From: Psychroserpens damuponensis
GTDB lineage: Bacteria; Bacteroidota; Bacteroidia; Flavobacteriales; Flavobacteriaceae
Assembly: GCF_000826655.1 (NCBI RefSeq)
Contig: NZ_JXJO01000001.1
Coordinates: 1-64,000, forward strand
Reading direction: 5' to 3'
DNA length: 64,000 nucleotides
In this document: in pieces, positions 1 to 64,000 of the stretch
Layout of the letters: each line of letters starts with the position of its first letter
Position numbering within the stretch: the first letter of the stretch is position 1
Notes under the pieces: model-generated
The model's input: the letters and a program-made list of their open reading frames with translations, nothing else
Told to the model about the DNA's origin: nothing
Databases searched by the model: none
Position numbers and translations under genes: made by a program

Positions 1-3000
1 TCCATAATCAATAACTATAGTAACATCTTCTGCACCTCCATCACTCGTATCACCAGTCACAGATGTTCCACATTCTAAATCAACAGCATTGTCTTCATCT
101 GCAATAGTCCAAGTATATGTCACATCACAAGATGCTTCATTACCACAACCATCATTAGCTGTAAACGTACGTACTAAAGTATAATCAATAGTAGTTTCAT
201 ACTCTGGGCATTCTAAAGTAAACGCTTTATTATGACCGTCTTGAGCATTAAATATCCATGCTGTTGCATCACACATATCAAAAGCATTTGCTGTTGCACT
301 ACCTGCTACAGAAGCTCCGCTTCCTAAATCTTGCATGATATCATACTGTCCACTTGATGGGTTATAGATAACCTCGAAAGTTCCATAGTTTGATAATGGG
401 CTTCCATTTAAGTCAGTTATCGATCCACTGTAGTAAGGATTATCATTTTGAGTTCCCGTTGGCAAACCTCCTAATGTTAATACATACCCTTCTTCAAAAG
501 TGAATACAAAATCACCACTTACGTAAGTTGTTTCACCTACTGCTTCAGTAATTACATCTTCGTAATCTTGAGTTTGACCATCTTCTTGACAGTTATCAGC
601 ATAAGGCGCTTTATCAGCAAAACCAGATGGAGTTTCAGCAACAACACCATAATCTTCACCTTCTGGACATTCTACTACAGGTGCAGTATCATCAACAATG
701 ATAAATGTACATGTAAATGGTTCAGATACGTTTTCACAGTTATCTTCAACTTCAAAAGTAATCGTTAACGTTTTAGAACAATCATCTCCTGTCATACCTT
801 TATCTGTAACTCTATAAGTTAATTCACTTACATCTGCACAGTTATCTGTGAAACATGGCACTAGAGTACCGTTCATATCTGCTACAGTTAATCCTGCTAC
901 TGACCAAGAGTTATCTCCTGCAGTGATCTCATCTCCTATTTCAAGAGAGATTGAAGCATCTGCTGGACAAGTTGCACCCACTTCAGTACCTATTGTCATC
1001 ACTTCATTATCACAAACACCTGTTGGTTCAGGAGCAGTTTGATCACCACCTGAATACGTGAATTTGATTAATTCTGCTGTGTTACCACAAACATCCTTTG
1101 CAGTATATTCAAATACTTTGATCCACTCACAATCTGATCCTATAGACAACTTCTCAACTTTAACAACTGTAACTTCGCTACAATTATCAGAGTATAATGC
1201 TGCAATATCCTCTGCTGATGGCTCACCTAGGTCTCCATCTTTACAAGCATCGATAGAATTAACAATTGTAGGAGGTGTTTCACCAACTAATACTGGAGCC
1301 ATTGTATCAGCACCACTATTAACGATTACTACATTATCTGCGAAGTTTCCACAAGAATCTTCTACAGTATAAGTATATGTAGCAATCCACCCACAATCAT
1401 CACCTTCAATTGAAGGCTCTAATGCAGTTACTATTACATCTCCACAGTTATCAGTGTATGCTGCACGAATCGCACCTGCTTCTGGAGCACCTGGATTTTC
1501 GCTTAAACACTGTAACCCTGAAGTACCTACTGGTAATTCTCCTTCTAAAACAGGAGCAGATGTATCACCACCATTATAAGCTATCTTAACTGGAGTTGCA
1601 TAATTACCACAATCATCTTGTACATCGTATCTAATTACAATTGCCCATAGACAATCTGTGTTCTCATCTGGCGAGAAGACAGTTTTAGTTACGTTTACAT
1701 TTCCGCAGTTATCAGTAAATAACGCAGCAACATCTTCAACACTTGGTCCTTCTGGTGCATCAGCAAAACATACATTTACATCAGATTCTCCCATTGGTAA
1801 CTCTCCTACTAATACTGGAGCAGTTTCATCAATTACAGTTACTAATTGCTTAGCTGTAATTGTACGTCCACAATCATCTGTGAAAGTAAAGTCTACTTCA
1901 AAAGTTCCACAACTTCCCTCGAAAGGCTGTGCTTCACCTTGAACAGATCCCGCAATTAAACAAGCCTCTGTACCGCCATTTGTGTATGATAAGAATTCTG
2001 CTTCATAAGATGCTAAATCTTCACATGCAATCGTTGCATCTTCGATAGCTTCAAATGCTGCCATTGGTGCTGGCTCAACTGTAATCGTTTGGCTAGCCTC
2101 AATTGTTCTTTCACAATCATCTGTGTAAGTCCAGTTAACTAATATTGTTCCACCACATTCCGTATAATCTGGTGTAGCTTCTCCATCAACAGAACCTTCT
2201 ATTAAACATGCTTCATTAGAAGCTCCGTTTGTATATCCTAATGATCCTGCTACAAATGAATTTGCTTCTTCACATGAGATCGTCATGTCTTCCACTTCAT
2301 CAAATACTGCCATTGGTGCTGGCTCAACTGTAATCGTTTGGCTAGCCTCAATTGTTCTTTGACATTCATCAGTATATGTCCAGTTTACTGTAAGTGTTCC
2401 TCCACATTCTGTGTATTCTCCACTTAACTCACCGTCTACTGATCCTTCGATTACACATGCCTCATTTGAAGCTCCATTTGTATACCCTAATGATCCTGCT
2501 GTAAATGATCCTGCTTCTTCACATGAGATTGTCATATCTTCCACTTCATCAAATACTGCCATTGGTGCTGGCTCAACTGTAATCGTTTGGCTAGCCTCAA
2601 TTGTTCTTTCACATTCATCAGTGTAAGTCCAGTTTACCATAAGTGTTCCTCCACATTCTGTGTACTCTCCACTTAACTCACCGTTTACTGATCCTGAGAT
2701 TACACATGCTTCGTTTGAAGCTCCGTTTGAATATCCTAATGAACCTGCTGTAAATGATCCTGCTTCTTCACATGAGATTGTCATATCTTCCACTTCATCA
2801 AATACTGCCATTGGTGCTGGCTCAACTGTAATCTCTTGCTTAGCAGTGATTGTTCTTTGACAATCATCAGTGTAAGTCCAATCAACAGAAAGCGTTCCAC
2901 CACATTCTGTGTACGTTCCACTTAATTCACCTTCTACTGATCCTGCAATTACACATGCTTCGTTTGAAGCTCCGTTCGTATATCCTAAAGCACCTGCTGT

Positions 3001-6000
3001 AAATGATCCTGCTTCGTCACATGAAATTGTCATGTTTTCAACCTCATCAAATACTGCCATTGGTGCTGGCTCTACTGTAATCGTTTGGCTAGCCTCAATT
3101 GTTCTTTCACAATCATCAGTGTATGTCCAGTTTACTGTAAGTGTTCCTCCACATTCTGTGTACTCTCCACTTAACTCACCGTCTACAGATCCTTCGATTA
3201 CACAAGCCTCAGTTGAAGCTCCGTTTGTATACCCTAAAGAACTTGCTGCAAATGATCCTGCTTCTTCACATGAGATTATCATGTCTTCTACTTCATCAAA
3301 TACTGCCATTGGTGCTGGCTCAACTTCAATCTCCTGCTTAGCAGTGATTATTCTTTCACAATCGTCAGTGTAAGTCCAGTCAACATAAAGTGTCCCACCA
3401 CATTCTGTGTACGTTCCACTTAATTGACCTTCTACTGACCCTGAGATTAAACAAGCCTCAGTTGAAGCTCCGTTTGTATATCCTAAAGAACTTGCTGTAA
3501 ATGATCCTGCTTCGTCACATGAGATTGTCATGTTTTCTATCTCATCAAATACTGGCGCTGGTGCTGGCTCTACTGTAATAGTTTGGCTCGCCTCAATTGT
3601 TCTTTGACATTCATCAGTGTATGTCCAGTTTACAGTAAGCGTTCCTCCACATTCTGTGTATGTTCCACTTAATTCACCGTCTACTGACCCTTCGATTACA
3701 CATGCTTCATTAGAAGCTCCATTTGTATATCCTAATGAACCTGCTGTAAATGATCCTGCTTCGTCACATGAGATTGTGATATTTTCTACTTCATCAAATA
3801 CTGCCATTGGTGCTGGATTAATTTTGATTTGCTGTCTTGCTGTAATTGTTCTGTCACAATCATCAGTATAAGTCCAATCAACAAATAACAACCCTCCACA
3901 TTCTGTGTACTCACCACTTAACTCTCCTTCTACTGATCCTGAGATCAAACACGCTTCGTTTGAAGCTCCGTTTGTATATCCTAATGATCCTGCTGTAAAT
4001 GATCCTGCTTCCTCACATGAGATTGTGATATTTTCCACCTCTTCAAATACTGCCATTGGCGATGGCTCAACTGTAATCGTTTGGCTAGCCTCAATCGTTC
4101 TTTGACATTCATCAGTGTAAGTCCAGTTTACCATAAGTGTTCCTCCACATTCTGTGTATTCTCCACTTAACTCACCGTCTACCGATCCTTCGATTACACA
4201 TGCTTCGTTTGAAGCTCCGTTTGTATATCCTAATGAACCTGCTACAAATAATCCAGCCTCTTCACATGAGATTGTCATGTCTTCTACCTCATTAAATACT
4301 GCCATTGGTGCTGGCTCAACTATTATCTCTTGCTTAGCAGTGATTGTTCTTTCACAATCGTCAGTGTAAGTCCAATCAACAGAAAGTGTTCCGCCACATT
4401 CTGTGTACGTCCCACTTAATTCACCTTCTACTGATCCTGCAATTAAACATGCCTCAGTTGAAGCTCCATTTGTATATCCTAATGAACCTGCTGTAAATGA
4501 CCCTGCTTCATCACATGAAATTGTCATGTTTTCAACCTCATCAAATACTGCCATTGGTGCTGGCTCAACTGTAATCGTTTGGCTAGCTTCAATTGTTCTT
4601 TCACAATCATCAGTGTATGTCCAGTTTACTGTAAGTGTTCCTCCACATTCTGTGTACTCTCCACTTAATTCACCGTCTACCGATCCTTCGATTAAACACG
4701 CTTCGTTTGAAGCTCCGTTTGTATATCCTAATGAACCTGCTGTAAATGATCCTGCTTCATCACATGAGATTGTCATGTCATCTACTTCGTCAAATGCTGC
4801 AGAAGGTGCTGGTGAAACAGTTATTGTCTTTCTAGCAGTTATAGTTCTATCACACTCATCAGTAAAGGTCCAGTCAACGTAAAGTGTTCCTCCACATTCT
4901 GTGTATTCTCCACTTAATTCACCGTCTACTGATCCCGAGATCAAACATGCTTCATTTGAAGCTCCATTTGTATAACTTAATGACCCAACTTGGTATTGAT
5001 TTGCTAAATCACAAGCAATTGTAATGTCTTGCACTTCATCAAATACTGCCATTGGTGCTGGCTCAACTGTAATTTCTTGCTTCGCAGTGATTGTTCTATC
5101 GCACTCATCAGTGTATGTCCAATCAACGTAAAGTGTTCCTCCACATTCTGTGTAATCTCCACTTAATTCACCGTCTATTGACCCTTCGATTACACACGCT
5201 TCATTAGAAGCTCCGTTTGTGTATCCTAATGATTCTGCTGTAAACGATCCAGCCTCTTCGCATGAAATTGTCATGTTTTCTACTTCATCAAATACTGCAA
5301 CTGGCGCTGGCTCAACTATAACCGTTTGGCTAGCCACAATTGTTCTTTCACAATCATCTGTGTAAGTCCAGTTTACTGTAAGTGTTCCTCCACATTCTGT
5401 GTATTCTCCACTTAACTCACCATCTACTGATCCTGCTATTAAACACGCTTCGTTTGAAGCTCCGTTTGTATATTCTAATGAACTTGCTTTAAACGATCCT
5501 GCTTCATCACATGTAATCATCATGTCTTCTACTTCATCAAATACTGCCATTGGTGCTGGCTCAACTGTAATCGTTTGGCTAGCCTCAATTGTTCTTTGAC
5601 AATCATCTGTATAAGTCCAGTTTACTGTAAGTGTTCCTCCACATTCTGTGTATTCTCCACTTAATTCACCGTCTACTGATCCTGCTATTAAACACGCTTC
5701 GTTTGAAGCTCCGTTTGTATATTCTAATGAACTTGCTGTAAACGATCCTGCTTCATCACATGTAATCGTCATGTCTTCTACTTCATCAAATACCGCCATT
5801 GGTGCTGGCTCAACTATAATAGTTTGGCTAGCCTCAATAGTTCTTTCACAATCATCTGTATAAGTCCAGTTTACTGTAAGTGTTCCTCCACATTCTGTGT
5901 ATTCTCCACTTAATTCACCGTCTACTGATCCTTCGATTGCGCATGCTTCATTTGAAGCTCCGTTTGTATATCCTAATGATCCTGCCGTAAATGATCCTGC

Positions 6001-9000
6001 TTCATCACATGAGATGGTCACATCTTCTACTTCATCAAATACTGCCATTGGTGCTGGCTCAACCGTAATTTCTTGCTTCGTAGTGATTGTTCTTTCACAA
6101 TAGTCAGTGTACGTCCAATCAACGTAAAGTGTTCCTCCACATTCTGTGTAATCTCCACTTAACTCACCTTCTACTGATCCTTCGATTACACATGCTTCGT
6201 TTGAAGCTCCGTTTGTGTATCCTAATGAACCTGCTGTAAATGATCCTGCTTCATCACATGAAATTGTCATGTTTTCAACCTCATCAAATACTGCCATTGG
6301 TGCTGGCTCTACTGTAATCGTTTGGCTTGCCTCAATTGTTCTTTCACAAGCATCTGTGTAAGTCCAATTTACAGTAAGCGACCCTCCACATTCTGTGTAC
6401 ATACCACTTAACTCACCGTCTACTGACCCTGAGATTACACATGCTTCGTTTGAAGCTCCGTTTGTATATCCTAATGATCCTGCTGTAAATGATCCAGCCT
6501 CTTCACATGAAATAGTCATGTCTTCGACTTCATCAAATACTGCCATTGGTGCTGGCTCAACTGTAATCGTTTGGCTAGCTTCAATTGTTCTTTTACACTC
6601 GTCAGTGTAGGTCCAGTTTACTGTAAGTGTTCCTCCACATTCTGTGTACTCTCCACTTAACTCACCGTCTACTGATCCTTCGATTACACATGCTTTGTTT
6701 AAAGCTCCGTTTGTATATCCTAATGATCCTGCTGTAAATAATCCTGCTTCTTCACATGAGATTGTCATGTCTTCTACTTCGTCAAATATCGCCATTGGTG
6801 CTGGCTCAACTGTAATCGTTTGGCTAGCCTCAATTGTTCTTTCACATTCATCAGTGTAAGTCCAGTTTACAGTAAGTGTTCCTCCACATGCTGTATAATC
6901 TCTACTTAACTCACCGTCTACTGACCCTTCGATTACACACGCTTCGTTTGAAGCTCCGTTTGAATATCCTAATGATCCTGCTGTAAATGACCCTGCTTCA
7001 TCACATGAGATTGTCATGTCTTCGACTTCATCAAATACTGCCATTGGTGCTGGCTCAACTGTAATCGTTTGGCTAGCCTCAATTGTTCTTTGACATTCAT
7101 CAGTGTAAGTCCAGTTTACCATAAGTGTTCCTCCACATGCTGTGTATTCTCCACTTAACTCACCGTCTACTGATCCTTCGATTACACATGCTTCGTTTGA
7201 AGCTCCGTTTGTATATCCTAATGATCCTGCTGTAAATGATCCTGCTTCGTCACACGAGATTGTCATGTCTTCGACTTCATCAAATACTGCTAAAGGCGCA
7301 GGCTCAACTGTAATCGTTTGGCTTGCCTGAATTGTTCTTTCACATTCGTCAGTGTACGTCCAGTTTACTGTAAGTGCTCCACCACATTCTGTGTACTCTC
7401 CACTTAATTCACCGTCTACTGATCCTGCAATTAAACATCCCTCTGTTGAAGCTCCATTTGTATATCCTAATGAACCTGCTGTAAATGATCCTGCTTCTTC
7501 ACATGAAATTACCATGTCTTCTACTTCACCAAATATCGCCATTGGTGCTGGTTCTACAGTATAAGTTATCTTTTCAGCAATTGTTCTATCACAATCATCT
7601 GTGAATATATAATCTACGTATAAAAATCCTCCACAGATAGTATATTCATTATATATAACACCTTCAACCGACCCTTCGATTGAACATACTCCATCAGAAC
7701 CATTTGAATAACCTAATGATTCAGCTACAAACGTATCTGCTTCCTCACAAGTTAAACTTCCTCCTACAATGCTGTCAAATTCTGCAGCTGGTGCTGGTTC
7801 TACTAAAATTACGTACGGTCCCGCAGTTAATGTGCGACCACAAGAATCAACACCATTATATGTAATAGATAATTCTCCACCACAAACACTATATTGTGTA
7901 CTTACCTCTCCTTCGATCGAACCTGCAATTGAACAAGCTCCCTGAGAAACACCATTATTATAGGTCGCATCTGGCGCTACATAAGATGTAGCTTCTTCAC
8001 AAGAAATACTTGTTGGTAATTCTGGTGCTACAACAGTAGATTCTGGTGCTGGTAAAACTGTGATTGTTTGAGATTGAGCAACTGATCTTCCGCAGTCATC
8101 TGTAGCCGAATATGTTCTAATTACAACACCTCCTTCACAAGCATCTCCCAAACTACTTGTATCATCCGAAGATGATATTAATATTTTATCACTACAGTTA
8201 TCTGTTGCATAGATACCTTTAGTACTTGCTAATGGAATTTCATCAACACAATTAACCGTAATATCTTCTGGCACTCCGGATAATTCTGGGTTTTCTTGAT
8301 CACCACCAAAATATTGTAAAACTATAGAGTCAGCAAAATTATTACAATCATCTTTTATAATGTATGTATACTCTGCAAGCCACTTACAATCAGACCCTTT
8401 AGAGACAGATTGTTTTTCAACAATCACATTTCCGCAGTTATCAGAAAACAATGATGCAATATCTTCAACTGTTGGTCCTTCTGACTTATCAGAAAAACAT
8501 AAGTTTAATCCTGATTCTCCTGTTGGAATAACAGCTCCTTTATTAAGGTAAGGTGCTTGATTATCTCCACCACTATAAGATACAATAAAATCTGATGCCA
8601 TATTACCACACGCATCTTGAATAGAATATAAATAGTCTACAGACCATTCGCAATCACTCCCAGAAGGAGCTCCTGATTTAGTAACGATAACGTCACTACA
8701 GTTATCAGAATACAAAGCTGCAATACTAGCAGCAGTTGGACCTACAGGAACATTGTCAAGACATAAATCAAGACCTTGACCACCTTCAGGTATTTCTGCT
8801 CCTTCATTTAATGTAGGAGGTGTATTATCTCCTCCGAAATAATCTACTGCAAATTCAGCATAAAATTCACCGCAATAAATTTTATAATAAATTTTTAAAG
8901 TCCAATTACAGTCATCACCATCTAAGAAAGGGGTGATTTCTACAGTTGGAGTATTATCTCCACATTCATTTTCATACAACGCAGCTATTTCTGCTTCAGT

Positions 9001-9225
9001 AAATCCAGTAGGAGCCTCTGATTGACATCCACTAATGAATATACTCCTTTCTGTTTGTTGTGCGATCACTGAACTCACACTAAACGAGAAAAGCATGAAA
9101 AAGACTAAAGCCTTCATGCTGAAATTTCGTTTAGTAAAAAGATCAATACTACAACACGATAAATTCGTGATGGATTGCCAAATTTTGGCGCGCCCACCGC
9201 TTCGGGTAAAATTGCTCATAAACAT
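1..9225 (-). CDS. Giant secreted repeat protein, adhesin-like (C-terminus beyond the left edge)
   Basis: One minus-strand frame stays open from an ATG at 9225 to base 1, so at least 3,075 residues are present and the stop lies outside the window. An in-frame ATG at 9117 begins a classical signal peptide (MKALVFFMLFSFSVSSVIAQ). The upstream ATGs at 9225 and 9219 would add up to 36 residues before it, so the start is uncertain. Order of parts: three ~80-residue Cys-containing domains with DNC, GSDCxW and D-CGN motifs, one HYR-like domain, 25 tandem ~83-residue repeats, three more of the first domain type, then less repetitive Cys-rich sequence reaching the edge. Each 83-residue unit carries four cysteines (contexts TISC, EAC, ECGG and DEC) and starts near EPAP. 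Inference: a very long surface or extracellular protein, probably exported by Sec and then T9SS. A sorting domain would be expected outside the window. No catalytic domain is visible. Confidence 0.9.
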   Translation of the reverse strand, partial: MFMSNFTRSGGRAKIWQSITNLSCCSIDLFTKRNFSMKALVFFMLFSFSVSSVIAQQTERSIFISGCQSEAPTGFTEAEIAALYENECGDNTPTVEITPFLDGDDCNWTLKIYYKIYCGEFYAEFAVDYFGGDNTPPTLNEGAEIPEGGQGLDLCLDNVPVGPTAASIAALYSDNCSDVIVTKSGAPSGSDCEWSVDYLYSIQDACGNMASDFIVSYSGGDNQAPYLNKGAVIPTGESGLNLCFSDKSEGPTVEDIASLFSDNCGNVIVEKQSVSKGSDCKWLAEYTYIIKDDCNNFADSIVLQYFGGDQENPELSGVPEDITVNCVDEIPLASTKGIYATDNCSDKILISSSDDTSSLGDACEGGVVIRTYSATDDCGRSVAQSQTITVLPAPESTVVAPELPTSISCEEATSYVAPDATYNNGVSQGACSIAGSIEGEVSTQYSVCGGELSITYNGVDSCGRTLTAGPYVILVEPAPAAEFDSIVGGSLTCEEADTFVAESLGYSNGSDGVCSIEGSVEGVIYNEYTICGGFLYVDYIFTDDCDRTIAEKITYTVEPAPMAIFGEVEDMVISCEEAGSFTAGSLGYTNGASTEGCLIAGSVDGELSGEYTECGGALTVNWTYTDECERTIQASQTITVEPAPLAVFDEVEDMTISCDEAGSFTAGSLGYTNGASNEACVIEGSVDGELSGEYTACGGTLMVNWTYTDECQRTIEASQTITVEPAPMAVFDEVEDMTISCDEAGSFTAGSLGYSNGASNEACVIEGSVDGELSRDYTACGGTLTVNWTYTDECERTIEASQTITVEPAPMAIFDEVEDMTISCEEAGLFTAGSLGYTNGALNKACVIEGSVDGELSGEYTECGGTLTVNWTYTDECKRTIEASQTITVEPAPMAVFDEVEDMTISCEEAGSFTAGSLGYTNGASNEACVISGSVDGELSGMYTECGGSLTVNWTYTDACERTIEASQTITVEPAPMAVFDEVENMTISCDEAGSFTAGSLGYTNGASNEACVIEGSVEGELSGDYTECGGTLYVDWTYTDYCERTITTKQEITVEPAPMAVFDEVEDVTISCDEAGSFTAGSLGYTNGASNEACAIEGSVDGELSGEYTECGGTLTVNWTYTDDCERTIEASQTIIVEPAPMAVFDEVEDMTITCDEAGSFTASSLEYTNGASNEACLIAGSVDGELSGEYTECGGTLTVNWTYTDDCQRTIEASQTITVEPAPMAVFDEVEDMMITCDEAGSFKASSLEYTNGASNEACLIAGSVDGELSGEYTECGGTLTVNWTYTDDCERTIVASQTVIVEPAPVAVFDEVENMTISCEEAGSFTAESLGYTNGASNEACVIEGSIDGELSGDYTECGGTLYVDWTYTDECDRTITAKQEITVEPAPMAVFDEVQDITIACDLANQYQVGSLSYTNGASNEACLISGSVDGELSGEYTECGGTLYVDWTFTDECDRTITARKTITVSPAPSAAFDEVDDMTISCDEAGSFTAGSLGYTNGASNEACLIEGSVDGELSGEYTECGGTLTVNWTYTDDCERTIEASQTITVEPAPMAVFDEVENMTISCDEAGSFTAGSLGYTNGASTEACLIAGSVEGELSGTYTECGGTLSVDWTYTDDCERTITAKQEIIVEPAPMAVFNEVEDMTISCEEAGLFVAGSLGYTNGASNEACVIEGSVDGELSGEYTECGGTLMVNWTYTDECQRTIEASQTITVEPSPMAVFEEVENITISCEEAGSFTAGSLGYTNGASNEACLISGSVEGELSGEYTECGGLLFVDWTYTDDCDRTITARQQIKINPAPMAVFDEVENITISCDEAGSFTAGSLGYTNGASNEACVIEGSVDGELSGTYTECGGTLTVNWTYTDECQRTIEASQTITVEPAPAPVFDEIENMTISCDEAGSFTASSLGYTNGASTEACLISGSVEGQLSGTYTECGGTLYVDWTYTDDCERIITAKQEIEVEPAPMAVFDEVEDMIISCEEAGSFAASSLGYTNGASTEACVIEGSVDGELSGEYTECGGTLTVNWTYTDDCERTIEASQTITVEPAPMAVFDEVENMTISCDEAGSFTAGALGYTNGASNEACVIAGSVEGELSGTYTECGGTLSVDWTYTDDCQRTITAKQEITVEPAPMAVFDEVEDMTISCEEAGSFTAGSLGYSNGASNEACVISGSVNGELSGEYTECGGTLMVNWTYTDECERTIEASQTITVEPAPMAVFDEVEDMTISCEEAGSFTAGSLGYTNGASNEACVIEGSVDGELSGEYTECGGTLTVNWTYTDECQRTIEASQTITVEPAPMAVFDEVEDMTISCEEANSFVAGSLGYTNGASNEACLIEGSVDGEATPDYTECGGTILVNWTYTDDCERTIEASQTITVEPAPMAAFEAIEDATIACEDLASYEAEFLSYTNGGTEACLIAGSVQGEAQPFEGSCGTFEVDFTFTDDCGRTITAKQLVTVIDETAPVLVGELPMGESDVNVCFADAPEGPSVEDVAALFTDNCGNVNVTKTVFSPDENTDCLWAIVIRYDVQDDCGNYATPVKIAYNGGDTSAPVLEGELPVGTSGLQCLSENPGAPEAGAIRAAYTDNCGDVIVTALEPSIEGDDCGWIATYTYTVEDSCGNFADNVVIVNSGADTMAPVLVGETPPTIVNSIDACKDGDLGEPSAEDIAALYSDNCSEVTVVKVEKLSIGSDCEWIKVFEYTAKDVCGNTAELIKFTYSGGDQTAPEPTGVCDNEVMTIGTEVGATCPADASISLEIGDEITAGDNSWSVAGLTVADMNGTLVPCFTDNCADVSELTYRVTDKGMTGDDCSKTLTITFEVEDNCENVSEPFTCTFIIVDDTAPVVECPEGEDYGVVAETPSGFADKAPYADNCQEDGQTQDYEDVITEAVGETTYVSGDFVFTFEEGYVLTLGGLPTGTQNDNPYYSGSITDLNGSPLSNYGTFEVIYNPSSGQYDIMQDLGSGASVAGSATANAFDMCDATAWIFNAQDGHNKAFTLECPEYETTIDYTLVRTFTANDGCGNEASCDVTYTWTIADEDNAVDLECGTSVTGDTSDGGAEDVTIVIDYG
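1828..8055 (-). repeat. 25 tandem units of ~249 bp (83 codons) inside the giant gene
   Basis: From the N-terminal side the first unit is 85 codons and the second 82. From base 7554 down to about 1828 the units repeat every 249 bp without a phase slip (EPAP starts at 7554, 7305, 4566 and 2076 were checked). Two main variants of the unit end alternate irregularly: EASQTITV and TAKQEITV. Neighbouring units, such as those around 5399 and 5648, are nearly identical, which suggests recent unequal exchange or gene conversion. Because every unit is a multiple of three, gain or loss of units would keep the frame. Confidence 0.93.
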
Positions 9226-9590
9226 AACATTTGGTTTAAATTAAAATTATCTTAACATTTATATAGACAATACACGTATTGCCGGCAAAACGCAAATACA
9301 AGATTTACGTGTAAGCTTAAACTTAAATATTGATGTACTATAAAATTTAGAACATCAACTAGAATGAAATCATTCTAAATCAATAAATGCTAATAATCAA
9401 TTGTTGTGCTATTAAACAATTTTTCGGGTAAGAATAATAGATTAATTTGCTATTAATTTAATCTATTATTAGGTTAAAAATAAAGAGTATTCACCTCAAC
9501 CTTAGGTCAAAAATATATTATAAAATACTGTCGTCCAAATAAATTTAACCTTTTTTTAGGTATTAAACCGTTGAACATTTTTTTCTGCAT
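9226..9590. promoter_or_regulatory. 365-bp upstream region of the giant gene with three palindromes
   Basis: No gene is seen here. It is the leader region of the giant minus-strand gene and lies downstream of hutH. Three inverted repeats stand out: TTGCCGGCAA at 9279-9288; AGAATGA-AA-TCATTCT at 9361-9376; and a 13-bp perfect stem with arms 9433-9445 (AATAATAGATTAA) and 9458-9470 around a 12-nt loop. None is followed by a good T-run, so they look more like regulator sites or mRNA leader hairpins than terminators. No convincing -7 box was found for the giant gene. Confidence 0.5.
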
Positions 9591-11102
9591 TTAATCGAAA
9601 AGCAAGTCGTTTTCGATGTAAAAATCACCGATGAAATACTGTGTTTTCATCATGAGTTTATAAAAAACTTTATCTTCAGAAACAAACTCAACTTCAGACC
9701 TATAACTTTTTAGAAACGAATTTATTAGAGGTGAAGACGGTATTGGTTTTCTAAAAAAAAGAGCTTGAGACGCATTTAAAAGCTCTATAGCCAAAATACG
9801 CTCTACATTATTAACTAAACTATAACATTGTGTTGCTGCATTAGCTCCCATACTTACGTGATCTTCTTGGCCATTACTTGACACAATACTATCTACACTG
9901 GCAGGTGTTGCAAGTTGCTTGTTTGCACTCACTATACTTGCTGCTGTATATTGCGGAATCATAAAACCTGAGTTTAATCCTGGGTTATCGACCAAAAACG
10001 CAGGAAGCCCTCTTAATCCTGAGATTAACTGATAGGTTCTTCGCTCTGATATACTCCCTAACTCTGCTACAGCAATTTTTAAATAATCTAAAGCTAACGC
10101 TAGGGGCTGCCCATGGAAATTTCCACCAGAAATAACTTCATCATCACCAACGAAAATATTAGGATTATCGGTAACCGAATTTATTTCAGTTTTAAATGTT
10201 TTATGCACAAAATCCAACGTATCTTTTGTTGCTCCGTGTACTTGAGGCATACATCTAAATGAGTAAGGGTCTTGCACGTGAGCTTTTTCTTGCGCTATCA
10301 ACTCACTACCTTCAAGAAATTCCCTTATTCGTTGTGCGGTTTTCAATTGACCTTTATGTGGTCTCACTAGATGCACTAATTCATTAAACGGCTCTATTCT
10401 TCCATCAAAAGCGTCTAAAGAAATACTCCCAATTAAATCGGCGAAATAAGACAGCTTATATGATTTTAATAGTAAATGTACGCCATAGGCACTCATAAAT
10501 TGTGTTCCGTTTAATAAAGCTAGCCCTTCTTTAGATTGCAACTCTATAGGATCCCAATTAAATTTTGATAAAATGTCATGAGACTTAAAAACTTCGTCAT
10601 TATATTCTACTTCACCTTCTGCTATAAGTGGCAAAGCTAAATGTGCCAAAGGTGCTAAATCTCCAGATGCTCCTAATGAACCTTGAGTAAATACAATTGG
10701 AAATATATCATTATTATAAAAATCTACAAGTCGTTGAACTGTTTTAAGTTGCACACCACTATGACCATAACTTAATGATTGTACTTTAAGTAGCAACATA
10801 AGCTTAACTATGGCTGTAGGCACGCGTTCTCCTACTCCACAGGCATGTGACATGACCAAGTTTTCTTGTAACTTGGTGAGCATATCATTAGAAACCTTCA
10901 CATCACACAATGACCCAAAACCTGTATTAATTCCGTAAATAGGTTGGTTTTCTTTTTTTATTTTCTCATCTAAATAATGACGACAATCTTCAATTTTCTT
11001 GATTGACTCTTTTGATAGTTCTATTTTTTTATTCTGAAAAAGGACATCTCCAATAGTTGAAAGTTCTAAAGTTTCCGAAGAGATAATATGCGTTGTACTC
11101 AT
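9591..11102 (-). CDS. hutH: Histidine ammonia-lyase
   Basis: The 503-residue product matches the usual length of HutH, which deaminates L-histidine to trans-urocanate in the cytoplasm as the first step of histidine breakdown. The ASG tripeptide that cyclises to the MIO electrophile is at residues 145-147 in GSLGASGDLAPLAHL. YGINTGFG at 56-63 is the other family hallmark. The next steps (hutU, hutI, hutG) are not adjacent, so the gene stands alone here. It is transcribed divergently from the TlpA-like lipoprotein gene at 11231. Related MIO enzymes such as tyrosine or phenylalanine ammonia-lyase share the motif, but overall sequence and length favour HutH. Confidence 0.93.
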   Translation of the reverse strand: MSTTHIISSETLELSTIGDVLFQNKKIELSKESIKKIEDCRHYLDEKIKKENQPIYGINTGFGSLCDVKVSNDMLTKLQENLVMSHACGVGERVPTAIVKLMLLLKVQSLSYGHSGVQLKTVQRLVDFYNNDIFPIVFTQGSLGASGDLAPLAHLALPLIAEGEVEYNDEVFKSHDILSKFNWDPIELQSKEGLALLNGTQFMSAYGVHLLLKSYKLSYFADLIGSISLDAFDGRIEPFNELVHLVRPHKGQLKTAQRIREFLEGSELIAQEKAHVQDPYSFRCMPQVHGATKDTLDFVHKTFKTEINSVTDNPNIFVGDDEVISGGNFHGQPLALALDYLKIAVAELGSISERRTYQLISGLRGLPAFLVDNPGLNSGFMIPQYTAASIVSANKQLATPASVDSIVSSNGQEDHVSMGANAATQCYSLVNNVERILAIELLNASQALFFRKPIPSSPLINSFLKSYRSEVEFVSEDKVFYKLMMKTQYFIGDFYIENDLLFD

Positions 11103-11199
11103 AGTTATATTTTATCTGTTCAAAATTCTGAATAACATTTAGACTATGCAACAAATGTTAATAATTAATAAAATATGTATGTGAAAAATGGATAATCTG

Positions 11200-11207
11200 T
11201 ATTTTTG
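11200..11207 (+). promoter_or_regulatory. Bacteroidota -7 box (TATTTTTG) for the TlpA-like gene
   Basis: TATTTTTG fits the TAnnTTTG -7 consensus and lies 24 bp before the ATG at 11231. No clear TTTG -33 element is visible at the usual spacing, so the call rests on the -7 box alone. Confidence 0.5.
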
Positions 11208-11230
11208 CTTAACTAAAACTATTATATAAT

Positions 11231-12616
11231 ATGAAAAGATTAATTATTGCACTTGTGATGTTATCAATTTTTGCTTGTAAGCAAGAACCAAAAGTCGACT
11301 ACGCTATAATCACTGGAAAAGTAGACAATTCTAAAGCAAAAAAGGCGATTATTAAACATGTAGACTTTGAAGCTGAAATAGTTATTAATGAAGATGGCAC
11401 ATTTGCAGACACTCTTCATATTCCTGAACATGGATTTTTTACCATGTCTATTGGAAGAGAATTTACACCTATACATTTAGATTTTGACAACAATATCAAC
11501 ATTAAGTTAGATGCCAATAAGTTTGATGAAACCATAAAATATACTGGTGAAGGTGCTGATAAAAATAATTATTTAGCTGCAAAAACACTTAACAATATCA
11601 AAGCAACTGCTAACGAAGCCGAGTTATATTCTCTAAATGAAGATGCATTTAAAGCTAGACTATCTGAAATACAATCAACAAACGAAACCCTTTTAAATGG
11701 TTTAACAAATACCGATGAAGCGTTTATTTCTGCGGAAAAACAAAACCTAGTTTACGATAATTATGCATTACTAAACAAATATGGTCAAGGACACGCCTAT
11801 TTTACTAAACAAAAAGACTTTAAAGTTTCGGAAAGCTTTATCCCTACAGAATTAAAAAATATGGTTTTTGATAACTCAAGAGCTTATAAGTCTTCGAGTT
11901 CTTATAAGGATATGGCTTTTGATAATGCTTTAAGAGGTATATTTGAAAACCTAGGAGATGACATCTCATCTGTTACAACAGAGGACTTAAAAGGTGTTTC
12001 TGATATTAAGATTCAACCCTTAAAAAATGATGTGATTGACTATTTATCAAGTTTTTTAGTCTCCCCAGGAAATGAAAACATGGAATCTATTTATAATTTC
12101 TTTGTAAACAATTCTACAAATGAGGACACTAAGAAAAAGTTAACAGCATCGTTTGAAAAAAACAAAAATCTAATTAAAGGAAAACCATCTCCTCAGTTTG
12201 TAAATTATGAAAATCATAAAGGAGGCGATCTATCACTTACAGATTTAAAAGGAAAATATGTATATGTCGATGTTTGGGCAACCTGGTGTGGACCATGTAT
12301 TAGAGAAATCCCTTCTTTAAAAGAAGTTGAAAAACAATTTCATGGTCAAAATGTAGAATTTGTTAGTACCTCTATAGACCAAGCTAAAGATCATGATAAA
12401 TGGGTGAGCATGGTTAAGGATAAAGATTTAGGTGGTGTACAGTTAATGGCAGATAGGGATTGGAGTTCTCAATTTGTAAGAGAGTATGGCATACAAGGCA
12501 TACCAAGATTTATATTAATTGACCCTAACGGTAATATTGTAAGCGCAGATGCACCAAGACCATCAGACCCTAAGTTAGTAGAACTATTAGAAAAAGAACT
12601 AAAGATTGAACCATAG
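11231..12616 (+). CDS. TlpA/ResA-like thioredoxin-fold lipoprotein
   Basis: The 461-residue protein starts with a lipoprotein signal (lipobox SIFAC, Cys16), so it should be membrane-anchored outside the cytoplasm. Residues ~25-110 resemble the DUF4369-type beta domain common in Bacteroidota thiol proteins, followed by a helical linker. The C-terminal ~140 residues form a thioredoxin-like domain with WATWCGPC, active-site cysteines at 353 and 356, and a cis-Pro loop (GIPRF). Family knowledge suggests a thiol-disulfide reductase acting on periplasmic proteins or cytochrome maturation. The substrate cannot be read from the sequence. A strong hairpin terminator follows. Confidence 0.88.
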   Translation: MKRLIIALVMLSIFACKQEPKVDYAIITGKVDNSKAKKAIIKHVDFEAEIVINEDGTFADTLHIPEHGFFTMSIGREFTPIHLDFDNNINIKLDANKFDETIKYTGEGADKNNYLAAKTLNNIKATANEAELYSLNEDAFKARLSEIQSTNETLLNGLTNTDEAFISAEKQNLVYDNYALLNKYGQGHAYFTKQKDFKVSESFIPTELKNMVFDNSRAYKSSSSYKDMAFDNALRGIFENLGDDISSVTTEDLKGVSDIKIQPLKNDVIDYLSSFLVSPGNENMESIYNFFVNNSTNEDTKKKLTASFEKNKNLIKGKPSPQFVNYENHKGGDLSLTDLKGKYVYVDVWATWCGPCIREIPSLKEVEKQFHGQNVEFVSTSIDQAKDHDKWVSMVKDKDLGGVQLMADRDWSSQFVREYGIQGIPRFILIDPNGNIVSADAPRPSDPKLVELLEKELKIEP

Positions 12617-12640
12617 GGTACTTTCAATTATTATAAATAA

Positions 12641-12678
12641 AAAAAAAAAAAAACACTTCAATAGAAGTGTTTTTTTTT
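12641..12678. terminator. Bidirectional hairpin terminator
   Basis: The stem AAACACTTC / GAAGTGTTT with an AATA loop (arms around 12651-12659 and 12664-12672) is flanked by an A-run and a T-run. It can stop transcription from both convergent neighbours, the TlpA-like gene and the NAD(P)HX repair gene. Confidence 0.9.
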
Positions 12679-12701
12679 GTCTTTATATCAACGCAATTAA
12701 T

Positions 12702-14258
12702 TTACTTTTTATCGTCAGTTTTCTGCGCTTGTTCTTGAGGCTGTTCTGGCTGTTTAAATAAATCAATATACGCACTTCCTAAAGCATTAATAATATGACT
12801 AGCCGTGAGACTTTGATATCCTAAATCTTCAATAGCAATATCTGCAGCTTTACCATGCAAATACACTCCAAAAACTGTAGCTCCTAATGCGTCATATCCT
12901 TGTGATATTAAACCTGTAATTACTCCTGTTAAAACATCTCCAGTTCCTGCGGTTGCCATACCTGGATTCCCAGTTGTATTGACATAACATTTTTCGTTAA
13001 AAACAGTAATTGTATTTGCGCCTTTAATCACTATAATAACATTGTGTTTTTTAGAAAATGACTTCGCTTTTTCTAGTTTTTCAAAGTCATCTTTCCATGA
13101 TCCAATTAAACGCTCTAACTCTTTAGGATGTGGTGTTAATACCGATAGATCTGGCAACAATTTTAAAAGCGCTTTTTTCTTAGATAAAATATTGAGTCCA
13201 TCTGCATCAATAACTAATGGAGTTTTATTTATTTTTAAAAATGTATCGAGAGCTAAAACTGTTTTAGCATCAGTTCCTAAACCAACACCCAAGCCTATAA
13301 CCGTAGGTTCAATATTAAATTTGATATTAGAAATTAAAGTCTCACTTTCATCAGTAATAACCATACCTTCAGGAAACGAACTTTGTATAATTTGATAGCC
13401 ACATTTTGGAATGTAAGATGTTACCAATCCAGCACCTATTAATAGTGCAGCACGACTAGATAACAAAACTGACCCCATTTTTCCGTAGCTACCACCAATA
13501 ATTAAACTATGCCCAAAATCACCTTTGTGTGAGAATTTCTCTCTTGGTTTATAAATAGGAAGCACTTCATTTTTACCAATAATTTCACTTTCGGTTTCTG
13601 TAGCGTATAAAAATTCTCTATCTATTCCTATGTCAATAACTTCCCATTGGGTGGAAAACTTAGCTGTTTCTGGCAAAAAGAACACTAATTTTGGTGATTG
13701 AAAACTTAGTGTATAATTTGCCCAAACTACACCAAACTCATCCTCAATTGGTTTATCCGTATATACTCCAGATGGCACATCAACCGCTAAAGTAAAAGCT
13801 TGACTCTTTTTAAAGTGTTGAAACAATGCCTTAACCCAATCATTAATTGGTCTATTTAACCCGATACCAAAAACGGCGTCTACAATAATATCATCCTTAT
13901 GAATTTCAGGAAAATCTGTTTCACAACCTAGCATATCTGGCCATTTTTTAGTGGTCTGCTTTATAAGGTCATAATTAATTAAAAAATCTTTGGTTCTCTT
14001 ATCACTGCAATTTACCACATAGGTTTTTACATTATAACCATGTGTGATCAAATGTCTAGCAACCACCAAACCGTCTCCTCCATTATTACCAATCCCACAG
14101 AACACATGAATTGGCACTTGAGCTCCTTGCATACGCACATGTAACCAATTAAATATTTGAATTCCTGCACGTTCCATCAATTCTGTTGATGTAATGTTTT
14201 GCTTTTTAGCTGTAAGCTGATCTCCTTCGTAAATTTGTTCCTTAGAAAATATCTTCAT
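12702..14258 (-). CDS. nnr: Bifunctional NAD(P)HX epimerase / ADP-dependent NAD(P)HX dehydratase
   Basis: This 518-residue protein fuses the two activities that repair hydrated, inactive NAD(P)H. The N-terminal YjeF_N epimerase part (about 1-225) shows GIGNNGGDG at 55-63 and DAVFGIG at 127-133. The C-terminal ribokinase-like dehydratase (about 240-500) shows GHSLIIGGSYGKMGS, TPHPKELERL and NPGMATAGTGDVLTG at 431-445, with Asp441 as the likely catalytic acid. Length and domain order are standard for the fused bacterial enzyme. The last ~20 residues are Gln/Lys-rich and probably disordered. The gene converges with the TlpA-like gene and diverges from the thr operon. Confidence 0.93.
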   Translation of the reverse strand: MKIFSKEQIYEGDQLTAKKQNITSTELMERAGIQIFNWLHVRMQGAQVPIHVFCGIGNNGGDGLVVARHLITHGYNVKTYVVNCSDKRTKDFLINYDLIKQTTKKWPDMLGCETDFPEIHKDDIIVDAVFGIGLNRPINDWVKALFQHFKKSQAFTLAVDVPSGVYTDKPIEDEFGVVWANYTLSFQSPKLVFFLPETAKFSTQWEVIDIGIDREFLYATETESEIIGKNEVLPIYKPREKFSHKGDFGHSLIIGGSYGKMGSVLLSSRAALLIGAGLVTSYIPKCGYQIIQSSFPEGMVITDESETLISNIKFNIEPTVIGLGVGLGTDAKTVLALDTFLKINKTPLVIDADGLNILSKKKALLKLLPDLSVLTPHPKELERLIGSWKDDFEKLEKAKSFSKKHNVIIVIKGANTITVFNEKCYVNTTGNPGMATAGTGDVLTGVITGLISQGYDALGATVFGVYLHGKAADIAIEDLGYQSLTASHIINALGSAYIDLFKQPEQPQEQAQKTDDKK

Positions 14259-14388
14259 GAATAAGGTTTATATTAATAACAGATTCCTCATTTTTAATTG
14301 TAAAAACGAAGAATTATTGAATAGATTCGTTATAAAGTGAAAAATGCGCAAAACATCTTTCAAAATTTTTTTATTACTGTAAAAATAA

Positions 14389-14396
14389 TACATTTG
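14389..14396 (+). promoter_or_regulatory. Bacteroidota -7 box (TACATTTG) for the thr operon leader
   Basis: TACATTTG exactly matches TAnnTTTG and ends 20 bp before the leader ORF at 14416, which places the transcript start just ahead of that ORF. The -33 element is weak. The position supports a ~180-nt leader mRNA ahead of thrA. Confidence 0.55.
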
Positions 14397-14415
14397 ATAC
14401 GTATAGGCTTAAAAA

Positions 14416-14505
14416 ATGACAAACCTAAATCAAAATATTTCACTTAGTTGCATCTCTACATTTATTGGGATGACTATTGGTATGATTACCCTTTGGGGTT
14501 TTTAG
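14416..14505 (+). CDS. Candidate 29-residue leader peptide of the threonine operon
   Basis: A short frame, ATG to TAG, lies in the 323-bp gap before thrA. It begins MTNLNQNIS. Residues 13-25 read ISTFIGMTIGMIT: four Ile, three Thr and two Met in thirteen positions. Thr, Met and Ile are end products of the aspartate pathway that ThrA opens, which is the logic of known thr/ilv leader peptides (E. coli ThrL is Thr/Ile-rich). It starts about 20 nt after a -7 box and ends 76 nt before thrA. The alternative is a small hydrophobic membrane peptide or a chance ORF. Conservation in relatives was not checked. Confidence 0.6.
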   Translation: MTNLNQNISLSCISTFIGMTIGMITLWGF

Positions 14506-14581
14506 CTATATCTCTCCTCATTAAACTATAGGTCTTTAAACAAAAGACTAACAATCAAAATAATCATCTAAACTTCTAAAA
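14506..14581 (+). promoter_or_regulatory. thrA leader: Possible attenuation region between leader ORF and thrA
   Basis: Two short stems are visible: CTATA (14506-14510) with TATAG (14526-14530), and GTCTTT (14532-14537) with AAAGAC (14543-14548). Neither is followed by a U-run, so a standard intrinsic attenuator is not evident. Control might act through Rho, through translation coupling, or not here at all. Confidence 0.3.
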
Positions 14582-17029
14582 ATGAATGTTTTAAAATTTG
14601 GCGGAACATCTGTAGGCTCTGCAAAAAACATAAATAAAGTCATATCAATACTCGAAAATTATTCTAAAAAAAATCGAGTGATTTGCGTCGTTTCTGCTGT
14701 TGGAGGAATTACAGATAAACTTTTAAAATGTGCAGAATTAGCTCAAGAAAAAAACCAAGATTATATTTCAGAATTTGAAGCTATTTCAAAAAAGCATCAT
14801 GACATTATTCAAGAGCTAATTCCGAAGGAAAACAAACAAATCTCAACGCATGTCTCTCATAAACTTCAAGAGCTAAAAAACTTGTTAGACGGCATCTATT
14901 TAATCAATGAATTATCACCAAAAACATCAGATAAATTAGTCAGTTTTGGTGAACTTCTATCATCGTTCATGATTGCTGAGACCATGAAAAGTAGAGGTTT
15001 GGATTGCACACGAAAAAATAGCCAAGACTTGATTGTCACTAACTCTAATTTCACCAAGGCAGAAGTTCAATATCAACAAACTAATACGACGATCACAAGT
15101 TACTTTAAAGAAGCAACACAGCAAATCACCATTTTACCAGGCTTTATTTCTAAATCTGCACAAGGAGAAGTAACAACCTTAGGTCGAGGCGGTTCCGATT
15201 TTACTGCAGCCATTGTTGCAGCTGCCTTACAAGTTGATTCTTTAGAAATATGGACAGATGTTAGTGGGATGTTTACTACCAACCCTAAATTAGTAAAGCA
15301 AGCTTTTCCTATTAAAAATATATCTTACCAAGAAGCAATGGAGCTTTCTCATTTTGGAGCTAAAGTTTTATATCCTCCAACGGTTCAACCTGTATTAGAT
15401 TTAAAAATTCCAATACACATAAAGAACACACTAGATCCTGAAGCTTTTGGCACCAAAATATCAAGTGAATTTATAGAAAACACAGCTCGACCTGTAAGAG
15501 GAATTTCTAATATTAATACTGTTGCTTTGTTAACACTTCAAGGTAATGGTATGGTTGGCATTCCTGGTTTTTCTAAACGATTATTTGAAACTTTAGCAAA
15601 TGAGAAAATCAATATTATTTTTATTACTCAAGCCTCATCAGAACATTCTATTTGCTTTGGTATAGATGAAAAAGATGCTCAACTCGCTAAAATTACTATA
15701 GATACTAGTTTTGAGAATGAAATTTCGTTACATAAAATAGACCCTATAATTATTGAGACTGGCCTATCAATCATAGCATTAGTAGGTGATAGAATGAAAA
15801 GTCACCAAGGCATTAGTGGCAAAATGTTTAGTACCCTCGGCAAAAACAACATTAACATTAGAGCGATTGCTCAAGGTGCTTCAGAACGTAACATATCTGC
15901 CGTTATCGCAGAAAGGGATGTAAAAAAAGCTCTAAACACGTTACACGAATGTTTCTTTGAAGATAAAAACAAACAACTTAATATTTTTATTACAGGTGTT
16001 GGTAATGTTGGTGCACATTTGGTTAAACAAATTAGACAACAAAAAAAGTACCTCAAAGAACAGTTAAAACTGAATATAAAAGTTGTTGGCTTATCAAATT
16101 CTAGAACTATGATTTTTAATCCTAATGGATTAGATTTAAAAGATTGGAAATCACAATTGCAACACGGTGAAAAAGCAACTTTACAAGGTTTTCTAGAACA
16201 CGCAAAACATTTAAATTTACGCAATAGTATTTTTGTTGATGTCACGGCAAATGAAGCTGTTTCTCAATTATATGGAGAGTATTTAAAACATAGCATTGCT
16301 GTTGTAGCTTGTAATAAAATCGCATGTTCTAGTCAATTCGAAAACTACAATCAACTCAAAGAATTATCTCTTAAATATAATGCTCCATTTTTGTTTGAAA
16401 CCAATGTTGGTGCAGGATTACCAGTTATAGACACACTTAATAACTTAGTCGCTTCTGGAGACAAAATCACATCAATACAAGCCGTTTTATCTGGTAGTTT
16501 AAATTTTGTGTTCAATAATTTTAATGATACAACTAAGTTTCATGATGTTGTTAAGCAAGCGCAAATAGAAGGCTATACAGAACCAGATCCAAGAATTGAT
16601 TTAAGTGGTGTTGATGTCGCAAGAAAAATTCTAATTTTAGCTAGAGAGAGTGGCACAGAAATGAACCTTGAGGACATAACCAACGATTCTTTTTTAACAA
16701 AAACCAATCTAGAGAGTGACACCGTTGATGATTTTTACAACACCTTAATTGATGAAGAATCCCATTTTCAAAAATTATTTGCATCAGCCAAAGCTAATAA
16801 TTGTCAGTTAAAATATGTCGCACAATTTAATGAAGGCAAAGCCAAAGTTGGTTTAAAAGAAATCCCTCAAGGGCATCCTTTTTACAACCTAGAAGGCAAA
16901 GATAATATCGTCATGTTTTACACGCAACGTTATCCAGAGCAGCCCATGATTATAAAAGGAGCTGGAGCTGGAGCAGAGGTCACTGCTTCAGGCTTATTCG
17001 CAGACATCATTAGAGCAAGTAACAAGTAA
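14582..17029 (+). CDS. thrA: Bifunctional aspartate kinase / homoserine dehydrogenase I
   Basis: The 815-residue fusion carries out the first and third steps from aspartate to threonine, methionine, isoleucine and lysine. The kinase half shows KFGGTS at 5-10 and GRGGSDFT at 201-208. Paired ACT regulatory domains span roughly 312-455. The dehydrogenase half starts with the NAD(P)-binding GVGNVG at 472-477 and includes VACNKIA and NVGAGLPVIDTL. Length and order match E. coli ThrA. It opens a thrA-thrB-thrC operon and follows a Thr/Ile/Met-rich leader ORF, so control by end-product supply is plausible in addition to ACT-domain feedback. Confidence 0.96.
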   Translation: MNVLKFGGTSVGSAKNINKVISILENYSKKNRVICVVSAVGGITDKLLKCAELAQEKNQDYISEFEAISKKHHDIIQELIPKENKQISTHVSHKLQELKNLLDGIYLINELSPKTSDKLVSFGELLSSFMIAETMKSRGLDCTRKNSQDLIVTNSNFTKAEVQYQQTNTTITSYFKEATQQITILPGFISKSAQGEVTTLGRGGSDFTAAIVAAALQVDSLEIWTDVSGMFTTNPKLVKQAFPIKNISYQEAMELSHFGAKVLYPPTVQPVLDLKIPIHIKNTLDPEAFGTKISSEFIENTARPVRGISNINTVALLTLQGNGMVGIPGFSKRLFETLANEKINIIFITQASSEHSICFGIDEKDAQLAKITIDTSFENEISLHKIDPIIIETGLSIIALVGDRMKSHQGISGKMFSTLGKNNINIRAIAQGASERNISAVIAERDVKKALNTLHECFFEDKNKQLNIFITGVGNVGAHLVKQIRQQKKYLKEQLKLNIKVVGLSNSRTMIFNPNGLDLKDWKSQLQHGEKATLQGFLEHAKHLNLRNSIFVDVTANEAVSQLYGEYLKHSIAVVACNKIACSSQFENYNQLKELSLKYNAPFLFETNVGAGLPVIDTLNNLVASGDKITSIQAVLSGSLNFVFNNFNDTTKFHDVVKQAQIEGYTEPDPRIDLSGVDVARKILILARESGTEMNLEDITNDSFLTKTNLESDTVDDFYNTLIDEESHFQKLFASAKANNCQLKYVAQFNEGKAKVGLKEIPQGHPFYNLEGKDNIVMFYTQRYPEQPMIIKGAGAGAEVTASGLFADIIRASNK

Positions 17030-17136
17030 TACATTTAAAAACAACAGTCTAATTTAGATAAACAAAATTAATAGATAACTAGTTTTTCTTCGGAAAAATA
17101 GAAACTAAAATATTTCGCATTTGCGGAACAGAAGAT

Positions 17137-18069
17137 ATGAACGAAATCAAAATTTTCTCACCAGCAACCGTTGCCAATGTTTCTTGCGGTTTTGACGTGT
17201 TAGGTTTTTGCTTAGATACTATTGGAGACGATATGGTGATTAGAAAAACTAATAAAAAAGGCATTCATATCACTAAAATTGAAGGCTACGATTTACCCTT
17301 TGAGGCCAAAAAAAACGTCGCTGGTGTTTCTGCCTTAGCTATGCTAGAGGATGCAAAACCAGATTTTGGTTTTGAAATTGAAATTTATAAAAACATAAAA
17401 CCTGGAAGTGGTGTTGGCAGCAGCTCTGCAAGTGCAGTTGGTAGTGTGTTTGGGATGAACGAGCTATTAGGTAGACCTTACAATAAAACACAACTCACCA
17501 ATTTTGCCATGAAAGGTGAAGCTTTGGCCAGTCAATGTGAGCATGCAGATAATATTGCTCCTGCTATTTTTGGTGGCTTTACACTAGTAAAATCTGTTGC
17601 ACCATTAGATATTTTACAACTACCAACGCCTAATGATTTATTTGCAGTGATTATACATCCTCAAATTGAAATAAAAACATCGGATGCTAGAGCCATCCTT
17701 CCGAAGAAAATAGATTTAAAAGATGCCATCACGCAATGGTCAAATGTTGGCAGTTTAGTACACGCACTGCACACAAATGATTATAAATTGTTGAGTAATT
17801 CATTAACAGATGTGGTCGTTGAGCCCTTTCGTAGTCAGTTGATTCCTTATTTTGAAGATGTTAAAAAATCAGCACTTGACCATGGTGCTTTGGGCTGCGG
17901 AATTTCAGGATCTGGACCTTCCATTTTTAGTTTATGCTACGGAAATGATACGACTCAAAAAGTAGCTAAAGCCATTAAAAATATATATGCCGAAACAGGG
18001 ATTTCTTATGAGATTTATGTTTCGAAGATTAATACAGAAGGGATTAAAATACTGAATACTCACCAATAG
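17137..18069 (+). CDS. thrB: Homoserine kinase
   Basis: A 310-residue GHMP-family kinase that phosphorylates homoserine with ATP. The GHMP ATP-binding motif PGSGVGSSSASA is at 89-100. The C-terminal glycine-rich GCGISGSGPSIFSLC fits motif 3. The start ATG (MNEIKIFSPATVANVSCGFD) gives the standard N-terminus. It lies 107 bp after thrA and 66 bp before thrC in one operon and supplies O-phosphohomoserine to ThrC. Confidence 0.96.
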   Translation: MNEIKIFSPATVANVSCGFDVLGFCLDTIGDDMVIRKTNKKGIHITKIEGYDLPFEAKKNVAGVSALAMLEDAKPDFGFEIEIYKNIKPGSGVGSSSASAVGSVFGMNELLGRPYNKTQLTNFAMKGEALASQCEHADNIAPAIFGGFTLVKSVAPLDILQLPTPNDLFAVIIHPQIEIKTSDARAILPKKIDLKDAITQWSNVGSLVHALHTNDYKLLSNSLTDVVVEPFRSQLIPYFEDVKKSALDHGALGCGISGSGPSIFSLCYGNDTTQKVAKAIKNIYAETGISYEIYVSKINTEGIKILNTHQ

Positions 18070-18135
18070 TAATTATAAAGTATTACGCAAGACAACAAAT
18101 CGTTTCACAAAGGACATTGCTATTAAAAAGAAACC

Positions 18136-19434
18136 ATGGAATATTATAGTTTAAACAGAAAAGCACCAAAAACAAATTTCGAAAATGCAGTTATTAAAGG
18201 GCTTGCACCAGATAAAGGATTATATTTTCCTGAAGAAATAACACCTTTACCTGCGTCTTTTTTTGAAGATATTGACAACAAATCTTACCCTGAGATTGCA
18301 TTTGAAGCGATTAAACAATTTGTGAGTCCTGAAATTTCCGAAGACACTTTAAAAACAATAGTAGAAGAAACGCTATCGTTTGATTTTCCTGTGGTACAAT
18401 TAGATGATAGCATTTCAACGCTAGAGTTATTTCATGGCCCAACGATGGCTTTTAAAGATGTTGGTGCACGTTTTATGGCAAGATGCTTGGGTCACTTTAA
18501 TAAAAACAACACGAAAGAAGTTACAGTTTTGGTAGCTACCTCAGGAGATACTGGAGGTGCTGTTGCTAACGGATTTTTAGGTGTAAAAGGTGTAAAGGTT
18601 GTGATTTTATATCCTTCGGGTAAAGTGAGTGATATACAAGAGAAACAGCTCACAACACTTGGTCAAAATATCACAGCATTAGAGGTAGATGGTGTGTTTG
18701 ACGACTGCCAAGACATGGTGAAACAAGCATTTTTAGACGAGACGATTACTAGTAAAATACAATTAACCTCAGCCAATTCTATCAATGTAGCTCGTTGGTT
18801 ACCGCAATTATTCTATTTTATGTTTGCCTATAAGCAACTACATAAAAAGCATGATGAGATTGTGTTTTCTATTCCTAGTGGTAACTTCGGAAATATCTGC
18901 GCAGGAATGGTAGCGCAACAATTAGGATTACCAATCAAACATTTTATTGCGTCTAATAATGCCAATAATGTGGTCACAGAATATTTACAAACAGCACAAT
19001 ACAACCCAAAACCATCTGTAGCAACTATTAGTAATGCCATGGATGTTGGAAACCCAAGTAACTTTGTGCGCATTCAAGAAATATATAATAACGATTTTAA
19101 ACGTTTACAAGCCAATTTATCATCATTTAGTTATACCGATGAGCAAACAAAAGCAGCACTACTAGAAATCTACAAAACTTATAATTACGTTGCAGATCCT
19201 CATGGAGCAGTTGGTTATTTAGGCTGTAAAGCGTATTTAAAAACGAACCCAAATGCGCATTGTGTTTTTCTTGAAACGGCACACCCAACCAAGTTTTTAG
19301 ATGTTGTAGAAAATGTTATTAAAACAAAAGTAGAGTTACCTTCTCAAATAGAAGCGGTTATGGATAAAGAGAAAGTGGCCTTACAGATTTCTGATTATAA
19401 CGGATTAAAAGGGTTTTTGCTAAATACAATTTAA
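18136..19434 (+). CDS. thrC: Threonine synthase
   Basis: A 432-residue PLP-dependent enzyme converting O-phosphohomoserine to threonine. The PLP lysine is Lys107 in FHGPTMAFKDVGARF, and the phosphate-binding loop TSGDTGGAV starts at 135. Size and N-terminal YYSLNRKAP fit the bacterial thrC group. It is the last gene of the thr operon. No strong terminator is visible between it and the small lipoprotein at 19476, so some read-through is possible. Confidence 0.95.
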   Translation: MEYYSLNRKAPKTNFENAVIKGLAPDKGLYFPEEITPLPASFFEDIDNKSYPEIAFEAIKQFVSPEISEDTLKTIVEETLSFDFPVVQLDDSISTLELFHGPTMAFKDVGARFMARCLGHFNKNNTKEVTVLVATSGDTGGAVANGFLGVKGVKVVILYPSGKVSDIQEKQLTTLGQNITALEVDGVFDDCQDMVKQAFLDETITSKIQLTSANSINVARWLPQLFYFMFAYKQLHKKHDEIVFSIPSGNFGNICAGMVAQQLGLPIKHFIASNNANNVVTEYLQTAQYNPKPSVATISNAMDVGNPSNFVRIQEIYNNDFKRLQANLSSFSYTDEQTKAALLEIYKTYNYVADPHGAVGYLGCKAYLKTNPNAHCVFLETAHPTKFLDVVENVIKTKVELPSQIEAVMDKEKVALQISDYNGLKGFLLNTI

Positions 19435-19475
19435 AAAGCAATAGTTGCGTTAGTCATAAAACCAACTATTAGCAG

Positions 19476-19904
19476 ATGAAAACAACAATCTCAAAAATTA
19501 TTCTTAGCGGTTTACTCCTATTCTCTTTGTATTCCTGTGATAAACTGTCTTGCGAGACAGACAATGCTATATTTTTAAACAATGAGATATTAAGCAAAAC
19601 TTATCAAAGAGAAGTTGTACATCAAATTGAATTAGTTGGACAAGACAAGCTAAGATTTTGGTTAGCAGATTATATAGAAAAAGACAACAAGCATTATCTA
19701 GTATTCTACACACAAGGTAATGGTTTATGTGCGCAAGCTGTAATGCATATTGATCACAATAACAAAAGGTTTAATGACATTTTAAACACAAAAGGCAAAG
19801 GTCTTTTTAATGCTGAATTTAGAGGTGTTTCTTTTGATATTTCTCAGGATGATAACAACAACTTCTTACTTTACTACACAGGACATGAATCTATTATTGA
19901 TTAA
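19476..19904 (+). CDS. Small lipoprotein of unknown function
   Basis: 142 residues with a clear lipoprotein signal ending in LYSC (Cys21), then a ~120-residue soluble part with Cys residues in KLSCET and GNGLCAQA. I do not recognise the family. It follows thrC by 41 bp in the same direction and precedes the SIR2 cassette-like segment. Likely anchored in the envelope. Function unknown. Confidence 0.75.
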   Translation: MKTTISKIILSGLLLFSLYSCDKLSCETDNAIFLNNEILSKTYQREVVHQIELVGQDKLRFWLADYIEKDNKHYLVFYTQGNGLCAQAVMHIDHNNKRFNDILNTKGKGLFNAEFRGVSFDISQDDNNNFLLYYTGHESIID

Positions 19905-19929
19905 ATATTAGAACATATCTAACTAGACT

Positions 19930-19961
19930 TTCTCAAAAAAATAGTCGAACTTCGTTTAACT
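19930..19961. repeat. 32-bp repeated spacer block, copy 1 (second copy 26593-26624)
   Basis: The block starting TTCTCAAA and containing TAGTCGAACTTCGTTT occurs twice in the window with two differences in 32 bp. Both copies lie in intergenic DNA. Copy 1 abuts the hairpin before the SIR2 gene. Confidence 0.7.
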
Positions 19962-20007
19962 GCAGATATCGACAATTGAAACAGTCGATATCCGCAAGTT
20001 AGGCAAC
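19954..20007 (+). other. attC-like hairpin upstream of the SIR2 gene
   Basis: A GTTTAAC box (19954-19960) and a GTTAGGC box (19998-20004) bracket a long imperfect stem. Its core is GATATCGAC (19965-19973) with GTCGATATC (19984-19992), extended by TAACTGC against GCAAGTTA with one unpaired A. Boxes of the form RYYYAAC...GTTRRRY around an imperfect stem with extrahelical bases are typical of integron attC sites. Caution: the left box overlaps a 32-bp block also found at 26593, so the left limit may be fortuitous. Confidence 0.4.
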
Positions 20008-20023
20008 ATTAAATAAAACGATA

Positions 20024-21193
20024 ATGGCAGAAAACAAATCTAATGAATCCTTTATAGATGCTCATAGAATAATTAGGAAGTATTTGAATAAAAATGATTC
20101 TGACTATCAAGATACATTTAAACGATATACTGAAATTTTAAAAAATTCTAAAATTGACTATAATAGTTTGTTAGGGAATTTACCTAAATCGGCTAGTATA
20201 AGTAAAAGACAATCATTAAAAAACATCTCAAACGCTTACCAAAATGAAAAATTAGTTTTGGTCCTAGGAGCAGGAATATCATTAGAATTTGGTGTTCCAT
20301 CCTGGAATTTACTTTTGCAAAACTTAATGGTTCACACCATTGAAAAAGAAAATAATGTTTCAAGCGTTTTATCAAAATTGTTCAATGATATTTTTACACC
20401 AAATCCATTAATTGCTGGACGTTATCTTCAAGAATATTTTGATAGTAACAATTCGTCATCTTTTGAATCAATGGTTAGAGAAGTTCTATATTCTAAAATT
20501 GATAAAGACAAAGATTCAGAATTAATGAATGAGATTGTAAAAATATGCGTAGCACCAGGAAAAAGTAAAAATTTAGATTCAATAATAACATATAATTTTG
20601 ATGACATTCTAGAATATAAACTTGATAAAACCGGATTAGAAGTTCCATTCAAATCAGTTTACGGTCTTGGTATTGAAATCAAAAATGGAGAACTTCCAAT
20701 TTATCACGTTCACGGATATTTACCTGAAGACAAAAAATTAACTGATTCAAACAAAATTACTTTTGGTGAAAGTAATTATCACCAACAATACTCTGATTTG
20801 TATAGTTGGAATAATATGGTTCAAATAAATAAATTTAGAGAAAACACTTGTATTTTTATAGGAAGTTCATTGACTGACCCAAATATTAGAAGACTTTTAG
20901 ATATCGCTTTAAAACAAAAAGGAAATAAACGTAAGCATCATTATATTTTTAAAAAGAAAATTGATGATAAACAACTAAGCGAAAAACTAAAAAAGATGCT
21001 TGAATCACCCCAAATTATAAGTAATAAGAATAATGCTGGTCTTGATTTTGATGAAACTATAAAACTATTAACCGAAATTTATGAAAGATTTGAAGAAAAT
21101 GATTCTGCATCATTTGGTGTTCAAACAATTTGGATAGATGATTGGGATGAAATACCTGAAATATTAAAAAAAATAAGAGAAAACGTTGCCTAA
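20024..21193 (+). CDS. SIR2-family protein, candidate phage-defence NADase
   Basis: 389 residues. The SIR2 fold motifs are present: GAGIS at 82-86, the TYNFDD segment with Asn191, HVHG with His230, and IGSSLTDPN at 279-287. The Asn and His correspond to the catalytic pair of SIR2 NADases in defence systems. About 70 residues precede the SIR2 domain, and ~90 follow it with an acidic, Trp-rich end (TIWIDDWDE). The gene stands alone, surrounded by unrelated housekeeping genes, and its TAA stop lies inside a GCCTAAC box that is the inverse of GTTAGGC before the start. Inference: a mobile accessory defence gene that depletes NAD on infection. A non-defence deacylase role cannot be excluded. No ThsB/TIR, Argonaute or helicase partner is adjacent. 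Confidence 0.82.
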   Translation: MAENKSNESFIDAHRIIRKYLNKNDSDYQDTFKRYTEILKNSKIDYNSLLGNLPKSASISKRQSLKNISNAYQNEKLVLVLGAGISLEFGVPSWNLLLQNLMVHTIEKENNVSSVLSKLFNDIFTPNPLIAGRYLQEYFDSNNSSSFESMVREVLYSKIDKDKDSELMNEIVKICVAPGKSKNLDSIITYNFDDILEYKLDKTGLEVPFKSVYGLGIEIKNGELPIYHVHGYLPEDKKLTDSNKITFGESNYHQQYSDLYSWNNMVQINKFRENTCIFIGSSLTDPNIRRLLDIALKQKGNKRKHHYIFKKKIDDKQLSEKLKKMLESPQIISNKNNAGLDFDETIKLLTEIYERFEENDSASFGVQTIWIDDWDEIPEILKKIRENVA

Positions 21194-21319
21194 CACCGTG
21201 TATAATTCATTGCTAGTTCTAGCCTACTTACGAAAGTCCTTTCGGACTTTCAATCCGTAATTTTTTTACTAACTTTAGTGCTAACACACGCAATCAAATC
21301 ATACATAAAAAGGTTAAAC
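21185..21319 (+). other. attC-like segment downstream of the SIR2 gene
   Basis: GTTGCCTAAC at 21185-21194 is the exact inverse of GTTAGGCAAC at 19998-20007, upstream of the gene. A GTTAAAC box follows at 21313-21319. Between them are nested inverted repeats: GTGTATAATTCATTGC against GCAATCAAATCATAC, GCTAG/CTAGC, and a perfect 8-bp stem GAAAGTCC (21232-21239) with GGACTTTC (21244-21251). The 132-bp span from GCCTAAC to GTTAAAC is within the size range of integron attC sites. The central stem, followed by a T-run at ~21260, may also end transcription. Confidence 0.45.
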
Positions 21320-21327
21320 GAACTAAT

Positions 21328-21642
21328 TTAATCAATCTTTAAATCCTGCAATCCCCAAGTATCTAAACCTTGTAAAATAGCTTCAAGAGATTTCCCACGC
21401 TTACTTAAACTATACTCTACTTTTGGAGGCACAACGGGAAACACTCGCCTTAAAACGAGTCCGTCTTTTTCTAACTCCCTAACCGTTTGTGTAAACATTT
21501 TATTAGAAATACCAGGAATTTTCTTTTGTAAGATGCCTGATCGTAATGCACCATCTAATAAATGAAATAAAACAAGAGGCTTCCATTTTGTACCTATCAA
21601 ATTCATGGTATAATGTAACGGACAATCAATTTCTTTACTCAA
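21328..21642 (-). CDS. HxlR-family winged-helix regulator
   Basis: 104 residues with the HxlR pattern CPLHYTMNLIGTKWKPLVLFHLL, then a recognition helix near NKMFTQTVRELE and a wing with VPPKVEYSLSKRGK. A lone Cys near the N-terminus (Cys7) is the position used for redox or electrophile sensing in YodB/HypR-type members. The TTG start at 21642 keeps this Cys. However, TTG overlaps a TAGATTTG -7-like box (21640-21647), so the true start or promoter needs mapping. It is divergent from the VOC gene it probably controls. Confidence 0.85.
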   Translation of the reverse strand: MSKEIDCPLHYTMNLIGTKWKPLVLFHLLDGALRSGILQKKIPGISNKMFTQTVRELEKDGLVLRRVFPVVPPKVEYSLSKRGKSLEAILQGLDTWGLQDLKID

Positions 21643-21680
21643 ATCTATACATTTATTTGTTTAATAATCAACAATTTACT

Positions 21681-21745
21681 CTTTTTAGTAACTATACTAC
21701 TTTTTAGTAAGTTATTGCCTAATAGGCAAATATAAATTAATTTTG
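21681..21745 (+). promoter_or_regulatory. Divergent promoter/operator between hxlR and the VOC gene
   Basis: TAATTTTG at 21738-21745 is a -7 box for the VOC gene, with TTG at 21715-21717 as -33 (20-bp spacer). A perfect 15-bp palindrome TTGCCTAATAGGCAA (21715-21729) covers this -33 element. Further left are TAGTA-ACTA-TACTA (21686-21699) and a repeated TTTTTAGTAA. TAGTA/TACTA-type sites are plausible HxlR targets (inference). Confidence 0.55.
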
Positions 21746-21763
21746 CATTCTAAATTAAAACAT

Positions 21764-22276
21764 ATGAAAGATTTAAAAAATTACCCGAAATCCTTTTCAC
21801 ATATCGGCCTTACAGTACCAGATATAAAGCAAGCTGTAAAATTTTACTCAGAAGTTATGGGTTGGTACGTGATTATGGAACCGTCAACTGTAAAAAAAGA
21901 AACTCAAACTGCCATAGGTCAAATGTGTATAGATGTCTTCGGAAATGATTGGACAACCTTTGAAATTGCGCATTTAGCAACATCAGATGGCATAGGTGTT
22001 GAGTTATTTACATTTCCGCAGGGCAAAAAAGAAGCACCCGAATTTAACCCATTTAATACAGGTCTTTTTCATTTTTGCGTGCAAGACCCAAATATTGAAG
22101 AACTTATAGATAAAATTGTGGCTTATGGAGGCAAACAACGCATGCCTATTAGAGCATATTACCCTGAGTACAAGCCCTTTAAAATGTGCTACGTAGAAGA
22201 TCCTTTTGGGATTATTTTTGAAATCTATACACATAGCTATGAGTTAACATATTCATCTGGTGCGTATTCAAAATAA
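21764..22276 (+). CDS. VOC (glyoxalase/dioxygenase superfamily) protein
   Basis: 170 residues from the ATG at 21764 (MKDLKNYPKSFSHIGLTVPD). An in-frame TTG at 21743 is rejected because it lies inside the -7 promoter box. Two beta-alpha-beta-beta-beta modules are visible, with HIGLTV, GVELFTF, FHFCV and EDPFGIIFEIY giving the usual metal-ligand positions (His, Glu, His, Glu). The substrate is unknown; members include glyoxalase I, antibiotic-resistance proteins and ring-cleaving dioxygenases. Control by the divergent HxlR regulator suggests a role against electrophiles, aldehydes or quinones (inference). Confidence 0.85.
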   Translation: MKDLKNYPKSFSHIGLTVPDIKQAVKFYSEVMGWYVIMEPSTVKKETQTAIGQMCIDVFGNDWTTFEIAHLATSDGIGVELFTFPQGKKEAPEFNPFNTGLFHFCVQDPNIEELIDKIVAYGGKQRMPIRAYYPEYKPFKMCYVEDPFGIIFEIYTHSYELTYSSGAYSK

Positions 22277-22313
22277 ATGTAAATTAGGCAAATCTATTTT
22301 GCCATTCCAAGTA

Positions 22314-22340
22314 TTAATCGTAATATTGCAATGAACAAAT
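22314..22340 (+). promoter_or_regulatory. ArsR operator-like site 1
   Basis: The 27-bp site starts TTAATCGTAATATTGCAAT and lies just before arsR. Its core ATCGTAATATTGCAAT is an imperfect palindrome (12 of 16 symmetric positions). A nearly identical 27-bp site recurs at 22698-22724, before the next gene. The shared pattern argues for autoregulation by ArsR. Confidence 0.65.
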
Positions 22341-22352
22341 TTAAGTACACTA

Positions 22353-22682
22353 ATGGGATTAGCAAAAACCGAAATATTTTCAGATTTACAAAACGAAATT
22401 GCCTTATTCGCAAAAGTTTTTGGACATCCTGCACGCGTAGCTATTTTACAGCACTTGTTTAAGATGGACACCTGTGTTTGTGGAGATCTTGTAAACGAAA
22501 TTGGTTTAGCACAGCCCACAATTTCACAACATCTTAAAGAATTAAAACATTTAGGATTAATTAAAGGAAATGTTGAAGGCACTAGTGTTTGCTATTGTAT
22601 AGATGCTGAAAATTGGGTGAAAATGAAAGCCATTATGAACCAATTTTTAAATCAAGATATTTCTAAAACAGATTGTTGTTAA
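22353..22682 (+). CDS. arsR: ArsR-family metalloid-responsive repressor
   Basis: 109 residues with the SmtB/ArsR winged helix: HPARVAILQHLF, then the As(III)-binding CVC (Cys41, Cys43) in DTCVCGDLV, then the recognition helix AQPTISQHLKELKHLGLI. Extra cysteines (VCYC and the terminal DCC) may add thiols. Family knowledge: it binds its operator and is released by arsenite or antimonite. It heads the operon with DUF6428, a phosphatase-like reductase and an ACR3 pump. Confidence 0.92.
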   Translation: MGLAKTEIFSDLQNEIALFAKVFGHPARVAILQHLFKMDTCVCGDLVNEIGLAQPTISQHLKELKHLGLIKGNVEGTSVCYCIDAENWVKMKAIMNQFLNQDISKTDCC

Positions 22683-22697
22683 AAAAATTTAAACTTA

Positions 22698-22724
22698 TTA
22701 ATCGCATTATCGCAATAAACAAAT
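22698..22724 (+). promoter_or_regulatory. ArsR operator-like site 2
   Basis: The 27-bp site starts TTAATCGCATTATCGCAAT and matches site 1 at all but four positions, including the trailing AACAAAT. It lies between arsR and the DUF6428 gene, so a second ArsR-controlled promoter inside the operon is likely. Confidence 0.6.
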
Positions 22725-22736
22725 AAAATAATTATC

Positions 22737-23204
22737 ATGAAATTATCAGAAATTAAACACAAACTAAATGAATTGGAAACAATTTCATTTCAATTACCAA
22801 ATGGCGACTTAGTACCAAACCATTTTCATGTGACTGAGGTTGGAAAAATAACAAAACATTTTATAGATTGTGGTGGCACAGTGAGACATGAAGAAGTTGT
22901 TAATTTTCAATTATGGAATGCAAATGATTATGATCACAGGCTACATCCTGAAAAACTAGTGAATATTATAGAGCTTTCTGAAAAAGTTTTAGGCATTGAA
23001 GATTTAGACATTGAAGTAGAATATCAAGGAGACACAATTGGAAAATTTGGATTGGATTTTGACGGAACCCATTTTCTATTAACCAACAAACAAACCGATT
23101 GCCTGGCAAAAGACCAATGTGGTATTCCTGTAGAGAAGCCTAAATTACAATTTTCAGATATGCAAACTGGAAACTCATGTGAACCAGGAAGCGGTTGCTG
23201 CTAG
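22737..23204 (+). CDS. DUF6428-like protein of the arsenic operon
   Basis: 155 residues; no signal peptide or membrane segment. It has the pattern of the small DUF6428 proteins often found in Bacteroidota ars operons (recognised from memory, not from a search). The C-terminal 45 residues carry CLAKDQCG, NSCEPGSGCC and thus five cysteines, a plausible arsenite-binding tail. The gene lies between arsR and the reductase-like gene and has its own operator-like site upstream. A metallochaperone or thiol-carrier role is inference only. Confidence 0.75.
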   Translation: MKLSEIKHKLNELETISFQLPNGDLVPNHFHVTEVGKITKHFIDCGGTVRHEEVVNFQLWNANDYDHRLHPEKLVNIIELSEKVLGIEDLDIEVEYQGDTIGKFGLDFDGTHFLLTNKQTDCLAKDQCGIPVEKPKLQFSDMQTGNSCEPGSGCC

Positions 23205-23241
23205 ATTAATTCACAATACGAAATAAAAAAACCTAAAACCT

Positions 23242-23856
23242 ATGCTATTTCAAGATATAGAAACACTACTCAAGGATTTAAATCCTGAGGCAATTTCTAA
23301 AGAACGAAAAACAGTTTTACAACCTTTAGCAGATTTTATTCAAACAAAAGTATCTAATAATCAGGATATTCGCATTAATTTTATTTGCACACATAATTCT
23401 AGACGAAGTCATTTGTCTCAAGTTTGGGCACAAACTATGGCTTACCATTTTAATATTAAACATGTGTATTGCTATTCTGGTGGTACAGAAGCTACAGCAT
23501 TATTTCCGGTAGCCGCAAAAACGCTTGAAAATTCTGGGTTTGAGGTAAAGATGATTTCCGAAGGAAAAAACCCAATCTACAGTATAAAATATGCGGCCAA
23601 TGCACATCCAATTATCGGCTTTTCTAAAAAACTGGATGATGATTTTAATCCTAAAACTGAGTTTGTAGCAATTATGACTTGTGACTCTGCAAATGAAGCG
23701 TGTCCTTTTGTTTCTGGTGCTGAAAAACGTATAGCAATGACGTTTGAAGACCCAAAAGCATTTGACAACTCACCTCAACAAGCAGAAAAATACAACGAAA
23801 GAAGTCTGCAAATCGCAACAGAGTTATTTTATATTTTCTCACAAATCGACGCTTAA
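23242..23856 (+). CDS. LMW phosphatase/arsenate reductase-like protein
   Basis: 204 residues with the phosphatase loop CX5R (Cys49-THNSR-Arg55) in NFICTHNSRRSH, as in low-molecular-weight tyrosine phosphatases and thioredoxin-coupled arsenate reductases. Further Cys at CYSGG and TCDSANEACPF could serve in the disulfide relay. It is longer than the ~130-residue ArsC of this fold, with an N-terminal helical extension of ~45 residues. The location next to the ACR3 pump (4-bp gap) supports arsenate reduction to arsenite for export. Confidence 0.85.
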   Translation: MLFQDIETLLKDLNPEAISKERKTVLQPLADFIQTKVSNNQDIRINFICTHNSRRSHLSQVWAQTMAYHFNIKHVYCYSGGTEATALFPVAAKTLENSGFEVKMISEGKNPIYSIKYAANAHPIIGFSKKLDDDFNPKTEFVAIMTCDSANEACPFVSGAEKRIAMTFEDPKAFDNSPQQAEKYNERSLQIATELFYIFSQIDA

Positions 23857-23859
23857 AAC

Positions 23860-24900
23860 ATGGCAGCAAAAAAATTAAGTTTTCTAGATAAAAACCTAAC
23901 GCTTTGGATTTTTATAGCCATGGCTTTGGGTGTTGGAATTGGCTATTTTAATCCGTCTTTTCCAGATATTGTAAATTCATTAAGCAGTGGCACAACCAAT
24001 ATCCCAATTGCTATTGGTTTAATTTTAATGATGTATCCTCCTTTAGCAAAAGTGAATTATGCACTCTTGCCAAAAGTGTTTAGAAACACAAAAATTCTTT
24101 CTATTTCTTTAATTCTAAATTGGATTATAGGTCCTGTATTAATGTTCATTTTAGCCATTATTTTTTTAAGCGATTATCCTGAGTATATGGTTGGCCTTAT
24201 TTTAATTGGTCTAGCACGCTGTATTGCTATGGTTCTCGTTTGGAATGATCTTGCAGAAGGTAGCAGTGAATATGGTGCAGGTTTAGTTGCGCTTAATAGT
24301 ATTTTTCAAGTGTTTGCTTACAGTTTTTATGCTTGGCTTTTTATTACTGTGCTTCCACCCTATTTTGGATTTGAAGGTGCTATTGTAGATATTTCTATTG
24401 GGACTATTGCAGAGAGTGTTGCTATTTATTTAGGAATCCCGTTTGTAATGGGAATCTTGAGTCGGTTGATTTTAGTAAAACTTAAAGGTGAAGCGTGGTA
24501 TACTAAAAAATTTATTCCTACTATTTCTCCTTTAACATTAATCGCATTACTATTCACCATAGTGATCATGTTTTCGCTTAAAGGTGAACTCATTGTAGAA
24601 ATCCCAATGGATGTTTTAATTATTGCTGTTCCGTTGCTTATTTATTTCACCTTAATGTTCATTATTGGCTTTTTCTTCACAAAAGCAATGGGAGCAGAAT
24701 ATGATAAAACTGCAGCTGTAGCCTTCACTGCAGCAGGTAATAATTTTGAATTAGCCATTGCCGTTGCAATTGCGGTTTTCGGTCTTAATTCTGGACAAGC
24801 ATTTGCAGGTGTTATTGGACCTTTGGTAGAAGTACCAGCTTTAATTTTATTGGTTAGAGTCGCTTTTTGGCTTCGGAAAAAGTATTACTTGAAAGGGTAA
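23860..24900 (+). CDS. arsB: ACR3-family arsenite efflux permease
   Basis: 346 residues, ten predicted membrane segments, no signal peptide. The conserved Cys121 in [18 protein letters not shown] is the residue needed for As(III) transport in ACR3. [16 protein letters not shown] is the second hallmark segment. It exports arsenite by proton exchange across the inner membrane. It is the last gene of the ars operon and is followed by a strong terminator. The family is Acr3, not the E. coli ArsB fold, although the symbol arsB is often applied. Confidence 0.94.
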
Positions 24901-24930
24901 CATTTCCGAAGAAAATAAATCTAATTTAAA

Positions 24931-24960
24931 AAAAGCTCCACTTAAAAAATGGAGCTTTAT
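24931..24960. terminator. Bidirectional hairpin terminator
   Basis: AAAGCTCCA (24932-24940) pairs with TGGAGCTTT (24950-24958) around a 9-nt loop, with A/T-rich flanks. It separates the ars operon from the convergent beta-helix gene. Confidence 0.85.
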
Positions 24961-24984
24961 AATATTGTTTAAGAAGATGAGATA

Positions 24985-26460
24985 TTAATTAACGATAAGC
25001 TTTTTAACCGCTTTTTGATGCTCTCCATTAAACTCTAAAATATATAGTCCAGAATGTAATTCTAAATGCATCTCATTAGAACCCATTTGAAGTGTTTTTT
25101 CATCAATTAACTTACCTTCAATGCTATAAACCTTCATGTGCTTAAACAGCGTGTTATTGTCTAAGTACAGCTGGCCATCTGTAGGGTTTGGAAACATCGA
25201 TAAAGCATTAAAAGCGACATCATCAACACTTAAAAAGGCGCAATCTATCGGATCAAAAGTGACTAATCCTAAAGTGCCATCATCATTTTGGTGAGAAATA
25301 ACTGCTTCGGCATCAGCTAATGTATTTGGCACATTAGCTTCGTCCCAACAGTTATGCAAGGCTGTTAATGGATTATCTGTATTATTAAATAGTGCGTAAG
25401 TAGCTCCTCCATTTCCGTTTTCAGAAAACACATTTTGTCCAACATTGCCAACATTGTCGCCCAAGTTTATCATAGATTCGCCTTGAAGCGTAATTCCCCA
25501 TAAATTTCTACGAATTTCATTACCACTAGCCACAATATTATTTCCCTCTACTGAGGCAATCAAGGATATACCGCTTCCTCCTTGAAAAGGCTCACCTTGT
25601 GAATTATTGTCTTCAATAACATTATTTCTAACAAAAGCAGTCACATTGTTGCTTTGTATTACGATACCGTAACGATGATCAGTGATAATATTGTCATCAA
25701 TTATGGCATTAATAACGCCTGCACTTAATAAATCTGACACAGAAATACCTCCTACCAAAGTTAAATTACGATCACCAATTATAGTATTACCTACAATTTG
25801 AATAGGCTCGTCAGCAATAGTTATTCCCATATTAATTTGAGGTCTATTAGAGTTGGCTTGGTTATTTCCTTCTATATAATTGTTAAATATATATGGAGAA
25901 GATGCTGTATTTGCTCCAGAGCTTATTGCTGGAGTTTGATTAAATGTAATCGTATTATTGGTTATTTGAGGCATCCCTCTAGAAAGTCCAATTACGCCTC
26001 CTGTAGAGACTCCAGAAACATTGTTGGTTAACACGCAGTTATTAATGGTAAACGTCTCAGTTAACACACGTAATCCGCCTCCATATTCTATGGTAGCATT
26101 TTGTATGTTTATGATAGACAATTCTTCAAAACGAAACCCTTCGTAAGGAGCAGCTGTATCAATAGCTGTAAACAAAGAAGTAGTGGCATTAACGTCAAAC
26201 GTTCCAGCCACGGTAATTCTAATGTCTGCTCCAATTTCTAACGTCACATCTGTACTAATGATTAATGCGTCTGTTGCAGAAATTGTAAGATCATCTACTA
26301 ATGTGTAAGTTGTTCCTGATGCTGAAATCGTAGATGGACTTAACGTCACCAGGTCGTCTAAGGTATAAGTCATTCCAGTATCTGGTGTTGTATATCCTTG
26401 TGCTGAAATTAATCCAACGATACCTAAAGTAAAACATAAATTGAGTAATAGTTTTTTCAT
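24985..26460 (-). CDS. T9SS-secreted right-handed beta-helix protein
   Basis: 491 residues. A signal peptide (MKKLLLNLCFTLGIVGLISAQ) is followed by ~370 residues of parallel beta-helix repeats rich in NNxI and GNxI turns (for example ITNNTITFN and VRNNVIEDNN). The C-terminal ~75 residues form a type A T9SS sorting domain, starting at MFPNPTDGQLYL and ending in VKKLIVN. Such helices bind or cleave polysaccharides, but no catalytic residues of a lyase family are recognisable. Located outside the cell or on the surface. Confidence 0.88.
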   Translation of the reverse strand: MKKLLLNLCFTLGIVGLISAQGYTTPDTGMTYTLDDLVTLSPSTISASGTTYTLVDDLTISATDALIISTDVTLEIGADIRITVAGTFDVNATTSLFTAIDTAAPYEGFRFEELSIINIQNATIEYGGGLRVLTETFTINNCVLTNNVSGVSTGGVIGLSRGMPQITNNTITFNQTPAISSGANTASSPYIFNNYIEGNNQANSNRPQINMGITIADEPIQIVGNTIIGDRNLTLVGGISVSDLLSAGVINAIIDDNIITDHRYGIVIQSNNVTAFVRNNVIEDNNSQGEPFQGGSGISLIASVEGNNIVASGNEIRRNLWGITLQGESMINLGDNVGNVGQNVFSENGNGGATYALFNNTDNPLTALHNCWDEANVPNTLADAEAVISHQNDDGTLGLVTFDPIDCAFLSVDDVAFNALSMFPNPTDGQLYLDNNTLFKHMKVYSIEGKLIDEKTLQMGSNEMHLELHSGLYILEFNGEHQKAVKKLIVN

Positions 26461-26592
26461 AGAATTGAGAGTTTTTGAATTTCACTAAAATTAAAAAATT
26501 ATAGTTGCAATGACTGTTAAAAAATTACTTTTATGAGATATCAACGCTAATTATATTCTAAGACAGTGACACCTAGAAAATTAAATTTGACG

Positions 26593-26624
26593 TTCTCAAA
26601 TAAATAGTCGAACTTCGTTTTACT
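26593..26624. repeat. 32-bp repeated spacer block, copy 2
   Basis: Thirty of 32 bp match the block at 19930-19961. It sits in the spacer before the GNAT gene and is followed by a TTCGGAAA motif. Confidence 0.7.
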
Positions 26625-26676
26625 TCGGAAAGAGATAAGTTAATTATTATATATCAAGTACTTATAAAAAACCTCA

Positions 26677-27210
26677 TTGACAGAAACCATTAAAATAAAA
26701 CAAGCCGATATTAAAGATCTAGAAGTACTTGCACTTTTAGGAAGACTAACTTGGATTGAAACATTTAGCTCTTTATTCAAAAAAAGAATACATGTTCAAG
26801 AATATGCAGATGAAAATTTTTCAATTGAGACCATTAAATCGTTTATTGATAATCCAAATGCGTATTTCTGGATAGCATATGTTAATGATCTACCTATAGG
26901 TTATGCTAAAATTGAAATGAATGTTGTATCAGATCATGTTAAAGGCAAAAACGTATGTAAACTCATAAATTTATATGTTTTTAGTGATTTTCATTCAAAG
27001 AAAATTGGACGTTTACTATGGTCCAATATTCTTAACAAAGTTAATGCGCTCGATTGCGACAAGATGTGGTTGGCTGTATTGAGCACTAACATTAAGGCTA
27101 TTAATTTCTATTTAAAAAACGATTTTTATAATGATGATGCTTTTGATTTAAACATTGGAGATGAACGTTTCGTTATGAACATTATGGTTAAGGATTTTAA
27201 AAACAAATAA
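26677..27210 (+). CDS. GNAT-family N-acetyltransferase
   Basis: 177 residues from a TTG start; no in-frame ATG gives a full fold. The GNAT pattern is complete: ADIKDLEVLALLGRLTW (alpha1), FWIAYVNDLPIGYAKIE, then the acetyl-CoA loop region LINLYVFSDFHSKKIGRLLW and the C-terminal VLSTNIKAINFYLKNDFY. The acceptor cannot be inferred. The neighbours are small membrane proteins with no known link. Confidence 0.85.
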   Translation: MTETIKIKQADIKDLEVLALLGRLTWIETFSSLFKKRIHVQEYADENFSIETIKSFIDNPNAYFWIAYVNDLPIGYAKIEMNVVSDHVKGKNVCKLINLYVFSDFHSKKIGRLLWSNILNKVNALDCDKMWLAVLSTNIKAINFYLKNDFYNDDAFDLNIGDERFVMNIMVKDFKNK

Positions 27211-27259
27211 CTAAAAAATAGTAGCTCCTGTTTATCTAAAAACAATAGGTACAATTAGC

Positions 27260-27580
27260 ATGAATAAATTAGATTATAGCATATCCTTAAGAGAAAAAGG
27301 TCTCAGCTCGAACGAAATAATAGAGAACTTGAAAGCGAAAGGGTTTGAGGAATCTGAAATACAGTATTATTTAAAAAAATCTGATGATATGTATTTAGAT
27401 CAGTTAATAAATAATAAGCAATCAAAGCCTAAAGGAAAGCTCAAAAACGATATGAAAATAATAGGACTTGCGCTTAGCCTTCTACTCTTAATTAGTGCAT
27501 TTTTTGGTTATGTAAGGATTGGTTTGTTAGGATTATTTGTTATTTGGAGCCTAGTAGGATACAGCTCGTATAGAAAATAA
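27260..27580 (+). CDS. Small membrane protein, unknown function
   Basis: 106 residues: ~60 charged residues at the N-terminus (SISLREKGLSSNEIIENLKAKGFEE, helix-turn-helix-like in character), then two closely spaced hydrophobic segments at about 68-85 and 88-102. No family recognised. Confidence 0.6.
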   Translation: MNKLDYSISLREKGLSSNEIIENLKAKGFEESEIQYYLKKSDDMYLDQLINNKQSKPKGKLKNDMKIIGLALSLLLLISAFFGYVRIGLLGLFVIWSLVGYSSYRK

Positions 27581-27683
27581 TGTGCTGCTGTTCTTTTTAC
27601 TACGGAAATTGGAAATCAAACCAAATGATAGTTAAAGCCATAATCCTCAATATTTCAAAAACAGAAAAACAAGACTTCATTGC

Positions 27684-27947
27684 ATGAAATTAACAACAAT
27701 TTTAAACACAGTATTCTCCATTATAATTGGATTATATTTTGCAATGTATTTTACTTTACTCTCAAAAATGAGTTTTATTTGGGAACAAATTTTGACCGCA
27801 ATTATCTTTACATTATTCATTTGGAATATAGTCTCGATATATAGAAAACCAAACAAAAAAACACAGCTAATTCAATTAACCATATTAATTTTTGCCATTG
27901 TAGCTGGACTTTATAAAGCGACAAGAGCATTTGATTCACTTCGTTAA
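27684..27947 (+). CDS. Small three-helix membrane protein, unknown function
   Basis: 87 residues with three hydrophobic segments (about 7-28, 33-52 and 61-78) and a basic loop (YRKPNKKTQ). No family recognised. The following spacer contains one copy of a 54-bp repeat. Confidence 0.55.
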   Translation: MKLTTILNTVFSIIIGLYFAMYFTLLSKMSFIWEQILTAIIFTLFIWNIVSIYRKPNKKTQLIQLTILIFAIVAGLYKATRAFDSLR

Positions 27948-27967
27948 CGGTCGTTTATGATATATCT

Positions 27968-28021
27968 TCAATCAAAATTCTCAAACAAAAGCAATAGCTG
28001 ACATCGTTAAAATTTCCGAAG
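27968..28021. repeat. 54-bp spacer repeat, copy 1 (second copy 28714-28767)
   Basis: Begins TCAATCAAAAT and ends CCGAAG. It matches the second copy at 45 of 54 positions with no gaps. Both lie in spacers, one on each side of the NTF2-like lipoprotein gene. Confidence 0.7.
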
Positions 28022-28109
28022 CATTTCACATCTTTTTAATTGGCTAAATCTACATTAACAATTTTATTGTATCTTTATAAAAAGCTAATAATCAGTTAAA
28101 TACATTTAC

Positions 28110-28631
28110 ATGAAATCAAAAATGACATGTGCTCTAATTTTAATATTATTAAGTATTGGATGCAAACAACAAGAGGAAGAAAAAGCTATAGTTGCCGTTG
28201 AAGACGTTAAAATTGACTTGATCAATGACACTTTTCCTGAAGCTGAAAAAGAAATTAAACAAACTTGGGAAGCCATTGTACAAAGCGTAAAAAATGGCGA
28301 CATGGATAAATTAATCGCTTTTCATGCTTATAGTCCAAAATTCACTGAATTCAAAAATGGTGCGCCTAGAAACGGTAGTGTGGCCAATGAAGAATTTGAA
28401 CGCAATACTTTTGGCGCTATTACTGAGGTCGTTAAATTTGAAACTAACGACATGAAAGTTGCCGTGTATGGTGATGTTGCTAATGTTACGTTTCATTCTG
28501 ATTTTCATCTCAAATTTGGAGAAAACCTTGTCGTTGTAAATGACCAGATTTCGCTTCTTTTTGTAGACACTGCGAGTGGTTGGAAAATCGTTAGTGAACA
28601 TCATTCACCATTAAAAAAAGTAGAGAATTAA
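28110..28631 (+). CDS. NTF2/SnoaL-like lipoprotein
   Basis: 173 residues. Lipoprotein signal ending SIGC (Cys18). The rest matches the NTF2-like fold: an N-terminal helix KEIKQTWEAIVQSVKNGDMDKLIAFH, followed by strands with AVYGDVANVTFHSDFHLKF and a C-terminal GWKIVSEHHSP. Members are small enzymes or ligand-binding proteins, and the ligand here is unknown. The gene is flanked on both sides by copies of a 54-bp repeat, so it might have moved as a unit. Confidence 0.78.
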   Translation: MKSKMTCALILILLSIGCKQQEEEKAIVAVEDVKIDLINDTFPEAEKEIKQTWEAIVQSVKNGDMDKLIAFHAYSPKFTEFKNGAPRNGSVANEEFERNTFGAITEVVKFETNDMKVAVYGDVANVTFHSDFHLKFGENLVVVNDQISLLFVDTASGWKIVSEHHSPLKKVEN

Positions 28632-28713
28632 AAACTCACAACAATTATAAAAACCTTAATCTAAACTTTGCAAGAACTCGTTTGTCTAGCTAGCGCTCGT
28701 TTGTAACGAGTGC

Positions 28714-28767
28714 TCAATCAAAATACGCAAATAAAAGCTATAGTTTACAACATTAAAATTTTCGAAG
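28714..28767. repeat. 54-bp spacer repeat, copy 2
   Basis: Same orientation and length as the copy at 27968. It is preceded by a hairpin CTCGTT-TGT-AACGAG at 28696-28710. Confidence 0.7.
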
Positions 28768-28778
28768 AAATTCAAAAA

Positions 28779-30257
28779 TTAATCCAGATTAGGAAGCTTT
28801 AAACCATTTAAAACGCTCTTTTGTTTCATCAACTTTTCAATTTCTGAGGATGTACGAGGTGCTTCGGCCGATAAATTTATTGGTCCGTTTTCTGTAATTA
28901 AAATATCATCTTCAATACGCACTGCAATTCCATGCCATTTTGGGTCGCAATCGCTACCAATTGGGATATAAATTCCTGGCTCAACGGTAATCACCATATT
29001 GGCTTGTAATTTACCGTAAGTTCCTGGATCATGCACATCTAAACCAATGTGATGCGACGTACCATGAGGAAAATACTGTCTCGCTTCGCTCCTATTTTTA
29101 GCAATGCCTAATGCGATTAAACCTTGGTACACAATCTCGCGTGCAGCCGTATCTGGTGCTTGCATTGTATTACCAATTATGGTTGCTTTTATACCTGCTT
29201 CTTGCGCGTCATACACAATATCATAAATGGCTTTTTGCTCTTTTGAAAATTTACCATTTGCAGGTATAGTTCGCGTGACATCTGCTGTGTAACCATGATA
29301 TTCTGCGCCAAGATCCATGAGTACGAGATCATTTTCTACTTTCATTTTAGAATTTTCAACATAATGCAGCACACAACCATTATTGCCTGCACCTACAATA
29401 CTTGGGTACCCTTCATACTCACTACCATATGTTTTGTAAATGTATTCGTGTACGCCTTGCACTTCGGTTTCAGACATGCCTGGATGCATCGCTTTCATAA
29501 TTTCCCGTTGTCCCATTGCCGATATTCTAACTGCTTTTTTAAGCAATACCAACTCATCGGCTGTTTTTATTTCTCGTAAACTGGCCATTAAAGTAGATAA
29601 GCGTCTAGTATCTATTTTTACAGTTTTGGTTGCTAACTTTGAACTAGCATCTACTTCAACATTGTTGGTTTTATGATCAATGGTGTAGTTATTAATAAGT
29701 TTAATTTGTGTTTTAAACGACTGCACCAAACTAAATAAATCTGCTGGATTTCTAGAATCTCTATAATCGTCTTTAAAATCTTCGTACATGACTTTATCAA
29801 AGGTTGTAAAATCAATGCCAGATTCTAAAAAATCACGACCATTTAAGGCATTCTCAAAACCAAGTTCTGTTTTTGCGCCTTCTGTACCTAGTCTGCGACC
29901 CGTCCATTGCTCTGCTTGTGCGTTGCGTTGCTGTACGTACAGGAGTTCGTTTACTATTTTCTCTTCGGAAATGTTATAATTCTCAGAGAAGATCACCAAA
30001 ACAGCATGAGGTTCTTTATAACCTGTGAGGTAATAAAAATTGGGATCTTGATGATAGACATAATCCACATCGTTGGCACGATTTCTCACCGGATTTGCAA
30101 AAAAAACAGCCACACTATTTGTTGGCATTTTGGCACGAAGTGCATCGCGACGTTCTTTATGAAATGTTGCCGTTAGAAAATCTTGTGCTGTTCCGTTTTG
30201 AGCAAAACTTCCGCAGAAAAAAATCAAAGTAAAACATACCGTTATCAAGAGTTTCAT
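28779..30257 (-). CDS. M24B metallopeptidase, Xaa-Pro aminopeptidase-like, exported
   Basis: 492 residues with a signal peptide (MKLLITVCFTLIFFCGSFAQ), an aminopeptidase P N-terminal domain (about 25-200) and a pita-bread catalytic domain. All five metal ligands are present: Asp315, Asp326, His402, Glu426 and Glu449, in DLGAEYHGYTADVT, PHGTSHHIGLDVHD, TVEPGIY and RIED. It should remove N-terminal residues before proline. Unlike the cytoplasmic E. coli PepP, it is predicted to be periplasmic or outer-membrane-associated. Divergent from gcvT. Confidence 0.92.
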   Translation of the reverse strand: MKLLITVCFTLIFFCGSFAQNGTAQDFLTATFHKERRDALRAKMPTNSVAVFFANPVRNRANDVDYVYHQDPNFYYLTGYKEPHAVLVIFSENYNISEEKIVNELLYVQQRNAQAEQWTGRRLGTEGAKTELGFENALNGRDFLESGIDFTTFDKVMYEDFKDDYRDSRNPADLFSLVQSFKTQIKLINNYTIDHKTNNVEVDASSKLATKTVKIDTRRLSTLMASLREIKTADELVLLKKAVRISAMGQREIMKAMHPGMSETEVQGVHEYIYKTYGSEYEGYPSIVGAGNNGCVLHYVENSKMKVENDLVLMDLGAEYHGYTADVTRTIPANGKFSKEQKAIYDIVYDAQEAGIKATIIGNTMQAPDTAAREIVYQGLIALGIAKNRSEARQYFPHGTSHHIGLDVHDPGTYGKLQANMVITVEPGIYIPIGSDCDPKWHGIAVRIEDDILITENGPINLSAEAPRTSSEIEKLMKQKSVLNGLKLPNLD

Positions 30258-30384
30258 AAGTTCTATTATTTACGCATTGAAAATAAAGAAATATCTCAAC
30301 CTTCCGAAGAAAAAAAAATAATATTAACATTTATTTAATCGATTTTAATACATCACCACGTCTAATATAACAGATAATTTTCGA

Positions 30385-30392
30385 TACATTTG
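30385..30392 (+). promoter_or_regulatory. Bacteroidota -7 box (TACATTTG) for gcvT
   Basis: Exact TAnnTTTG match, 35 bp before the gcvT start. The -33 element is unclear. Confidence 0.5.
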
Positions 30393-30427
30393 TGACACAA
30401 ATTTTACTGAATTAAATACTAATTATA

Positions 30428-31498
30428 ATGAAAAATACAGCCTTAACAGCAACTCACGAAGCACTTGGAGCAAAAATGGTTCCGTTTGCAGGATATAATA
30501 TGCCAGTACAATATGATGGTGTCAACTTAGAACATGAAGCCGTACGAACTGGTGTTGGCGTATTTGATGTATCACATATGGGTGAATTTTTAATTGAAGG
30601 TCCAAAGGCTTTAGATTTAATTCAAAAAGTGAGCAGTAATGATGCGTCTAAATTAACAATTGGCAAAGCACAATACAGTTGTTTACCTAACGATGATGGC
30701 GGAATTGTTGATGATCTCATCATCTACAAAATTAAAGAAGAGACCTACCTTTTGGTAGTTAATGCCAGTAATATTGAGAAAGATTGGAACTGGATTTCGT
30801 CTAAAAACGATGTTGGAGCTGTCATGAAAGATTTGAGTGAAGAGTACTCATTATTAGCAATTCAAGGCCCAAAAGCCATTGAAACGATGCAATCATTATC
30901 GAGCCATGATTTGGCAGAGATTAAATTTTACAACTTTGTAGTGGGTGATTTTGCAGGCATTGAGCATGCTATTATTTCGGCAACTGGTTATACTGGAAGT
31001 GGCGGATTTGAAATTTACTGTAAAAACTCTGAGGTGAAACAAATTTGGGATAAAGTTGTTGAAGCTGGAGCAAAACCAATTGGACTTGCCGCACGTGATA
31101 CGCTACGTTTGGAAATGGGTTATTGTCTCTACGGAAATGATATTACCGATACCACATCGCCTATTGAAGCTGGTTTAGGATGGATTACAAAATTCTCAAA
31201 AGAATTCACAAACTCCAAAGCTTTAGAAGATCAAAAACGTCGTGGGCCAGAACGTAAATTAGTAGCGTTTGAAATTGACCAACGTGGTATACCGCGTCAA
31301 GGTTATGATATTGTAGACTCTAGTGGTAAAACTATTGGAGAAGTTACCTCTGGAACCATGTCTCCTAGTTTAGGAAAAGGGATTGGCTTAGGTTATGTAC
31401 CTACTATTTTTACAGCTGTAGGTAGTAAAATCAACATTCAAATACGTAAAAATGCAGTGCCTGCAACTGTAGTAAAACTACCTTTTTATAAAGGATAA
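30428..31498 (+). CDS. gcvT: Glycine cleavage system T protein (aminomethyltransferase)
   Basis: 356 residues, typical length. It transfers the methylene group from lipoyl-bound aminomethyl of the H protein to tetrahydrofolate, releasing ammonia. Conserved segments: [36 protein letters not shown] and [18 protein letters not shown], with the catalytic Asp of RDTLRLE. The gcvH and gcvP genes are not in the window. It opens a same-strand run with glsA (6-bp gap) and an RmlD-like gene. Confidence 0.95.
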
Positions 31499-31504
31499 TA
31501 GTAT

Positions 31505-32419
31505 ATGCAAGATTACCAAAGCATTTTAAATGACATCCACTCTAAACTGAGCAAAGAAGAAAACAAGGGAACTGTAGCATCTTACATTCCTGAGCTTAAA
31601 CATGTTGATAAAAATGCTTTGGGTATTCACCTTCAAGTGGTTGGAGATACAACCTATGGTGTAGGACATTATAAAGAAAAATTCTCAATACAGAGTATCT
31701 CTAAAGTATTAACATTAGCTAAAGCCATTTCAATTGAAGGTTATAACCTTTGGGAACGTGTTGACGTAGAGCCTTCTGGAAATCCATTTAACCATTTGTC
31801 ATTGTTAGAGCAAGAAAATGGTATACCAAGAAACCCTTTAATAAATACTGGTGCTATCGTTATTGCAGATATTCTCGTATCTCAATTAAAAAATCCAAAG
31901 CAAGATTTTTTAAATTTTGTAAGGCAATTGGCTAATGATGAGAGCATCAATTACAATGAAACCGTTGCAAAATCTGAAAAAGAAACGGGTTATAGAAATT
32001 ATGCTGGAGCCAACCTTTTAAAATCATTTGGAAACCTAAATAATGACGTTGAAGAGGTTTTAGATTTCTATTTTCATCAATGTTCTTTAGAAATGACCTG
32101 TGAGCAATTGTCTAAAACGTTTTACGTGTTTGCTAATAAAGGAATTTGTATGTTAGAGAAAGTCCATCTTAAAAAAAGCCAAACAAAACGTATTAATGCT
32201 ATAATGCTTACTTGCGGATTTTACGATGAAGCTGGAGAGTTTGCTTTTGAAGTAGGTTTACCAGGAAAAAGTGGTGTTGGAGGTGGTATCATTGCGCTTT
32301 TACCTAAAGAGTTTGTTATTTCAGTATGGTCTCCTGGCTTAAATGAAAAAGGCAACTCAAAATTAGGAATGCAAGCGCTAGAAATTTTTACGACCAAAAC
32401 CAATTTATCAATTTTCTAA
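31505..32419 (+). CDS. glsA: Glutaminase
   Basis: 304 residues of the serine beta-lactamase-like glutaminase family, hydrolysing glutamine to glutamate and ammonia in the cytoplasm. The catalytic SxxK is Ser64-Ile-Ser-Lys67 in FSIQSISKVL. Other hallmarks are NPLINTGAI, YRNYAGANLLKSFG and the glycine-rich GLPGKSGVGGGI. Follows gcvT by six bases, probably co-transcribed. Confidence 0.94.
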   Translation: MQDYQSILNDIHSKLSKEENKGTVASYIPELKHVDKNALGIHLQVVGDTTYGVGHYKEKFSIQSISKVLTLAKAISIEGYNLWERVDVEPSGNPFNHLSLLEQENGIPRNPLINTGAIVIADILVSQLKNPKQDFLNFVRQLANDESINYNETVAKSEKETGYRNYAGANLLKSFGNLNNDVEEVLDFYFHQCSLEMTCEQLSKTFYVFANKGICMLEKVHLKKSQTKRINAIMLTCGFYDEAGEFAFEVGLPGKSGVGGGIIALLPKEFVISVWSPGLNEKGNSKLGMQALEIFTTKTNLSIF

Positions 32420-32441
32420 TTACAAATTGCCCTAATCCATA

Positions 32442-33275
32442 ATGAAAACTTACAAGAGTAAACATCGCATCTTAATTTTAGGTGCAAGCGGATTTATTGG
32501 CAATGCCATTTATAAAGAGCTATTGGGTTACTTTAGAACGTTTGGCACGTACAGAATTCCGAAGAAAATATATGAGGACAACCATCAATTTTTTCAATAT
32601 AACGTTGAAGAAGATGACGTTTATGAAATTCTTGAAGCCACAAAACCAACCATAATTATATCTTGTTTGCGTGGCGAATTTAGAGCTCAAACCATCGCAC
32701 ATCAACATATTGCTGAATATCTTCTAGCACATAACACGAAACTTGTTTTCTTATCGTCTGCTAATGTATTTGATGCCTACAGTAAATACCCTAGTTACGA
32801 ATTAGATAAAACCTTGAGCGGAAGCGTATATGGGCATTTTAAGATAAAGATTGAAAACATGTTGCTACGTCTTCCCAAGAAAAAAGTAGCCATACTAAGA
32901 TTACCAATGGTGTTAGGGTCTCAATCCCCAAGACTTAAAGAAATAAAACAGCATCTAGAAGATAAAACTGCCATTGAGATTTTCCCTAATATTATAATGA
33001 ATGTCACTACAGATTCTAAATTGACACAGCAAATTCATTACATTATTAACCAAGAGAAATACGGTATTTTCCATTTAGGAAGTACCGATTTAGTGCATCA
33101 TGATGATTATTTTAAAGATATAATTAATCAAATATCATCAAAAAACGGTGTGACTTACAAACACGTTTATACCACTAATGAAGATCGTTATCTAGCCGTG
33201 TTACCAAAATTCAATAAACTACCTAAACATTTAGAAATCACCAGCACAGAAGTGTTAGAAGATTTAATAAAATAA
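32442..33275 (+). CDS. RmlD-like NAD(P)-dependent reductase / sugar-nucleotide-binding protein
   Basis: 277 residues of the extended SDR superfamily. The Rossmann motif GASGFIG is at 14-20; FLSSANVFD and the YGHFKIKIE segment give the Tyr-xxx-Lys pair of the active site. It resembles dTDP-4-dehydrorhamnose reductase (RmlD), but no rhamnose genes are adjacent, so the substrate is open. Same direction as glsA, 22 bp downstream. Confidence 0.8.
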   Translation: MKTYKSKHRILILGASGFIGNAIYKELLGYFRTFGTYRIPKKIYEDNHQFFQYNVEEDDVYEILEATKPTIIISCLRGEFRAQTIAHQHIAEYLLAHNTKLVFLSSANVFDAYSKYPSYELDKTLSGSVYGHFKIKIENMLLRLPKKKVAILRLPMVLGSQSPRLKEIKQHLEDKTAIEIFPNIIMNVTTDSKLTQQIHYIINQEKYGIFHLGSTDLVHHDDYFKDIINQISSKNGVTYKHVYTTNEDRYLAVLPKFNKLPKHLEITSTEVLEDLIK

Positions 33276-33380
33276 CAGTTTGTGGTAAAAACCATTCGGT
33301 TTATCTTTTTTTCTAGAATGTAAAACCAATTACATCTATTTTACAACAAAAATGTGCTACATTTAAGTAAAAATAAAGCT

Positions 33381-33671
33381 ATGGATTTACTTACAGACGA
33401 AAATATAGAAAAACGACTACTACGTTTTCCTGATTGGGAATATAGAAATAATGCAATATATGCAGAGTTTGAATTTGATAATTTTAAAGATTGTTTTAGT
33501 GCAATGAGCCGTATCGCATTTGAGTGTGAAGCACAACATCACCATCCTGAATGGACCAATGTTTATAATGTACTTAAGATTTCATTATCTACGCATGATG
33601 CTAATGGTGTTACAGAAAAAGATTTTAAATTGGCAGATGCCATAGAAGCCATAGTAGAAGTTGAAGATTAA
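33381..33671 (+). CDS. 4a-hydroxytetrahydrobiopterin dehydratase
   Basis: 96 residues from ATG 33381, the usual size. An upstream in-frame GTG at 33354 is less likely because the family starts near this Met. Conserved FDNFKDCFSAMSRIAFECE and the catalytic histidine cluster QHHHPEW are present, with LSTHDANGVTEKDFKLA toward the end. It recycles the pterin cofactor of aromatic amino acid hydroxylases (phhB/PCD family). No hydroxylase is adjacent. Confidence 0.93.
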   Translation: MDLLTDENIEKRLLRFPDWEYRNNAIYAEFEFDNFKDCFSAMSRIAFECEAQHHHPEWTNVYNVLKISLSTHDANGVTEKDFKLADAIEAIVEVED

Positions 33672-33723
33672 ATAAGCTCAATAGTTGTTAATCCTACCCT
33701 AAGCTATTCATTTTAAATTTAAT

Positions 33724-35781
33724 ATGCTAAAAAACATACGTCCGTTTTTGTTATTTACTTTCATCACTGTTTTTGGTTACAGCCAAGAAACAGATGTGTT
33801 TTGCCAACAGGTAAAAGCATTAACAACCGTTATAGAGCAAAACCATTATCAGCCCAAAATTATTAATGACAGCTTATCTACTCATGTCTTTGAATTATTT
33901 TTAGATAACCTCGATGAAGATAAGCGCTTGCTCACACAAAGCGATGTAACTTTATTTGAGAATGATCGGTTTATGCTCGATAATTATATCAAAAACAACA
34001 CCTGTGAATTTATTGACAAATACGTAACTATCCTCAATGAGCGCATAGAACAGTCAAAAAAAATTATTTCTAAATTAGAATCAGAAAATTTTGACTATTC
34101 TGGAATAGACACTTTACGATTTACTCCAGAGTCACAATTTGTCTATTTTAAAAATAAAAGTACTATAAAACGCTATTGGAGCAAACGATTACGCTACAAT
34201 ATACTATACACACTTATTGAAAATGATTCTGTTTTAGAGCATCTTAAAACTAATTTTAAAGCACTAGAGAGCGAATTAAAACCTAAACTCATCCAAAAAG
34301 AACTTTGCAAATTAGAAGAACTCCAACATCGTTTAGGCAGTGTTGATCATTTTGTAAAAGAAACCTTCTTAAATGCGTATTTACACTATCACGATCCCAA
34401 CTCTACATTTTTTAATGCTTCGGAAAAGGAACTTTTTGAAAACGCATTGTCTAATGATCAATTGTCATTTGGCATTATCACAGAAAAAAATGACGATGGC
34501 GATATTACTATCGTGCATATTACACCTGGAAGCGCAGCATTTAACAATGAAAACATTGAAGTTAATGATGTCATAAAATCATTAGAATCAAATTCTGAAA
34601 CGCTAGAAACATATTGTGTCTCTAATGAAGATGTAATGTCCTTTACAAGTGATCAAAATCATAATACAGTAACGTTTAAAATTAAAAAGCAAAACGGGAC
34701 ACTAAAATCTGTAGAACTCACAAAAACCAAAACCAAAACAGAAGAAAACACAGTCTCAGGCTTTATTATTGAAGATAAATCTAAGGTTGGATATATTAGT
34801 ATTCCTAGTTTTTATTCAGATTTAGAATCTCCTAACGGTTTAGGTTTAGCAAATGATGTTGCTAAAGAATTATATAAACTTCAAAAAGAAAATATTGAAG
34901 GCCTCATATTAGATTTACGATTTAATGGTGGTGGCTCCATGAAAGAAGCTGCAGATCTCTCTGGCATGTTTATAAATAGAGGTCCTTTATCTATTTTAAG
35001 GTATTCAAATGGAGAAACTTTCACTGTAAATGATACTAATAGAGGAGCTCTATTCACAAAACCAATTGTTGTTTTAGTAAATAACTATAGCGCATCTGCA
35101 TCTGAGTTTTTTGCAGCTTCAATGCAAGATTATAATAGAGCAATCATAGTTGGGTCAACAACACATGGCAAAGCAACAGCTCAAGTCATTTTACCATTAG
35201 ATAACAATGGCACATTAGGATTTTCAAAACTCACGGTAGAAAAATTTTATCGCGTAACAGGAAAAAGCCACCAAGCTCTTGGTGTTGTTCCTGATATTAT
35301 TTTGCCAAATCTCTATGATGATTTTAAAACTCAAGAAGCATTTACAGCATATGCACTTAAAAACGACTCTATAGTTGGCAGAAAATATCCTCAACTTAAA
35401 AAATTACCAATTAATCAATTGCAAAAACAAAGTATAACTAGGGTGAGCAACAACTCAAATTTTGAAGCTGTTAAAGATTTAAATCAATTAATAATCAAAA
35501 ATTATTTTGAATTAGACACCGAGTATCTCCTAACTCTAGAGAACGTCTTTAATGAAATAACATCTTATAGAACCCAATGGAAAACAATAAATTCACCTCT
35601 TAAAAATCATAATTCTAGGTTTACCATTAATAACACAGCAAATACTAATGAAGTCATAAGTTATAATGAAGACAAAAAAATAATCAACCAATCCATTATA
35701 AAGGATCTTAAAAACGATCTTTACATAGAGGAAGCTCAAGCTATTCTTCAAGATTTACTTCACTTAATCTCTCTAAACTAA
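33724..35781 (+). CDS. S41 C-terminal processing peptidase (Tsp/Prc-like)
   Basis: 685 residues with a signal peptide ending near GYSQ. The N-terminal helical Tsp-type domain is followed by a PDZ domain (about 245-330) and the S41 catalytic core. Catalytic Ser458 in NNYSASASEFF and Lys483 in THGKATAQ keep the 25-residue spacing of E. coli Prc. LILDLRFNGGGSM is the family motif. It should degrade or process envelope proteins from their C-termini. The next gene begins two bases after its stop, so the two are almost certainly co-expressed. Confidence 0.92.
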   Translation: MLKNIRPFLLFTFITVFGYSQETDVFCQQVKALTTVIEQNHYQPKIINDSLSTHVFELFLDNLDEDKRLLTQSDVTLFENDRFMLDNYIKNNTCEFIDKYVTILNERIEQSKKIISKLESENFDYSGIDTLRFTPESQFVYFKNKSTIKRYWSKRLRYNILYTLIENDSVLEHLKTNFKALESELKPKLIQKELCKLEELQHRLGSVDHFVKETFLNAYLHYHDPNSTFFNASEKELFENALSNDQLSFGIITEKNDDGDITIVHITPGSAAFNNENIEVNDVIKSLESNSETLETYCVSNEDVMSFTSDQNHNTVTFKIKKQNGTLKSVELTKTKTKTEENTVSGFIIEDKSKVGYISIPSFYSDLESPNGLGLANDVAKELYKLQKENIEGLILDLRFNGGGSMKEAADLSGMFINRGPLSILRYSNGETFTVNDTNRGALFTKPIVVLVNNYSASASEFFAASMQDYNRAIIVGSTTHGKATAQVILPLDNNGTLGFSKLTVEKFYRVTGKSHQALGVVPDIILPNLYDDFKTQEAFTAYALKNDSIVGRKYPQLKKLPINQLQKQSITRVSNNSNFEAVKDLNQLIIKNYFELDTEYLLTLENVFNEITSYRTQWKTINSPLKNHNSRFTINNTANTNEVISYNEDKKIINQSIIKDLKNDLYIEEAQAILQDLLHLISLN

Positions 35782-35783
35782 AT

Positions 35784-36818
35784 ATGAAAACAATAACTTT
35801 AAAATTAACTCTAATTGTTTTATTTGTAGCAACGTCAATGAGTGCTCAAACCTTCAATAATGCATCAGAATATTTAGATTTTATAGCCGAAGAGCAAGAA
35901 GAAATCACTAAAAACATGTGGAAATACACCAAAGCTGTTGCACATAGTAAAAGTGCTAGAAGTATTGATGGCAAAAGAAAAAAATTACTTAAAACCATAG
36001 ATCAAGCCATTGCAAAAATTTCAAAAGCAGACGGTTTTGAAGATGACGATTACAAAAACAAAGTATTGAAACACATGACCTTTAATAAAGACTTATTAAA
36101 TCAAGATTATGCTAAAATCATTGATATGAAAGAGGTCGCAGAACAATCATATGATGCCATGGAAGCTTATATACTCGCTCAAGAAATGGCAGATCAAAAA
36201 ATGGAAGAATCTCAACAAGAATACGAGAGAAACTTTTATGAATTCACAGCGAAACACAACATTCAAATTATAGAAAGCGAGTCAGATTTAGGTAAAAAAA
36301 TGAAAATTTCAAATGAGGTTTTTGAACATTATCACGACTTATATTTAACCTATTTTAAAGTGTACATCAATGAGGTTTATCTCATGGACGCTATACAAAA
36401 AAATGATGTGAGTGCCATTCAGCAAAACGCAAATGCACTTGTAACGGCTGCAAAAGAAGGCTTAGAAATTCTAAAAACAAAAAACACTTATAAAAACGAT
36501 AAATCTATTATAGAAGCTACAAAAAAAGCCTTCGAATTTTTTATTGAAGAAGGTGAAATCCAAATCCCAAAAATCACAGAGTTTTTAATACTCAATGAAG
36601 ACTTCGTAAAAATAAAAACAGCTCTAGAACAAACCAACGAGCGCAAACGTACAAAAGAGCAAGTTGACAACTATAATAAAAAAGTAAAAGAGGTTAATAA
36701 TGGAGCAAATAATTATAATAAAGTAAATGCTCAATTGAACACAAAACGTCAAAATGTTATTAATGGTTTAAACGCTACAAACGTTAACTTTTTGTCAAAG
36801 CATATTCCAAAAGATTAA
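35784..36818 (+). CDS. Secreted helical protein, unknown function, coupled to the S41 protease
   Basis: 344 residues; signal peptide MKTITLKLTLIVLFVATSMSAQ, then an almost wholly helical, Lys/Glu-rich protein with coiled-coil-like stretches (for example MADQKMEESQQEYERN and ERKRTKEQVDNYNKK). I do not recognise a family with confidence. It starts two bases after the S41 protease gene, which suggests a partner, adaptor or substrate role (inference). Confidence 0.7.
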   Translation: MKTITLKLTLIVLFVATSMSAQTFNNASEYLDFIAEEQEEITKNMWKYTKAVAHSKSARSIDGKRKKLLKTIDQAIAKISKADGFEDDDYKNKVLKHMTFNKDLLNQDYAKIIDMKEVAEQSYDAMEAYILAQEMADQKMEESQQEYERNFYEFTAKHNIQIIESESDLGKKMKISNEVFEHYHDLYLTYFKVYINEVYLMDAIQKNDVSAIQQNANALVTAAKEGLEILKTKNTYKNDKSIIEATKKAFEFFIEEGEIQIPKITEFLILNEDFVKIKTALEQTNERKRTKEQVDNYNKKVKEVNNGANNYNKVNAQLNTKRQNVINGLNATNVNFLSKHIPKD

Positions 36819-36855
36819 TTCTTTAATTACTTCGGAAATATGCCAACCACAAATA

Positions 36856-36886
36856 TTGTCAATTCCATATAATTTCAATAATTTTG
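36856..36886 (+). promoter_or_regulatory. Promoter for yebC
   Basis: TTG at 36856-36858, a 20-bp spacer, then TAATTTTG at 36879-36886. This fits the Bacteroidota -33/-7 layout. A small inverted repeat CCGT-TTTTT-ACGG-like follows before the start. Confidence 0.6.
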
Positions 36887-36947
36887 AATCTAATAACATC
36901 ACAATAAAACATATTCCGTTTTTTACGGACACTTAAATAACATTTAC

Positions 36948-37697
36948 ATGGGAAGAGCTTTTGAATTTCGTAAAGCAAGAAAAATGAAACGTTGGTCTGC
37001 AATGAGCAAAGCCTTTACTCGTATAGGTAAAGACATTGTTATGGCTGTAAAAGAAGGTGGACCAGATCCAGATTCTAACTCTCGTTTGCGTGCTGTAATT
37101 CAAAATGCGAAAGCTGTAAACATGCCAAAAGATAATGTAGAGCGTGCTATCAAAAAGGCTAGCGAAAAAGATCAAGGCGATTACAAAGAGGTCCTTTTTG
37201 AAGGATATGCACAGCATGGTATTGCAGTGCTTATAGAAACAGCAACAGATAATAACACGCGTACAGTTGCAAACGTACGTTCCTATTTTAATAAAACCGA
37301 TGGTAGTCTTGGTACATCAGGCTCTGTAGTTTTCATGTTTGATCATACTTGTAATTTTAAAGTTAAAGGTGAAGAGTTAGACCTAGAAGACCTAGAATTA
37401 GAACTCATAGATTTTGGAGTAGAAGAAATTTTTGAAGATACCGATGAAGATGAAGAAGGTAACGAAGTTACAAGCGTTATGATTTATGCACCTTTTGAAA
37501 GCTTCGGAAACATCCAGTCGTATTTAGAAACAAATAATATCGAAATTATTTCATCTGGTTTTGAGCGAATTCCCCAAGTTACAAAGCCTTTATCGGCAGA
37601 AGAAGCTCAAGATGTTGAAAAACTACTCGAAAAATTAGAAGAAGATGATGATGTACAAAATGTATATCACACGATGCAAGAGTCTACTGAGGAGTAA
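36948..37697 (+). CDS. yebC: YebC/PmpR-family translation or transcription factor
   Basis: 249 residues with the family's hallmark N-terminus (GRAFEFRKARKMKRWSAMSKAF), the GGPDPDSNSRLRAVIQNAKAVNMPKDNVERAI segment seen in all YebC proteins, and three domains ending in an acidic tail (EEDDDVQNVYHTM). Once viewed as transcription regulators, some members are now known to relieve ribosome stalling at proline runs. Its 3' end faces the hairpin repeat array. Confidence 0.94.
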   Translation: MGRAFEFRKARKMKRWSAMSKAFTRIGKDIVMAVKEGGPDPDSNSRLRAVIQNAKAVNMPKDNVERAIKKASEKDQGDYKEVLFEGYAQHGIAVLIETATDNNTRTVANVRSYFNKTDGSLGTSGSVVFMFDHTCNFKVKGEELDLEDLELELIDFGVEEIFEDTDEDEEGNEVTSVMIYAPFESFGNIQSYLETNNIEIISSGFERIPQVTKPLSAEEAQDVEKLLEKLEEDDDVQNVYHTMQESTEE

Positions 37698-37718
37698 CTC
37701 TTTTTTGCAGATTCCAAT

Positions 37719-38721
37719 TGTCATTCAGAGCGAAGCGAAGAATCTCTTTAAAAATCAATTTCTTTAAATAAAAGATTCTTCAGTCGTGCCTCCTTCTGAA
37801 TGACAAAGTGAATTTTAATTCTAAGTAGAGTGTTTTTTTAAATGCCAAATGTCATTCAGAGCGCAGCGAAGAACCTCTTTGAATAGCAACTTCTTTAAAT
37901 AAAAGATTCTTCAGTCGTGCCTCCTTCTGAATGACAAAGTGAATTTTAATTCTAAGTAGAGTGTTTTTTTTAATTACCAAATGTCATTCAGAGCGTAGCG
38001 AAGAATCTCTTTGAAAATGAACTTCTTTAAACTTAAGATTCTTCAGTCGTGCCTCCTTCTGAATGACAAAGTGAATTTTAATTCTAAGTAGAGTGTTTTT
38101 TTAAATGCCAAATGTCATTCAGAGCGCAGCGAAGAACCTCTTTGAAAATCCAACTTCTTTAGATAAAAGATTCTTCAGTCGTGCCTCCTTCTGAATGACA
38201 GAACGAAATCTAATACTAACTTGATTATATTTTAAATGCCAATTGTCATTCAGAGCGTAGCGAAGAATCTCTTTGAAAATCAATTTCTTTAAATAAAAGA
38301 TTCTTCAGTCGTGCCTCCTTCTGAATGACAGAACGAAATTTAATACTAACTTGATTATATTTTAAATGCCAATTGTCATTCAGAGCGCAGCGAAGAATCT
38401 CTTTGAAAATCCAACTTCTTTAGATAAAAGATTCTTCAGTCGTGCCTTCTTCTGAATGACAGAACGAAATCTAATACTAACTTGATTATATTTTAAATGC
38501 CAATTGTCATTCAGAGCGCAGCGAAGAATCTCTTTGAAAATCCAACTTCTTTAAATAAAAGATTCTTCAGTCGTACCTCCTTCTGAATGACCGAACGAAA
38601 TCTAATACTAACTTGATTATATTTTAAATACCAATTGTCATTCAGAGCGTAGCGAAGAATCTCTTTGAAAATCCAACTTCTTTAAATAAAAGATTCTTCA
38701 GTCGGCCTCCTTCTGAATGAC
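37719..38721. repeat. Tandem array of eight ~131-bp hairpin units, non-coding
   Basis: Units begin TGTCATTCAGAGCG at 37719, 37850, 37982, 38113, 38244, 38374, 38505 and 38636 (period 130-132 bp). Each has an ~87-bp compound inverted repeat: TGTCATTCAGA...TCTGAATGACA outside and GAAGAATCT...AGATTCTTC inside, followed by a ~44-bp linker. Linkers fall into two types: one containing TTTTAATTCTAAGTAGAGTG (first three units) and one containing TAATACTAACTTGATTATA (later units). No ORF is supported. It fills the convergent gap between yebC and the glycosyltransferase. Related single copies lie in the B12 locus. Confidence 0.93.
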
Positions 38722-38726
38722 AAAAA

Positions 38727-38772
38727 TCTCCAAATGCCAAACTCTCCAAATGACAGAACTCTCCAAATGACA
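38727..38772. repeat. Three short direct repeats (TCTCCAAATG...)
   Basis: TCTCCAAATG(C/A)CA occurs at 38727, 38743 and 38760, spaced 16-17 bp, between the hairpin array and the glycosyltransferase stop. Confidence 0.7.
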
Positions 38773-38778
38773 AAAAAC

Positions 38779-40008
38779 TCACTTATTCTTCTCCTCAATC
38801 CACTTACTCATATACTTTGTGCTTTGTAATGTATGATGCTGTAACAATTGACCAATAAAATTGTGCTGCCTATGAGCCTCTAAATTATCAATTAATTCTT
38901 GTAGTCGATTTTGAAGTTCACTTTCAAAATGATCTTTAGAAAATTGCTGTTCTAAAATTTCAAAGCCTAAATCTTGTTGTGTGGTCCAGATAGAATTATC
39001 TGTATATAATTTGATAGCATGATGGATAAATGCTTCCGAAGCATCACAAACAAAATCTTGATTAGAATCATCAACAATCCCTTCTACTCCAATTGTAGTG
39101 GACACAAACGGCGTTCCGTTTTGCATGGCATCAAACAGTTTCCCCTTTAGTCCAGCTCCAAACCTAATTGGAGCCAAAAGCACTTTAGAATTTTGCATAA
39201 CTAGGTTAACATCTTCAGCAAATCCTTGTATTAAAAAGCCTTCTTTTTCGTTGTGTAATTGATTTACTTTTTGTGACGCATACGAGCCGTAATTATGTAT
39301 TTGAGCATTTGGTAATTTGGCTCTAATACCTGGCCAAATGGTTTGTTTTAAATAGAGTAAAGCATTATAATTAGGTTCATGTAAAAAGTTTCCAATAGAT
39401 ATAAAATGCTGTCGTTCTTGATAAGCAGGATACTTATTCTTCTTTTCTTCGGAAATTGGCGCAACCAGAAACGGTAGGTAAAGTAATAACGATGTATCTA
39501 TTTTAAACGTGTTTTGAAGTAGGCTCATTTCCGAAGTAGAAATAATCAAACTCAAATCGCAACGATAGATACTTGCAATTTCGCGTTTTGTGGTATCATT
39601 ATATAAATTAGCAGTTGTAACTTCAAGATTATCTTTAAACGCTTGCTGCCTGGCACGTCTTAAAAAATGTAAATCTTCGGTATCTAGAATTTTTATCGCT
39701 TTTGGGCACTGTTGAGAAACTCGCCAGCCAAACTGCTCCTCTGTCATAAACCGATCAAACAAAACGACATCTGGATTGCATGTTAATACAAAATCATCAA
39801 AGCTAGAACTATTAAGTTCAATCGTAGCTTTCTCAACTCCAATAGATGCTAAATCAAACGCATTATCGCTTTTAGCACAAGCACTTGCAAAGGTGATATG
39901 ATATCCTTGGGATTGAAAAAAGGAAATTAATTGCATCATCCTGCTTCCTGCAGCAGAACTTTTAGGCTCTGGCCAAACAAAACCGATGATTAATACTGTT
40001 GAATTCAA
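38779..40008 (-). CDS. Glycosyltransferase (GT4/GT-B-like)
   Basis: 409 residues. The N-terminal half starts MNSTVLIIGFVWPEPKSSAAG, with a typical GT-B Rossmann start and donor/acceptor loop. The C-terminal half has the nucleotide-sugar motif PIRFGAGLKGKLFDAMQNGTPFVST followed by GVEGI. No signal or membrane segment is seen. It probably works at the inner face of the membrane in polysaccharide or glycan synthesis. The substrate is unknown. Starts four bases after the haem-binding gene's stop, so the two are likely co-transcribed. Confidence 0.85.
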   Translation of the reverse strand: MNSTVLIIGFVWPEPKSSAAGSRMMQLISFFQSQGYHITFASACAKSDNAFDLASIGVEKATIELNSSSFDDFVLTCNPDVVLFDRFMTEEQFGWRVSQQCPKAIKILDTEDLHFLRRARQQAFKDNLEVTTANLYNDTTKREIASIYRCDLSLIISTSEMSLLQNTFKIDTSLLLYLPFLVAPISEEKKNKYPAYQERQHFISIGNFLHEPNYNALLYLKQTIWPGIRAKLPNAQIHNYGSYASQKVNQLHNEKEGFLIQGFAEDVNLVMQNSKVLLAPIRFGAGLKGKLFDAMQNGTPFVSTTIGVEGIVDDSNQDFVCDASEAFIHHAIKLYTDNSIWTTQQDLGFEILEQQFSKDHFESELQNRLQELIDNLEAHRQHNFIGQLLQHHTLQSTKYMSKWIEEKNK

Positions 40009-40012
40009 AAGG

Positions 40013-40486
40013 CTATTGCGCTTTTAATTGTTCTTGATAATTAGCTTGTACTTCTTTTCCCCAAGCAACAACTGCAGCAATTTGCGCATCGGTTAAATTT
40101 GCATCACCATGAGTGTAAGTGTAAGATTCTAGAGGCATCTTTTTTTCTTCAACCTCTTCAACCATTTCGTGTATTTTATGCTCTTTCTTTTTTAAATCAT
40201 AACCATCCCAAGCCGACATATTGAAATGTTTTTTTCCGTCTTCAACATGATCTGCCAACCAATAATTTACAGGTGTTATTTTATTGTACCAAGGGTATCG
40301 TGTTACATCTGTATGACAGTCATAACAAGTATTCTCTAATATACTTTTAACATCACTTGGCGGATTCGTTTCAGATAAAAACGCATTCACTGTAGTTATA
40401 TCACCTTCGTTTCTATCTGGTCCAAAAAATTGCATAATGATAAAAACAATTAATAATGCAACGAGTATTTTTTTTATAATTTTCAT
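40013..40486 (-). CDS. Haem-binding domain protein, membrane-anchored
   Basis: 157 residues with one N-terminal membrane segment (about 7-21) and a single c-type haem motif CYDCH (Cys54, Cys57, His58) in ENTCYDCHTDVTRYPWYNKITPVN, the pattern of the Bacteroidota haem-binding (Haem_bd) domain. A Met in KMPLESYT could be the distal ligand. Predicted periplasmic electron carrier or sensor. It is upstream of the glycosyltransferase without an obvious functional link. Confidence 0.87.
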   Translation of the reverse strand: MKIIKKILVALLIVFIIMQFFGPDRNEGDITTVNAFLSETNPPSDVKSILENTCYDCHTDVTRYPWYNKITPVNYWLADHVEDGKKHFNMSAWDGYDLKKKEHKIHEMVEEVEEKKMPLESYTYTHGDANLTDAQIAAVVAWGKEVQANYQEQLKAQ

Positions 40487-40534
40487 GTGGTTATATTTAT
40501 ATATTGACTAAGCTATAAAAGTAAAACAATCCAT

Positions 40535-41113
40535 TTGACTACCGAAGCACTTTATAAAGAATTAAACTATGTAAACCACTCGCGAGAAAAGCGTTTGCAT
40601 TATGCGAATTTGGTGATTGACCATCCTGAATTGATTCCGAAGTTACTAGATATTTTATTTAGGGTTGATGATAAGATTTCTTGTAGAGCTGCATGGGTTT
40701 TTGAATTTATGTGTAGTAAAGATATTGAGTCTTGCATTCCTTATTTAGATGTATTTACCGAAAACATACATCGTGTACACTTAGATCCAGCTGTTCGACC
40801 AGTAGCAAAAGTTTGTGAGTGTTTAGCAAATGCATATTATGGCAAAGAAGACAATAACGTAAAAAACACACTACTACATCATCATAAAGAAAAAATTGTT
40901 GAATCCTGTTTTGATTGGTTAATCAATGACGAAAAAGTCGCACCTAAAGCCTACGGAATGAATGCATTATACCTACTTGGCACAGAAATAGATTGGATTC
41001 ACCCAGAATTAGCACTGATTTTGGAGCGCGATTTCTCCTCACAAAGTGCTGCTTTTAAAGCGAGAGCTAGGCATATACTTAAAAAAATTAATAAGCAAAA
41101 ATCCCGATCATAG
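40535..41113 (+). CDS. HEAT-like helical protein, unknown function
   Basis: 192 residues from a TTG start. All-helical pattern with repeated short helices (HPELIPKLLDILFRVDDKIS, ACRAAWVFEFMC-like, KAYGMNALYLLG), resembling HEAT/ARM repeats. It precedes purB in the same direction and may be co-expressed with it. In related genomes such proteins are sometimes labelled adenylosuccinate lyase, but no lyase motif is present here. Confidence 0.7.
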   Translation: MTTEALYKELNYVNHSREKRLHYANLVIDHPELIPKLLDILFRVDDKISCRAAWVFEFMCSKDIESCIPYLDVFTENIHRVHLDPAVRPVAKVCECLANAYYGKEDNNVKNTLLHHHKEKIVESCFDWLINDEKVAPKAYGMNALYLLGTEIDWIHPELALILERDFSSQSAAFKARARHILKKINKQKSRS

Positions 41114-41178
41114 CCTAGCTAATAGAGAATCAAATGTTATCTTTGTTTACTTTATTAATAGGCAACAAAACCACAACC

Positions 41179-42522
41179 ATGTCATTATCATCACTTAACG
41201 CCATCTCACCAATTGATGGTCGCTATAGAAGTAAAGTTAGTAATCTTGCACCTTATTTCTCTGAAGAAGCACTTATTAAATACAGAGTTTTAGTAGAAAT
41301 AGAATATTTTATTGCGCTTTGTGAAGCCGATTTACCACAACTTAAAGGTATTGACACGTCAGTTTTTGATGACTTAAGAGCCATTTACACGTCTTTTTCT
41401 GCGGAAGATGCGCAAGCTATAAAAGATATTGAAGCCATTACAAACCATGATGTAAAAGCGGTTGAGTATTTTATTAAAGAAAAATTTGATGCCTTAAAAT
41501 TAGAAGCATATAAAGAGTTTATCCATTTTGGATTAACATCACAAGATATTAATAATACAGCCATTCCTTTAAGTATTAAAGAGGCAATGAATGATGTTTA
41601 TGTCCCTGAATATCTTGAAGTACTAAATAAATTAAAAGCATTAGCAAATGACTGGGCAGATATCCCAATGCTTGCAAGAACACATGGTCAGCCTGCATCT
41701 CCTACACGTTTGGGTAAAGAAATTCAGGTTTTTGTAACCCGTTTAGAAGAACAATTTAATTTATTAAACGATGTACCAAGTGCTGCAAAATTTGGTGGAG
41801 CAACAGGTAATTTTAATGCGCATAAAGTGGCCTATCCTAAAAAGGACTGGAAAGCTTTTGGAACTAATTTTGTGCAAGAAAAACTAGGTTTACAACATTC
41901 ATTTCCTACCACGCAAATTGAACATTATGACCATATGGCTGCGTTATTTGATGCTTTAAAACGCATCAATACAATACTTATTGATTTGGATAGAGATATT
42001 TGGACCTATGTATCAATGGATTATTTTAAGCAAAAAATTAAAAAAGGAGAAGTTGGAAGCAGCGCAATGCCACACAAAGTAAATCCTATTGATTTTGAAA
42101 ACTCTGAAGGCAACTTAGGTATCGCAAATGCGATTTTTGAGCATTTATCTGCAAAACTACCTATTTCTAGACTGCAACGCGATTTAACTGATAGTACAGT
42201 ATTAAGAAACGTTGGTGTGCCTTTTGGACATACCATTATTGGTTTTAAATCTACACTTAAAGGTTTAAACAAATTATTACTCAACGAACCTAAGTTTGCT
42301 CAAGACTTAGAGAATAACTGGGCTGTGGTTGCCGAAGCTATCCAAACGATTTTACGTCGTGAGGCCTATCCTAATCCTTATGAAGCGTTAAAAGGCTTAA
42401 CTAGAACCAACGACACAATCAACGAACGTTCTATTTCAGAATTTATTGATACCTTAGACGTTCCCGAAGACATAAAAACCGAATTAAAAGCTATTAACCC
42501 AAGCAACTATACAGGAATCTAA
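41179..42522 (+). CDS. purB: Adenylosuccinate lyase
   Basis: 447 residues from ATG 41179 (MSLSSLNAISPIDGRY). An upstream in-frame ATG at 41134 would add 15 hydrophobic residues not seen in the family. The fumarase-superfamily signature GSSAMPHKVNPI contains the catalytic Ser295. THGQPASPT and HFGLTSQDINNTA are also present. It acts twice in purine synthesis (SAICAR to AICAR, and adenylosuccinate to AMP). The size and subgroup resemble E. coli PurB. Confidence 0.95.
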   Translation: MSLSSLNAISPIDGRYRSKVSNLAPYFSEEALIKYRVLVEIEYFIALCEADLPQLKGIDTSVFDDLRAIYTSFSAEDAQAIKDIEAITNHDVKAVEYFIKEKFDALKLEAYKEFIHFGLTSQDINNTAIPLSIKEAMNDVYVPEYLEVLNKLKALANDWADIPMLARTHGQPASPTRLGKEIQVFVTRLEEQFNLLNDVPSAAKFGGATGNFNAHKVAYPKKDWKAFGTNFVQEKLGLQHSFPTTQIEHYDHMAALFDALKRINTILIDLDRDIWTYVSMDYFKQKIKKGEVGSSAMPHKVNPIDFENSEGNLGIANAIFEHLSAKLPISRLQRDLTDSTVLRNVGVPFGHTIIGFKSTLKGLNKLLLNEPKFAQDLENNWAVVAEAIQTILRREAYPNPYEALKGLTRTNDTINERSISEFIDTLDVPEDIKTELKAINPSNYTGI

Positions 42523-42526
42523 TATT

Positions 42527-42712
42527 ATGAAAATGCCTTCTAAAAACACACTAGCACTTTTGTTTACAGGAGTTATTGAGCTTTGTTTTTTAGTATTTGG
42601 CATTTTAGATATTTTAGATTATTTCATTGTAAAGGTGATTTTATTTTCTTCATTCTCCTTATTAGCATTCTATTTGATATGTATTGTAATGAAAGATTCT
42701 GAGGTCGAGTAA
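42527..42712 (+). CDS. Small two-helix membrane protein, unknown
   Basis: 61 residues, four bases after purB, with hydrophobic segments at about 8-28 and 33-54. No family recognised. The close spacing after purB and the next membrane gene suggest one transcript. Confidence 0.55.
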   Translation: MKMPSKNTLALLFTGVIELCFLVFGILDILDYFIVKVILFSSFSLLAFYLICIVMKDSEVE

Positions 42713-42737
42713 TGGTATTTAATTAGAATTGAGTGTT

Positions 42738-43349
42738 ATGATAAACCGATTTCTAAAAGCTAAACATTGGCATATATTTGTTTTAATGTATGGGCTACCA
42801 ATTATATTACAAATTTTTATGTTTAGCTCGATGTCCTCTCAATTTGAAGTGCGTGAGCATCCAGACCCTACCTTTATGGTTGATTTTTTTACATTATTCC
42901 CAATCATTATGGTGATTTATATGGGACTGTTTTTTGGTTGGTTTTGGTCTATTGCCATTGGATTACAAAAACACATCCCAATAGAGCTTAGGTTGAATTT
43001 AAAAAAATTTAAAATATTCTTTTTCATTCCGCTCCTTTATATCTTATTTTTTATGATGCTCATCTCATCTACTTTTTATAATGTATCCTCTGGAGATCAT
43101 GCAGCTGCAGGCATAATGAGTAAAATGATGCTGTTTATTGTCCCAATGCATTTATTTTCCATGTTCTGTATGTTTTATTTACTGTATGTTTCATCTAAAA
43201 CAATAAAAACTGTAGAGCTACAAAAAAACGTCTCTTTTAGCGATTTTATTGGAGAATTTTTTATGATTTGGTTCTTTCCTATAGGCATTTGGTTTATTCA
43301 ACCTAGAATCAATAAAATTGTAAGTGAAACGAGTACTCTTAATGATTAG
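42738..43349 (+). CDS. Integral membrane protein, unknown
   Basis: 203 residues from ATG 42738; a TTG three codons upstream is less likely. Four or five membrane segments: LPIILQIFMFSS, FFTLFPIIMVIYMGLFFGWF, FFIPLLYILFFMMLIS, MLFIVPMHLFSMFCMFYLLY and a C-terminal IWFFPIGIWFIQPRIN. That last motif is seen in uncharacterised Bacteroidota membrane proteins. Function unknown. Confidence 0.65.
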   Translation: MINRFLKAKHWHIFVLMYGLPIILQIFMFSSMSSQFEVREHPDPTFMVDFFTLFPIIMVIYMGLFFGWFWSIAIGLQKHIPIELRLNLKKFKIFFFIPLLYILFFMMLISSTFYNVSSGDHAAAGIMSKMMLFIVPMHLFSMFCMFYLLYVSSKTIKTVELQKNVSFSDFIGEFFMIWFFPIGIWFIQPRINKIVSETSTLND

Positions 43350-43412
43350 TATAGCAGTATTAATTTCTAACTAAAATTCATTACTCTTCTTTTTTCTTCG
43401 GAAATAGGCTCA

Positions 43413-43449
43413 CAAAAAAACCACCTCAAGTGGTCAGACCTGAAGTGGT
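43413..43449 (-). terminator. Terminator for the ECF sigma/DUF4252 operon
   Basis: Read on the minus strand, ACCACTTCA (43449-43441) pairs with TGAGGTGGT (43428-43420), with one wobble, and is followed by a T-run. Confidence 0.75.
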
Positions 43450-43507
43450 AATTAACATTTAAATCAATAGTGCTATTGGTTTAAAATACTTGTGATAAGT
43501 ATTGGTT

Positions 43508-44053
43508 TTAATTAAAAAATCCTGAAAACTTCTCTAATGGTGAGTTTTCTATATCAGAATCTTGTATGACTTTGGCTAGCTCTGCTATTTTATTAAAATT
43601 CATATCATTACCTAAAACTCTTATAACGCCAAATCCTGCCGTATTAGAATTTCCGAAGAGAATAAACTCATCAATAGCATCACCTTCGCCTATACATTTA
43701 ATGACGAATTTTCCATCGGTAGAATTTCCGCCACGCATTAATTCTTCATACTCAGGATTTTTAAGAATGGTTTTAACCTTAGCGTACTCTATATCCATTT
43801 GTGCTTGATTACTCTCGTCTAAAACAAAGGCAATTAAACTCAATTTTTCAATAGACTCATAAGCTTCTAATTGCTCTTTTGTAAGGGACGCTTCATCGAT
43901 ATCTAAGATACTCACTGGCACATCTAATGATGTAAATCCTGGTGCCAATTCATTATCAACGTAGTACGTTTGCAATGTTTGATCTTGATTGCAACTTTGT
44001 AAAGTTACAACCAAGATGAACATTGTGATTATTGATTTGATTGATGTGTTCAT
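43508..44053 (-). CDS. DUF4252 lipoprotein
   Basis: 181 residues from the ATG at 44053 (MNTSIKSIITMFILVVTLQSC), which gives a clean lipoprotein signal (Cys21). The longer frame from 44086 adds an implausible charged tail. The mature part matches the DUF4252 pattern, with EFILFGNSNTAGFGVIRVLGNDM. Last gene of the sigma factor operon, paralogous to its neighbour. Function unknown. Confidence 0.8.
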   Translation of the reverse strand: MNTSIKSIITMFILVVTLQSCNQDQTLQTYYVDNELAPGFTSLDVPVSILDIDEASLTKEQLEAYESIEKLSLIAFVLDESNQAQMDIEYAKVKTILKNPEYEELMRGGNSTDGKFVIKCIGEGDAIDEFILFGNSNTAGFGVIRVLGNDMNFNKIAELAKVIQDSDIENSPLEKFSGFFN

Positions 44054-44145
44054 GTGTTTATATTTATTATTTTTCAATGGCCACATGCAGTTCGCTGTTC
44101 ATAATTCTCTTGAACGATAATGCTTTTAACATGCTCGGGTCATAA

Positions 44146-44715
44146 TTAGTTCTTTTTACCAACTTTTTCTAAATTCTTACCTCCAGGTACATTCATGGTA
44201 CTTGTAATTTTAGAGATTTCTCTTAAATCGATATCACCTGTAATTGATACGACAACTGTTTCAAACTCACGTTTTTCACCATTGATGACAACGCTCTTTT
44301 CTTTTGTAAGTTCTCCTAACCCACTAATAAGCATAAATAATTCTTTTACGTGGTTTTCATCTCGTCCTTCTTTTACATAAAATTTTACGGTTTGGTCACC
44401 ATCTTTAAAACGCATTAATTCACTTAAGTTTGCTTTGTTGATATGACCTTCGGCATCTGCTTTCATATTTTTAGAAATTGTAGTGTTACCTGTACTTAAA
44501 ATTTTCACACTTTCAATTTTCTTGGCCATTTCTAAGAATTTCTGAGCATCTGGATCATCTAAATCAATGTCTATAGATGCAAGCATACTAAACATTTTTT
44601 GATTGATTACACCTGAGCTCACGTCTTTCATATCTTCATATTTATCAAACATACTTTGACCATATGAGACTGAACTTATTAATGCTATTGCGACTATTAC
44701 TATTAATTTCTTCAT
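44146..44715 (-). CDS. DUF4252 exported protein
   Basis: 189 residues; signal peptide MKKLIVIVAIALISSVSYGQ, no lipobox. DUF4252-like core with SMLASIDIDLDDPDAQ, VKFYVKEGRDENHVKEL and VVSITGDIDLREISKI. It lies between an anti-sigma-like membrane gene and a second DUF4252 gene. The conserved cluster suggests an envelope output of the sigma factor. Confidence 0.82.
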   Translation of the reverse strand: MKKLIVIVAIALISSVSYGQSMFDKYEDMKDVSSGVINQKMFSMLASIDIDLDDPDAQKFLEMAKKIESVKILSTGNTTISKNMKADAEGHINKANLSELMRFKDGDQTVKFYVKEGRDENHVKELFMLISGLGELTKEKSVVINGEKREFETVVVSITGDIDLREISKITSTMNVPGGKNLEKVGKKN

Positions 44716-44726
44716 AATTTTAATTT

Positions 44727-45248
44727 TTACTTGTTTTTGTTTTGTTTTTTCTTTTTTGATTTTAAAATCTTGTTGGTAGCTTTAGAAAATTCAGACACAT
44801 GTTCAAAATTCTCAGCACCTTCAGATAATTTTTTAGACATTAATCCAAAAGCGGCTATATTACTTTCACCTTGCTCAAATTTTGAACCTACAAGGTCAAA
44901 AACTTCTACAGCTTGGTTATAAGCAATCTGTTCTTCAGCAGAAAGATCACTAAATGTCTTTTTAGTATCACCAAATTGGGTGGTGAAAATCCCTAACGAG
45001 AGTACTAATAATGCTGCGACAGAAATCCATTGATAGATGTAACTCTTTTTAGTTTTTGCTGGAACGTCCTTTGTATATAAATCCTCTTGTTTTGTTGTGT
45101 TAAAGTATTGAAATAGGGGTTTGTACGACTCCAAATGTGGTGCTACCTCATCTTGAGCAAAATATGCTTTGAGTTGCTGCTCTTCTTTAATGGTGGTTTC
45201 ACCATTGTCGTACTTTTCCAGTAGTTTTTCTATACTATTTAATACCAT
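44727..45248 (-). CDS. Putative anti-sigma factor, single-pass membrane protein
   Basis: 173 residues: ~65 cytoplasmic residues (SIEKLLEKYDNGETTIKEEQQLKAYF, typical of Bacteroidota anti-sigma N-termini), a membrane helix at about 71-90, and a periplasmic helical Lys-rich tail. It overlaps the 3' end of the sigma factor gene by 14 bp, the arrangement of sigma/anti-sigma pairs. No ZAS zinc motif is visible, so the assignment rests on context and topology. Confidence 0.7.
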   Translation of the reverse strand: MVLNSIEKLLEKYDNGETTIKEEQQLKAYFAQDEVAPHLESYKPLFQYFNTTKQEDLYTKDVPAKTKKSYIYQWISVAALLVLSLGIFTTQFGDTKKTFSDLSAEEQIAYNQAVEVFDLVGSKFEQGESNIAAFGLMSKKLSEGAENFEHVSEFSKATNKILKSKKKKQNKNK

Positions 45249-45744
45249 AGCGATGTGTATTAGTTAATTTTTCTCTTATTGTTTTTCTAGCTCTAGATAA
45301 TGCGACTCTAATTGCCGTAGGATTCATCTCTACTACTTTTGCAATCTCATCAAAGTCATACTCTTCTATATCTCTAAGCTGTAATATTATTTTTTGTTGC
45401 TCAGGTAACTCTTCAATTATTTTAGACACCCAATCTACACTATCTCTTGCTTCTACTTGTTTTTCTAATGAGGTGTTTTTCTCTTCGTAATTACTATGAA
45501 CTATTTTCAAATTTTGTGCCTGTTTTGATTTTAAACGATCTAAACAAAAATTCTTTGTCATGGTCATAGAAAATGCTTCAACGTTTTTGTATTCGGCAAT
45601 TTTCTGTTTATTCTTCCATAATTTCAGTAAAATCTCTTGCGTTGCATCTTCTGCTTCTTCACGAGAAACGAGCAGTCTTTTTGCTAAACGAAAGACCTTA
45701 TCCTTAAAAGGCAATACCAATTTTGTAAAATCAGTTTGTGTCAT
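45235..45744 (-). CDS. ECF RNA polymerase sigma factor
   Basis: 169 residues with region 2 (FKDKVFRLAKRLLVSREEAEDATQEILLKLW) and region 4 (LPEQQKIILQLRDIEEYDFDEIAKVVEMNPTAIRVALSRARKTIREKL). No signal. It heads the operon sigma - anti-sigma-like - DUF4252 - DUF4252 and probably directs its own transcription in response to an envelope signal (family knowledge). Confidence 0.93.
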   Translation of the reverse strand: MTQTDFTKLVLPFKDKVFRLAKRLLVSREEAEDATQEILLKLWKNKQKIAEYKNVEAFSMTMTKNFCLDRLKSKQAQNLKIVHSNYEEKNTSLEKQVEARDSVDWVSKIIEELPEQQKIILQLRDIEEYDFDEIAKVVEMNPTAIRVALSRARKTIREKLTNTHRYGIK

Positions 45745-45983
45745 TTGTGGTTGGTTAGTTAAAAAACGAGTGATTAATTCCGCTTCTTATTATTACGACG
45801 AGCATGCTTCAGTTTTGTTACAAGTTATTTTTTAATTTACAATAATGTAAGTAAATTTAGAGTTTACTAGACTGATGAGTCTGTATCTATTGAAAAAGAA
45901 AATTAATCTAAAATTTCAGAATAAAAGTAGAACAATGCTATGATCTCTTTTTTTCTTCGGAAATTTTAAAACACGAAAACTAC

Positions 45984-47426
45984 ATGAAGATATTTAAAAT
46001 TAGTCTGTTGTTCATTTTAACTTTGTCATTAACAAGTTGTTTTGAAGACCAAGATGACAACCTTATATCTGCAAGTGAAATTAATGATTTTGTTTGGAAA
46101 GGTATGAATGCCGTATATTTATATAAAGATGAAATCCCTAATTTAGCAAATGATAGGTTTACGACGAATGAGGAGTACGGTAATTATTTAAGTGATTTTG
46201 CTGAACCAGAAGATTTATTTAATTCTTTAATATTTCAACCAGAAACAGTAGATCGTTTTAGTAGGCTAATACCAAATTACATTGAATTTGAGCAACAATT
46301 AGCTGGAACTTCAAAAAGCAACGGACTAGAATTCAACCTCTATCTTGAGCCTGGAAGCGATACCGAAGTTTTTGGTATTATTAGATTAGTACTCAATAAT
46401 AGCGTTGCTAGTAATTTAGGATTACAGCGTGGTCAAATATTTGATGCTGTTAATGGCATACAATTAAATGTAAATAATTTAGAAACATTACTAAATCAAG
46501 ATAACTATACCTTAAATTTTGGAACTTATAATGATAATGGAACAGATACCGTAGATGATGATACGATTACATCAACTACAAACAGTCAAGCATTAACAAA
46601 AGAAGTCTATACCGAAAACCCAGTTCATTTAACAACAGTTATTGATGTGGATGGAGAAAATGTTGGATACTTGGTGTATAACGGTTTCACTGGAAGTTTT
46701 GATAATCAATTAAATGCTGCATTTGCTCAACTTCAAGCTAGTAATGTACAGCATTTGGTATTAGATTTAAGGTATAATCCAGGAGGATCTGTACTGACCG
46801 CATCATATTTAGGAAGCATGATTACTGGACAGTTTACAGGAGACGTATATTCTAAACTTTTTTTTAATAATGATCAACAAGCGTCCAACAGAGATTTCAA
46901 TTTTGTAAACGGTTTTGATGGTAATGCAATAAACAGTCTAAATTTAAGTAAAGTATATATTTTGACCACCAATAGATCTGCTTCTGCAAGCGAACTCGTT
47001 ATAAACAGTTTAAGCGCTTATATTAATGTAATCCATATTGGAGATGTAACAACTGGAAAAACACAAGCATCTCGTACGTTTTACGATTCGCCAACATTAG
47101 AAAATGAAAATATTAACCCAAATCATACTTACGCTATACAGCCTTTAATTGCCAATTCTGTCAACGTAAATGATGAAGAAGTACCTCCATCTGGATTGAT
47201 ACCCAATATAATCATTTTAGAATCACCTAGAAATTTTGGCTTATTAGGTAATATCAACGAACCACTTCTTGCAGCAGCAATTGCAGATATTCAAGGTGAC
47301 GGACGCTTTAATCAGTCTAGCGAAATATATAGACCAATTAAAACGAATCTAAATTTAAAACCGTTTGAAGAAGGTATGTATTTAGATACTGATGATGTAA
47401 TCATAAACCGGTTAAACTTTAATTAA
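45984..47426 (+). CDS. S41 peptidase lipoprotein
   Basis: 480 residues. Lipoprotein signal ending LTSC (Cys19). A PDZ-like segment (about 130-190) and the S41 core follow, with Ser334 in NRSASASE and Lys359 in TTGKTQ at the expected 25-residue spacing, and LVLDLRYNPGG. It is shorter than the Tsp-like protease at 33724 and belongs to the Bacteroidota S41 lipoprotein group that faces the outside or periplasm. Substrate unknown. Divergent from the sigma factor operon, ended by a hairpin terminator. Confidence 0.9.
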   Translation: MKIFKISLLFILTLSLTSCFEDQDDNLISASEINDFVWKGMNAVYLYKDEIPNLANDRFTTNEEYGNYLSDFAEPEDLFNSLIFQPETVDRFSRLIPNYIEFEQQLAGTSKSNGLEFNLYLEPGSDTEVFGIIRLVLNNSVASNLGLQRGQIFDAVNGIQLNVNNLETLLNQDNYTLNFGTYNDNGTDTVDDDTITSTTNSQALTKEVYTENPVHLTTVIDVDGENVGYLVYNGFTGSFDNQLNAAFAQLQASNVQHLVLDLRYNPGGSVLTASYLGSMITGQFTGDVYSKLFFNNDQQASNRDFNFVNGFDGNAINSLNLSKVYILTTNRSASASELVINSLSAYINVIHIGDVTTGKTQASRTFYDSPTLENENINPNHTYAIQPLIANSVNVNDEEVPPSGLIPNIIILESPRNFGLLGNINEPLLAAAIADIQGDGRFNQSSEIYRPIKTNLNLKPFEEGMYLDTDDVIINRLNFN

Positions 47427-47441
47427 TCGAGTTTAAAACAT

Positions 47442-47472
47442 AAAAAAACCACTCTTTTTGAGTGGTTTTTTT
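47442..47472. terminator. Bidirectional hairpin terminator
   Basis: AAACCACTC pairs with GAGTGGTTT (47460-47468) around a T5 loop, with A- and T-runs outside. It separates the S41 lipoprotein gene from the convergent B12 surface-protein gene. Confidence 0.88.
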
Positions 47473-47505
47473 TATTTGATTTAGTTTTAATTTTAGAATT
47501 ACATC

Positions 47506-48900
47506 TTAATTAAAGTAAATTCCACCAGGAATAATATTTACTGTTGCATTTGCATCTAATGTATTAGAAGACAAGTTATATGATGACAGAGTTCCGTTAC
47601 TTGTAAAATCTCCTGCATCAACACCATATAATACTGAGTTATTTACTGTCATTCCGTAGAAACTTAAACCTGTAATTTCTGCAGTGGTTGGTAATGTTGT
47701 GTCACTAGTTGTCATTTTAAAAACACTTCCGGCAGAATAATAGTATAATGATCCATTATCTAAAGCTAAATGGTTTGGGTGTTCTGTTACTGCAAAATCT
47801 ATAGACGTGATACTATTATCTGCCGTATTTATTTTTGATAATTTTCCACCAGTTTCATCACCTGTCCAAGATGGCTTACCACCTGCTAATACCCATAAGT
47901 TTCCTGAGTTATCTAATTGCATAGAATTTGGAACATCACCAACAGTAATTGTAGAAGACACCACATCTGAAGTCGCATCAATAACAGATATCACGTTATT
48001 TTGACCAAAACCACCTTGATGAGCTACATAAAGTGTATTATTACCCGCTATGATTTCTTCAGGACCTTCTGCAACAGAAATTGTTTGAGCAGTTAGTGTA
48101 TTAGATGACAAATCTACTACGGCTAAATAATCATCTGTAGCAACAGATCCATCACCCCAATTTGTCACATATCCTTTTCCGTTTGCAAATGCAATAAATC
48201 TAGGGTTATTTAATCCTGTATCAATTGTTGCTACAGACTCAAACGTGTAACGATCTACAACTTCAATAGAATTAGTCGCATTTAATATGATATAAGCTAA
48301 ACCACCATTAAACCCAATACTTTGAGCTGTGTCTCCCAACGGATTAGAATTTACAGTACTATAAATATTATTTTCAACCGTTTGTAAATCATAAGACACA
48401 AACGATACAGAAGCGTTTCCTTGTCCAAAATTACCTTCATGAGATATTAAAATCCCATTTTCAAAAGGCGCTGTTTCATTATCTATTATAGTAATAGATG
48501 CAGAATTCGTATTTGATATAAGTTCTAAACTTCCATCAACGGCCTCTAAAGTTATAATTAGAGATTCATCATTCTCAATATCTAAGTCGTCAATAATACT
48601 AACAACTAAATCAATAGAGTTTTCTCCTGCAGGAAGCATTAAAGAACCAGATAAAGCATCGTAATCTAAACCTGCTTCTGCAGTTCCAGAAACAGAATAG
48701 GTGATTTCTACATCAGCGGCAAAAGTTTGAGTAGAAATAATATTAAACATAGCATTGCCTACTGTCTCATCATAAGTATCCTGAGCTGACTGGATTCTTA
48801 TTTCAGAAATTGAGCTTCCACTAATATCATCATCGTTACTACAAGATGTAAAAATTGCGCCTATTAATAAGGCTACTAGCATTAATTTGTTAAGTTTCAT
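47506..48900 (-). CDS. BtuG-like surface lipoprotein: Calx-beta domain plus YncE-like propeller
   Basis: 464 residues. Lipoprotein signal with Cys20 (IFTSC), then a serine/acid-rich stretch (SNDDDIS) of the kind that directs surface export in Bacteroidota. Residues ~30-140 form a Calx-beta-like domain (GTAEAGLDYDALSGSL, DIENDESLIITLEAV). Residues ~145-464 form a beta-propeller with repeated NPRFIAF, AYIIL and GPEEIIAGNNTLYVAH blades. It follows the TonB receptor by two bases, downstream of a cobalamin riboswitch. In Bacteroides, BtuG is a YncE-like surface propeller that hands B12 to BtuB; the same role is inferred. The N-terminal Calx-beta-like domain is an addition compared with the BtuG I know. 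Confidence 0.82.
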   Translation of the reverse strand: MKLNKLMLVALLIGAIFTSCSNDDDISGSSISEIRIQSAQDTYDETVGNAMFNIISTQTFAADVEITYSVSGTAEAGLDYDALSGSLMLPAGENSIDLVVSIIDDLDIENDESLIITLEAVDGSLELISNTNSASITIIDNETAPFENGILISHEGNFGQGNASVSFVSYDLQTVENNIYSTVNSNPLGDTAQSIGFNGGLAYIILNATNSIEVVDRYTFESVATIDTGLNNPRFIAFANGKGYVTNWGDGSVATDDYLAVVDLSSNTLTAQTISVAEGPEEIIAGNNTLYVAHQGGFGQNNVISVIDATSDVVSSTITVGDVPNSMQLDNSGNLWVLAGGKPSWTGDETGGKLSKINTADNSITSIDFAVTEHPNHLALDNGSLYYYSAGSVFKMTTSDTTLPTTAEITGLSFYGMTVNNSVLYGVDAGDFTSNGTLSSYNLSSNTLDANATVNIIPGGIYFN

Positions 48901-48902
48901 TG

Positions 48903-50735
48903 TTAAAATTTAAGTATTAAATTGATTGTAAAATTTCTATTTTGCATTGGTCGCAATGCTACGTTTTCGTAATAAGTATTATAAATATTATTTATTCTGA
49001 AATCGGCCTCATAAGTCAAATCTCCTGTTGTATTAAACGTATAAGCTACACCTAGATTCCCAACATCAAAACCGTCAAGTGTATTACCTATAATTTCAAC
49101 TTCACCATTATATAAATGTTGATAAAAAGCAGTAAAAGACTTATAATTATAAGCTAAAGACACATTTGCTTTGTGTAAAGGCACATAAAACAAACGTTGA
49201 TTTTTTTCTACATCTTCGGTCTCTGTATATGAGTAGGCACTTACAAAATTAAATGTATGTTTATTGAATGTTTTTTGGATGCCGAACTCTGCTTCTAATC
49301 CATAGTGTTTGGCATTAGCTACGTTTACAGGATTCCAGTATCCTGTAGCACTATTTGGTCGCCATTGAATCAAATCTGATGTTTTGATATAATAAGTGTT
49401 CAGTTTTAAAGTCGCTTTCTTATAATTAAACTCATGACCTAAATCTACTTGATAGGATTCTTCTGGGTTTAAATCTAAATTACCTCCAGGATTCCAATAC
49501 AAATCATTGAATGTTGGCACTCTAAAGTTTTTAGAAGCATTCAACTTTATCGCATACCATTCTAAAACTTGATAATTTACATCACCAGCAAACACTAAAG
49601 GGCTATCAAAATCTGATATTACATCTTGGCGTACATTTAAATTGTATTGTAATTTTTTACTTGGTCTATGATTTAGAATAGCTGTTGCAGAAAAAGCGTT
49701 ACGTTTGGGCTCGTTAAAGCTATTACCAATTGCTGTGATGTGATTAAAATCTGTAATTACATTTAGACTGAGTCGTTTAGAAAATTGTTGTTTGTAACTA
49801 TGCTTAATTAAAAAGGTATTGGTTTTACCTTCAGAAAAATTATCTAATGATTTATTTTCAAAGTATTTAAATCGTTCTTGTAAATGACCTGCTTTTAAAG
49901 ATGATGTAAATTGATTACCTATGTGCGTCCAATCTATCATACTACGATAGTCTTGGGTTTCATATTTACTATTTGAAGGTGCTAACAGTGTTGATGAGAA
50001 CTCACGATCACCTCTAAAGTTTTGATGATATATTTTTAAAACGTCCTTTTTAGAAAGTATATATCCTAAATTAAAATTGAGATCTAAATTATTAAATGCG
50101 CCATTTTCATTTTTACGATCTGTACCTAAAAACTTGTAATCATTTTTAGAATTCACATAAGCCGCACCAATATTTGCTGACCATGTTCCATTTCCGAAGG
50201 AAGCATTGTAATTTATATTTTGCGTATCAAAACTACCATAGGCAAGTTGGACACGGTTATCAAAATGGTGGTTAAAATCTAAATCGTTAGACAAATGAAT
50301 TGTACCACCAATAGCACCACTACCGTATTGCACGCTTCCGCCTCCACTTCTAATGCTAATATTATCGTAATTTGATGTTGATAGGGCATTAAAATCTACT
50401 TGGCCGTTGAGTTGAGAGTTTATATTAATTCCATTCCAAATCACAGCAGTTTGAGAGGCATTTGTTCCTCTAAAAGATGGCGATGACACCATGCCATAAC
50501 CGTTTTCTTTAAAATATATGTTAGAATTAAAACGCAAAACATCTGTTAATGACGTTTTATTTTTTCTCAAAAGTGAATCACTCAATACAGTTAGCTTATA
50601 ACCTTTAGCGTATTGTTTCAATTTAACATCACTCAATACCACCTCGTCCAACTTTTGAATAGAATCTAAAGTTGTTTGTGCCCAAGTTAAACTGCCAAAA
50701 AGCAGCAATAAAAAAAATAGTGTTATCTGTCTCAT
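48903..50735 (-). CDS. btuB: TonB-dependent outer-membrane receptor, vitamin B12 (BtuB-like)
   Basis: 610 residues: signal peptide ending LTWAQ, a TonB box-like DEVVLSD at 30-36, a plug domain (about 45-150) with SPSFRGTNASQTAVIWNGI and YGSGAIGGTIHL, then a 22-strand barrel ending in an aromatic-rich terminus (FTINLILKF). The size is close to E. coli BtuB and far smaller than SusC proteins. The cobalamin riboswitch directly upstream and BtuF/C/D-like genes opposite make B12 or another corrinoid the likely ligand. Confidence 0.88.
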   Translation of the reverse strand: MRQITLFFLLLLFGSLTWAQTTLDSIQKLDEVVLSDVKLKQYAKGYKLTVLSDSLLRKNKTSLTDVLRFNSNIYFKENGYGMVSSPSFRGTNASQTAVIWNGININSQLNGQVDFNALSTSNYDNISIRSGGGSVQYGSGAIGGTIHLSNDLDFNHHFDNRVQLAYGSFDTQNINYNASFGNGTWSANIGAAYVNSKNDYKFLGTDRKNENGAFNNLDLNFNLGYILSKKDVLKIYHQNFRGDREFSSTLLAPSNSKYETQDYRSMIDWTHIGNQFTSSLKAGHLQERFKYFENKSLDNFSEGKTNTFLIKHSYKQQFSKRLSLNVITDFNHITAIGNSFNEPKRNAFSATAILNHRPSKKLQYNLNVRQDVISDFDSPLVFAGDVNYQVLEWYAIKLNASKNFRVPTFNDLYWNPGGNLDLNPEESYQVDLGHEFNYKKATLKLNTYYIKTSDLIQWRPNSATGYWNPVNVANAKHYGLEAEFGIQKTFNKHTFNFVSAYSYTETEDVEKNQRLFYVPLHKANVSLAYNYKSFTAFYQHLYNGEVEIIGNTLDGFDVGNLGVAYTFNTTGDLTYEADFRINNIYNTYYENVALRPMQNRNFTINLILKF

Positions 50736-50778
50736 ACCTCAAAGACTTTTCTCCCGAAAGTCATTTTTGATTTAAGAA

Positions 50779-51031
50779 CTTGGCAGGTCTCCTGACTTGT
50801 TTTTTATTATTTCACCTTCCCAGTAATTCACCAGTGGTATAGAAGAAAATAATAACTCAATTAATGAGAAAACTGTCTAAATTTGACTGTCATTTCGAAC
50901 GAATGTGAGAAATCTCATAAAAAAGATTCTTCGCTACGCTCTGAATGACACTCGTAAACAGTTTCAAACTTACAGTTGCGGGAACAGTTCTGGAATTGAA
51001 ATTAATGTCTCACCAGATTCCCTTTTAATTA
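50779..51031 (-). promoter_or_regulatory. Cobalamin riboswitch upstream of btuB
   Basis: Read on the minus strand the conserved blocks occur in order: GGGAATCTGGTGAGA (5' part, to 51008), GTTCCCGCAACTGTAA (50985-50970), CCACTGG (50837-50831), GGGAAGGTG (50821-50813) and the B12 box AGTCAGGAGACCTGCC (50797-50782). The btuB start is 47 nt further on. The arm between the CCCGCAACTGTAA block and CCACTGG is unusually long, because a dispersed hairpin repeat (50888-50950) sits in it, bracketed by an AAACTGT/ACAGTTT stem (50964-50958 and 50876-50870). The core blocks are intact, so function is likely retained. Confidence 0.93.
50888..50950 (-). repeat. Dispersed hairpin repeat inside the riboswitch arm
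   Basis: On the minus strand it begins TGTCATTCAGAGCGTAGCGA and continues with AGAATCT, identical over 27 nt to units of the 37.7-kb array. It ends in TTCGAAATGACA, closing a hairpin. Confidence 0.88.
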
Positions 51032-51038
51032 ACGTAGT

Positions 51039-51068
51039 CGTCATTCTGAACTTGTTTCAGAATCTCAC
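51039..51068. repeat. Dispersed short hairpin repeat (TCATTCTGAAC type)
   Basis: CGTCATTCTGAACTTGTTTC followed by AGAATCTCA, with TTCTGAA/TTCAGAA arms, lies just 5' of the riboswitch on the transcribed strand. It is related in its ends to the TGTCATTC repeat family. Confidence 0.6.
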
Positions 51069-51157
51069 CATACTTTTACGTATGTGATTAGCGACTTAGT
51101 CAAACCAAAATTCAAGTGCAAAAGTACTATAATAAAGTAATTCGATAACACAAATCG

Positions 51158-51265
51158 CTACTTTTTCTTGTTCATTTTATAGATGAGATAAATAAACCCA
51201 ATTAAAAAATGGCCAATAATAACACCTGCAACAATATATAATGTTAAATTTGAATCGCCTCTCAT
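51158..51265 (-). CDS. Candidate 35-residue single-pass membrane peptide
   Basis: ATG at 51265 to TAG at 51160-51158. The peptide starts MRGDSNLTLYIVAGVIIGHF, continues as a hydrophobic helix to about residue 29 and ends KMNKKK, a textbook inside-positive anchor. A promoter with -33 TTTTG and -7 TAATTTTG at 17-bp spacing lies 15-44 bp upstream. It lies between the riboswitch-controlled btuB operon and the divergent btuF operon, on the btuB strand, so it may be the first gene of that transcript. No family recognised. Confidence 0.6.
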   Translation of the reverse strand: MRGDSNLTLYIVAGVIIGHFLIGFIYLIYKMNKKK

Positions 51266-51279
51266 GGTATAATTTTTAT

Positions 51280-51309
51280 CAAAATTAATGATAAAACGTC
51301 AAATCAAAA
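51280..51309 (-). promoter_or_regulatory. Promoter for the small membrane peptide and btuB transcript
   Basis: Minus strand: TTTTG (51309-51305), 17 bp, TAATTTTG (51287-51280). It matches the Bacteroidota consensus. It would place the riboswitch in a long leader behind the 35-codon ORF. Confidence 0.6.
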
Positions 51310-51325
51310 GTCACAAATGTTACCA

Positions 51326-52486
51326 ATGAAATACTTTAAATTTTTCCTCATTCTTTTACTCATAAGTTCATGTAAAAATGAGACAAAACAAGACCTAATT
51401 ACAACTCCTACAGCGCAACAACAAGAGTTAAAATATGCAGAAGGTTTTGTAGTTACAAATGCTAAAAACTATAAACTACTAACCATTAAAAGTCCTTGGC
51501 CTAAGAGTGAAAAAGTTTTTAAATATGTATTAATTTCTGCGGAAGAAGCTGCTAAAACAACATTTTTGAAAGATGACTACGATGGCATTATCATAACACC
51601 TGTTCAAAAAATTGTAGCAACCTCAACTACTCATATTCCTGCATTAGAACTTTTAGAAGTTGAAAAAACGTTAATAGGTTTTCCTGGAACAGATTATGTG
51701 TCTTCGGAAAAAACTAGAACTAGAATAGATAACGAAAGTATTAGAGAGCTGGGCAAAAACGAAGGCATCAATACCGAAGTTTTATTAGAATTACGTCCAG
51801 ATGTGGTGGTTGCTTTTGGAGTTGATGGCACCAATAAAAGTATGGAAACGGTTGAGCGTGCAGGAATTCCTGTAATCTATAATGGTGATTGGGTTGAAAA
51901 ATCACCACTAGCTAAAGCCGAATGGATTAAATTTTTTGGTGTACTCTATAACAAAGAAAAAGAAGCCAATTCTATTTTTAATCAAATTGAAAACGATTAT
52001 CTAGAAGCTAAAAAAATAGCATCAAAATCTACAACACAACCAACAGTGTTATGTGGTGCGATGTATAAAGATGTATGGTATTTACCAAATGGCACAAGTG
52101 CAGAAGCACAATTTTTAAATGATGCCAATGCTAATTATCTTTGGAGTGACACCAAAGAAACAGGAAGTATTGCCTTGAGTTTTGAAGCTGTTTTTGACAA
52201 AGCTCAAACGACCGATTTATGGTTGAGTCCCTCGTATTATTCAAGTTATGAGGCTTTAGAAAAATCTAATGTGCATTATAAAGAGTTTAGCGCTTTTAAA
52301 GACAAGAACATTTATACGTTTTCTAATACCACAGGTAAAACTGGAGGCGTTACCTATTATGAATTAGGTATGGCTAGACCAGATTTAGTACTTAAGGATA
52401 TGATAAAAATCTGTCATCCTGAGTTATTACAAGATTATGAAACAACGTTTTTTAAGCCTTTATTGTTAACTGATACAACAGATTAA
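51326..52486 (+). CDS. btuF: ABC transporter substrate-binding lipoprotein (BtuF-like)
   Basis: 386 residues from ATG 51326 (MKYFKFFLILLLISSC, lipid Cys16); an ATG three codons upstream is possible. Class III (PeriplBP_2) fold: ALELLEVEKTLIGFPG, ELGKNEGINTEVLLELRPDVVVAFG, and a long interdomain helix LAKAEWIKFFGVLYNKEKEAN. Fe-siderophore binders share this fold, but the divergent cobalamin riboswitch and btuB/btuG-like genes point to B12. First gene of the btuF-btuC-btuD run. Confidence 0.85.
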   Translation: MKYFKFFLILLLISSCKNETKQDLITTPTAQQQELKYAEGFVVTNAKNYKLLTIKSPWPKSEKVFKYVLISAEEAAKTTFLKDDYDGIIITPVQKIVATSTTHIPALELLEVEKTLIGFPGTDYVSSEKTRTRIDNESIRELGKNEGINTEVLLELRPDVVVAFGVDGTNKSMETVERAGIPVIYNGDWVEKSPLAKAEWIKFFGVLYNKEKEANSIFNQIENDYLEAKKIASKSTTQPTVLCGAMYKDVWYLPNGTSAEAQFLNDANANYLWSDTKETGSIALSFEAVFDKAQTTDLWLSPSYYSSYEALEKSNVHYKEFSAFKDKNIYTFSNTTGKTGGVTYYELGMARPDLVLKDMIKICHPELLQDYETTFFKPLLLTDTTD

Positions 52487-52496
52487 TGTCATTCAG

Positions 52497-52586
52497 AGCA
52501 TTCCGACGACAGTCGGAGTCGAAGAATCTATACATTGGAATTTTATAATTTATAAATAATGAGATTTCTCGTTCTTCGAAATGACA
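52497..52586 (+). repeat. Dispersed hairpin repeat in the btuF-btuC gap
   Basis: Begins TGTCATTCAGAGCATTCCGA, contains CCGACGACAGTCGG and GAAGAATCT, and ends CTTCGAAATGACA. It fills nearly the whole 94-bp gap, and its final ATGACA overlaps the annotated btuC start. Confidence 0.85.
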
Positions 52587-53633
52587 AATGAGAACTACAG
52601 TAAAAAAGTGATTAAAACTAAACACACATATTCATTTATAATTTTAACAATGCTCTTATTGCTCTGCTTTGTTGTGAATATTAGTTTAGGCTCTGTGAGT
52701 ATCCCTTTTTCCGAAGTTATTCAAAGTATTTTAGGAAATTCAAGCAATGACTCTTGGCAATATATCATTCAAGATTATAGATTACCAAAAGCATTTACTG
52801 CTATTTTGGTTGGTTCTGGTTTAGGTATTTCGGGATTGTTGATGCAAACCTTATTTAGAAATCCGTTGGCTGGACCTTTTGTTTTAGGCATTAGCTCTGG
52901 TGCCAGTTTAGGTGTTGCATTAGTCATTTTAGGTTCTGGATTATTTGGAGGTATTTTTGCGAGTGTACTTATTTCAAAATGGAGTATCGTAATTGCTGCT
53001 AGTTTAGGGAGTTTTCTCGTATTATTAGCTGTTTTACTTGTCTCCTCAAAAGTGAGAGATACGATGGCGATTTTAATTATTGGACTCATGTTTGGCAGTA
53101 TTACAGCAGCCATTGTGAGTGTACTCTCCTATTTTAGCTCTGCGGAACAATTGCAACAATACATATTTTGGGGCTTTGGAAGTTTAGGTAACCTATCGTG
53201 GAATGAATTGTTTATTTTCTTCGGAATTTATATCATCGGAATCCTTTTAGCCATCTTTTCTATAAAATCACTAAATACCTTCTTATTAGGTGAAAATTAC
53301 GCCAAAAGTTTAGGTCTAGATGTAAAAACGAGCCGATTTATCATCATTATTGCCACAAGTTTATTAGCAGGAACTATAACCGCTTTTGCTGGACCTATTG
53401 CTTTTATTGGCTTGGCCATACCACATATGACGCGACAAATTTTTAATACCTCAAATCATCAAATACTGTTACCAGCTGTATTTCTATTTGGAGCTGTCGT
53501 TATGCTTATTTGTGATAGTATTGCACAATTACCAACAAGTGATTATACCTTACCCATTAATGCAATTACCTCTTTAATTGGTGCTCCTGTAGTAGTTTGG
53601 TTATTGGTACGACAACGTAAAATGGTGTTTTAA
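52581..53633 (+). CDS. btuC: FecCD/BtuC-family ABC permease
   Basis: 350 residues (or 341 from GTG 52608) with about ten membrane segments. Family motifs: DYRLPKAFTAILVGSGLGISGLLMQTLFRNPLAGPFVLGISSGASLG and GPIAFIGLAIPHMTRQIF (the loop that couples to the ATPase). It moves the substrate across the inner membrane. The ATG at 52581 is formed by the last bases of a hairpin repeat (AAATGACAAATGAG). GTG 52608 (VIKTKHTYSF) begins nearer the first membrane helix, so the start is uncertain. Confidence 0.87.
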   Translation: MTNENYSKKVIKTKHTYSFIILTMLLLLCFVVNISLGSVSIPFSEVIQSILGNSSNDSWQYIIQDYRLPKAFTAILVGSGLGISGLLMQTLFRNPLAGPFVLGISSGASLGVALVILGSGLFGGIFASVLISKWSIVIAASLGSFLVLLAVLLVSSKVRDTMAILIIGLMFGSITAAIVSVLSYFSSAEQLQQYIFWGFGSLGNLSWNELFIFFGIYIIGILLAIFSIKSLNTFLLGENYAKSLGLDVKTSRFIIIIATSLLAGTITAFAGPIAFIGLAIPHMTRQIFNTSNHQILLPAVFLFGAVVMLICDSIAQLPTSDYTLPINAITSLIGAPVVVWLLVRQRKMVF

Positions 53634-54428
53634 ATGACAAAAAGTAGCCAACATACCATCCTAAAAACATCAAATCTTACCATTGGTTATCAAACCAAAA
53701 AAGGAAAATCTATCATTGCAGACGACATCCATCTTGAACTCAAACAAGGAGAACTTATAGGTTTGGTTGGTGCCAATGGCATTGGTAAATCTACGCTTTT
53801 AAGAACTTTGGCAACTATACAACAACCTTTAGATGGTGCTATTAAAATACATGATACTACTCTAGATCAATATTCGGCTTTAGATTTAGCAAAAACCATG
53901 AGTTTGGTTTTAACAGAGCAACTCATGAGTAAAAATCTTTCGGTTTTTGAATTGGTCGCATTAGGTCGTCAGCCTTATACTAATTGGGTAGGCAATTTAT
54001 CTAAGTTAGATGTTTCCGAAGTAAATAAAGCCATAGAGCTTACAAATATTACCAACTTAAAACATCGCAAATGTTTTGAATTGAGTGATGGCCAACTTCA
54101 AAAAGTGATGATTGCTCGTGCCTTAGCTCAAGATACACATTTGATTATTTTAGATGAACCTACGACGCATCTAGATATGTATCACAAAGCATATATTTTG
54201 AAATTGCTACAACGATTAGCGAAGGAAACCAATAAAACCATTCTATTTTCTTCTCATGAGATTGATTTGGCCATTCAATTGTGTGATACAATGATTGTGA
54301 TGACCAAGGAAACCGTTGTATCAAATTCGCCATGCAGATTGATTGAGCAAGGTGTTTTTGAAACGCTATTCCCAAAAGATTTAATTGGCTTTGATAAGAC
54401 TACTGGAAGTTTTAGGGTGAAGAAATAA
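53634..54428 (+). CDS. btuD: ABC transporter ATPase (BtuD/FecE-like)
   Basis: 264 residues; starts directly after the permease stop. Walker A GANGIGKST at 46-54, signature LSDGQ at 150-154 (serine-to-aspartate variation of LSGGQ), Walker B LIILDEP at 170-176 and the H-loop SSHEIDLA. It energises B12 import with the permease. The location gives the substrate; the sequence alone would also fit ferric-siderophore ATPases. Confidence 0.88.
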   Translation: MTKSSQHTILKTSNLTIGYQTKKGKSIIADDIHLELKQGELIGLVGANGIGKSTLLRTLATIQQPLDGAIKIHDTTLDQYSALDLAKTMSLVLTEQLMSKNLSVFELVALGRQPYTNWVGNLSKLDVSEVNKAIELTNITNLKHRKCFELSDGQLQKVMIARALAQDTHLIILDEPTTHLDMYHKAYILKLLQRLAKETNKTILFSSHEIDLAIQLCDTMIVMTKETVVSNSPCRLIEQGVFETLFPKDLIGFDKTTGSFRVKK

Positions 54429-54503
54429 TGACAGTGTAAGCAATAAATTGAATAAAGAATCTGTGACTAATAGAAATTCTTCAAACCTCGTTTTTGTGGT
54501 TTC

Positions 54504-54523
54504 AATCAAAATACATTTTGATT
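54504..54523. promoter_or_regulatory. Palindrome upstream of rmuC
   Basis: AATCAAAATACATTTTGATT has perfect 9-bp arms around a 2-bp centre. It lies 29 bp before the -7 box of rmuC, a plausible regulator site. The surrounding spacer also carries degraded ends of the hairpin repeat (AATGACA). Confidence 0.45.
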
Positions 54524-54551
54524 TCAATAATGCTCTAAATGACAAATTACC

Positions 54552-54559
54552 TATATTTG
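54552..54559 (+). promoter_or_regulatory. Bacteroidota -7 box (TATATTTG) for rmuC
   Basis: Exact TAnnTTTG match, 19 bp before the ATG at 54579. The -33 element is unclear. Confidence 0.5.
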
Positions 54560-54578
54560 ATTAAATTCTATTTTCTAT

Positions 54579-55964
54579 ATGAACGACAATCTCATACTCA
54601 TTATCGCCATTCTTATTTCTGCAGCCATTGGTGCTTATTTGGGCATGCTTTTTATTAAGCTGAAAAGTAAAAGTGACCAAAGTACCTTGGAAGAGCGCAA
54701 CTCTAATTTGGCGCAACAACTTGACGCATTAAAAAGCCATCACCAATTAGAAAATGAAAAGCAAGACAGCTATTTTAATTCTAAATTAAACGAACTATCT
54801 GAAACTGTATCTAAGATAGAAAGTGAACGTGAAGAGATAAGACGTGAAAAAGATTTTTTAAGTACTGAATTAGCAAGACGTAATACTGAGTTTGAAAACT
54901 TACAGCTACAAAGCGCTAAAAAAGATGAAGAGATTGAATTGAGACAATCGCAACTTAGAAAAGACTTTGAACTTTTAGCAACCAAAATTTTAGACGAGAA
55001 GTCGGAAAAGTTCACGCTACAGAATAAAGAAAATATCAAGAATATTTTACATCCATTACAGGAGAAAATTCAAATTTTTGAGAAAAAAGTAGATGACACT
55101 CAAAAGGAAAGCATCTCTATGCACTCTGCCTTAAAAGAACAACTATTAGGTTTAAAAGATTTGAACCAACAAATGACAAAGGAGGCTACCAATTTAACTA
55201 GAGCTTTAAAAGGTGATAGTAAAATGCAGGGTAATTGGGGAGAATTAGTTTTAGAACGTGTACTAGAAAAATCTGGTCTAGAAAAAGATAGAGAGTATTT
55301 TGTACAACAAAATTTCACAAGAGCTGATGGTACCCGAGTGTTACCAGATATTGTTTTGCATTTACCAGACAATAAAAAAATGATTATTGACAGTAAGGTG
55401 TCTTTAACAGATTACGAACGTTATGTCAATGCAGAAAATGATGAACGTAACGTGTATTTAAAAGCACATATTAATTCTATTAAAAAACATGTTGATCAAT
55501 TATCTGAAAAAAAATATGAAGATTTATACGATATTGAAAGTCCGGACTTTGTATTACTTTTCATTCCAATAGAGCCTGCTTTTGCCATTGCGATTAATGA
55601 AGACAATTCAATTTATAACAAAGCCTTTGAAAAAAATATTGTAATTGTTACACCATCAACTTTACTAGCCACTTTAAGAACTGTGGATAGTATGTGGAAT
55701 AACGAAAAACAGCAACGTAATGCCATAGAAATTGCGAGACAAGCTGGTGCTTTGTATGATAAATTTGAAGGTTTGGTTAAGGATTTAACAGGAGTTGGAA
55801 AAAAGATTGATGATGCCAAAAGGGACTATTCATCTGCAATGAATAAATTAGTTGAAGGCAAAGGAAACCTTATTACAAGTGTTGAAAAACTTAAAAAACT
55901 AGGAGCTAAAGCTAAAAAATCACTACCAGAACCGATTATAAGAAGAGCAAATGATAATGAATAA
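54579..55964 (+). CDS. rmuC: DNA recombination protein RmuC
   Basis: 461 residues: an N-terminal membrane helix (about 4-26), a long coiled coil (about 30-200) and the RmuC nuclease-like domain (about 205-430) with MQGNWGELVLERVLEKSGLEKDREY, DGTRVLPDIVLHLPDNKKMIIDSKVSLTDYERY and LLFIPIEPAFA. The PDIV...IDSK pattern is a PD-(D/E)XK-type active site. Known to limit inversions in E. coli. The thioesterase gene follows after five bases. Confidence 0.92.
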   Translation: MNDNLILIIAILISAAIGAYLGMLFIKLKSKSDQSTLEERNSNLAQQLDALKSHHQLENEKQDSYFNSKLNELSETVSKIESEREEIRREKDFLSTELARRNTEFENLQLQSAKKDEEIELRQSQLRKDFELLATKILDEKSEKFTLQNKENIKNILHPLQEKIQIFEKKVDDTQKESISMHSALKEQLLGLKDLNQQMTKEATNLTRALKGDSKMQGNWGELVLERVLEKSGLEKDREYFVQQNFTRADGTRVLPDIVLHLPDNKKMIIDSKVSLTDYERYVNAENDERNVYLKAHINSIKKHVDQLSEKKYEDLYDIESPDFVLLFIPIEPAFAIAINEDNSIYNKAFEKNIVIVTPSTLLATLRTVDSMWNNEKQQRNAIEIARQAGALYDKFEGLVKDLTGVGKKIDDAKRDYSSAMNKLVEGKGNLITSVEKLKKLGAKAKKSLPEPIIRRANDNE

Positions 55965-55969
55965 TTAAG

Positions 55970-56521
55970 ATGATGAACTATAAAAAGGTAGACACTACAA
56001 GAATTAGCATTTCGGAATTAATGCAACCTTCACATTCAAATTTTGGTGGAAAAATTCATGGAGGATACATCTTAAATTTAATGGATCAAATTGCATTTGC
56101 CTGTGCTTCAAAACATTCTGAAACGTATTGTGTGACGGCTTCTGTAGATACGGTTGATTTTTTAAACCCAATTGAAATTGGAGAGTTAGTGACCATGAAA
56201 GCCTCTATTAATTTTGTTGGTCGTACCTCTATGGTTGTTGGCATTAGAGTAGAATCGGAAAACATTAGAACAGGAGAGATAAAACATTGTAACTCTTCCT
56301 ATTTTACTATGGTTGCTAAAGATGATCATGGAAACTCTGTTGAAGTTCCTGGACTCATCATTAATGATAAAACTGAAATGATACGTTTTTTGAAATCTAT
56401 TAAACGTACCCAAACTAAACGTTCTAGAAAAACAGAGTTTGAACATGTAGATTTTTCACACACAGACTACCTCGATGAATTAAATAAATATCGTGTAAAA
56501 ATTGAGCTACCAGATCACTAA
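55970..56521 (+). CDS. Acyl-CoA thioesterase (hotdog fold, YciA/BACH type)
   Basis: 183 residues; the ATG at 55970 or the next one at 55973. Hotdog motif FGGKIHGGYILNLMDQIAFACASKH with the conserved Gly-rich turn and the Asp of MDQIA, then VTASVDTVDFLNPIEIGE. It hydrolyses acyl-CoA esters in the cytoplasm (family knowledge). The basic C-terminal ~50 residues (SIKRTQTKRSRKTE) extend past the single hotdog domain. Co-directional with rmuC. Confidence 0.9.
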   Translation: MMNYKKVDTTRISISELMQPSHSNFGGKIHGGYILNLMDQIAFACASKHSETYCVTASVDTVDFLNPIEIGELVTMKASINFVGRTSMVVGIRVESENIRTGEIKHCNSSYFTMVAKDDHGNSVEVPGLIINDKTEMIRFLKSIKRTQTKRSRKTEFEHVDFSHTDYLDELNKYRVKIELPDH

Positions 56522-56620
56522 AATTTTGTTACCAATTGGTATTGATGTAGACATTAGCTTTGAGTTTTAATATTTCCGAAGTACAAATTATTACTTTTTA
56601 AGTACCTGTATTAAAAATAT

Positions 56621-56646
56621 AAAGCCATTTTTTACAATGGCTTTTA
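56621..56646. terminator. Hairpin terminator between convergent genes
   Basis: AAAGCCATT (56621-56629) pairs with AATGGCTTT (56636-56644), with T/A-rich flanks on both sides. Confidence 0.82.
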
Positions 56647-56673
56647 TATATTGAAATTGTAGGCTATATTATT

Positions 56674-57441
56674 TTACTGTTTTATAAATCGTTTTGTTTG
56701 CGTTACCTCATCACTAGATACTTTAACAATATAGATACCTGTATTCCATTTGCTAACATCTATAGATACTGTTTGTAGACCTCCTAAAGTTTGCTCTAAT
56801 ATATTTTTACCTAATACGTCAAATACGCTTAGCGTTGCATTTTCTAATCTACGCGGAACATTAATGTTTAAATGTAATGATGCAGGATTTGGAGCCATAT
56901 TAAATTTGGTAATCGCTTCAACATTTTCAGTACTTAATAAGGTATCCCAAAATGAAACTCCTCTATCGTTAACTCCTCCTATAAATTCATAAGGAGCTGC
57001 AACGTTTATGAAGGTGCCTGCTGTCCATAAACCATTGGTTACCGCTACAGATTCTCGACCATTACCACCACTTCCCCATTGTGTAAAGTCAATCATACTT
57101 GAAGGTGTCCCAAAATTTCCTGTTGGTAAATACAAACCCATATCGGCAATATCATCTATAGCATTACCACCTGATAGAGCAACTGTGACTTCTACTGATG
57201 CATTTGGCATTAAATTGAGAAATCCATCAATTAAGGTCATATCACTCAAGGTACCATATTTGAATTTTGAGCATAGTCTATAACTTGAAATATTAATAGT
57301 TGATGCTCCAAAATTTTTGATTTTAAGGCGTTCTGTTGAAGGGTCTACTTCGGTAATTCTTAATTGAGCATTAATATTTTGAACGAAAGCACCAAAGCAA
57401 AAAATGATTACAACGACATAAAAAGTGTATTTTTTTCTCAT
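56674..57441 (-). CDS. T9SS-sorted lamin-tail-like protein
   Basis: 255 residues. Signal peptide ending NINAQ. Residues ~27-165 resemble a lamin-tail (LTD) domain (LRITEVDPSTERLKIKNFG, then NISSYRLCSKFKYGTL). The C-terminal ~75 residues are a type A T9SS sorting domain (MAPNPASLHLNINVP to TKRFIKQ) closely related to that of the next gene. Extracellular or surface. Function unknown. Confidence 0.85.
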   Translation of the reverse strand: MRKKYTFYVVVIIFCFGAFVQNINAQLRITEVDPSTERLKIKNFGASTINISSYRLCSKFKYGTLSDMTLIDGFLNLMPNASVEVTVALSGGNAIDDIADMGLYLPTGNFGTPSSMIDFTQWGSGGNGRESVAVTNGLWTAGTFINVAAPYEFIGGVNDRGVSFWDTLLSTENVEAITKFNMAPNPASLHLNINVPRRLENATLSVFDVLGKNILEQTLGGLQTVSIDVSKWNTGIYIVKVSSDEVTQTKRFIKQ

Positions 57442-57519
57442 AATTATCGTTATTAAAATTGCTGATCTTTTACAATTTAGTGATTTTTTAACACAATTAT
57501 TACAAAAAATTAAAACAAA

Positions 57520-57550
57520 AAACCCATTAACTATTAATTAATGGGTTTAA
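57520..57550. terminator. Hairpin terminator
   Basis: AAACCCATTAA (57520-57530) pairs perfectly with TTAATGGGTTT (57538-57548), preceded by an A-run and followed by A/T. On the minus strand it ends the 57571 gene with a T-run. Confidence 0.85.
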
Positions 57551-57570
57551 AAATATAAATTGTTTAAATG

Positions 57571-58440
57571 CTATTGCTTCACAAAACGCTTTGTAAGGGT
57601 TTGATTATTTGTAGAAACTCTAACAAGATATACACCAGAATTCCAGTTTGACACATCAATAGATGATGACAAATTAGTTATTCCTTTTGCACATATCTTT
57701 TTCCCTAAAACATCATAAACTGTTACTGTAGCATTATCTAAGTTTTGAGGTAATGATATATTTAATTTAGAAGTTGCTGGGTTAGGAGAAATTTCAAAAT
57801 TAGTTGTTGCATTTAATGAACCCGTATTTAATGTCGTTGAAGCTGTAATGTTGTCTAAACCAAGTGTTGCTTCTATTTCTGAAACATTGGCTCCCCAAGC
57901 AGGATTTTCACTGCTTAATATTCTCATAACTTGAACATTAGATAATACTTGCGTAGGTGTTAATGAACCTTGAATCAAGGTAAAATCTGAAGGAGAAATT
58001 GGTATTGTAATAGACGTCCAACCAGATCCTGCAGTTACTGCAACCGCATTAGTAGTACAAATTCTTGTTCCATTTCCTTGAAATGCAACTCTCAAATTCA
58101 AATTATTTATAGATACGTTAACATCCATTTTAATAGCTATAACACCTTCAGAAATATAGTTTGAAGTCCAAGGAGAACCTCCACCACTACTGTAAATCAC
58201 CATTTTACTAGAAGGTTGGTCTTCTAATCCATTTGATGAAAATTCAAGAAAATTATCATCAACACCAGCTGGTCCTCCAGTAGATACATTCATAGGTTGC
58301 TCTTCTGGTGGTGCACCTGCTCCTTTTTGCCAAGTTTGCGTAGTACCATCTTCAAAATCATTAACCTGATTTGCAGACACTTGAGAAAGTGCTACTAAGG
58401 ATGATAATGCCAATGATAAAAAAAGTAATTTTGTTTTCAT
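57571..58440 (-). CDS. T9SS-sorted secreted protein with jelly-roll-like domain
   Basis: 289 residues. Signal peptide ending LSQVSA. The body (about 25-210) has the look of a carbohydrate-binding beta-sandwich (NQVNDFEDGTTQTWQKG, GSGWTSITIPISPSDF, LGLDNITA). The C-terminal sorting domain (ISPNPATSKLNISLP to TKRFVKQ) is paralogous to that of the 56674 gene, including VYDVLGK and SIDVSNWNSGVYLVRV. Probably binds glycans outside the cell (inference). Confidence 0.85.
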   Translation of the reverse strand: MKTKLLFLSLALSSLVALSQVSANQVNDFEDGTTQTWQKGAGAPPEEQPMNVSTGGPAGVDDNFLEFSSNGLEDQPSSKMVIYSSGGGSPWTSNYISEGVIAIKMDVNVSINNLNLRVAFQGNGTRICTTNAVAVTAGSGWTSITIPISPSDFTLIQGSLTPTQVLSNVQVMRILSSENPAWGANVSEIEATLGLDNITASTTLNTGSLNATTNFEISPNPATSKLNISLPQNLDNATVTVYDVLGKKICAKGITNLSSSIDVSNWNSGVYLVRVSTNNQTLTKRFVKQ

Positions 58441-58580
58441 AGGTTTTATTTATAAATGAAATCTAATCATATAACTATAAAAGTATAGCAATAATGATTC
58501 CAATTTTATTTGTTTTAAAATTTTTAGCTAAAATAGTAATTTATAGATAATTAAAAAGAGCCATTTATCGAATAAATAGG

Positions 58581-61433
58581 TTATTTGCTCAAATACATTT
58601 TACGTCTTGAGTATAAATTATAGAACTCATCATCTTTTAAGCTATCAATAAATAAAATACTTTCACCTGTACTTTTCATTTCTGGACCAAGTTGTTTATT
58701 TACATTAGGGAATTTATTAAACGAAAATACTGGTTGTTTAATAGCAAAACCTTCTAACTTAGGATTAAAATCAAAATCGGTTACTTTCTTATCTCCCAAC
58801 ATTACTTTAGTTGCATAATTCACATAAGGTTCTCCATAAGCTTTGGCTATAAATGGTACAGTACGCGAAGCTCTAGGATTTGCTTCAATAATGTAAACCA
58901 TATCATCTTTTATAGCAAATTGAATATTAATAAGACCTACAGTTTTTAGTGCTAATGCAATTTTTTTAGTGTGATCTTTAATTTGTTGCATCACAAATTC
59001 CCCTAAATTAAAAGGAGGTAAAGTTGCATTACTATCTCCAGAGTGAATACCACAAGGCTCAATATGTTCCATAATACCTATGATGTACACATTTTCGCCA
59101 TCACAAATAGCATCTGCTTCGGCTTCTATAGCGCCATCGAGGTAATGATCTAAAAGCAATTGATTACCTGGCATTCGCCTTAATAAATCAACAACATGCT
59201 CTTCTAGTTCTTGTTTATTTATAACAATTTTCATCCCTTGACCACCAAGAACGTATGAAGGTCTAACTAAAATTGGGAAATCTAAAACATCTGCAATTGC
59301 TGCTGCTTCATCTGCTGTAGTAGCAATATCAAATTGCGGATAAGGGATATTATTTTCTTTCAATAAGTTTGAAAAAAGTCCTCTATCTTCAGCTAAATCT
59401 AAAGATTGATATGTAGTTCCTATAATTTTAATACCGTAACGATCTAGCTTTTCGGCTAATTTCAAAGCAGTTTGACCTCCTAATTGAACAATAACACCTT
59501 CAGGTTTTTCATGACGAATTATATCATAAATATGTTCCCAGAATACAGGCTCAAAGTATAGTTTGTCTGCAATATCGAAATCTGTTGATACCGTTTCTGG
59601 ATTACAATTAATCATAATGGTTTCGTAGCCACATTCTGCAGCTGCCAAAACACCATGAACACAACAGTAATCAAATTCTATACCTTGACCAATTCTATTT
59701 GGACCAGAACCAAGAACGATAATTTTCTTTTTATCAGTTACAACACTTTCATTGGCTGGAAATATTTTTCCTTCGGAAGTTTCTACTTCATTTTCAAATG
59801 TAGAATAGTAATATGGAGTTTGAGCTTTAAATTCCGCAGCACATGTATCTACTAATTTATATACACGATTAATTTTAAATTCGTCTCTTTTGTTATACAC
59901 TTGACTTTCTAAACAATTAAGCATATGCGCAATTTGTCTATCTCCATAACCTTTTTGCTTTGCTTCTAATAATAAGTCACGCTCAATGGTATCAATTGTA
60001 AATGTTGAAATTTCTTTTTGAAGCTCATGTAGTTCTTCATATTGTTTTAAGAACCACATATCAATTTTTGTAATCTCATGAATTCTGCTTAATGGAATTC
60101 CCATTTGTATAGCATCATAAATTGCAAATACACGATCCCAACTTGCATAGGTTAGCTTATCAATAATTTGTTGATAATCCTTATATCCTTTACCATCTGC
60201 ACCTAAACCATTACGTTTAATTTCGAGAGATTGTGTGGCTTTATGTAATGCTTCTTGAAATGAACGACCTATGGCCATAACTTCACCAACGGCTTTCATT
60301 TGCAATCCTAATGTTCTATCTGAACCTTCAAATTTATCGAAATTCCAACGTGGTATTTTTACAACTACATAATCTAAAGTAGGCTCAAATAATGCTGAAG
60401 TTGATCCTGTAATTTGGTTATTTAATTCATCTAAAGTGTAACCTATAGCTAATTTTGCTGCTATTTTTGCAATTGGGTAACCTGTTGCTTTACTTGCCAA
60501 TGCTGAAGATCTAGACACTCGAGGATTGATCTCAATTGCAATAATTTCTTCTTTTTCATCAGGACTAACAGCAAATTGCACATTACAACCACCTGCAAAA
60601 TCACCTATGCTTCGCATCATATGAATGGCCATATCACGCATTTTTTGGAATGTTTTGTCTGATAATGTCATTGCAGGAGCCACAGTAATTGAGTCTCCAG
60701 TATGAATTCCCATAGGATCCATATTTTCAATTGTACATATAATGACCACATTATCATTAGAATCTCTTAATAATTCTAATTCGTATTCTTTCCAGCCAAT
60801 TAAGGCTTTATCAATCATAACTTCATGAATTGGAGACACCTCTAATCCACGTGTTAATAATTCATCAAAATCTTCTTCTTTATAAACAATTGCAGCTCCA
60901 TCACCACCCAGAGTAAACGATGCTCTAATGACCAATGGAAAGCCAAATTCTTGAGCAATTTCTTTTCCTTTTAAGTAAGATGTTGCAGTTGCTTGAGGTG
61001 CCATGCCAACACCAATTTTAAGCATTAGCTCTCTAAACTTCTCTCTATCTTCGGTAATATTAATAGCGTCAATATCTACACCTATAATATCTACATTGAA
61101 ATCTTTCCAAATCCCTTTTTCATCTGCCTCAATACAAAGATTTAATGCTGTTTGTCCACCCATTGTAGGTAAAACAGCATCAATATGAGGATGATCTTTT
61201 AAAATTTTAATGATAGATTTTGTAGTTAATGGCAACAGGTACACATGATCTGCCATTGTTGGGTCTGTCATGATCGTTGCTGGATTAGAATTGATAAGTA
61301 TGGTTTCAATCCCATCTTCGCGGAGTGAACGAAGCGCTTGTGTTCCTGAGTAGTCAAATTCACAGGCTTGACCAATAACTATTGGTCCTGAGCCAATGAT
61401 AAGTATCGATTTTAATTTGTTGTTCTTAGGCAT
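58581..61433 (-). CDS. carB: Carbamoyl-phosphate synthase large subunit, short form
   Basis: 950 residues with two ATP-grasp halves, each opening with a GSGP-IGQG-type loop (IIGSGPIVIGQACEFDYSGTQA at the start, VLGSGPNRIGQGIEFDYCCVH in the middle). It makes carbamoyl phosphate for pyrimidines and arginine. It stops soon after GPEMKSTGESILF, so the C-terminal MGS-like regulatory domain of the 1,073-residue E. coli enzyme (UMP/ornithine site) is missing. carA is not adjacent in this window. It has its own -7 box behind the rpmH terminator. Confidence 0.95.
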   Translation of the reverse strand: MPKNNKLKSILIIGSGPIVIGQACEFDYSGTQALRSLREDGIETILINSNPATIMTDPTMADHVYLLPLTTKSIIKILKDHPHIDAVLPTMGGQTALNLCIEADEKGIWKDFNVDIIGVDIDAINITEDREKFRELMLKIGVGMAPQATATSYLKGKEIAQEFGFPLVIRASFTLGGDGAAIVYKEEDFDELLTRGLEVSPIHEVMIDKALIGWKEYELELLRDSNDNVVIICTIENMDPMGIHTGDSITVAPAMTLSDKTFQKMRDMAIHMMRSIGDFAGGCNVQFAVSPDEKEEIIAIEINPRVSRSSALASKATGYPIAKIAAKLAIGYTLDELNNQITGSTSALFEPTLDYVVVKIPRWNFDKFEGSDRTLGLQMKAVGEVMAIGRSFQEALHKATQSLEIKRNGLGADGKGYKDYQQIIDKLTYASWDRVFAIYDAIQMGIPLSRIHEITKIDMWFLKQYEELHELQKEISTFTIDTIERDLLLEAKQKGYGDRQIAHMLNCLESQVYNKRDEFKINRVYKLVDTCAAEFKAQTPYYYSTFENEVETSEGKIFPANESVVTDKKKIIVLGSGPNRIGQGIEFDYCCVHGVLAAAECGYETIMINCNPETVSTDFDIADKLYFEPVFWEHIYDIIRHEKPEGVIVQLGGQTALKLAEKLDRYGIKIIGTTYQSLDLAEDRGLFSNLLKENNIPYPQFDIATTADEAAAIADVLDFPILVRPSYVLGGQGMKIVINKQELEEHVVDLLRRMPGNQLLLDHYLDGAIEAEADAICDGENVYIIGIMEHIEPCGIHSGDSNATLPPFNLGEFVMQQIKDHTKKIALALKTVGLINIQFAIKDDMVYIIEANPRASRTVPFIAKAYGEPYVNYATKVMLGDKKVTDFDFNPKLEGFAIKQPVFSFNKFPNVNKQLGPEMKSTGESILFIDSLKDDEFYNLYSRRKMYLSK

Positions 61434-61452
61434 TGTATTGATTTTAAGATTT

Positions 61453-61460
61453 CAAAAATA
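61453..61460 (-). promoter_or_regulatory. Bacteroidota -7 box (TATTTTTG) for carB
   Basis: Minus-strand TATTTTTG, 19 bp before the carB ATG. A TTTG ~15 bp further upstream is a short-spaced -33 candidate. Confidence 0.45.
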
Positions 61461-61473
61461 GTTAACAAATAGG

Positions 61474-61511
61474 TACAAAAAAAGGCGTTAAACCTAAGTA
61501 ACGCCTTTTTA
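61474..61511 (-). terminator. Terminator of rpmH
   Basis: AAAAGGCGTTA (61480-61490) pairs with TAACGCCTTTT (61499-61509) around an 8-nt loop. With A- and T-runs it works in both directions, and it separates rpmH from carB. Confidence 0.88.
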
Positions 61512-61531
61512 ATATTAACAATTGTTAATCA

Positions 61532-61693
61532 TTATCTTTTATGTCTAGTTTCAGTTGATACAGACAATTTCTTTCTTCCTTTAGCTCTTCTACGTGCTAA
61601 AACTTTTCTTCCATTTACAGAAGCCATTCTTTCTCTAAAACCGTGTTTATTTCTTCTCTTTCTTTTTGACGGTTGAAACGTTCTTTTTGGCAT
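61532..61693 (-). CDS. rpmH: 50S ribosomal protein L34
   Basis: 53 residues starting [20 protein letters not shown] and continuing with [21 protein letters not shown], the standard L34 sequence, with a short basic tail ending ETRHKR. L34 is a late-assembly protein of the large subunit. In many bacteria rpmH sits with rnpA and dnaA near the origin; here it stands alone between a canonical promoter and a terminator, upstream of carB. Confidence 0.97.
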
Positions 61694-61757
61694 TGTCGTA
61701 TCTTTTTAAAAAACTTATATTCTTTTTATGGTTTTGAACTCTTCTCAAAACTGCGTG

Positions 61758-61788
61758 CAAATATACAAAGAGTTTTTAGTTTGCCAAA
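61758..61788 (-). promoter_or_regulatory. Canonical promoter of rpmH
   Basis: Minus strand: TTTG (61788-61785), a 19-bp spacer, TATATTTG (61765-61758). This is a perfect Bacteroidota housekeeping promoter and gives a ~60-nt 5' leader. Confidence 0.75.
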
Positions 61789-61889
61789 CCTAAATATAAA
61801 AATATTTTATGTTAAATATTACAATCCTATAACTAGCCACAAATTGACAAAAAATTAGTTTCTTTGTCAACTGAAAATTTAATATTAAA

Positions 61890-62789
61890 ATGAAACCCTT
61901 TTTTTTAACAATTCTTGTTGCTATAATTTCAACCACAAGTGCATTAAATGCGCAAGTTAGCTTAACTTATAATTTAAAGGTTGGTGATCAATTTAAAGTA
62001 AAGCAAGTGGCTAATCAAGATATTTTACAAGATATGAATGGCCAAAAGCATGAAATGAAAAATGTACTTGAAGGTGATTTTACTTTTATTGTAGAAGAAG
62101 TCAATGATAGCTTATATGGTATAAAATTTAAATTTGATCGGTTTAAAATGGTATCCACTTCAAATTTAATTGGTGATATTATTTCAGTAAACACAAATGA
62201 TAATGTTGCTGAAGATGATATTGAGGGGAAAATTTTCGCTCAATTAGTAACTGTAGATCTATCTATGGATATGTATAAAAACGGTAAAATTAAATCAATT
62301 GAAGGTTCAAATGAATTAATTTCAAAAATGGTAAACGCAGTTGGAGATCTAGATGAGTTTACTAAAGAAGTTATGAAAGAATCTATGAAAGGGGAATTTA
62401 GTAATGAGAGTCTTTCTAAAAGTTTTGAACAAATGACATATATTTATCCTAGCTCAACAGTTAACATTGGTGATAGTTGGGAAAATAATTTTGAAGGCGA
62501 TTTATCTTCTAAAAACACATGGACATTAGACAGTTATACTGATAAAGACATTTTTATTACTGGAAAAAGCAGTGTCATCTTTACAAATAAAGATGCAGAT
62601 GTTGAAATGAATTTAAATGGTGATATGACGTCTAACCTTATCATTACAAAAGAAACAGGGTTTGTAAAATCAATGACTACAACATCTACTGTTGAAGGTA
62701 ATTCAATCATGCGCAAAATGAATAATATCAAAGTGCCTACTACAATTACATCTAATATCACATATAAAATAGAAAAACATGTTCAATAA
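61890..62789 (+). CDS. Exported DUF6263-like protein
   Basis: 299 residues; signal peptide ending ALNAQ, then a beta-rich body beginning VSLTYNLKVGDQFKVKQVANQDI, typical of DUF6263 proteins (recognised from memory). No catalytic motif. The 3' end overlaps the next gene by 11 bp, so the two are translationally coupled. Confidence 0.72.
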   Translation: MKPFFLTILVAIISTTSALNAQVSLTYNLKVGDQFKVKQVANQDILQDMNGQKHEMKNVLEGDFTFIVEEVNDSLYGIKFKFDRFKMVSTSNLIGDIISVNTNDNVAEDDIEGKIFAQLVTVDLSMDMYKNGKIKSIEGSNELISKMVNAVGDLDEFTKEVMKESMKGEFSNESLSKSFEQMTYIYPSSTVNIGDSWENNFEGDLSSKNTWTLDSYTDKDIFITGKSSVIFTNKDADVEMNLNGDMTSNLIITKETGFVKSMTTTSTVEGNSIMRKMNNIKVPTTITSNITYKIEKHVQ

Positions 62790-63339
62790 AAATATCAAAT
62801 TAGTCATAGCAGGATTAATAATAGCTTATGCTGTTTATGAATTTACAGAAGGCTATATAGGTAATGGTATTATGTACATTTTATTATCACTTATATTTAT
62901 TTTCTTATACTTTAAAAATGAATTTATTCTACTTGCTTTTTTAAAACTGAGAAAACAAGATTTTGAAGGTGCTAAAAATTGGTTAAATAAAATTAAGAAT
63001 CCTTCAAGTGCTTTAGTTAAAAAACAAGAAGGTTACTATAACTATCTTCACGGTGTTATGGTATCACAAACCAACATGAATGAAGCCGAAAAATACTTTA
63101 AAAAAGCTTTAAACTTGGGGCTTTCTATGGATCATGATGTTGCTATGGCTAAATTAAACTTAGCAGGAATTGCTTTTAGTAAACGAAGAGCAATTGAGGC
63201 TAAGCAGTTATTAAATGAAGCTCAAAAACTAGACAAACGAGGCATTTTAACAGATCAAATTAAAATGATGAAAGATGGAATGAAAAGATCTCAAGGTCCT
63301 AAGCAGCATTACGGAAATCGAAATATGGGAAGGCGTTAG
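62779..63339 (+). CDS. Membrane-anchored TPR-like protein
   Basis: 186 residues: two N-terminal membrane helices (about 6-22 and 28-46), then TPR-like helices (QDFEGAKNWLNKI, YYNYLHGVMVSQTNMNEAEKYFKKAL, KLNLAGIAFSKRRAIEAKQLLNEAQ) and a basic tail. It overlaps the DUF6263-like gene by 11 bp. Probably a scaffold protein at the inner membrane. Partner unknown. Confidence 0.75.
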   Translation: MFNKNIKLVIAGLIIAYAVYEFTEGYIGNGIMYILLSLIFIFLYFKNEFILLAFLKLRKQDFEGAKNWLNKIKNPSSALVKKQEGYYNYLHGVMVSQTNMNEAEKYFKKALNLGLSMDHDVAMAKLNLAGIAFSKRRAIEAKQLLNEAQKLDKRGILTDQIKMMKDGMKRSQGPKQHYGNRNMGRR

Positions 63340-63448
63340 TTCACTTTTAGCCATATTCCTTTTATCGGCTTATTCTTCAATTAGTGTCCATTTCTCTAAT
63401 ATTCATCACCTTTCAACGAGTTTTTACTCATACTACCACACTAAGGTC

Positions 63449-63456
63449 TACATTTG
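63449..63456 (+). promoter_or_regulatory. Bacteroidota -7 box (TACATTTG)
   Basis: Exact TAnnTTTG match, 28 bp before the ATG at 63485. Confidence 0.5.
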
Positions 63457-63484
63457 TAACCAGTTAAACAACAAATAATTAGAC

Positions 63485-64000
63485 ATGAAGGTATATGCAA
63501 CTATACTTTTGTTAGGTTGTATGTTTTTAGCGTTCCCTCAACAGCCAAAAACCTACTTTGATTCACAAATCGCCCGACATTTAAAAGCTTATAATGTGAA
63601 ATCTGAAATCGCTATGCTAAATGGTGATAAAGAGCAAGCTAAATTTCTGTTTGATTCTCTTTTTGAAAATCATTTGAAGGATAGTTATATTAGGGATATT
63701 TCTCTTAACAAAGTGAAAGGAGGCACTTTAAAAACAGCTTCAATTGACAATCCTTTTCTTCTAATCACCAAATCGTCTTGGGAAATAATTAAAGATGAGG
63801 AAATAGCTGAAATTAATAGAATGTCAAAGTTGTACAAAGGACAGCTTGAAATCATTATTTTATTTTGGGATTCTAAAGACAAAGCTAAACAACTATCTAA
63901 AAACTACAACTCGAACGTTACAGTTACGTATATAGATGAGCGCAAAAATAAGGCTAGCCATATTATCAAACCATTTAAACATTCATTTGGAGCACCTGCG
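63485..64000 (+). CDS. Exported protein with a possible thioredoxin-like fold (3' end beyond the window)
   Basis: 172 codons are visible and the frame is open at the right edge. An N-terminal signal (MKVYATILLLGCMFLAFPQQ) is present; the Cys at position 12 has no good lipobox. The middle region (IDNPFLLITKSSWEIIKDEE, then YKGQLEIIILFWDSKDKAKQL) resembles a TlpA-type thioredoxin fold. However, where the CxxC motif should be there is SSWEII, so redox activity is not expected in this part. Family assignment is weak because the gene is cut. Confidence 0.6.
   Translation, partial: MKVYATILLLGCMFLAFPQQPKTYFDSQIARHLKAYNVKSEIAMLNGDKEQAKFLFDSLFENHLKDSYIRDISLNKVKGGTLKTASIDNPFLLITKSSWEIIKDEEIAEINRMSKLYKGQLEIIILFWDSKDKAKQLSKNYNSNVTVTYIDERKNKASHIIKPFKHSFGAPA

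Follow-up and report, generated by a model that had tools for sequence, protein, structure and literature searches.

TTTCCGAAG, an over-represented word and predicted DNA uptake sequence in Psychroserpens damuponensis and related flavobacteria

Copies of the word in the analyzed locus

The window, meaning the whole analyzed stretch of 64 kb at the start of contig NZ_JXJO01000001.1, opens with a giant repeat ORF (1-9,225), in which no copy of the 8-mer TTCCGAAG was counted. The window as a whole contained 32 copies, 17 on the plus and 15 on the minus strand, with start positions from 11,073 to 59,771. Twenty-four of them extended to the 9-mer TTTCCGAAG (0.41 expected), while 100 dinucleotide shuffles of the window yielded a mean of 1.00 copies of TTCCGAAG (sd 1.03, largest 5). 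Using a simple ORF caller, 23 copies were placed in ORFs and 9 in intergenic DNA. An earlier note, made from the sequence alone, had described this pattern correctly, including the predominance of the 9-mer, the occurrence in genes and spacers, the balanced strands, the giant repeat gene without copies, about one copy expected from base composition and the coordinates of five examples. Its estimate of about thirty copies was slightly too low, and its range of 9,226-64,000 enclosed all copies, but was somewhat wider than their actual span.

Positions below are those of TTCCGAAG, and copies belong to a 9-mer unless marked as 8-mer. ORFs resembling known genes carried copies as follows: a hutH-like ORF (11073-11080, plus), a thrA-like ORF (14820-14827, plus, 8-mer), a homoserine kinase-like ORF (17699-17706, plus, 8-mer), a threonine synthase-like ORF (18336-18343, plus; 18885-18892, minus), an Xaa-Pro aminopeptidase-like ORF (29963-29970, minus) and a carB-like ORF at 58581-61433 (59771-59778, minus, 8-mer). 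The 3' end of an acr3-like ORF held one copy (24871-24878, minus), and a second, intergenic copy lay directly after this ORF (24904-24911, plus). These are the first and second arm of an inverted pair (24,871/24,904), which can fold as a hairpin. Single copies were present in the ORFs 21743-22276 (21937-21944, minus), 23242-23856 (23556-23563, plus), 32442-33275 (32557-32564, plus, 8-mer), 33724-35781 (34418-34425, minus), 36948-37697 (37502-37509, minus), 40535-41113 (40635-40642, plus, 8-mer), 43508-44086 (43651-43658, plus), 48903-50735 (50192-50199, plus), 51317-52486 (51702-51709, minus) and 53634-54428 (54014-54021, plus). ORF 52581-53633 carried two (52709-52716, plus; 53219-53226, minus, 8-mer) and ORF 38779-40008 three (39034-39041, plus, 8-mer; 39447-39454, minus; 39529-39536, plus). 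The other intergenic copies were found at 17088-17095 (minus), 26623-26630 (minus), 28014-28021 (plus), 30302-30309 (plus, 8-mer), 36830-36837 (minus), 43396-43403 (minus), 45955-45962 (minus) and 56574-56581 (plus).

Enrichment and sequence context in the genome

The whole genome (G000) contained 1,134 copies of TTTCCGAAG (573 plus, 561 minus), compared to 62 (26 + 36) of the reversed word used as control. Under an order-3 Markov model of 378,575 bases, 104 copies of the 9-mer were observed versus 2.8 expected, and 156 of the 8-mer versus 7.1. The word was also top when the 7- to 10-mers of these 379 kb were ranked by z-score. Ranked by ratio in the window only, words of the giant repeat gene outranked TTTCCGAAG and TTCCGAAG. 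The copies were spaced near-randomly across the chromosome. The density of TTCCGAAG was 0.41 per kb in G000 and 0.63 per kb in G333, the most word-rich genome (one contig, 1,347 words). Counting all TTCCGNAG, 210 copies (~0.55 per kb) and 508 copies (~0.94 per kb) were obtained, respectively; for uptake sequences about one copy per kb is described in the part of PMC1626085 available to us.

Of the 156 copies in the 379 kb sample, 134 fell within ORFs, in both orientations and in every reading frame. One hundred synonymous shuffles left a mean of 6.8 coding copies (maximum 13), and each of the six frames exceeded its expectation. In its two most used frames, the word encodes Phe-Gly (45 copies) or Ser-Glu (38). 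Using a simple in-house ORF caller, densities outside versus inside ORFs were 0.72 versus 0.385 per kb in G000, or 0.56 versus 0.39 with a second ORF set (an excess of 1.4 to 1.9-fold), and 1.03 versus 0.58 per kb in G333 (1.8-fold). Sense and antisense copies in ORFs numbered 54/79 in G000 (p = 0.04) and 126/152 in G333 (p = 0.13); for uptake sequences, one orientation is reported as commoner in reading frames (PMC2346458, in part). Strand totals across 23 genomes of the genus were 5,079/5,053.

The core of the motif is TTCCGNAG, with A preferred at N and a tolerant sixth base. TTTCCGAAG is non-palindromic, its complement being CTTCGGAAA. In G000 and G333 the copies sit between T- and A-tracts, with T at -6, -14/-15 and near -32 to -36, and A at +8 to +16 and +19. 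In G076, which belongs to another genus, the tracts close to the core were seen, and tracts were less clear in G012 (22 sites) and Algibacter miyuki (16 sites). One 38-kb polysaccharide cluster was free of the word. Single-mismatch 8-mers (24 words) amounted to 270 in G000 versus 158.8 expected (excess 111, with 156 perfect copies) and to 531 in G333 versus 267.5 expected (excess 263.5, with 340 perfect copies). Perfect copies were not clearly commoner than singly mismatched ones in these two genomes; for USS and DUS, perfect copies are stated to outnumber them (PMC1626085, in part).

Conservation and distribution among relatives

In alignments with three congeners, 34/57, 29/54 and 17/42 word sites were identical in DNA, compared to 15-17% for 8-mers of the same composition. 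At sites with unchanged peptide, the word was DNA-identical in 23/25, 19/25 and 11/19 cases versus 28-32% for other 8-mers. The word is thus conserved at the DNA level. Gaps inside the word occurred at 3/57, 0/54 and 2/42 sites, near the background of 3-4%, which rules out insertion of a small element; the word arose by substitution. Its density differed mildly between aligned and unaligned DNA (0.61 versus 0.46 per kb).

Abundance differed by clade. Among the 23 congeners, copy number spanned 12-fold, with G339 near the control level (117 versus 97). Of 299 family genomes, 28 had the word at least 3 times as often as the control, and high ratios were patchy (19/236 genera). No 8-mer ranked above the word in the stretches sampled from G333 (540 kb), G343 (140 kb), G327 (120 kb) and, outside the genus, G076 (100 kb). 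Algibacter miyuki contained 357 words versus 94 controls. These counts give weak support, because in 100 kb of this genome (16 copies) the word was absent from the top 8-mers. A search for an alternative dialect in word-poor congeners (200 kb of G331, 100 kb each of G328 and G339) revealed no comparably spread word, the nearest candidate in G331 being TTCTGAAG (60 versus 18.5). Those loci of L001-L045 that reached 12 kb or more yielded no second uptake-like word, although they offered little sequence (12-23 kb per species). Other repeats seen there were tandem copies of a 7-bp unit in Myroides (L023), repeats in clusters (L031) and a word of L039 that had 13/14 copies on one strand.

Competence genes and candidate readers

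ComEC and a DUF5689 protein were each encoded in 23/23 genomes of the genus, including the word-poor ones, and a receptor gene adjacent to a DUF5689 gene was found in G000, G333 and G267. G000 possesses both a secretin (PF00263) and a pilus-type ATPase (PF00437), while G333 yielded no match over the cut-off for either. Since these matches are lacking in G333, we infer that its word reader would not be a type IV pilin, and the reader may be new. Secretin and ATPase genes showed no association with word abundance (p = 0.98).

The presence of DUF5689 did not separate word-rich (25/27) from word-poor (26/27) genomes chosen from the family. The DUF5689 lipoprotein of G000 was closest to that of the word-poor G331 (86%), so this allele cannot be the determinant on its own, except after a recent swap. 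A second DUF5689 protein with a T9SS tail occurred in 8/23 congeners, which have 425 to 1,347 words. G267 (513 words) and G338 (453 words) were without it, G338 showing a 576-aa match with 33% identity. This association, noticed post hoc, gave p = 0.0035 in a phylogenetic regression at lambda 1. Similar secondary matches in 54 other family genomes were not commoner in word-rich (6/27) than in word-poor ones (9/27). The AlphaFold model of the DUF5689 lipoprotein was mediocre (mean pLDDT 70.7). Among the Foldseek matches listed, cleaved-adhesin and Eph-ligand-binding-type beta-sandwich domains prevailed, folds that say nothing about DNA binding.

A DNA uptake sequence as the probable explanation

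We consider it probable that TTTCCGAAG serves as a DNA uptake sequence of the kind known from Pasteurellaceae and Neisseriaceae. In this putative uptake sequence, T-rich positions spaced by roughly one helical turn precede TTTCCGAAG, and an A-rich tract follows it. During natural transformation, a DNA receptor at the cell surface would bind free DNA with the word in preference to other DNA. Recombination of the fragments taken up would then favor the copying of alleles with the word over those without it. By such a drive, the word would accumulate along the chromosome on both strands, be held at synonymous sites and decay in lineages losing the uptake bias. Several observations weigh against this reading: word-poor congeners retain ComEC and a DUF5689 protein, DUF5689 presence fails to distinguish word-rich from word-poor family genomes, positions within genes are flat, perfect copies do not clearly exceed the singly mismatched ones, aligned and unaligned DNA differ mildly, and the flanks are unclear in G012 and Algibacter miyuki. 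The earlier note had likened the word to uptake sequences or HIP1-type words and had proposed several checks: the enrichment held against the Markov model and codon usage in the 379 kb, ComEC and the receptor/DUF5689 gene pair were found, and the congeners differed strongly in abundance.

Proteins inside the cell offer another explanation, which we regard as unlikely. The word could be the site of a cytoplasmic DNA-binding protein acting genome-wide (nucleoid-associated, in chromosome organisation or as global regulator), with the A/T tracts aiding bending. Such tracts beside the core would fit a protein that bends DNA, and near-random spacing over the whole chromosome and DNA-level conservation agree with this. 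However, most sample copies (134/156) lie in ORFs, whatever the strand or frame, and the polysaccharide cluster is word-free. The 12-fold range among congeners and the patchiness of high ratios across genera would also mean rapid change for a function essential to the chromosome.

A Chi-like site regulating a RecBCD/AddAB-type recombination nuclease appears improbable. In length, frequency and over-representation, the word would fall within the range of Chi. Chi sites are directional, however, and Chi- and KOPS-type words are skewed in strand along the replichores. On the complete chromosome of G333, the 27 tiles contained 171/169 copies by strand (heterogeneity p = 0.96; origin not mapped), and on these counts such a polar signal, against which the earlier note had argued from the window, was rejected. 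The genome of G000 (573/561) was likewise without skew. Long flanks and congeners near the control level, such as G339, also speak against a Chi-like site.

We give just as little credence to a word of the HIP1 type maintained by a methylase or by biased repair or mutation, or to an uptake word working via methylation. HIP1 of cyanobacteria is a highly iterated octamer, and like HIP1 the word is a short one scattered through genes and spacers on both strands; HIP1 is, however, a palindrome, whereas TTTCCGAAG differs from its complement. The uptake sequence is favored over HIP1 because the word is non-palindromic with a core flanked by T- and A-tracts, because abundance shifts quickly between congeners and the polysaccharide cluster lacks it, and because competence genes are present. 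Dependence of uptake on methylated DNA is described for Campylobacter jejuni (PMC8468864, in part), but the extended flanks and the tolerance at the sixth base suit a protein reading a long asymmetric site. Finally, an origin of the word as a side effect of codon usage, dipeptides or base composition, to which the leading Phe-Gly and Ser-Glu frames might point, can be practically dismissed, as it is contradicted by synonymous shuffles, Markov models, the higher density outside ORFs and the rarity of the reversed word.

Concerning the DNA uptake sequence, we tentatively propose that it represents a third, independently evolved family of such sequences, located in Bacteroidota and read, instead of by a type IV pilus, by a TonB-dependent receptor of the outer membrane together with a DUF5689 protein on the surface. 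Receptor genes might be exchanged between species, and the word might build up and decay along the tree with the state of the system. The parts of the literature examined describe uptake tags only for two unrelated families, Pasteurellaceae and Neisseriaceae. In titles and abstract openings, covering few subscription journals and no bioRxiv preprints, neither TTTCCGAAG nor an established uptake sequence of Bacteroidota was reported. Full texts containing the letters of TTTCCGAAG numbered 236 and those with its complement 249, and among the 20 matches listed for each the titles were unrelated. If the proposal holds, Flavobacteriaceae would add a third case of DUS-like words, convergent with the other two, from a different phylum and probably using other machinery. 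One could then better predict which flavobacteria exchange DNA by transformation, and genetic tools for them would gain a ready tag. The debate of selection versus drive would become testable by comparison of the 23 congeners with their range of copy numbers.

Comparison with known systems

The USS of Pasteurellaceae resemble the word in several respects: an asymmetric core of ~9 bp in hundreds to more than 1,000 copies, no preferred orientation, numerous copies within coding DNA, AT-rich segments in the flanks at a spacing of about one helical turn, origin by substitution and occurrence in relatives. In contrast to their cores (AAGTGCGGT of the Hin type and ACAAGCGGT of the Apl type; PMC1626085, in part), the core here is the unrelated TTCCGNAG in another phylum, with T-rich positions 5' and an A-rich tract 3'. 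Pasteurellaceae USS are biased to gene termini (PMC2346458, in part), whereas positions within genes were flat by quintile in G000 and G333. A further difference is the top word-rich genome, G333, without secretin or pilus-type ATPase matches over the cut-off; uptake here is predicted.

Closer in phylogeny, the flavobacteria Riemerella anatipestifer and R. columbina undergo natural transformation, R. columbina favors its own DNA, and tonB mutations inhibit transformation in Riemerella (PMC8459023, PMC7965970, PMC8383284, each in part). G000 likewise has ComEC and an adjacent receptor/DUF5689 pair like RA0C_RS04915/04920. Given that the most word-rich genome, G333, yielded no secretin or pilus-type ATPase match over the cut-off, a Riemerella-type TonB-receptor/DUF5689 system is the likeliest candidate for the entry route. 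No uptake sequence is established for Riemerella in the part of PMC7965970 available, where the table of putative words holds only A/T-rich k-mers and TTTCCGAAG is absent.

The DUS of Neisseriaceae, GCCGTCTGAA (PMC1626085, in part), is recognized by ComP (PMC3868556, in part). A pilin reader of this kind is unlikely here because G333 lacks a secretin or PF00437 ATPase over the cut-off. The DUS is unrelated in sequence and, as far as described in the available part of PMC1626085, has no flanking motifs, unlike the word with its T- and A-tracts. Common to both are a dense short word on both strands of the chromosome and inverted pairs able to form hairpins, one of which is the pair at 24,871/24,904.

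Over-representation of the Word in Window and Genome

The 8-mer TTCCGAAG, here called the word, was found 32 times in the window, 17 times on the plus and 15 times on the minus strand, compared to a mean of 1.0 and a maximum of 5 copies in shuffled sequences. The earlier note, made by a model from the sequence alone, had counted about thirty copies against one expected with nearly equal strand use, and its five example coordinates were all right. It had also described most copies as reaching the 9-mer TTTCCGAAG, which was the case for 24 of the 32, and the giant repeat gene (1-9,225) as free of the word, where indeed no copy was found. Strand use was equally balanced in the whole genome G000 holding the window (3.95 Mb, 106 contigs, 99.5% complete), with 573 and 561 copies of the 9-mer by strand versus 26 and 36 of the reversed word used as control.

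The enrichment held against a third-order Markov model of 378,575 bases, comprising contig 1 entirely and 160 kb of contig 2. Among 7-, 8-, 9- and 10-mers, the highest z-score went to the word or its parts, with 156 copies of the 8-mer versus 7.1 expected and 104 of the 9-mer versus 2.8. Models of order 5 or higher yielded 9-mer expectations of 42 to 102, their parameters containing the word itself. As an observation, the over-representation is solid.

Codon usage, with Ser-Glu and Phe-Gly codon pairs generating the word, was rejected as its cause. Shuffling synonymous codons within genes for 100 rounds lowered the number of coding copies from 134 to 6.8 on average, with 13 at most, and the word lay above expectation in all six frame positions. 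Using ORF sets from a simple custom caller, densities outside versus inside ORFs were 0.72 versus 0.385 and 0.56 versus 0.39 per kb for two sets in G000, and 1.03 versus 0.58 per kb in G333, the complete chromosome of the most word-rich congener.

Distribution on the Chromosome

Polar words of the Chi or KOPS type would predict a strand preference. In 27 tiles (540 kb) of G333, taken with the origin position unmapped, 171 and 169 copies were counted by strand, and the variation among tiles stayed within chance (chi-square 15.5, 27 df, p = 0.96). Such a signal is therefore unlikely, as the earlier note had argued from even strand use.

Copies were spaced close to randomly, at 2.1 kb on average with a cv of 0.93, when a single word-free gap of 38,111 bases was excluded (G000 contig 1, 161,738-199,849). 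This gap is a low-GC cluster whose genes nearly all share a strand. A scan of ten ORFs in it gave five glycosyltransferases above the cut-off plus a sixth under it, as well as two MBOAT acyltransferases, one asparagine-synthase-like protein and one ATP-grasp protein. By this predicted gene content it is a cluster for surface polysaccharide, and loci of this type are frequently exchanged. Word density differed mildly between DNA aligned to G333 (0.61 per kb) and unaligned DNA (0.46). At 24,871/24,904, behind an acr3-like gene, two inverted copies can pair into a hairpin (-13.8 kcal/mol, z -2.1), reminiscent of the hairpin-forming pairs that have been discussed in known uptake sequences (PMC2346458).

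Anatomy of Core and Flanks

The core is TTCCGNAG, with A preferred at the sixth base. In G000 and G333, C and T at this position occurred at 9 to 12 times expectation and G at about 6 to 7 times, the latter in few copies. The second base was mildly tolerant (e.g., TGCCGAAG, 24 versus 4.4 expected in G000), and TTCTGAAG reached about twice expectation. The seeming C-to-G variant at the fourth base was read as the complement of a CTTCCGAAG context.

Flanks were profiled at 155 sites in G000 and 339 in G333. Counted from the first T as 0, T was enriched at -1, -6 and -14/-15 and once more around -32 to -36, and A at +8 to +16 and +19. This arrangement resembles the Pasteurellaceae USS, for which flanking AT segments about one helical turn apart are described (PMC1626085). 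In G076, a genome of another genus, T was enriched at -1, -6/-7 and -17 and A at -4, -2, +10, +15 and +16 (26 sites); the pattern was unclear in G012 (22 sites) and Algibacter miyuki (16 sites). The reversed word showed next to no positional enrichment. The flank control is weak, since control words offered only 10 to 54 sites each, TTCTGAAG shared lone motif positions (T -1 and A +15 in G000, T -6 in G333) and TTCAGAAG gave many scattered positions in G000 (21 sites).

Conservation at the DNA Level

Contig 1 was aligned to parts of three congener genomes, with nucleotide identities of 79-82%. Aligned words were identical at 34 of 57 places in G333, 29 of 54 in G343 and 17 of 42 in G327, compared to 15-17% for 8-mers of the same composition. 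At coding places with the same residues in both species, the word was DNA-identical in 23 of 25, 19 of 25 and 11 of 19 cases, respectively, versus 28-32% for all 8-mers, 22-25% for those of the same composition, 29-42% for windows over Ser-Glu or Phe-Gly in matching frames, and 47-60% over Phe-Arg, there with few windows (14-18). The ranking of the three congeners matches their word abundance (1,347, 864 and 698). Non-conserved places mainly carried substitutions, with gaps inside the word near the background rate. These comparisons suggest that the word is selected or driven at the DNA level.

Occurrence Among Relatives

Word counts in 23 genus genomes including G000 ranged from 110 to 1,347 and broadly tracked the ThrA plus ComEC tree, with a rich clade (G000, G342, G333, G343, G327) and a poor one (G339, G331, G328, G336, G330). 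Among 299 family genomes, 28 reached at least 3 times the control, spread over 19 of 236 genera; control ratios were calculated for 29 rows of the family table, and one of the 28, G022, holds just 29 copies. Among 28 genomes with named or MAG records, three attained this ratio: Christiangramia portivictoriae DSM 23547 (364 copies versus 77 control), Algibacter miyuki CECT 8300 (357 versus 94) and MAG NORP82 (224 versus 60). Beyond the family, 193 genomes of the order were counted; none exceeded 207 copies, and, genomes with a handful of copies aside, a single other family (f4) was mildly raised, at best 122 versus 28. The word is thus a feature of the one family in the genomes sampled, with a patchy occurrence inside it. 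In Myroides sp. NP-2 (L023:3989-4409) a 7-bp tandem repeat, GCAACGA, mimics an over-represented word.

A Putative DNA Uptake Sequence and Its Candidate Reader

The evidence is best accounted for by a putative DNA uptake sequence: the word uses both strands evenly, is kept up at the DNA level in all frames and has phased flanks, an exchangeable cluster is free of it, and its abundance changes fast between lineages. In work that recovered and sequenced DNA taken up by Haemophilus, the two families credited with a strong sequence preference are Pasteurellaceae and Neisseriaceae (PMC7811141), and no established uptake sequence in Bacteroidota was found in the literature searched. Transformation of Riemerella anatipestifer is reported to require ComEC, DprA, ComF, RecA and four further proteins whose role is unknown, including a DUF5689 protein and an adjoining outer-membrane protein (PMC8459023). 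A tonBA mutation inhibited transformation in this species, while iron acquisition was not lowered (PMC8383284). R. columbina favours its own DNA, and the table of putative words in that source holds only A/T-rich k-mers (PMC7965970).

The competence genes looked for were present, with ComEC and a DUF5689 protein each in 23 of 23 genus genomes. In G000 the DUF5689 gene adjoins a receptor gene encoding a carboxypeptidase-regulatory domain and a sub-threshold TonB plug match, the two together spanning L245:7631-11873 (contig 11); this transformation-type pair lies at the same place in G333 and G267. In a hand-picked family sample scored for DUF5689 alone, a match of E 1e-18 or better was obtained in 25 of the 27 word-rich genomes and in 26 of the 27 word-poor ones, so presence does not explain word ownership. 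Identity to G333 was 87-90% for three upstream genes, 60% for the receptor, 32% for the DUF5689 lipoprotein and 71% for a small downstream gene. With its counterpart in the distant, word-poor G331 the lipoprotein shares 86% identity, which argues against its allele alone fixing specificity. From these identities the pair looks imported; no word was found from L245:5780 to 12121.

Another DUF5689 protein, which has a T9SS tail and a variable N-terminal half (L237:9763-11514, G000 contig 16; orthologous loci L238-L244), occurred in 8 of 23 congeners, each with at least 425 words. It was associated with word density in the genus (p = 0.0035 after phylogenetic regression), with no association in the family sample.

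A type IV pilin could alternatively serve as reader, as in Neisseria. Secretin genes were found in 10 of 23 congeners, G000 and nine others, patchily over the tree; in G000, secretin and PF00437 ATPase genes of the T2SS or type IV pilus kind lie on contig 19 (26142-29429). Neither gene tracked word density in the genus. G333 (one contig, most words), G343, G342, G332 and G327 yielded no secretin gene and no PF00437 ATPase over the cut-off, with weak matches at E ~1e-4 only. A pilin reader is therefore unlikely, at least in those congeners.

Other Features of the Window

Besides ordinary metabolic genes, the window encodes a T9SS sorting tail. The window CarB was 92% identical to Oceanihabitans, Lacinutrix and Bizionia records and 91% to Winogradskyella and Algibacter. 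The organism most likely belongs to the Flavobacteriaceae. In the giant repeat ORF (1-9225), GC skew was strong (-0.24 to -0.25 over 1-8000), and TTCCGCAG occurred three times. A SIR2-like protein (20024-21193) is encoded in the stretch between positions 20 and 25 kb, which is unaligned to G333; its similarity to the defence sirtuin Dsr1 is weak, at 24.8 bits and thus well under the cut-off. A cobalamin riboswitch (Rfam RF00174, 61.5 bits; 50765-51087, minus strand) was located upstream of an outer-membrane receptor-like ORF (48903-50735).
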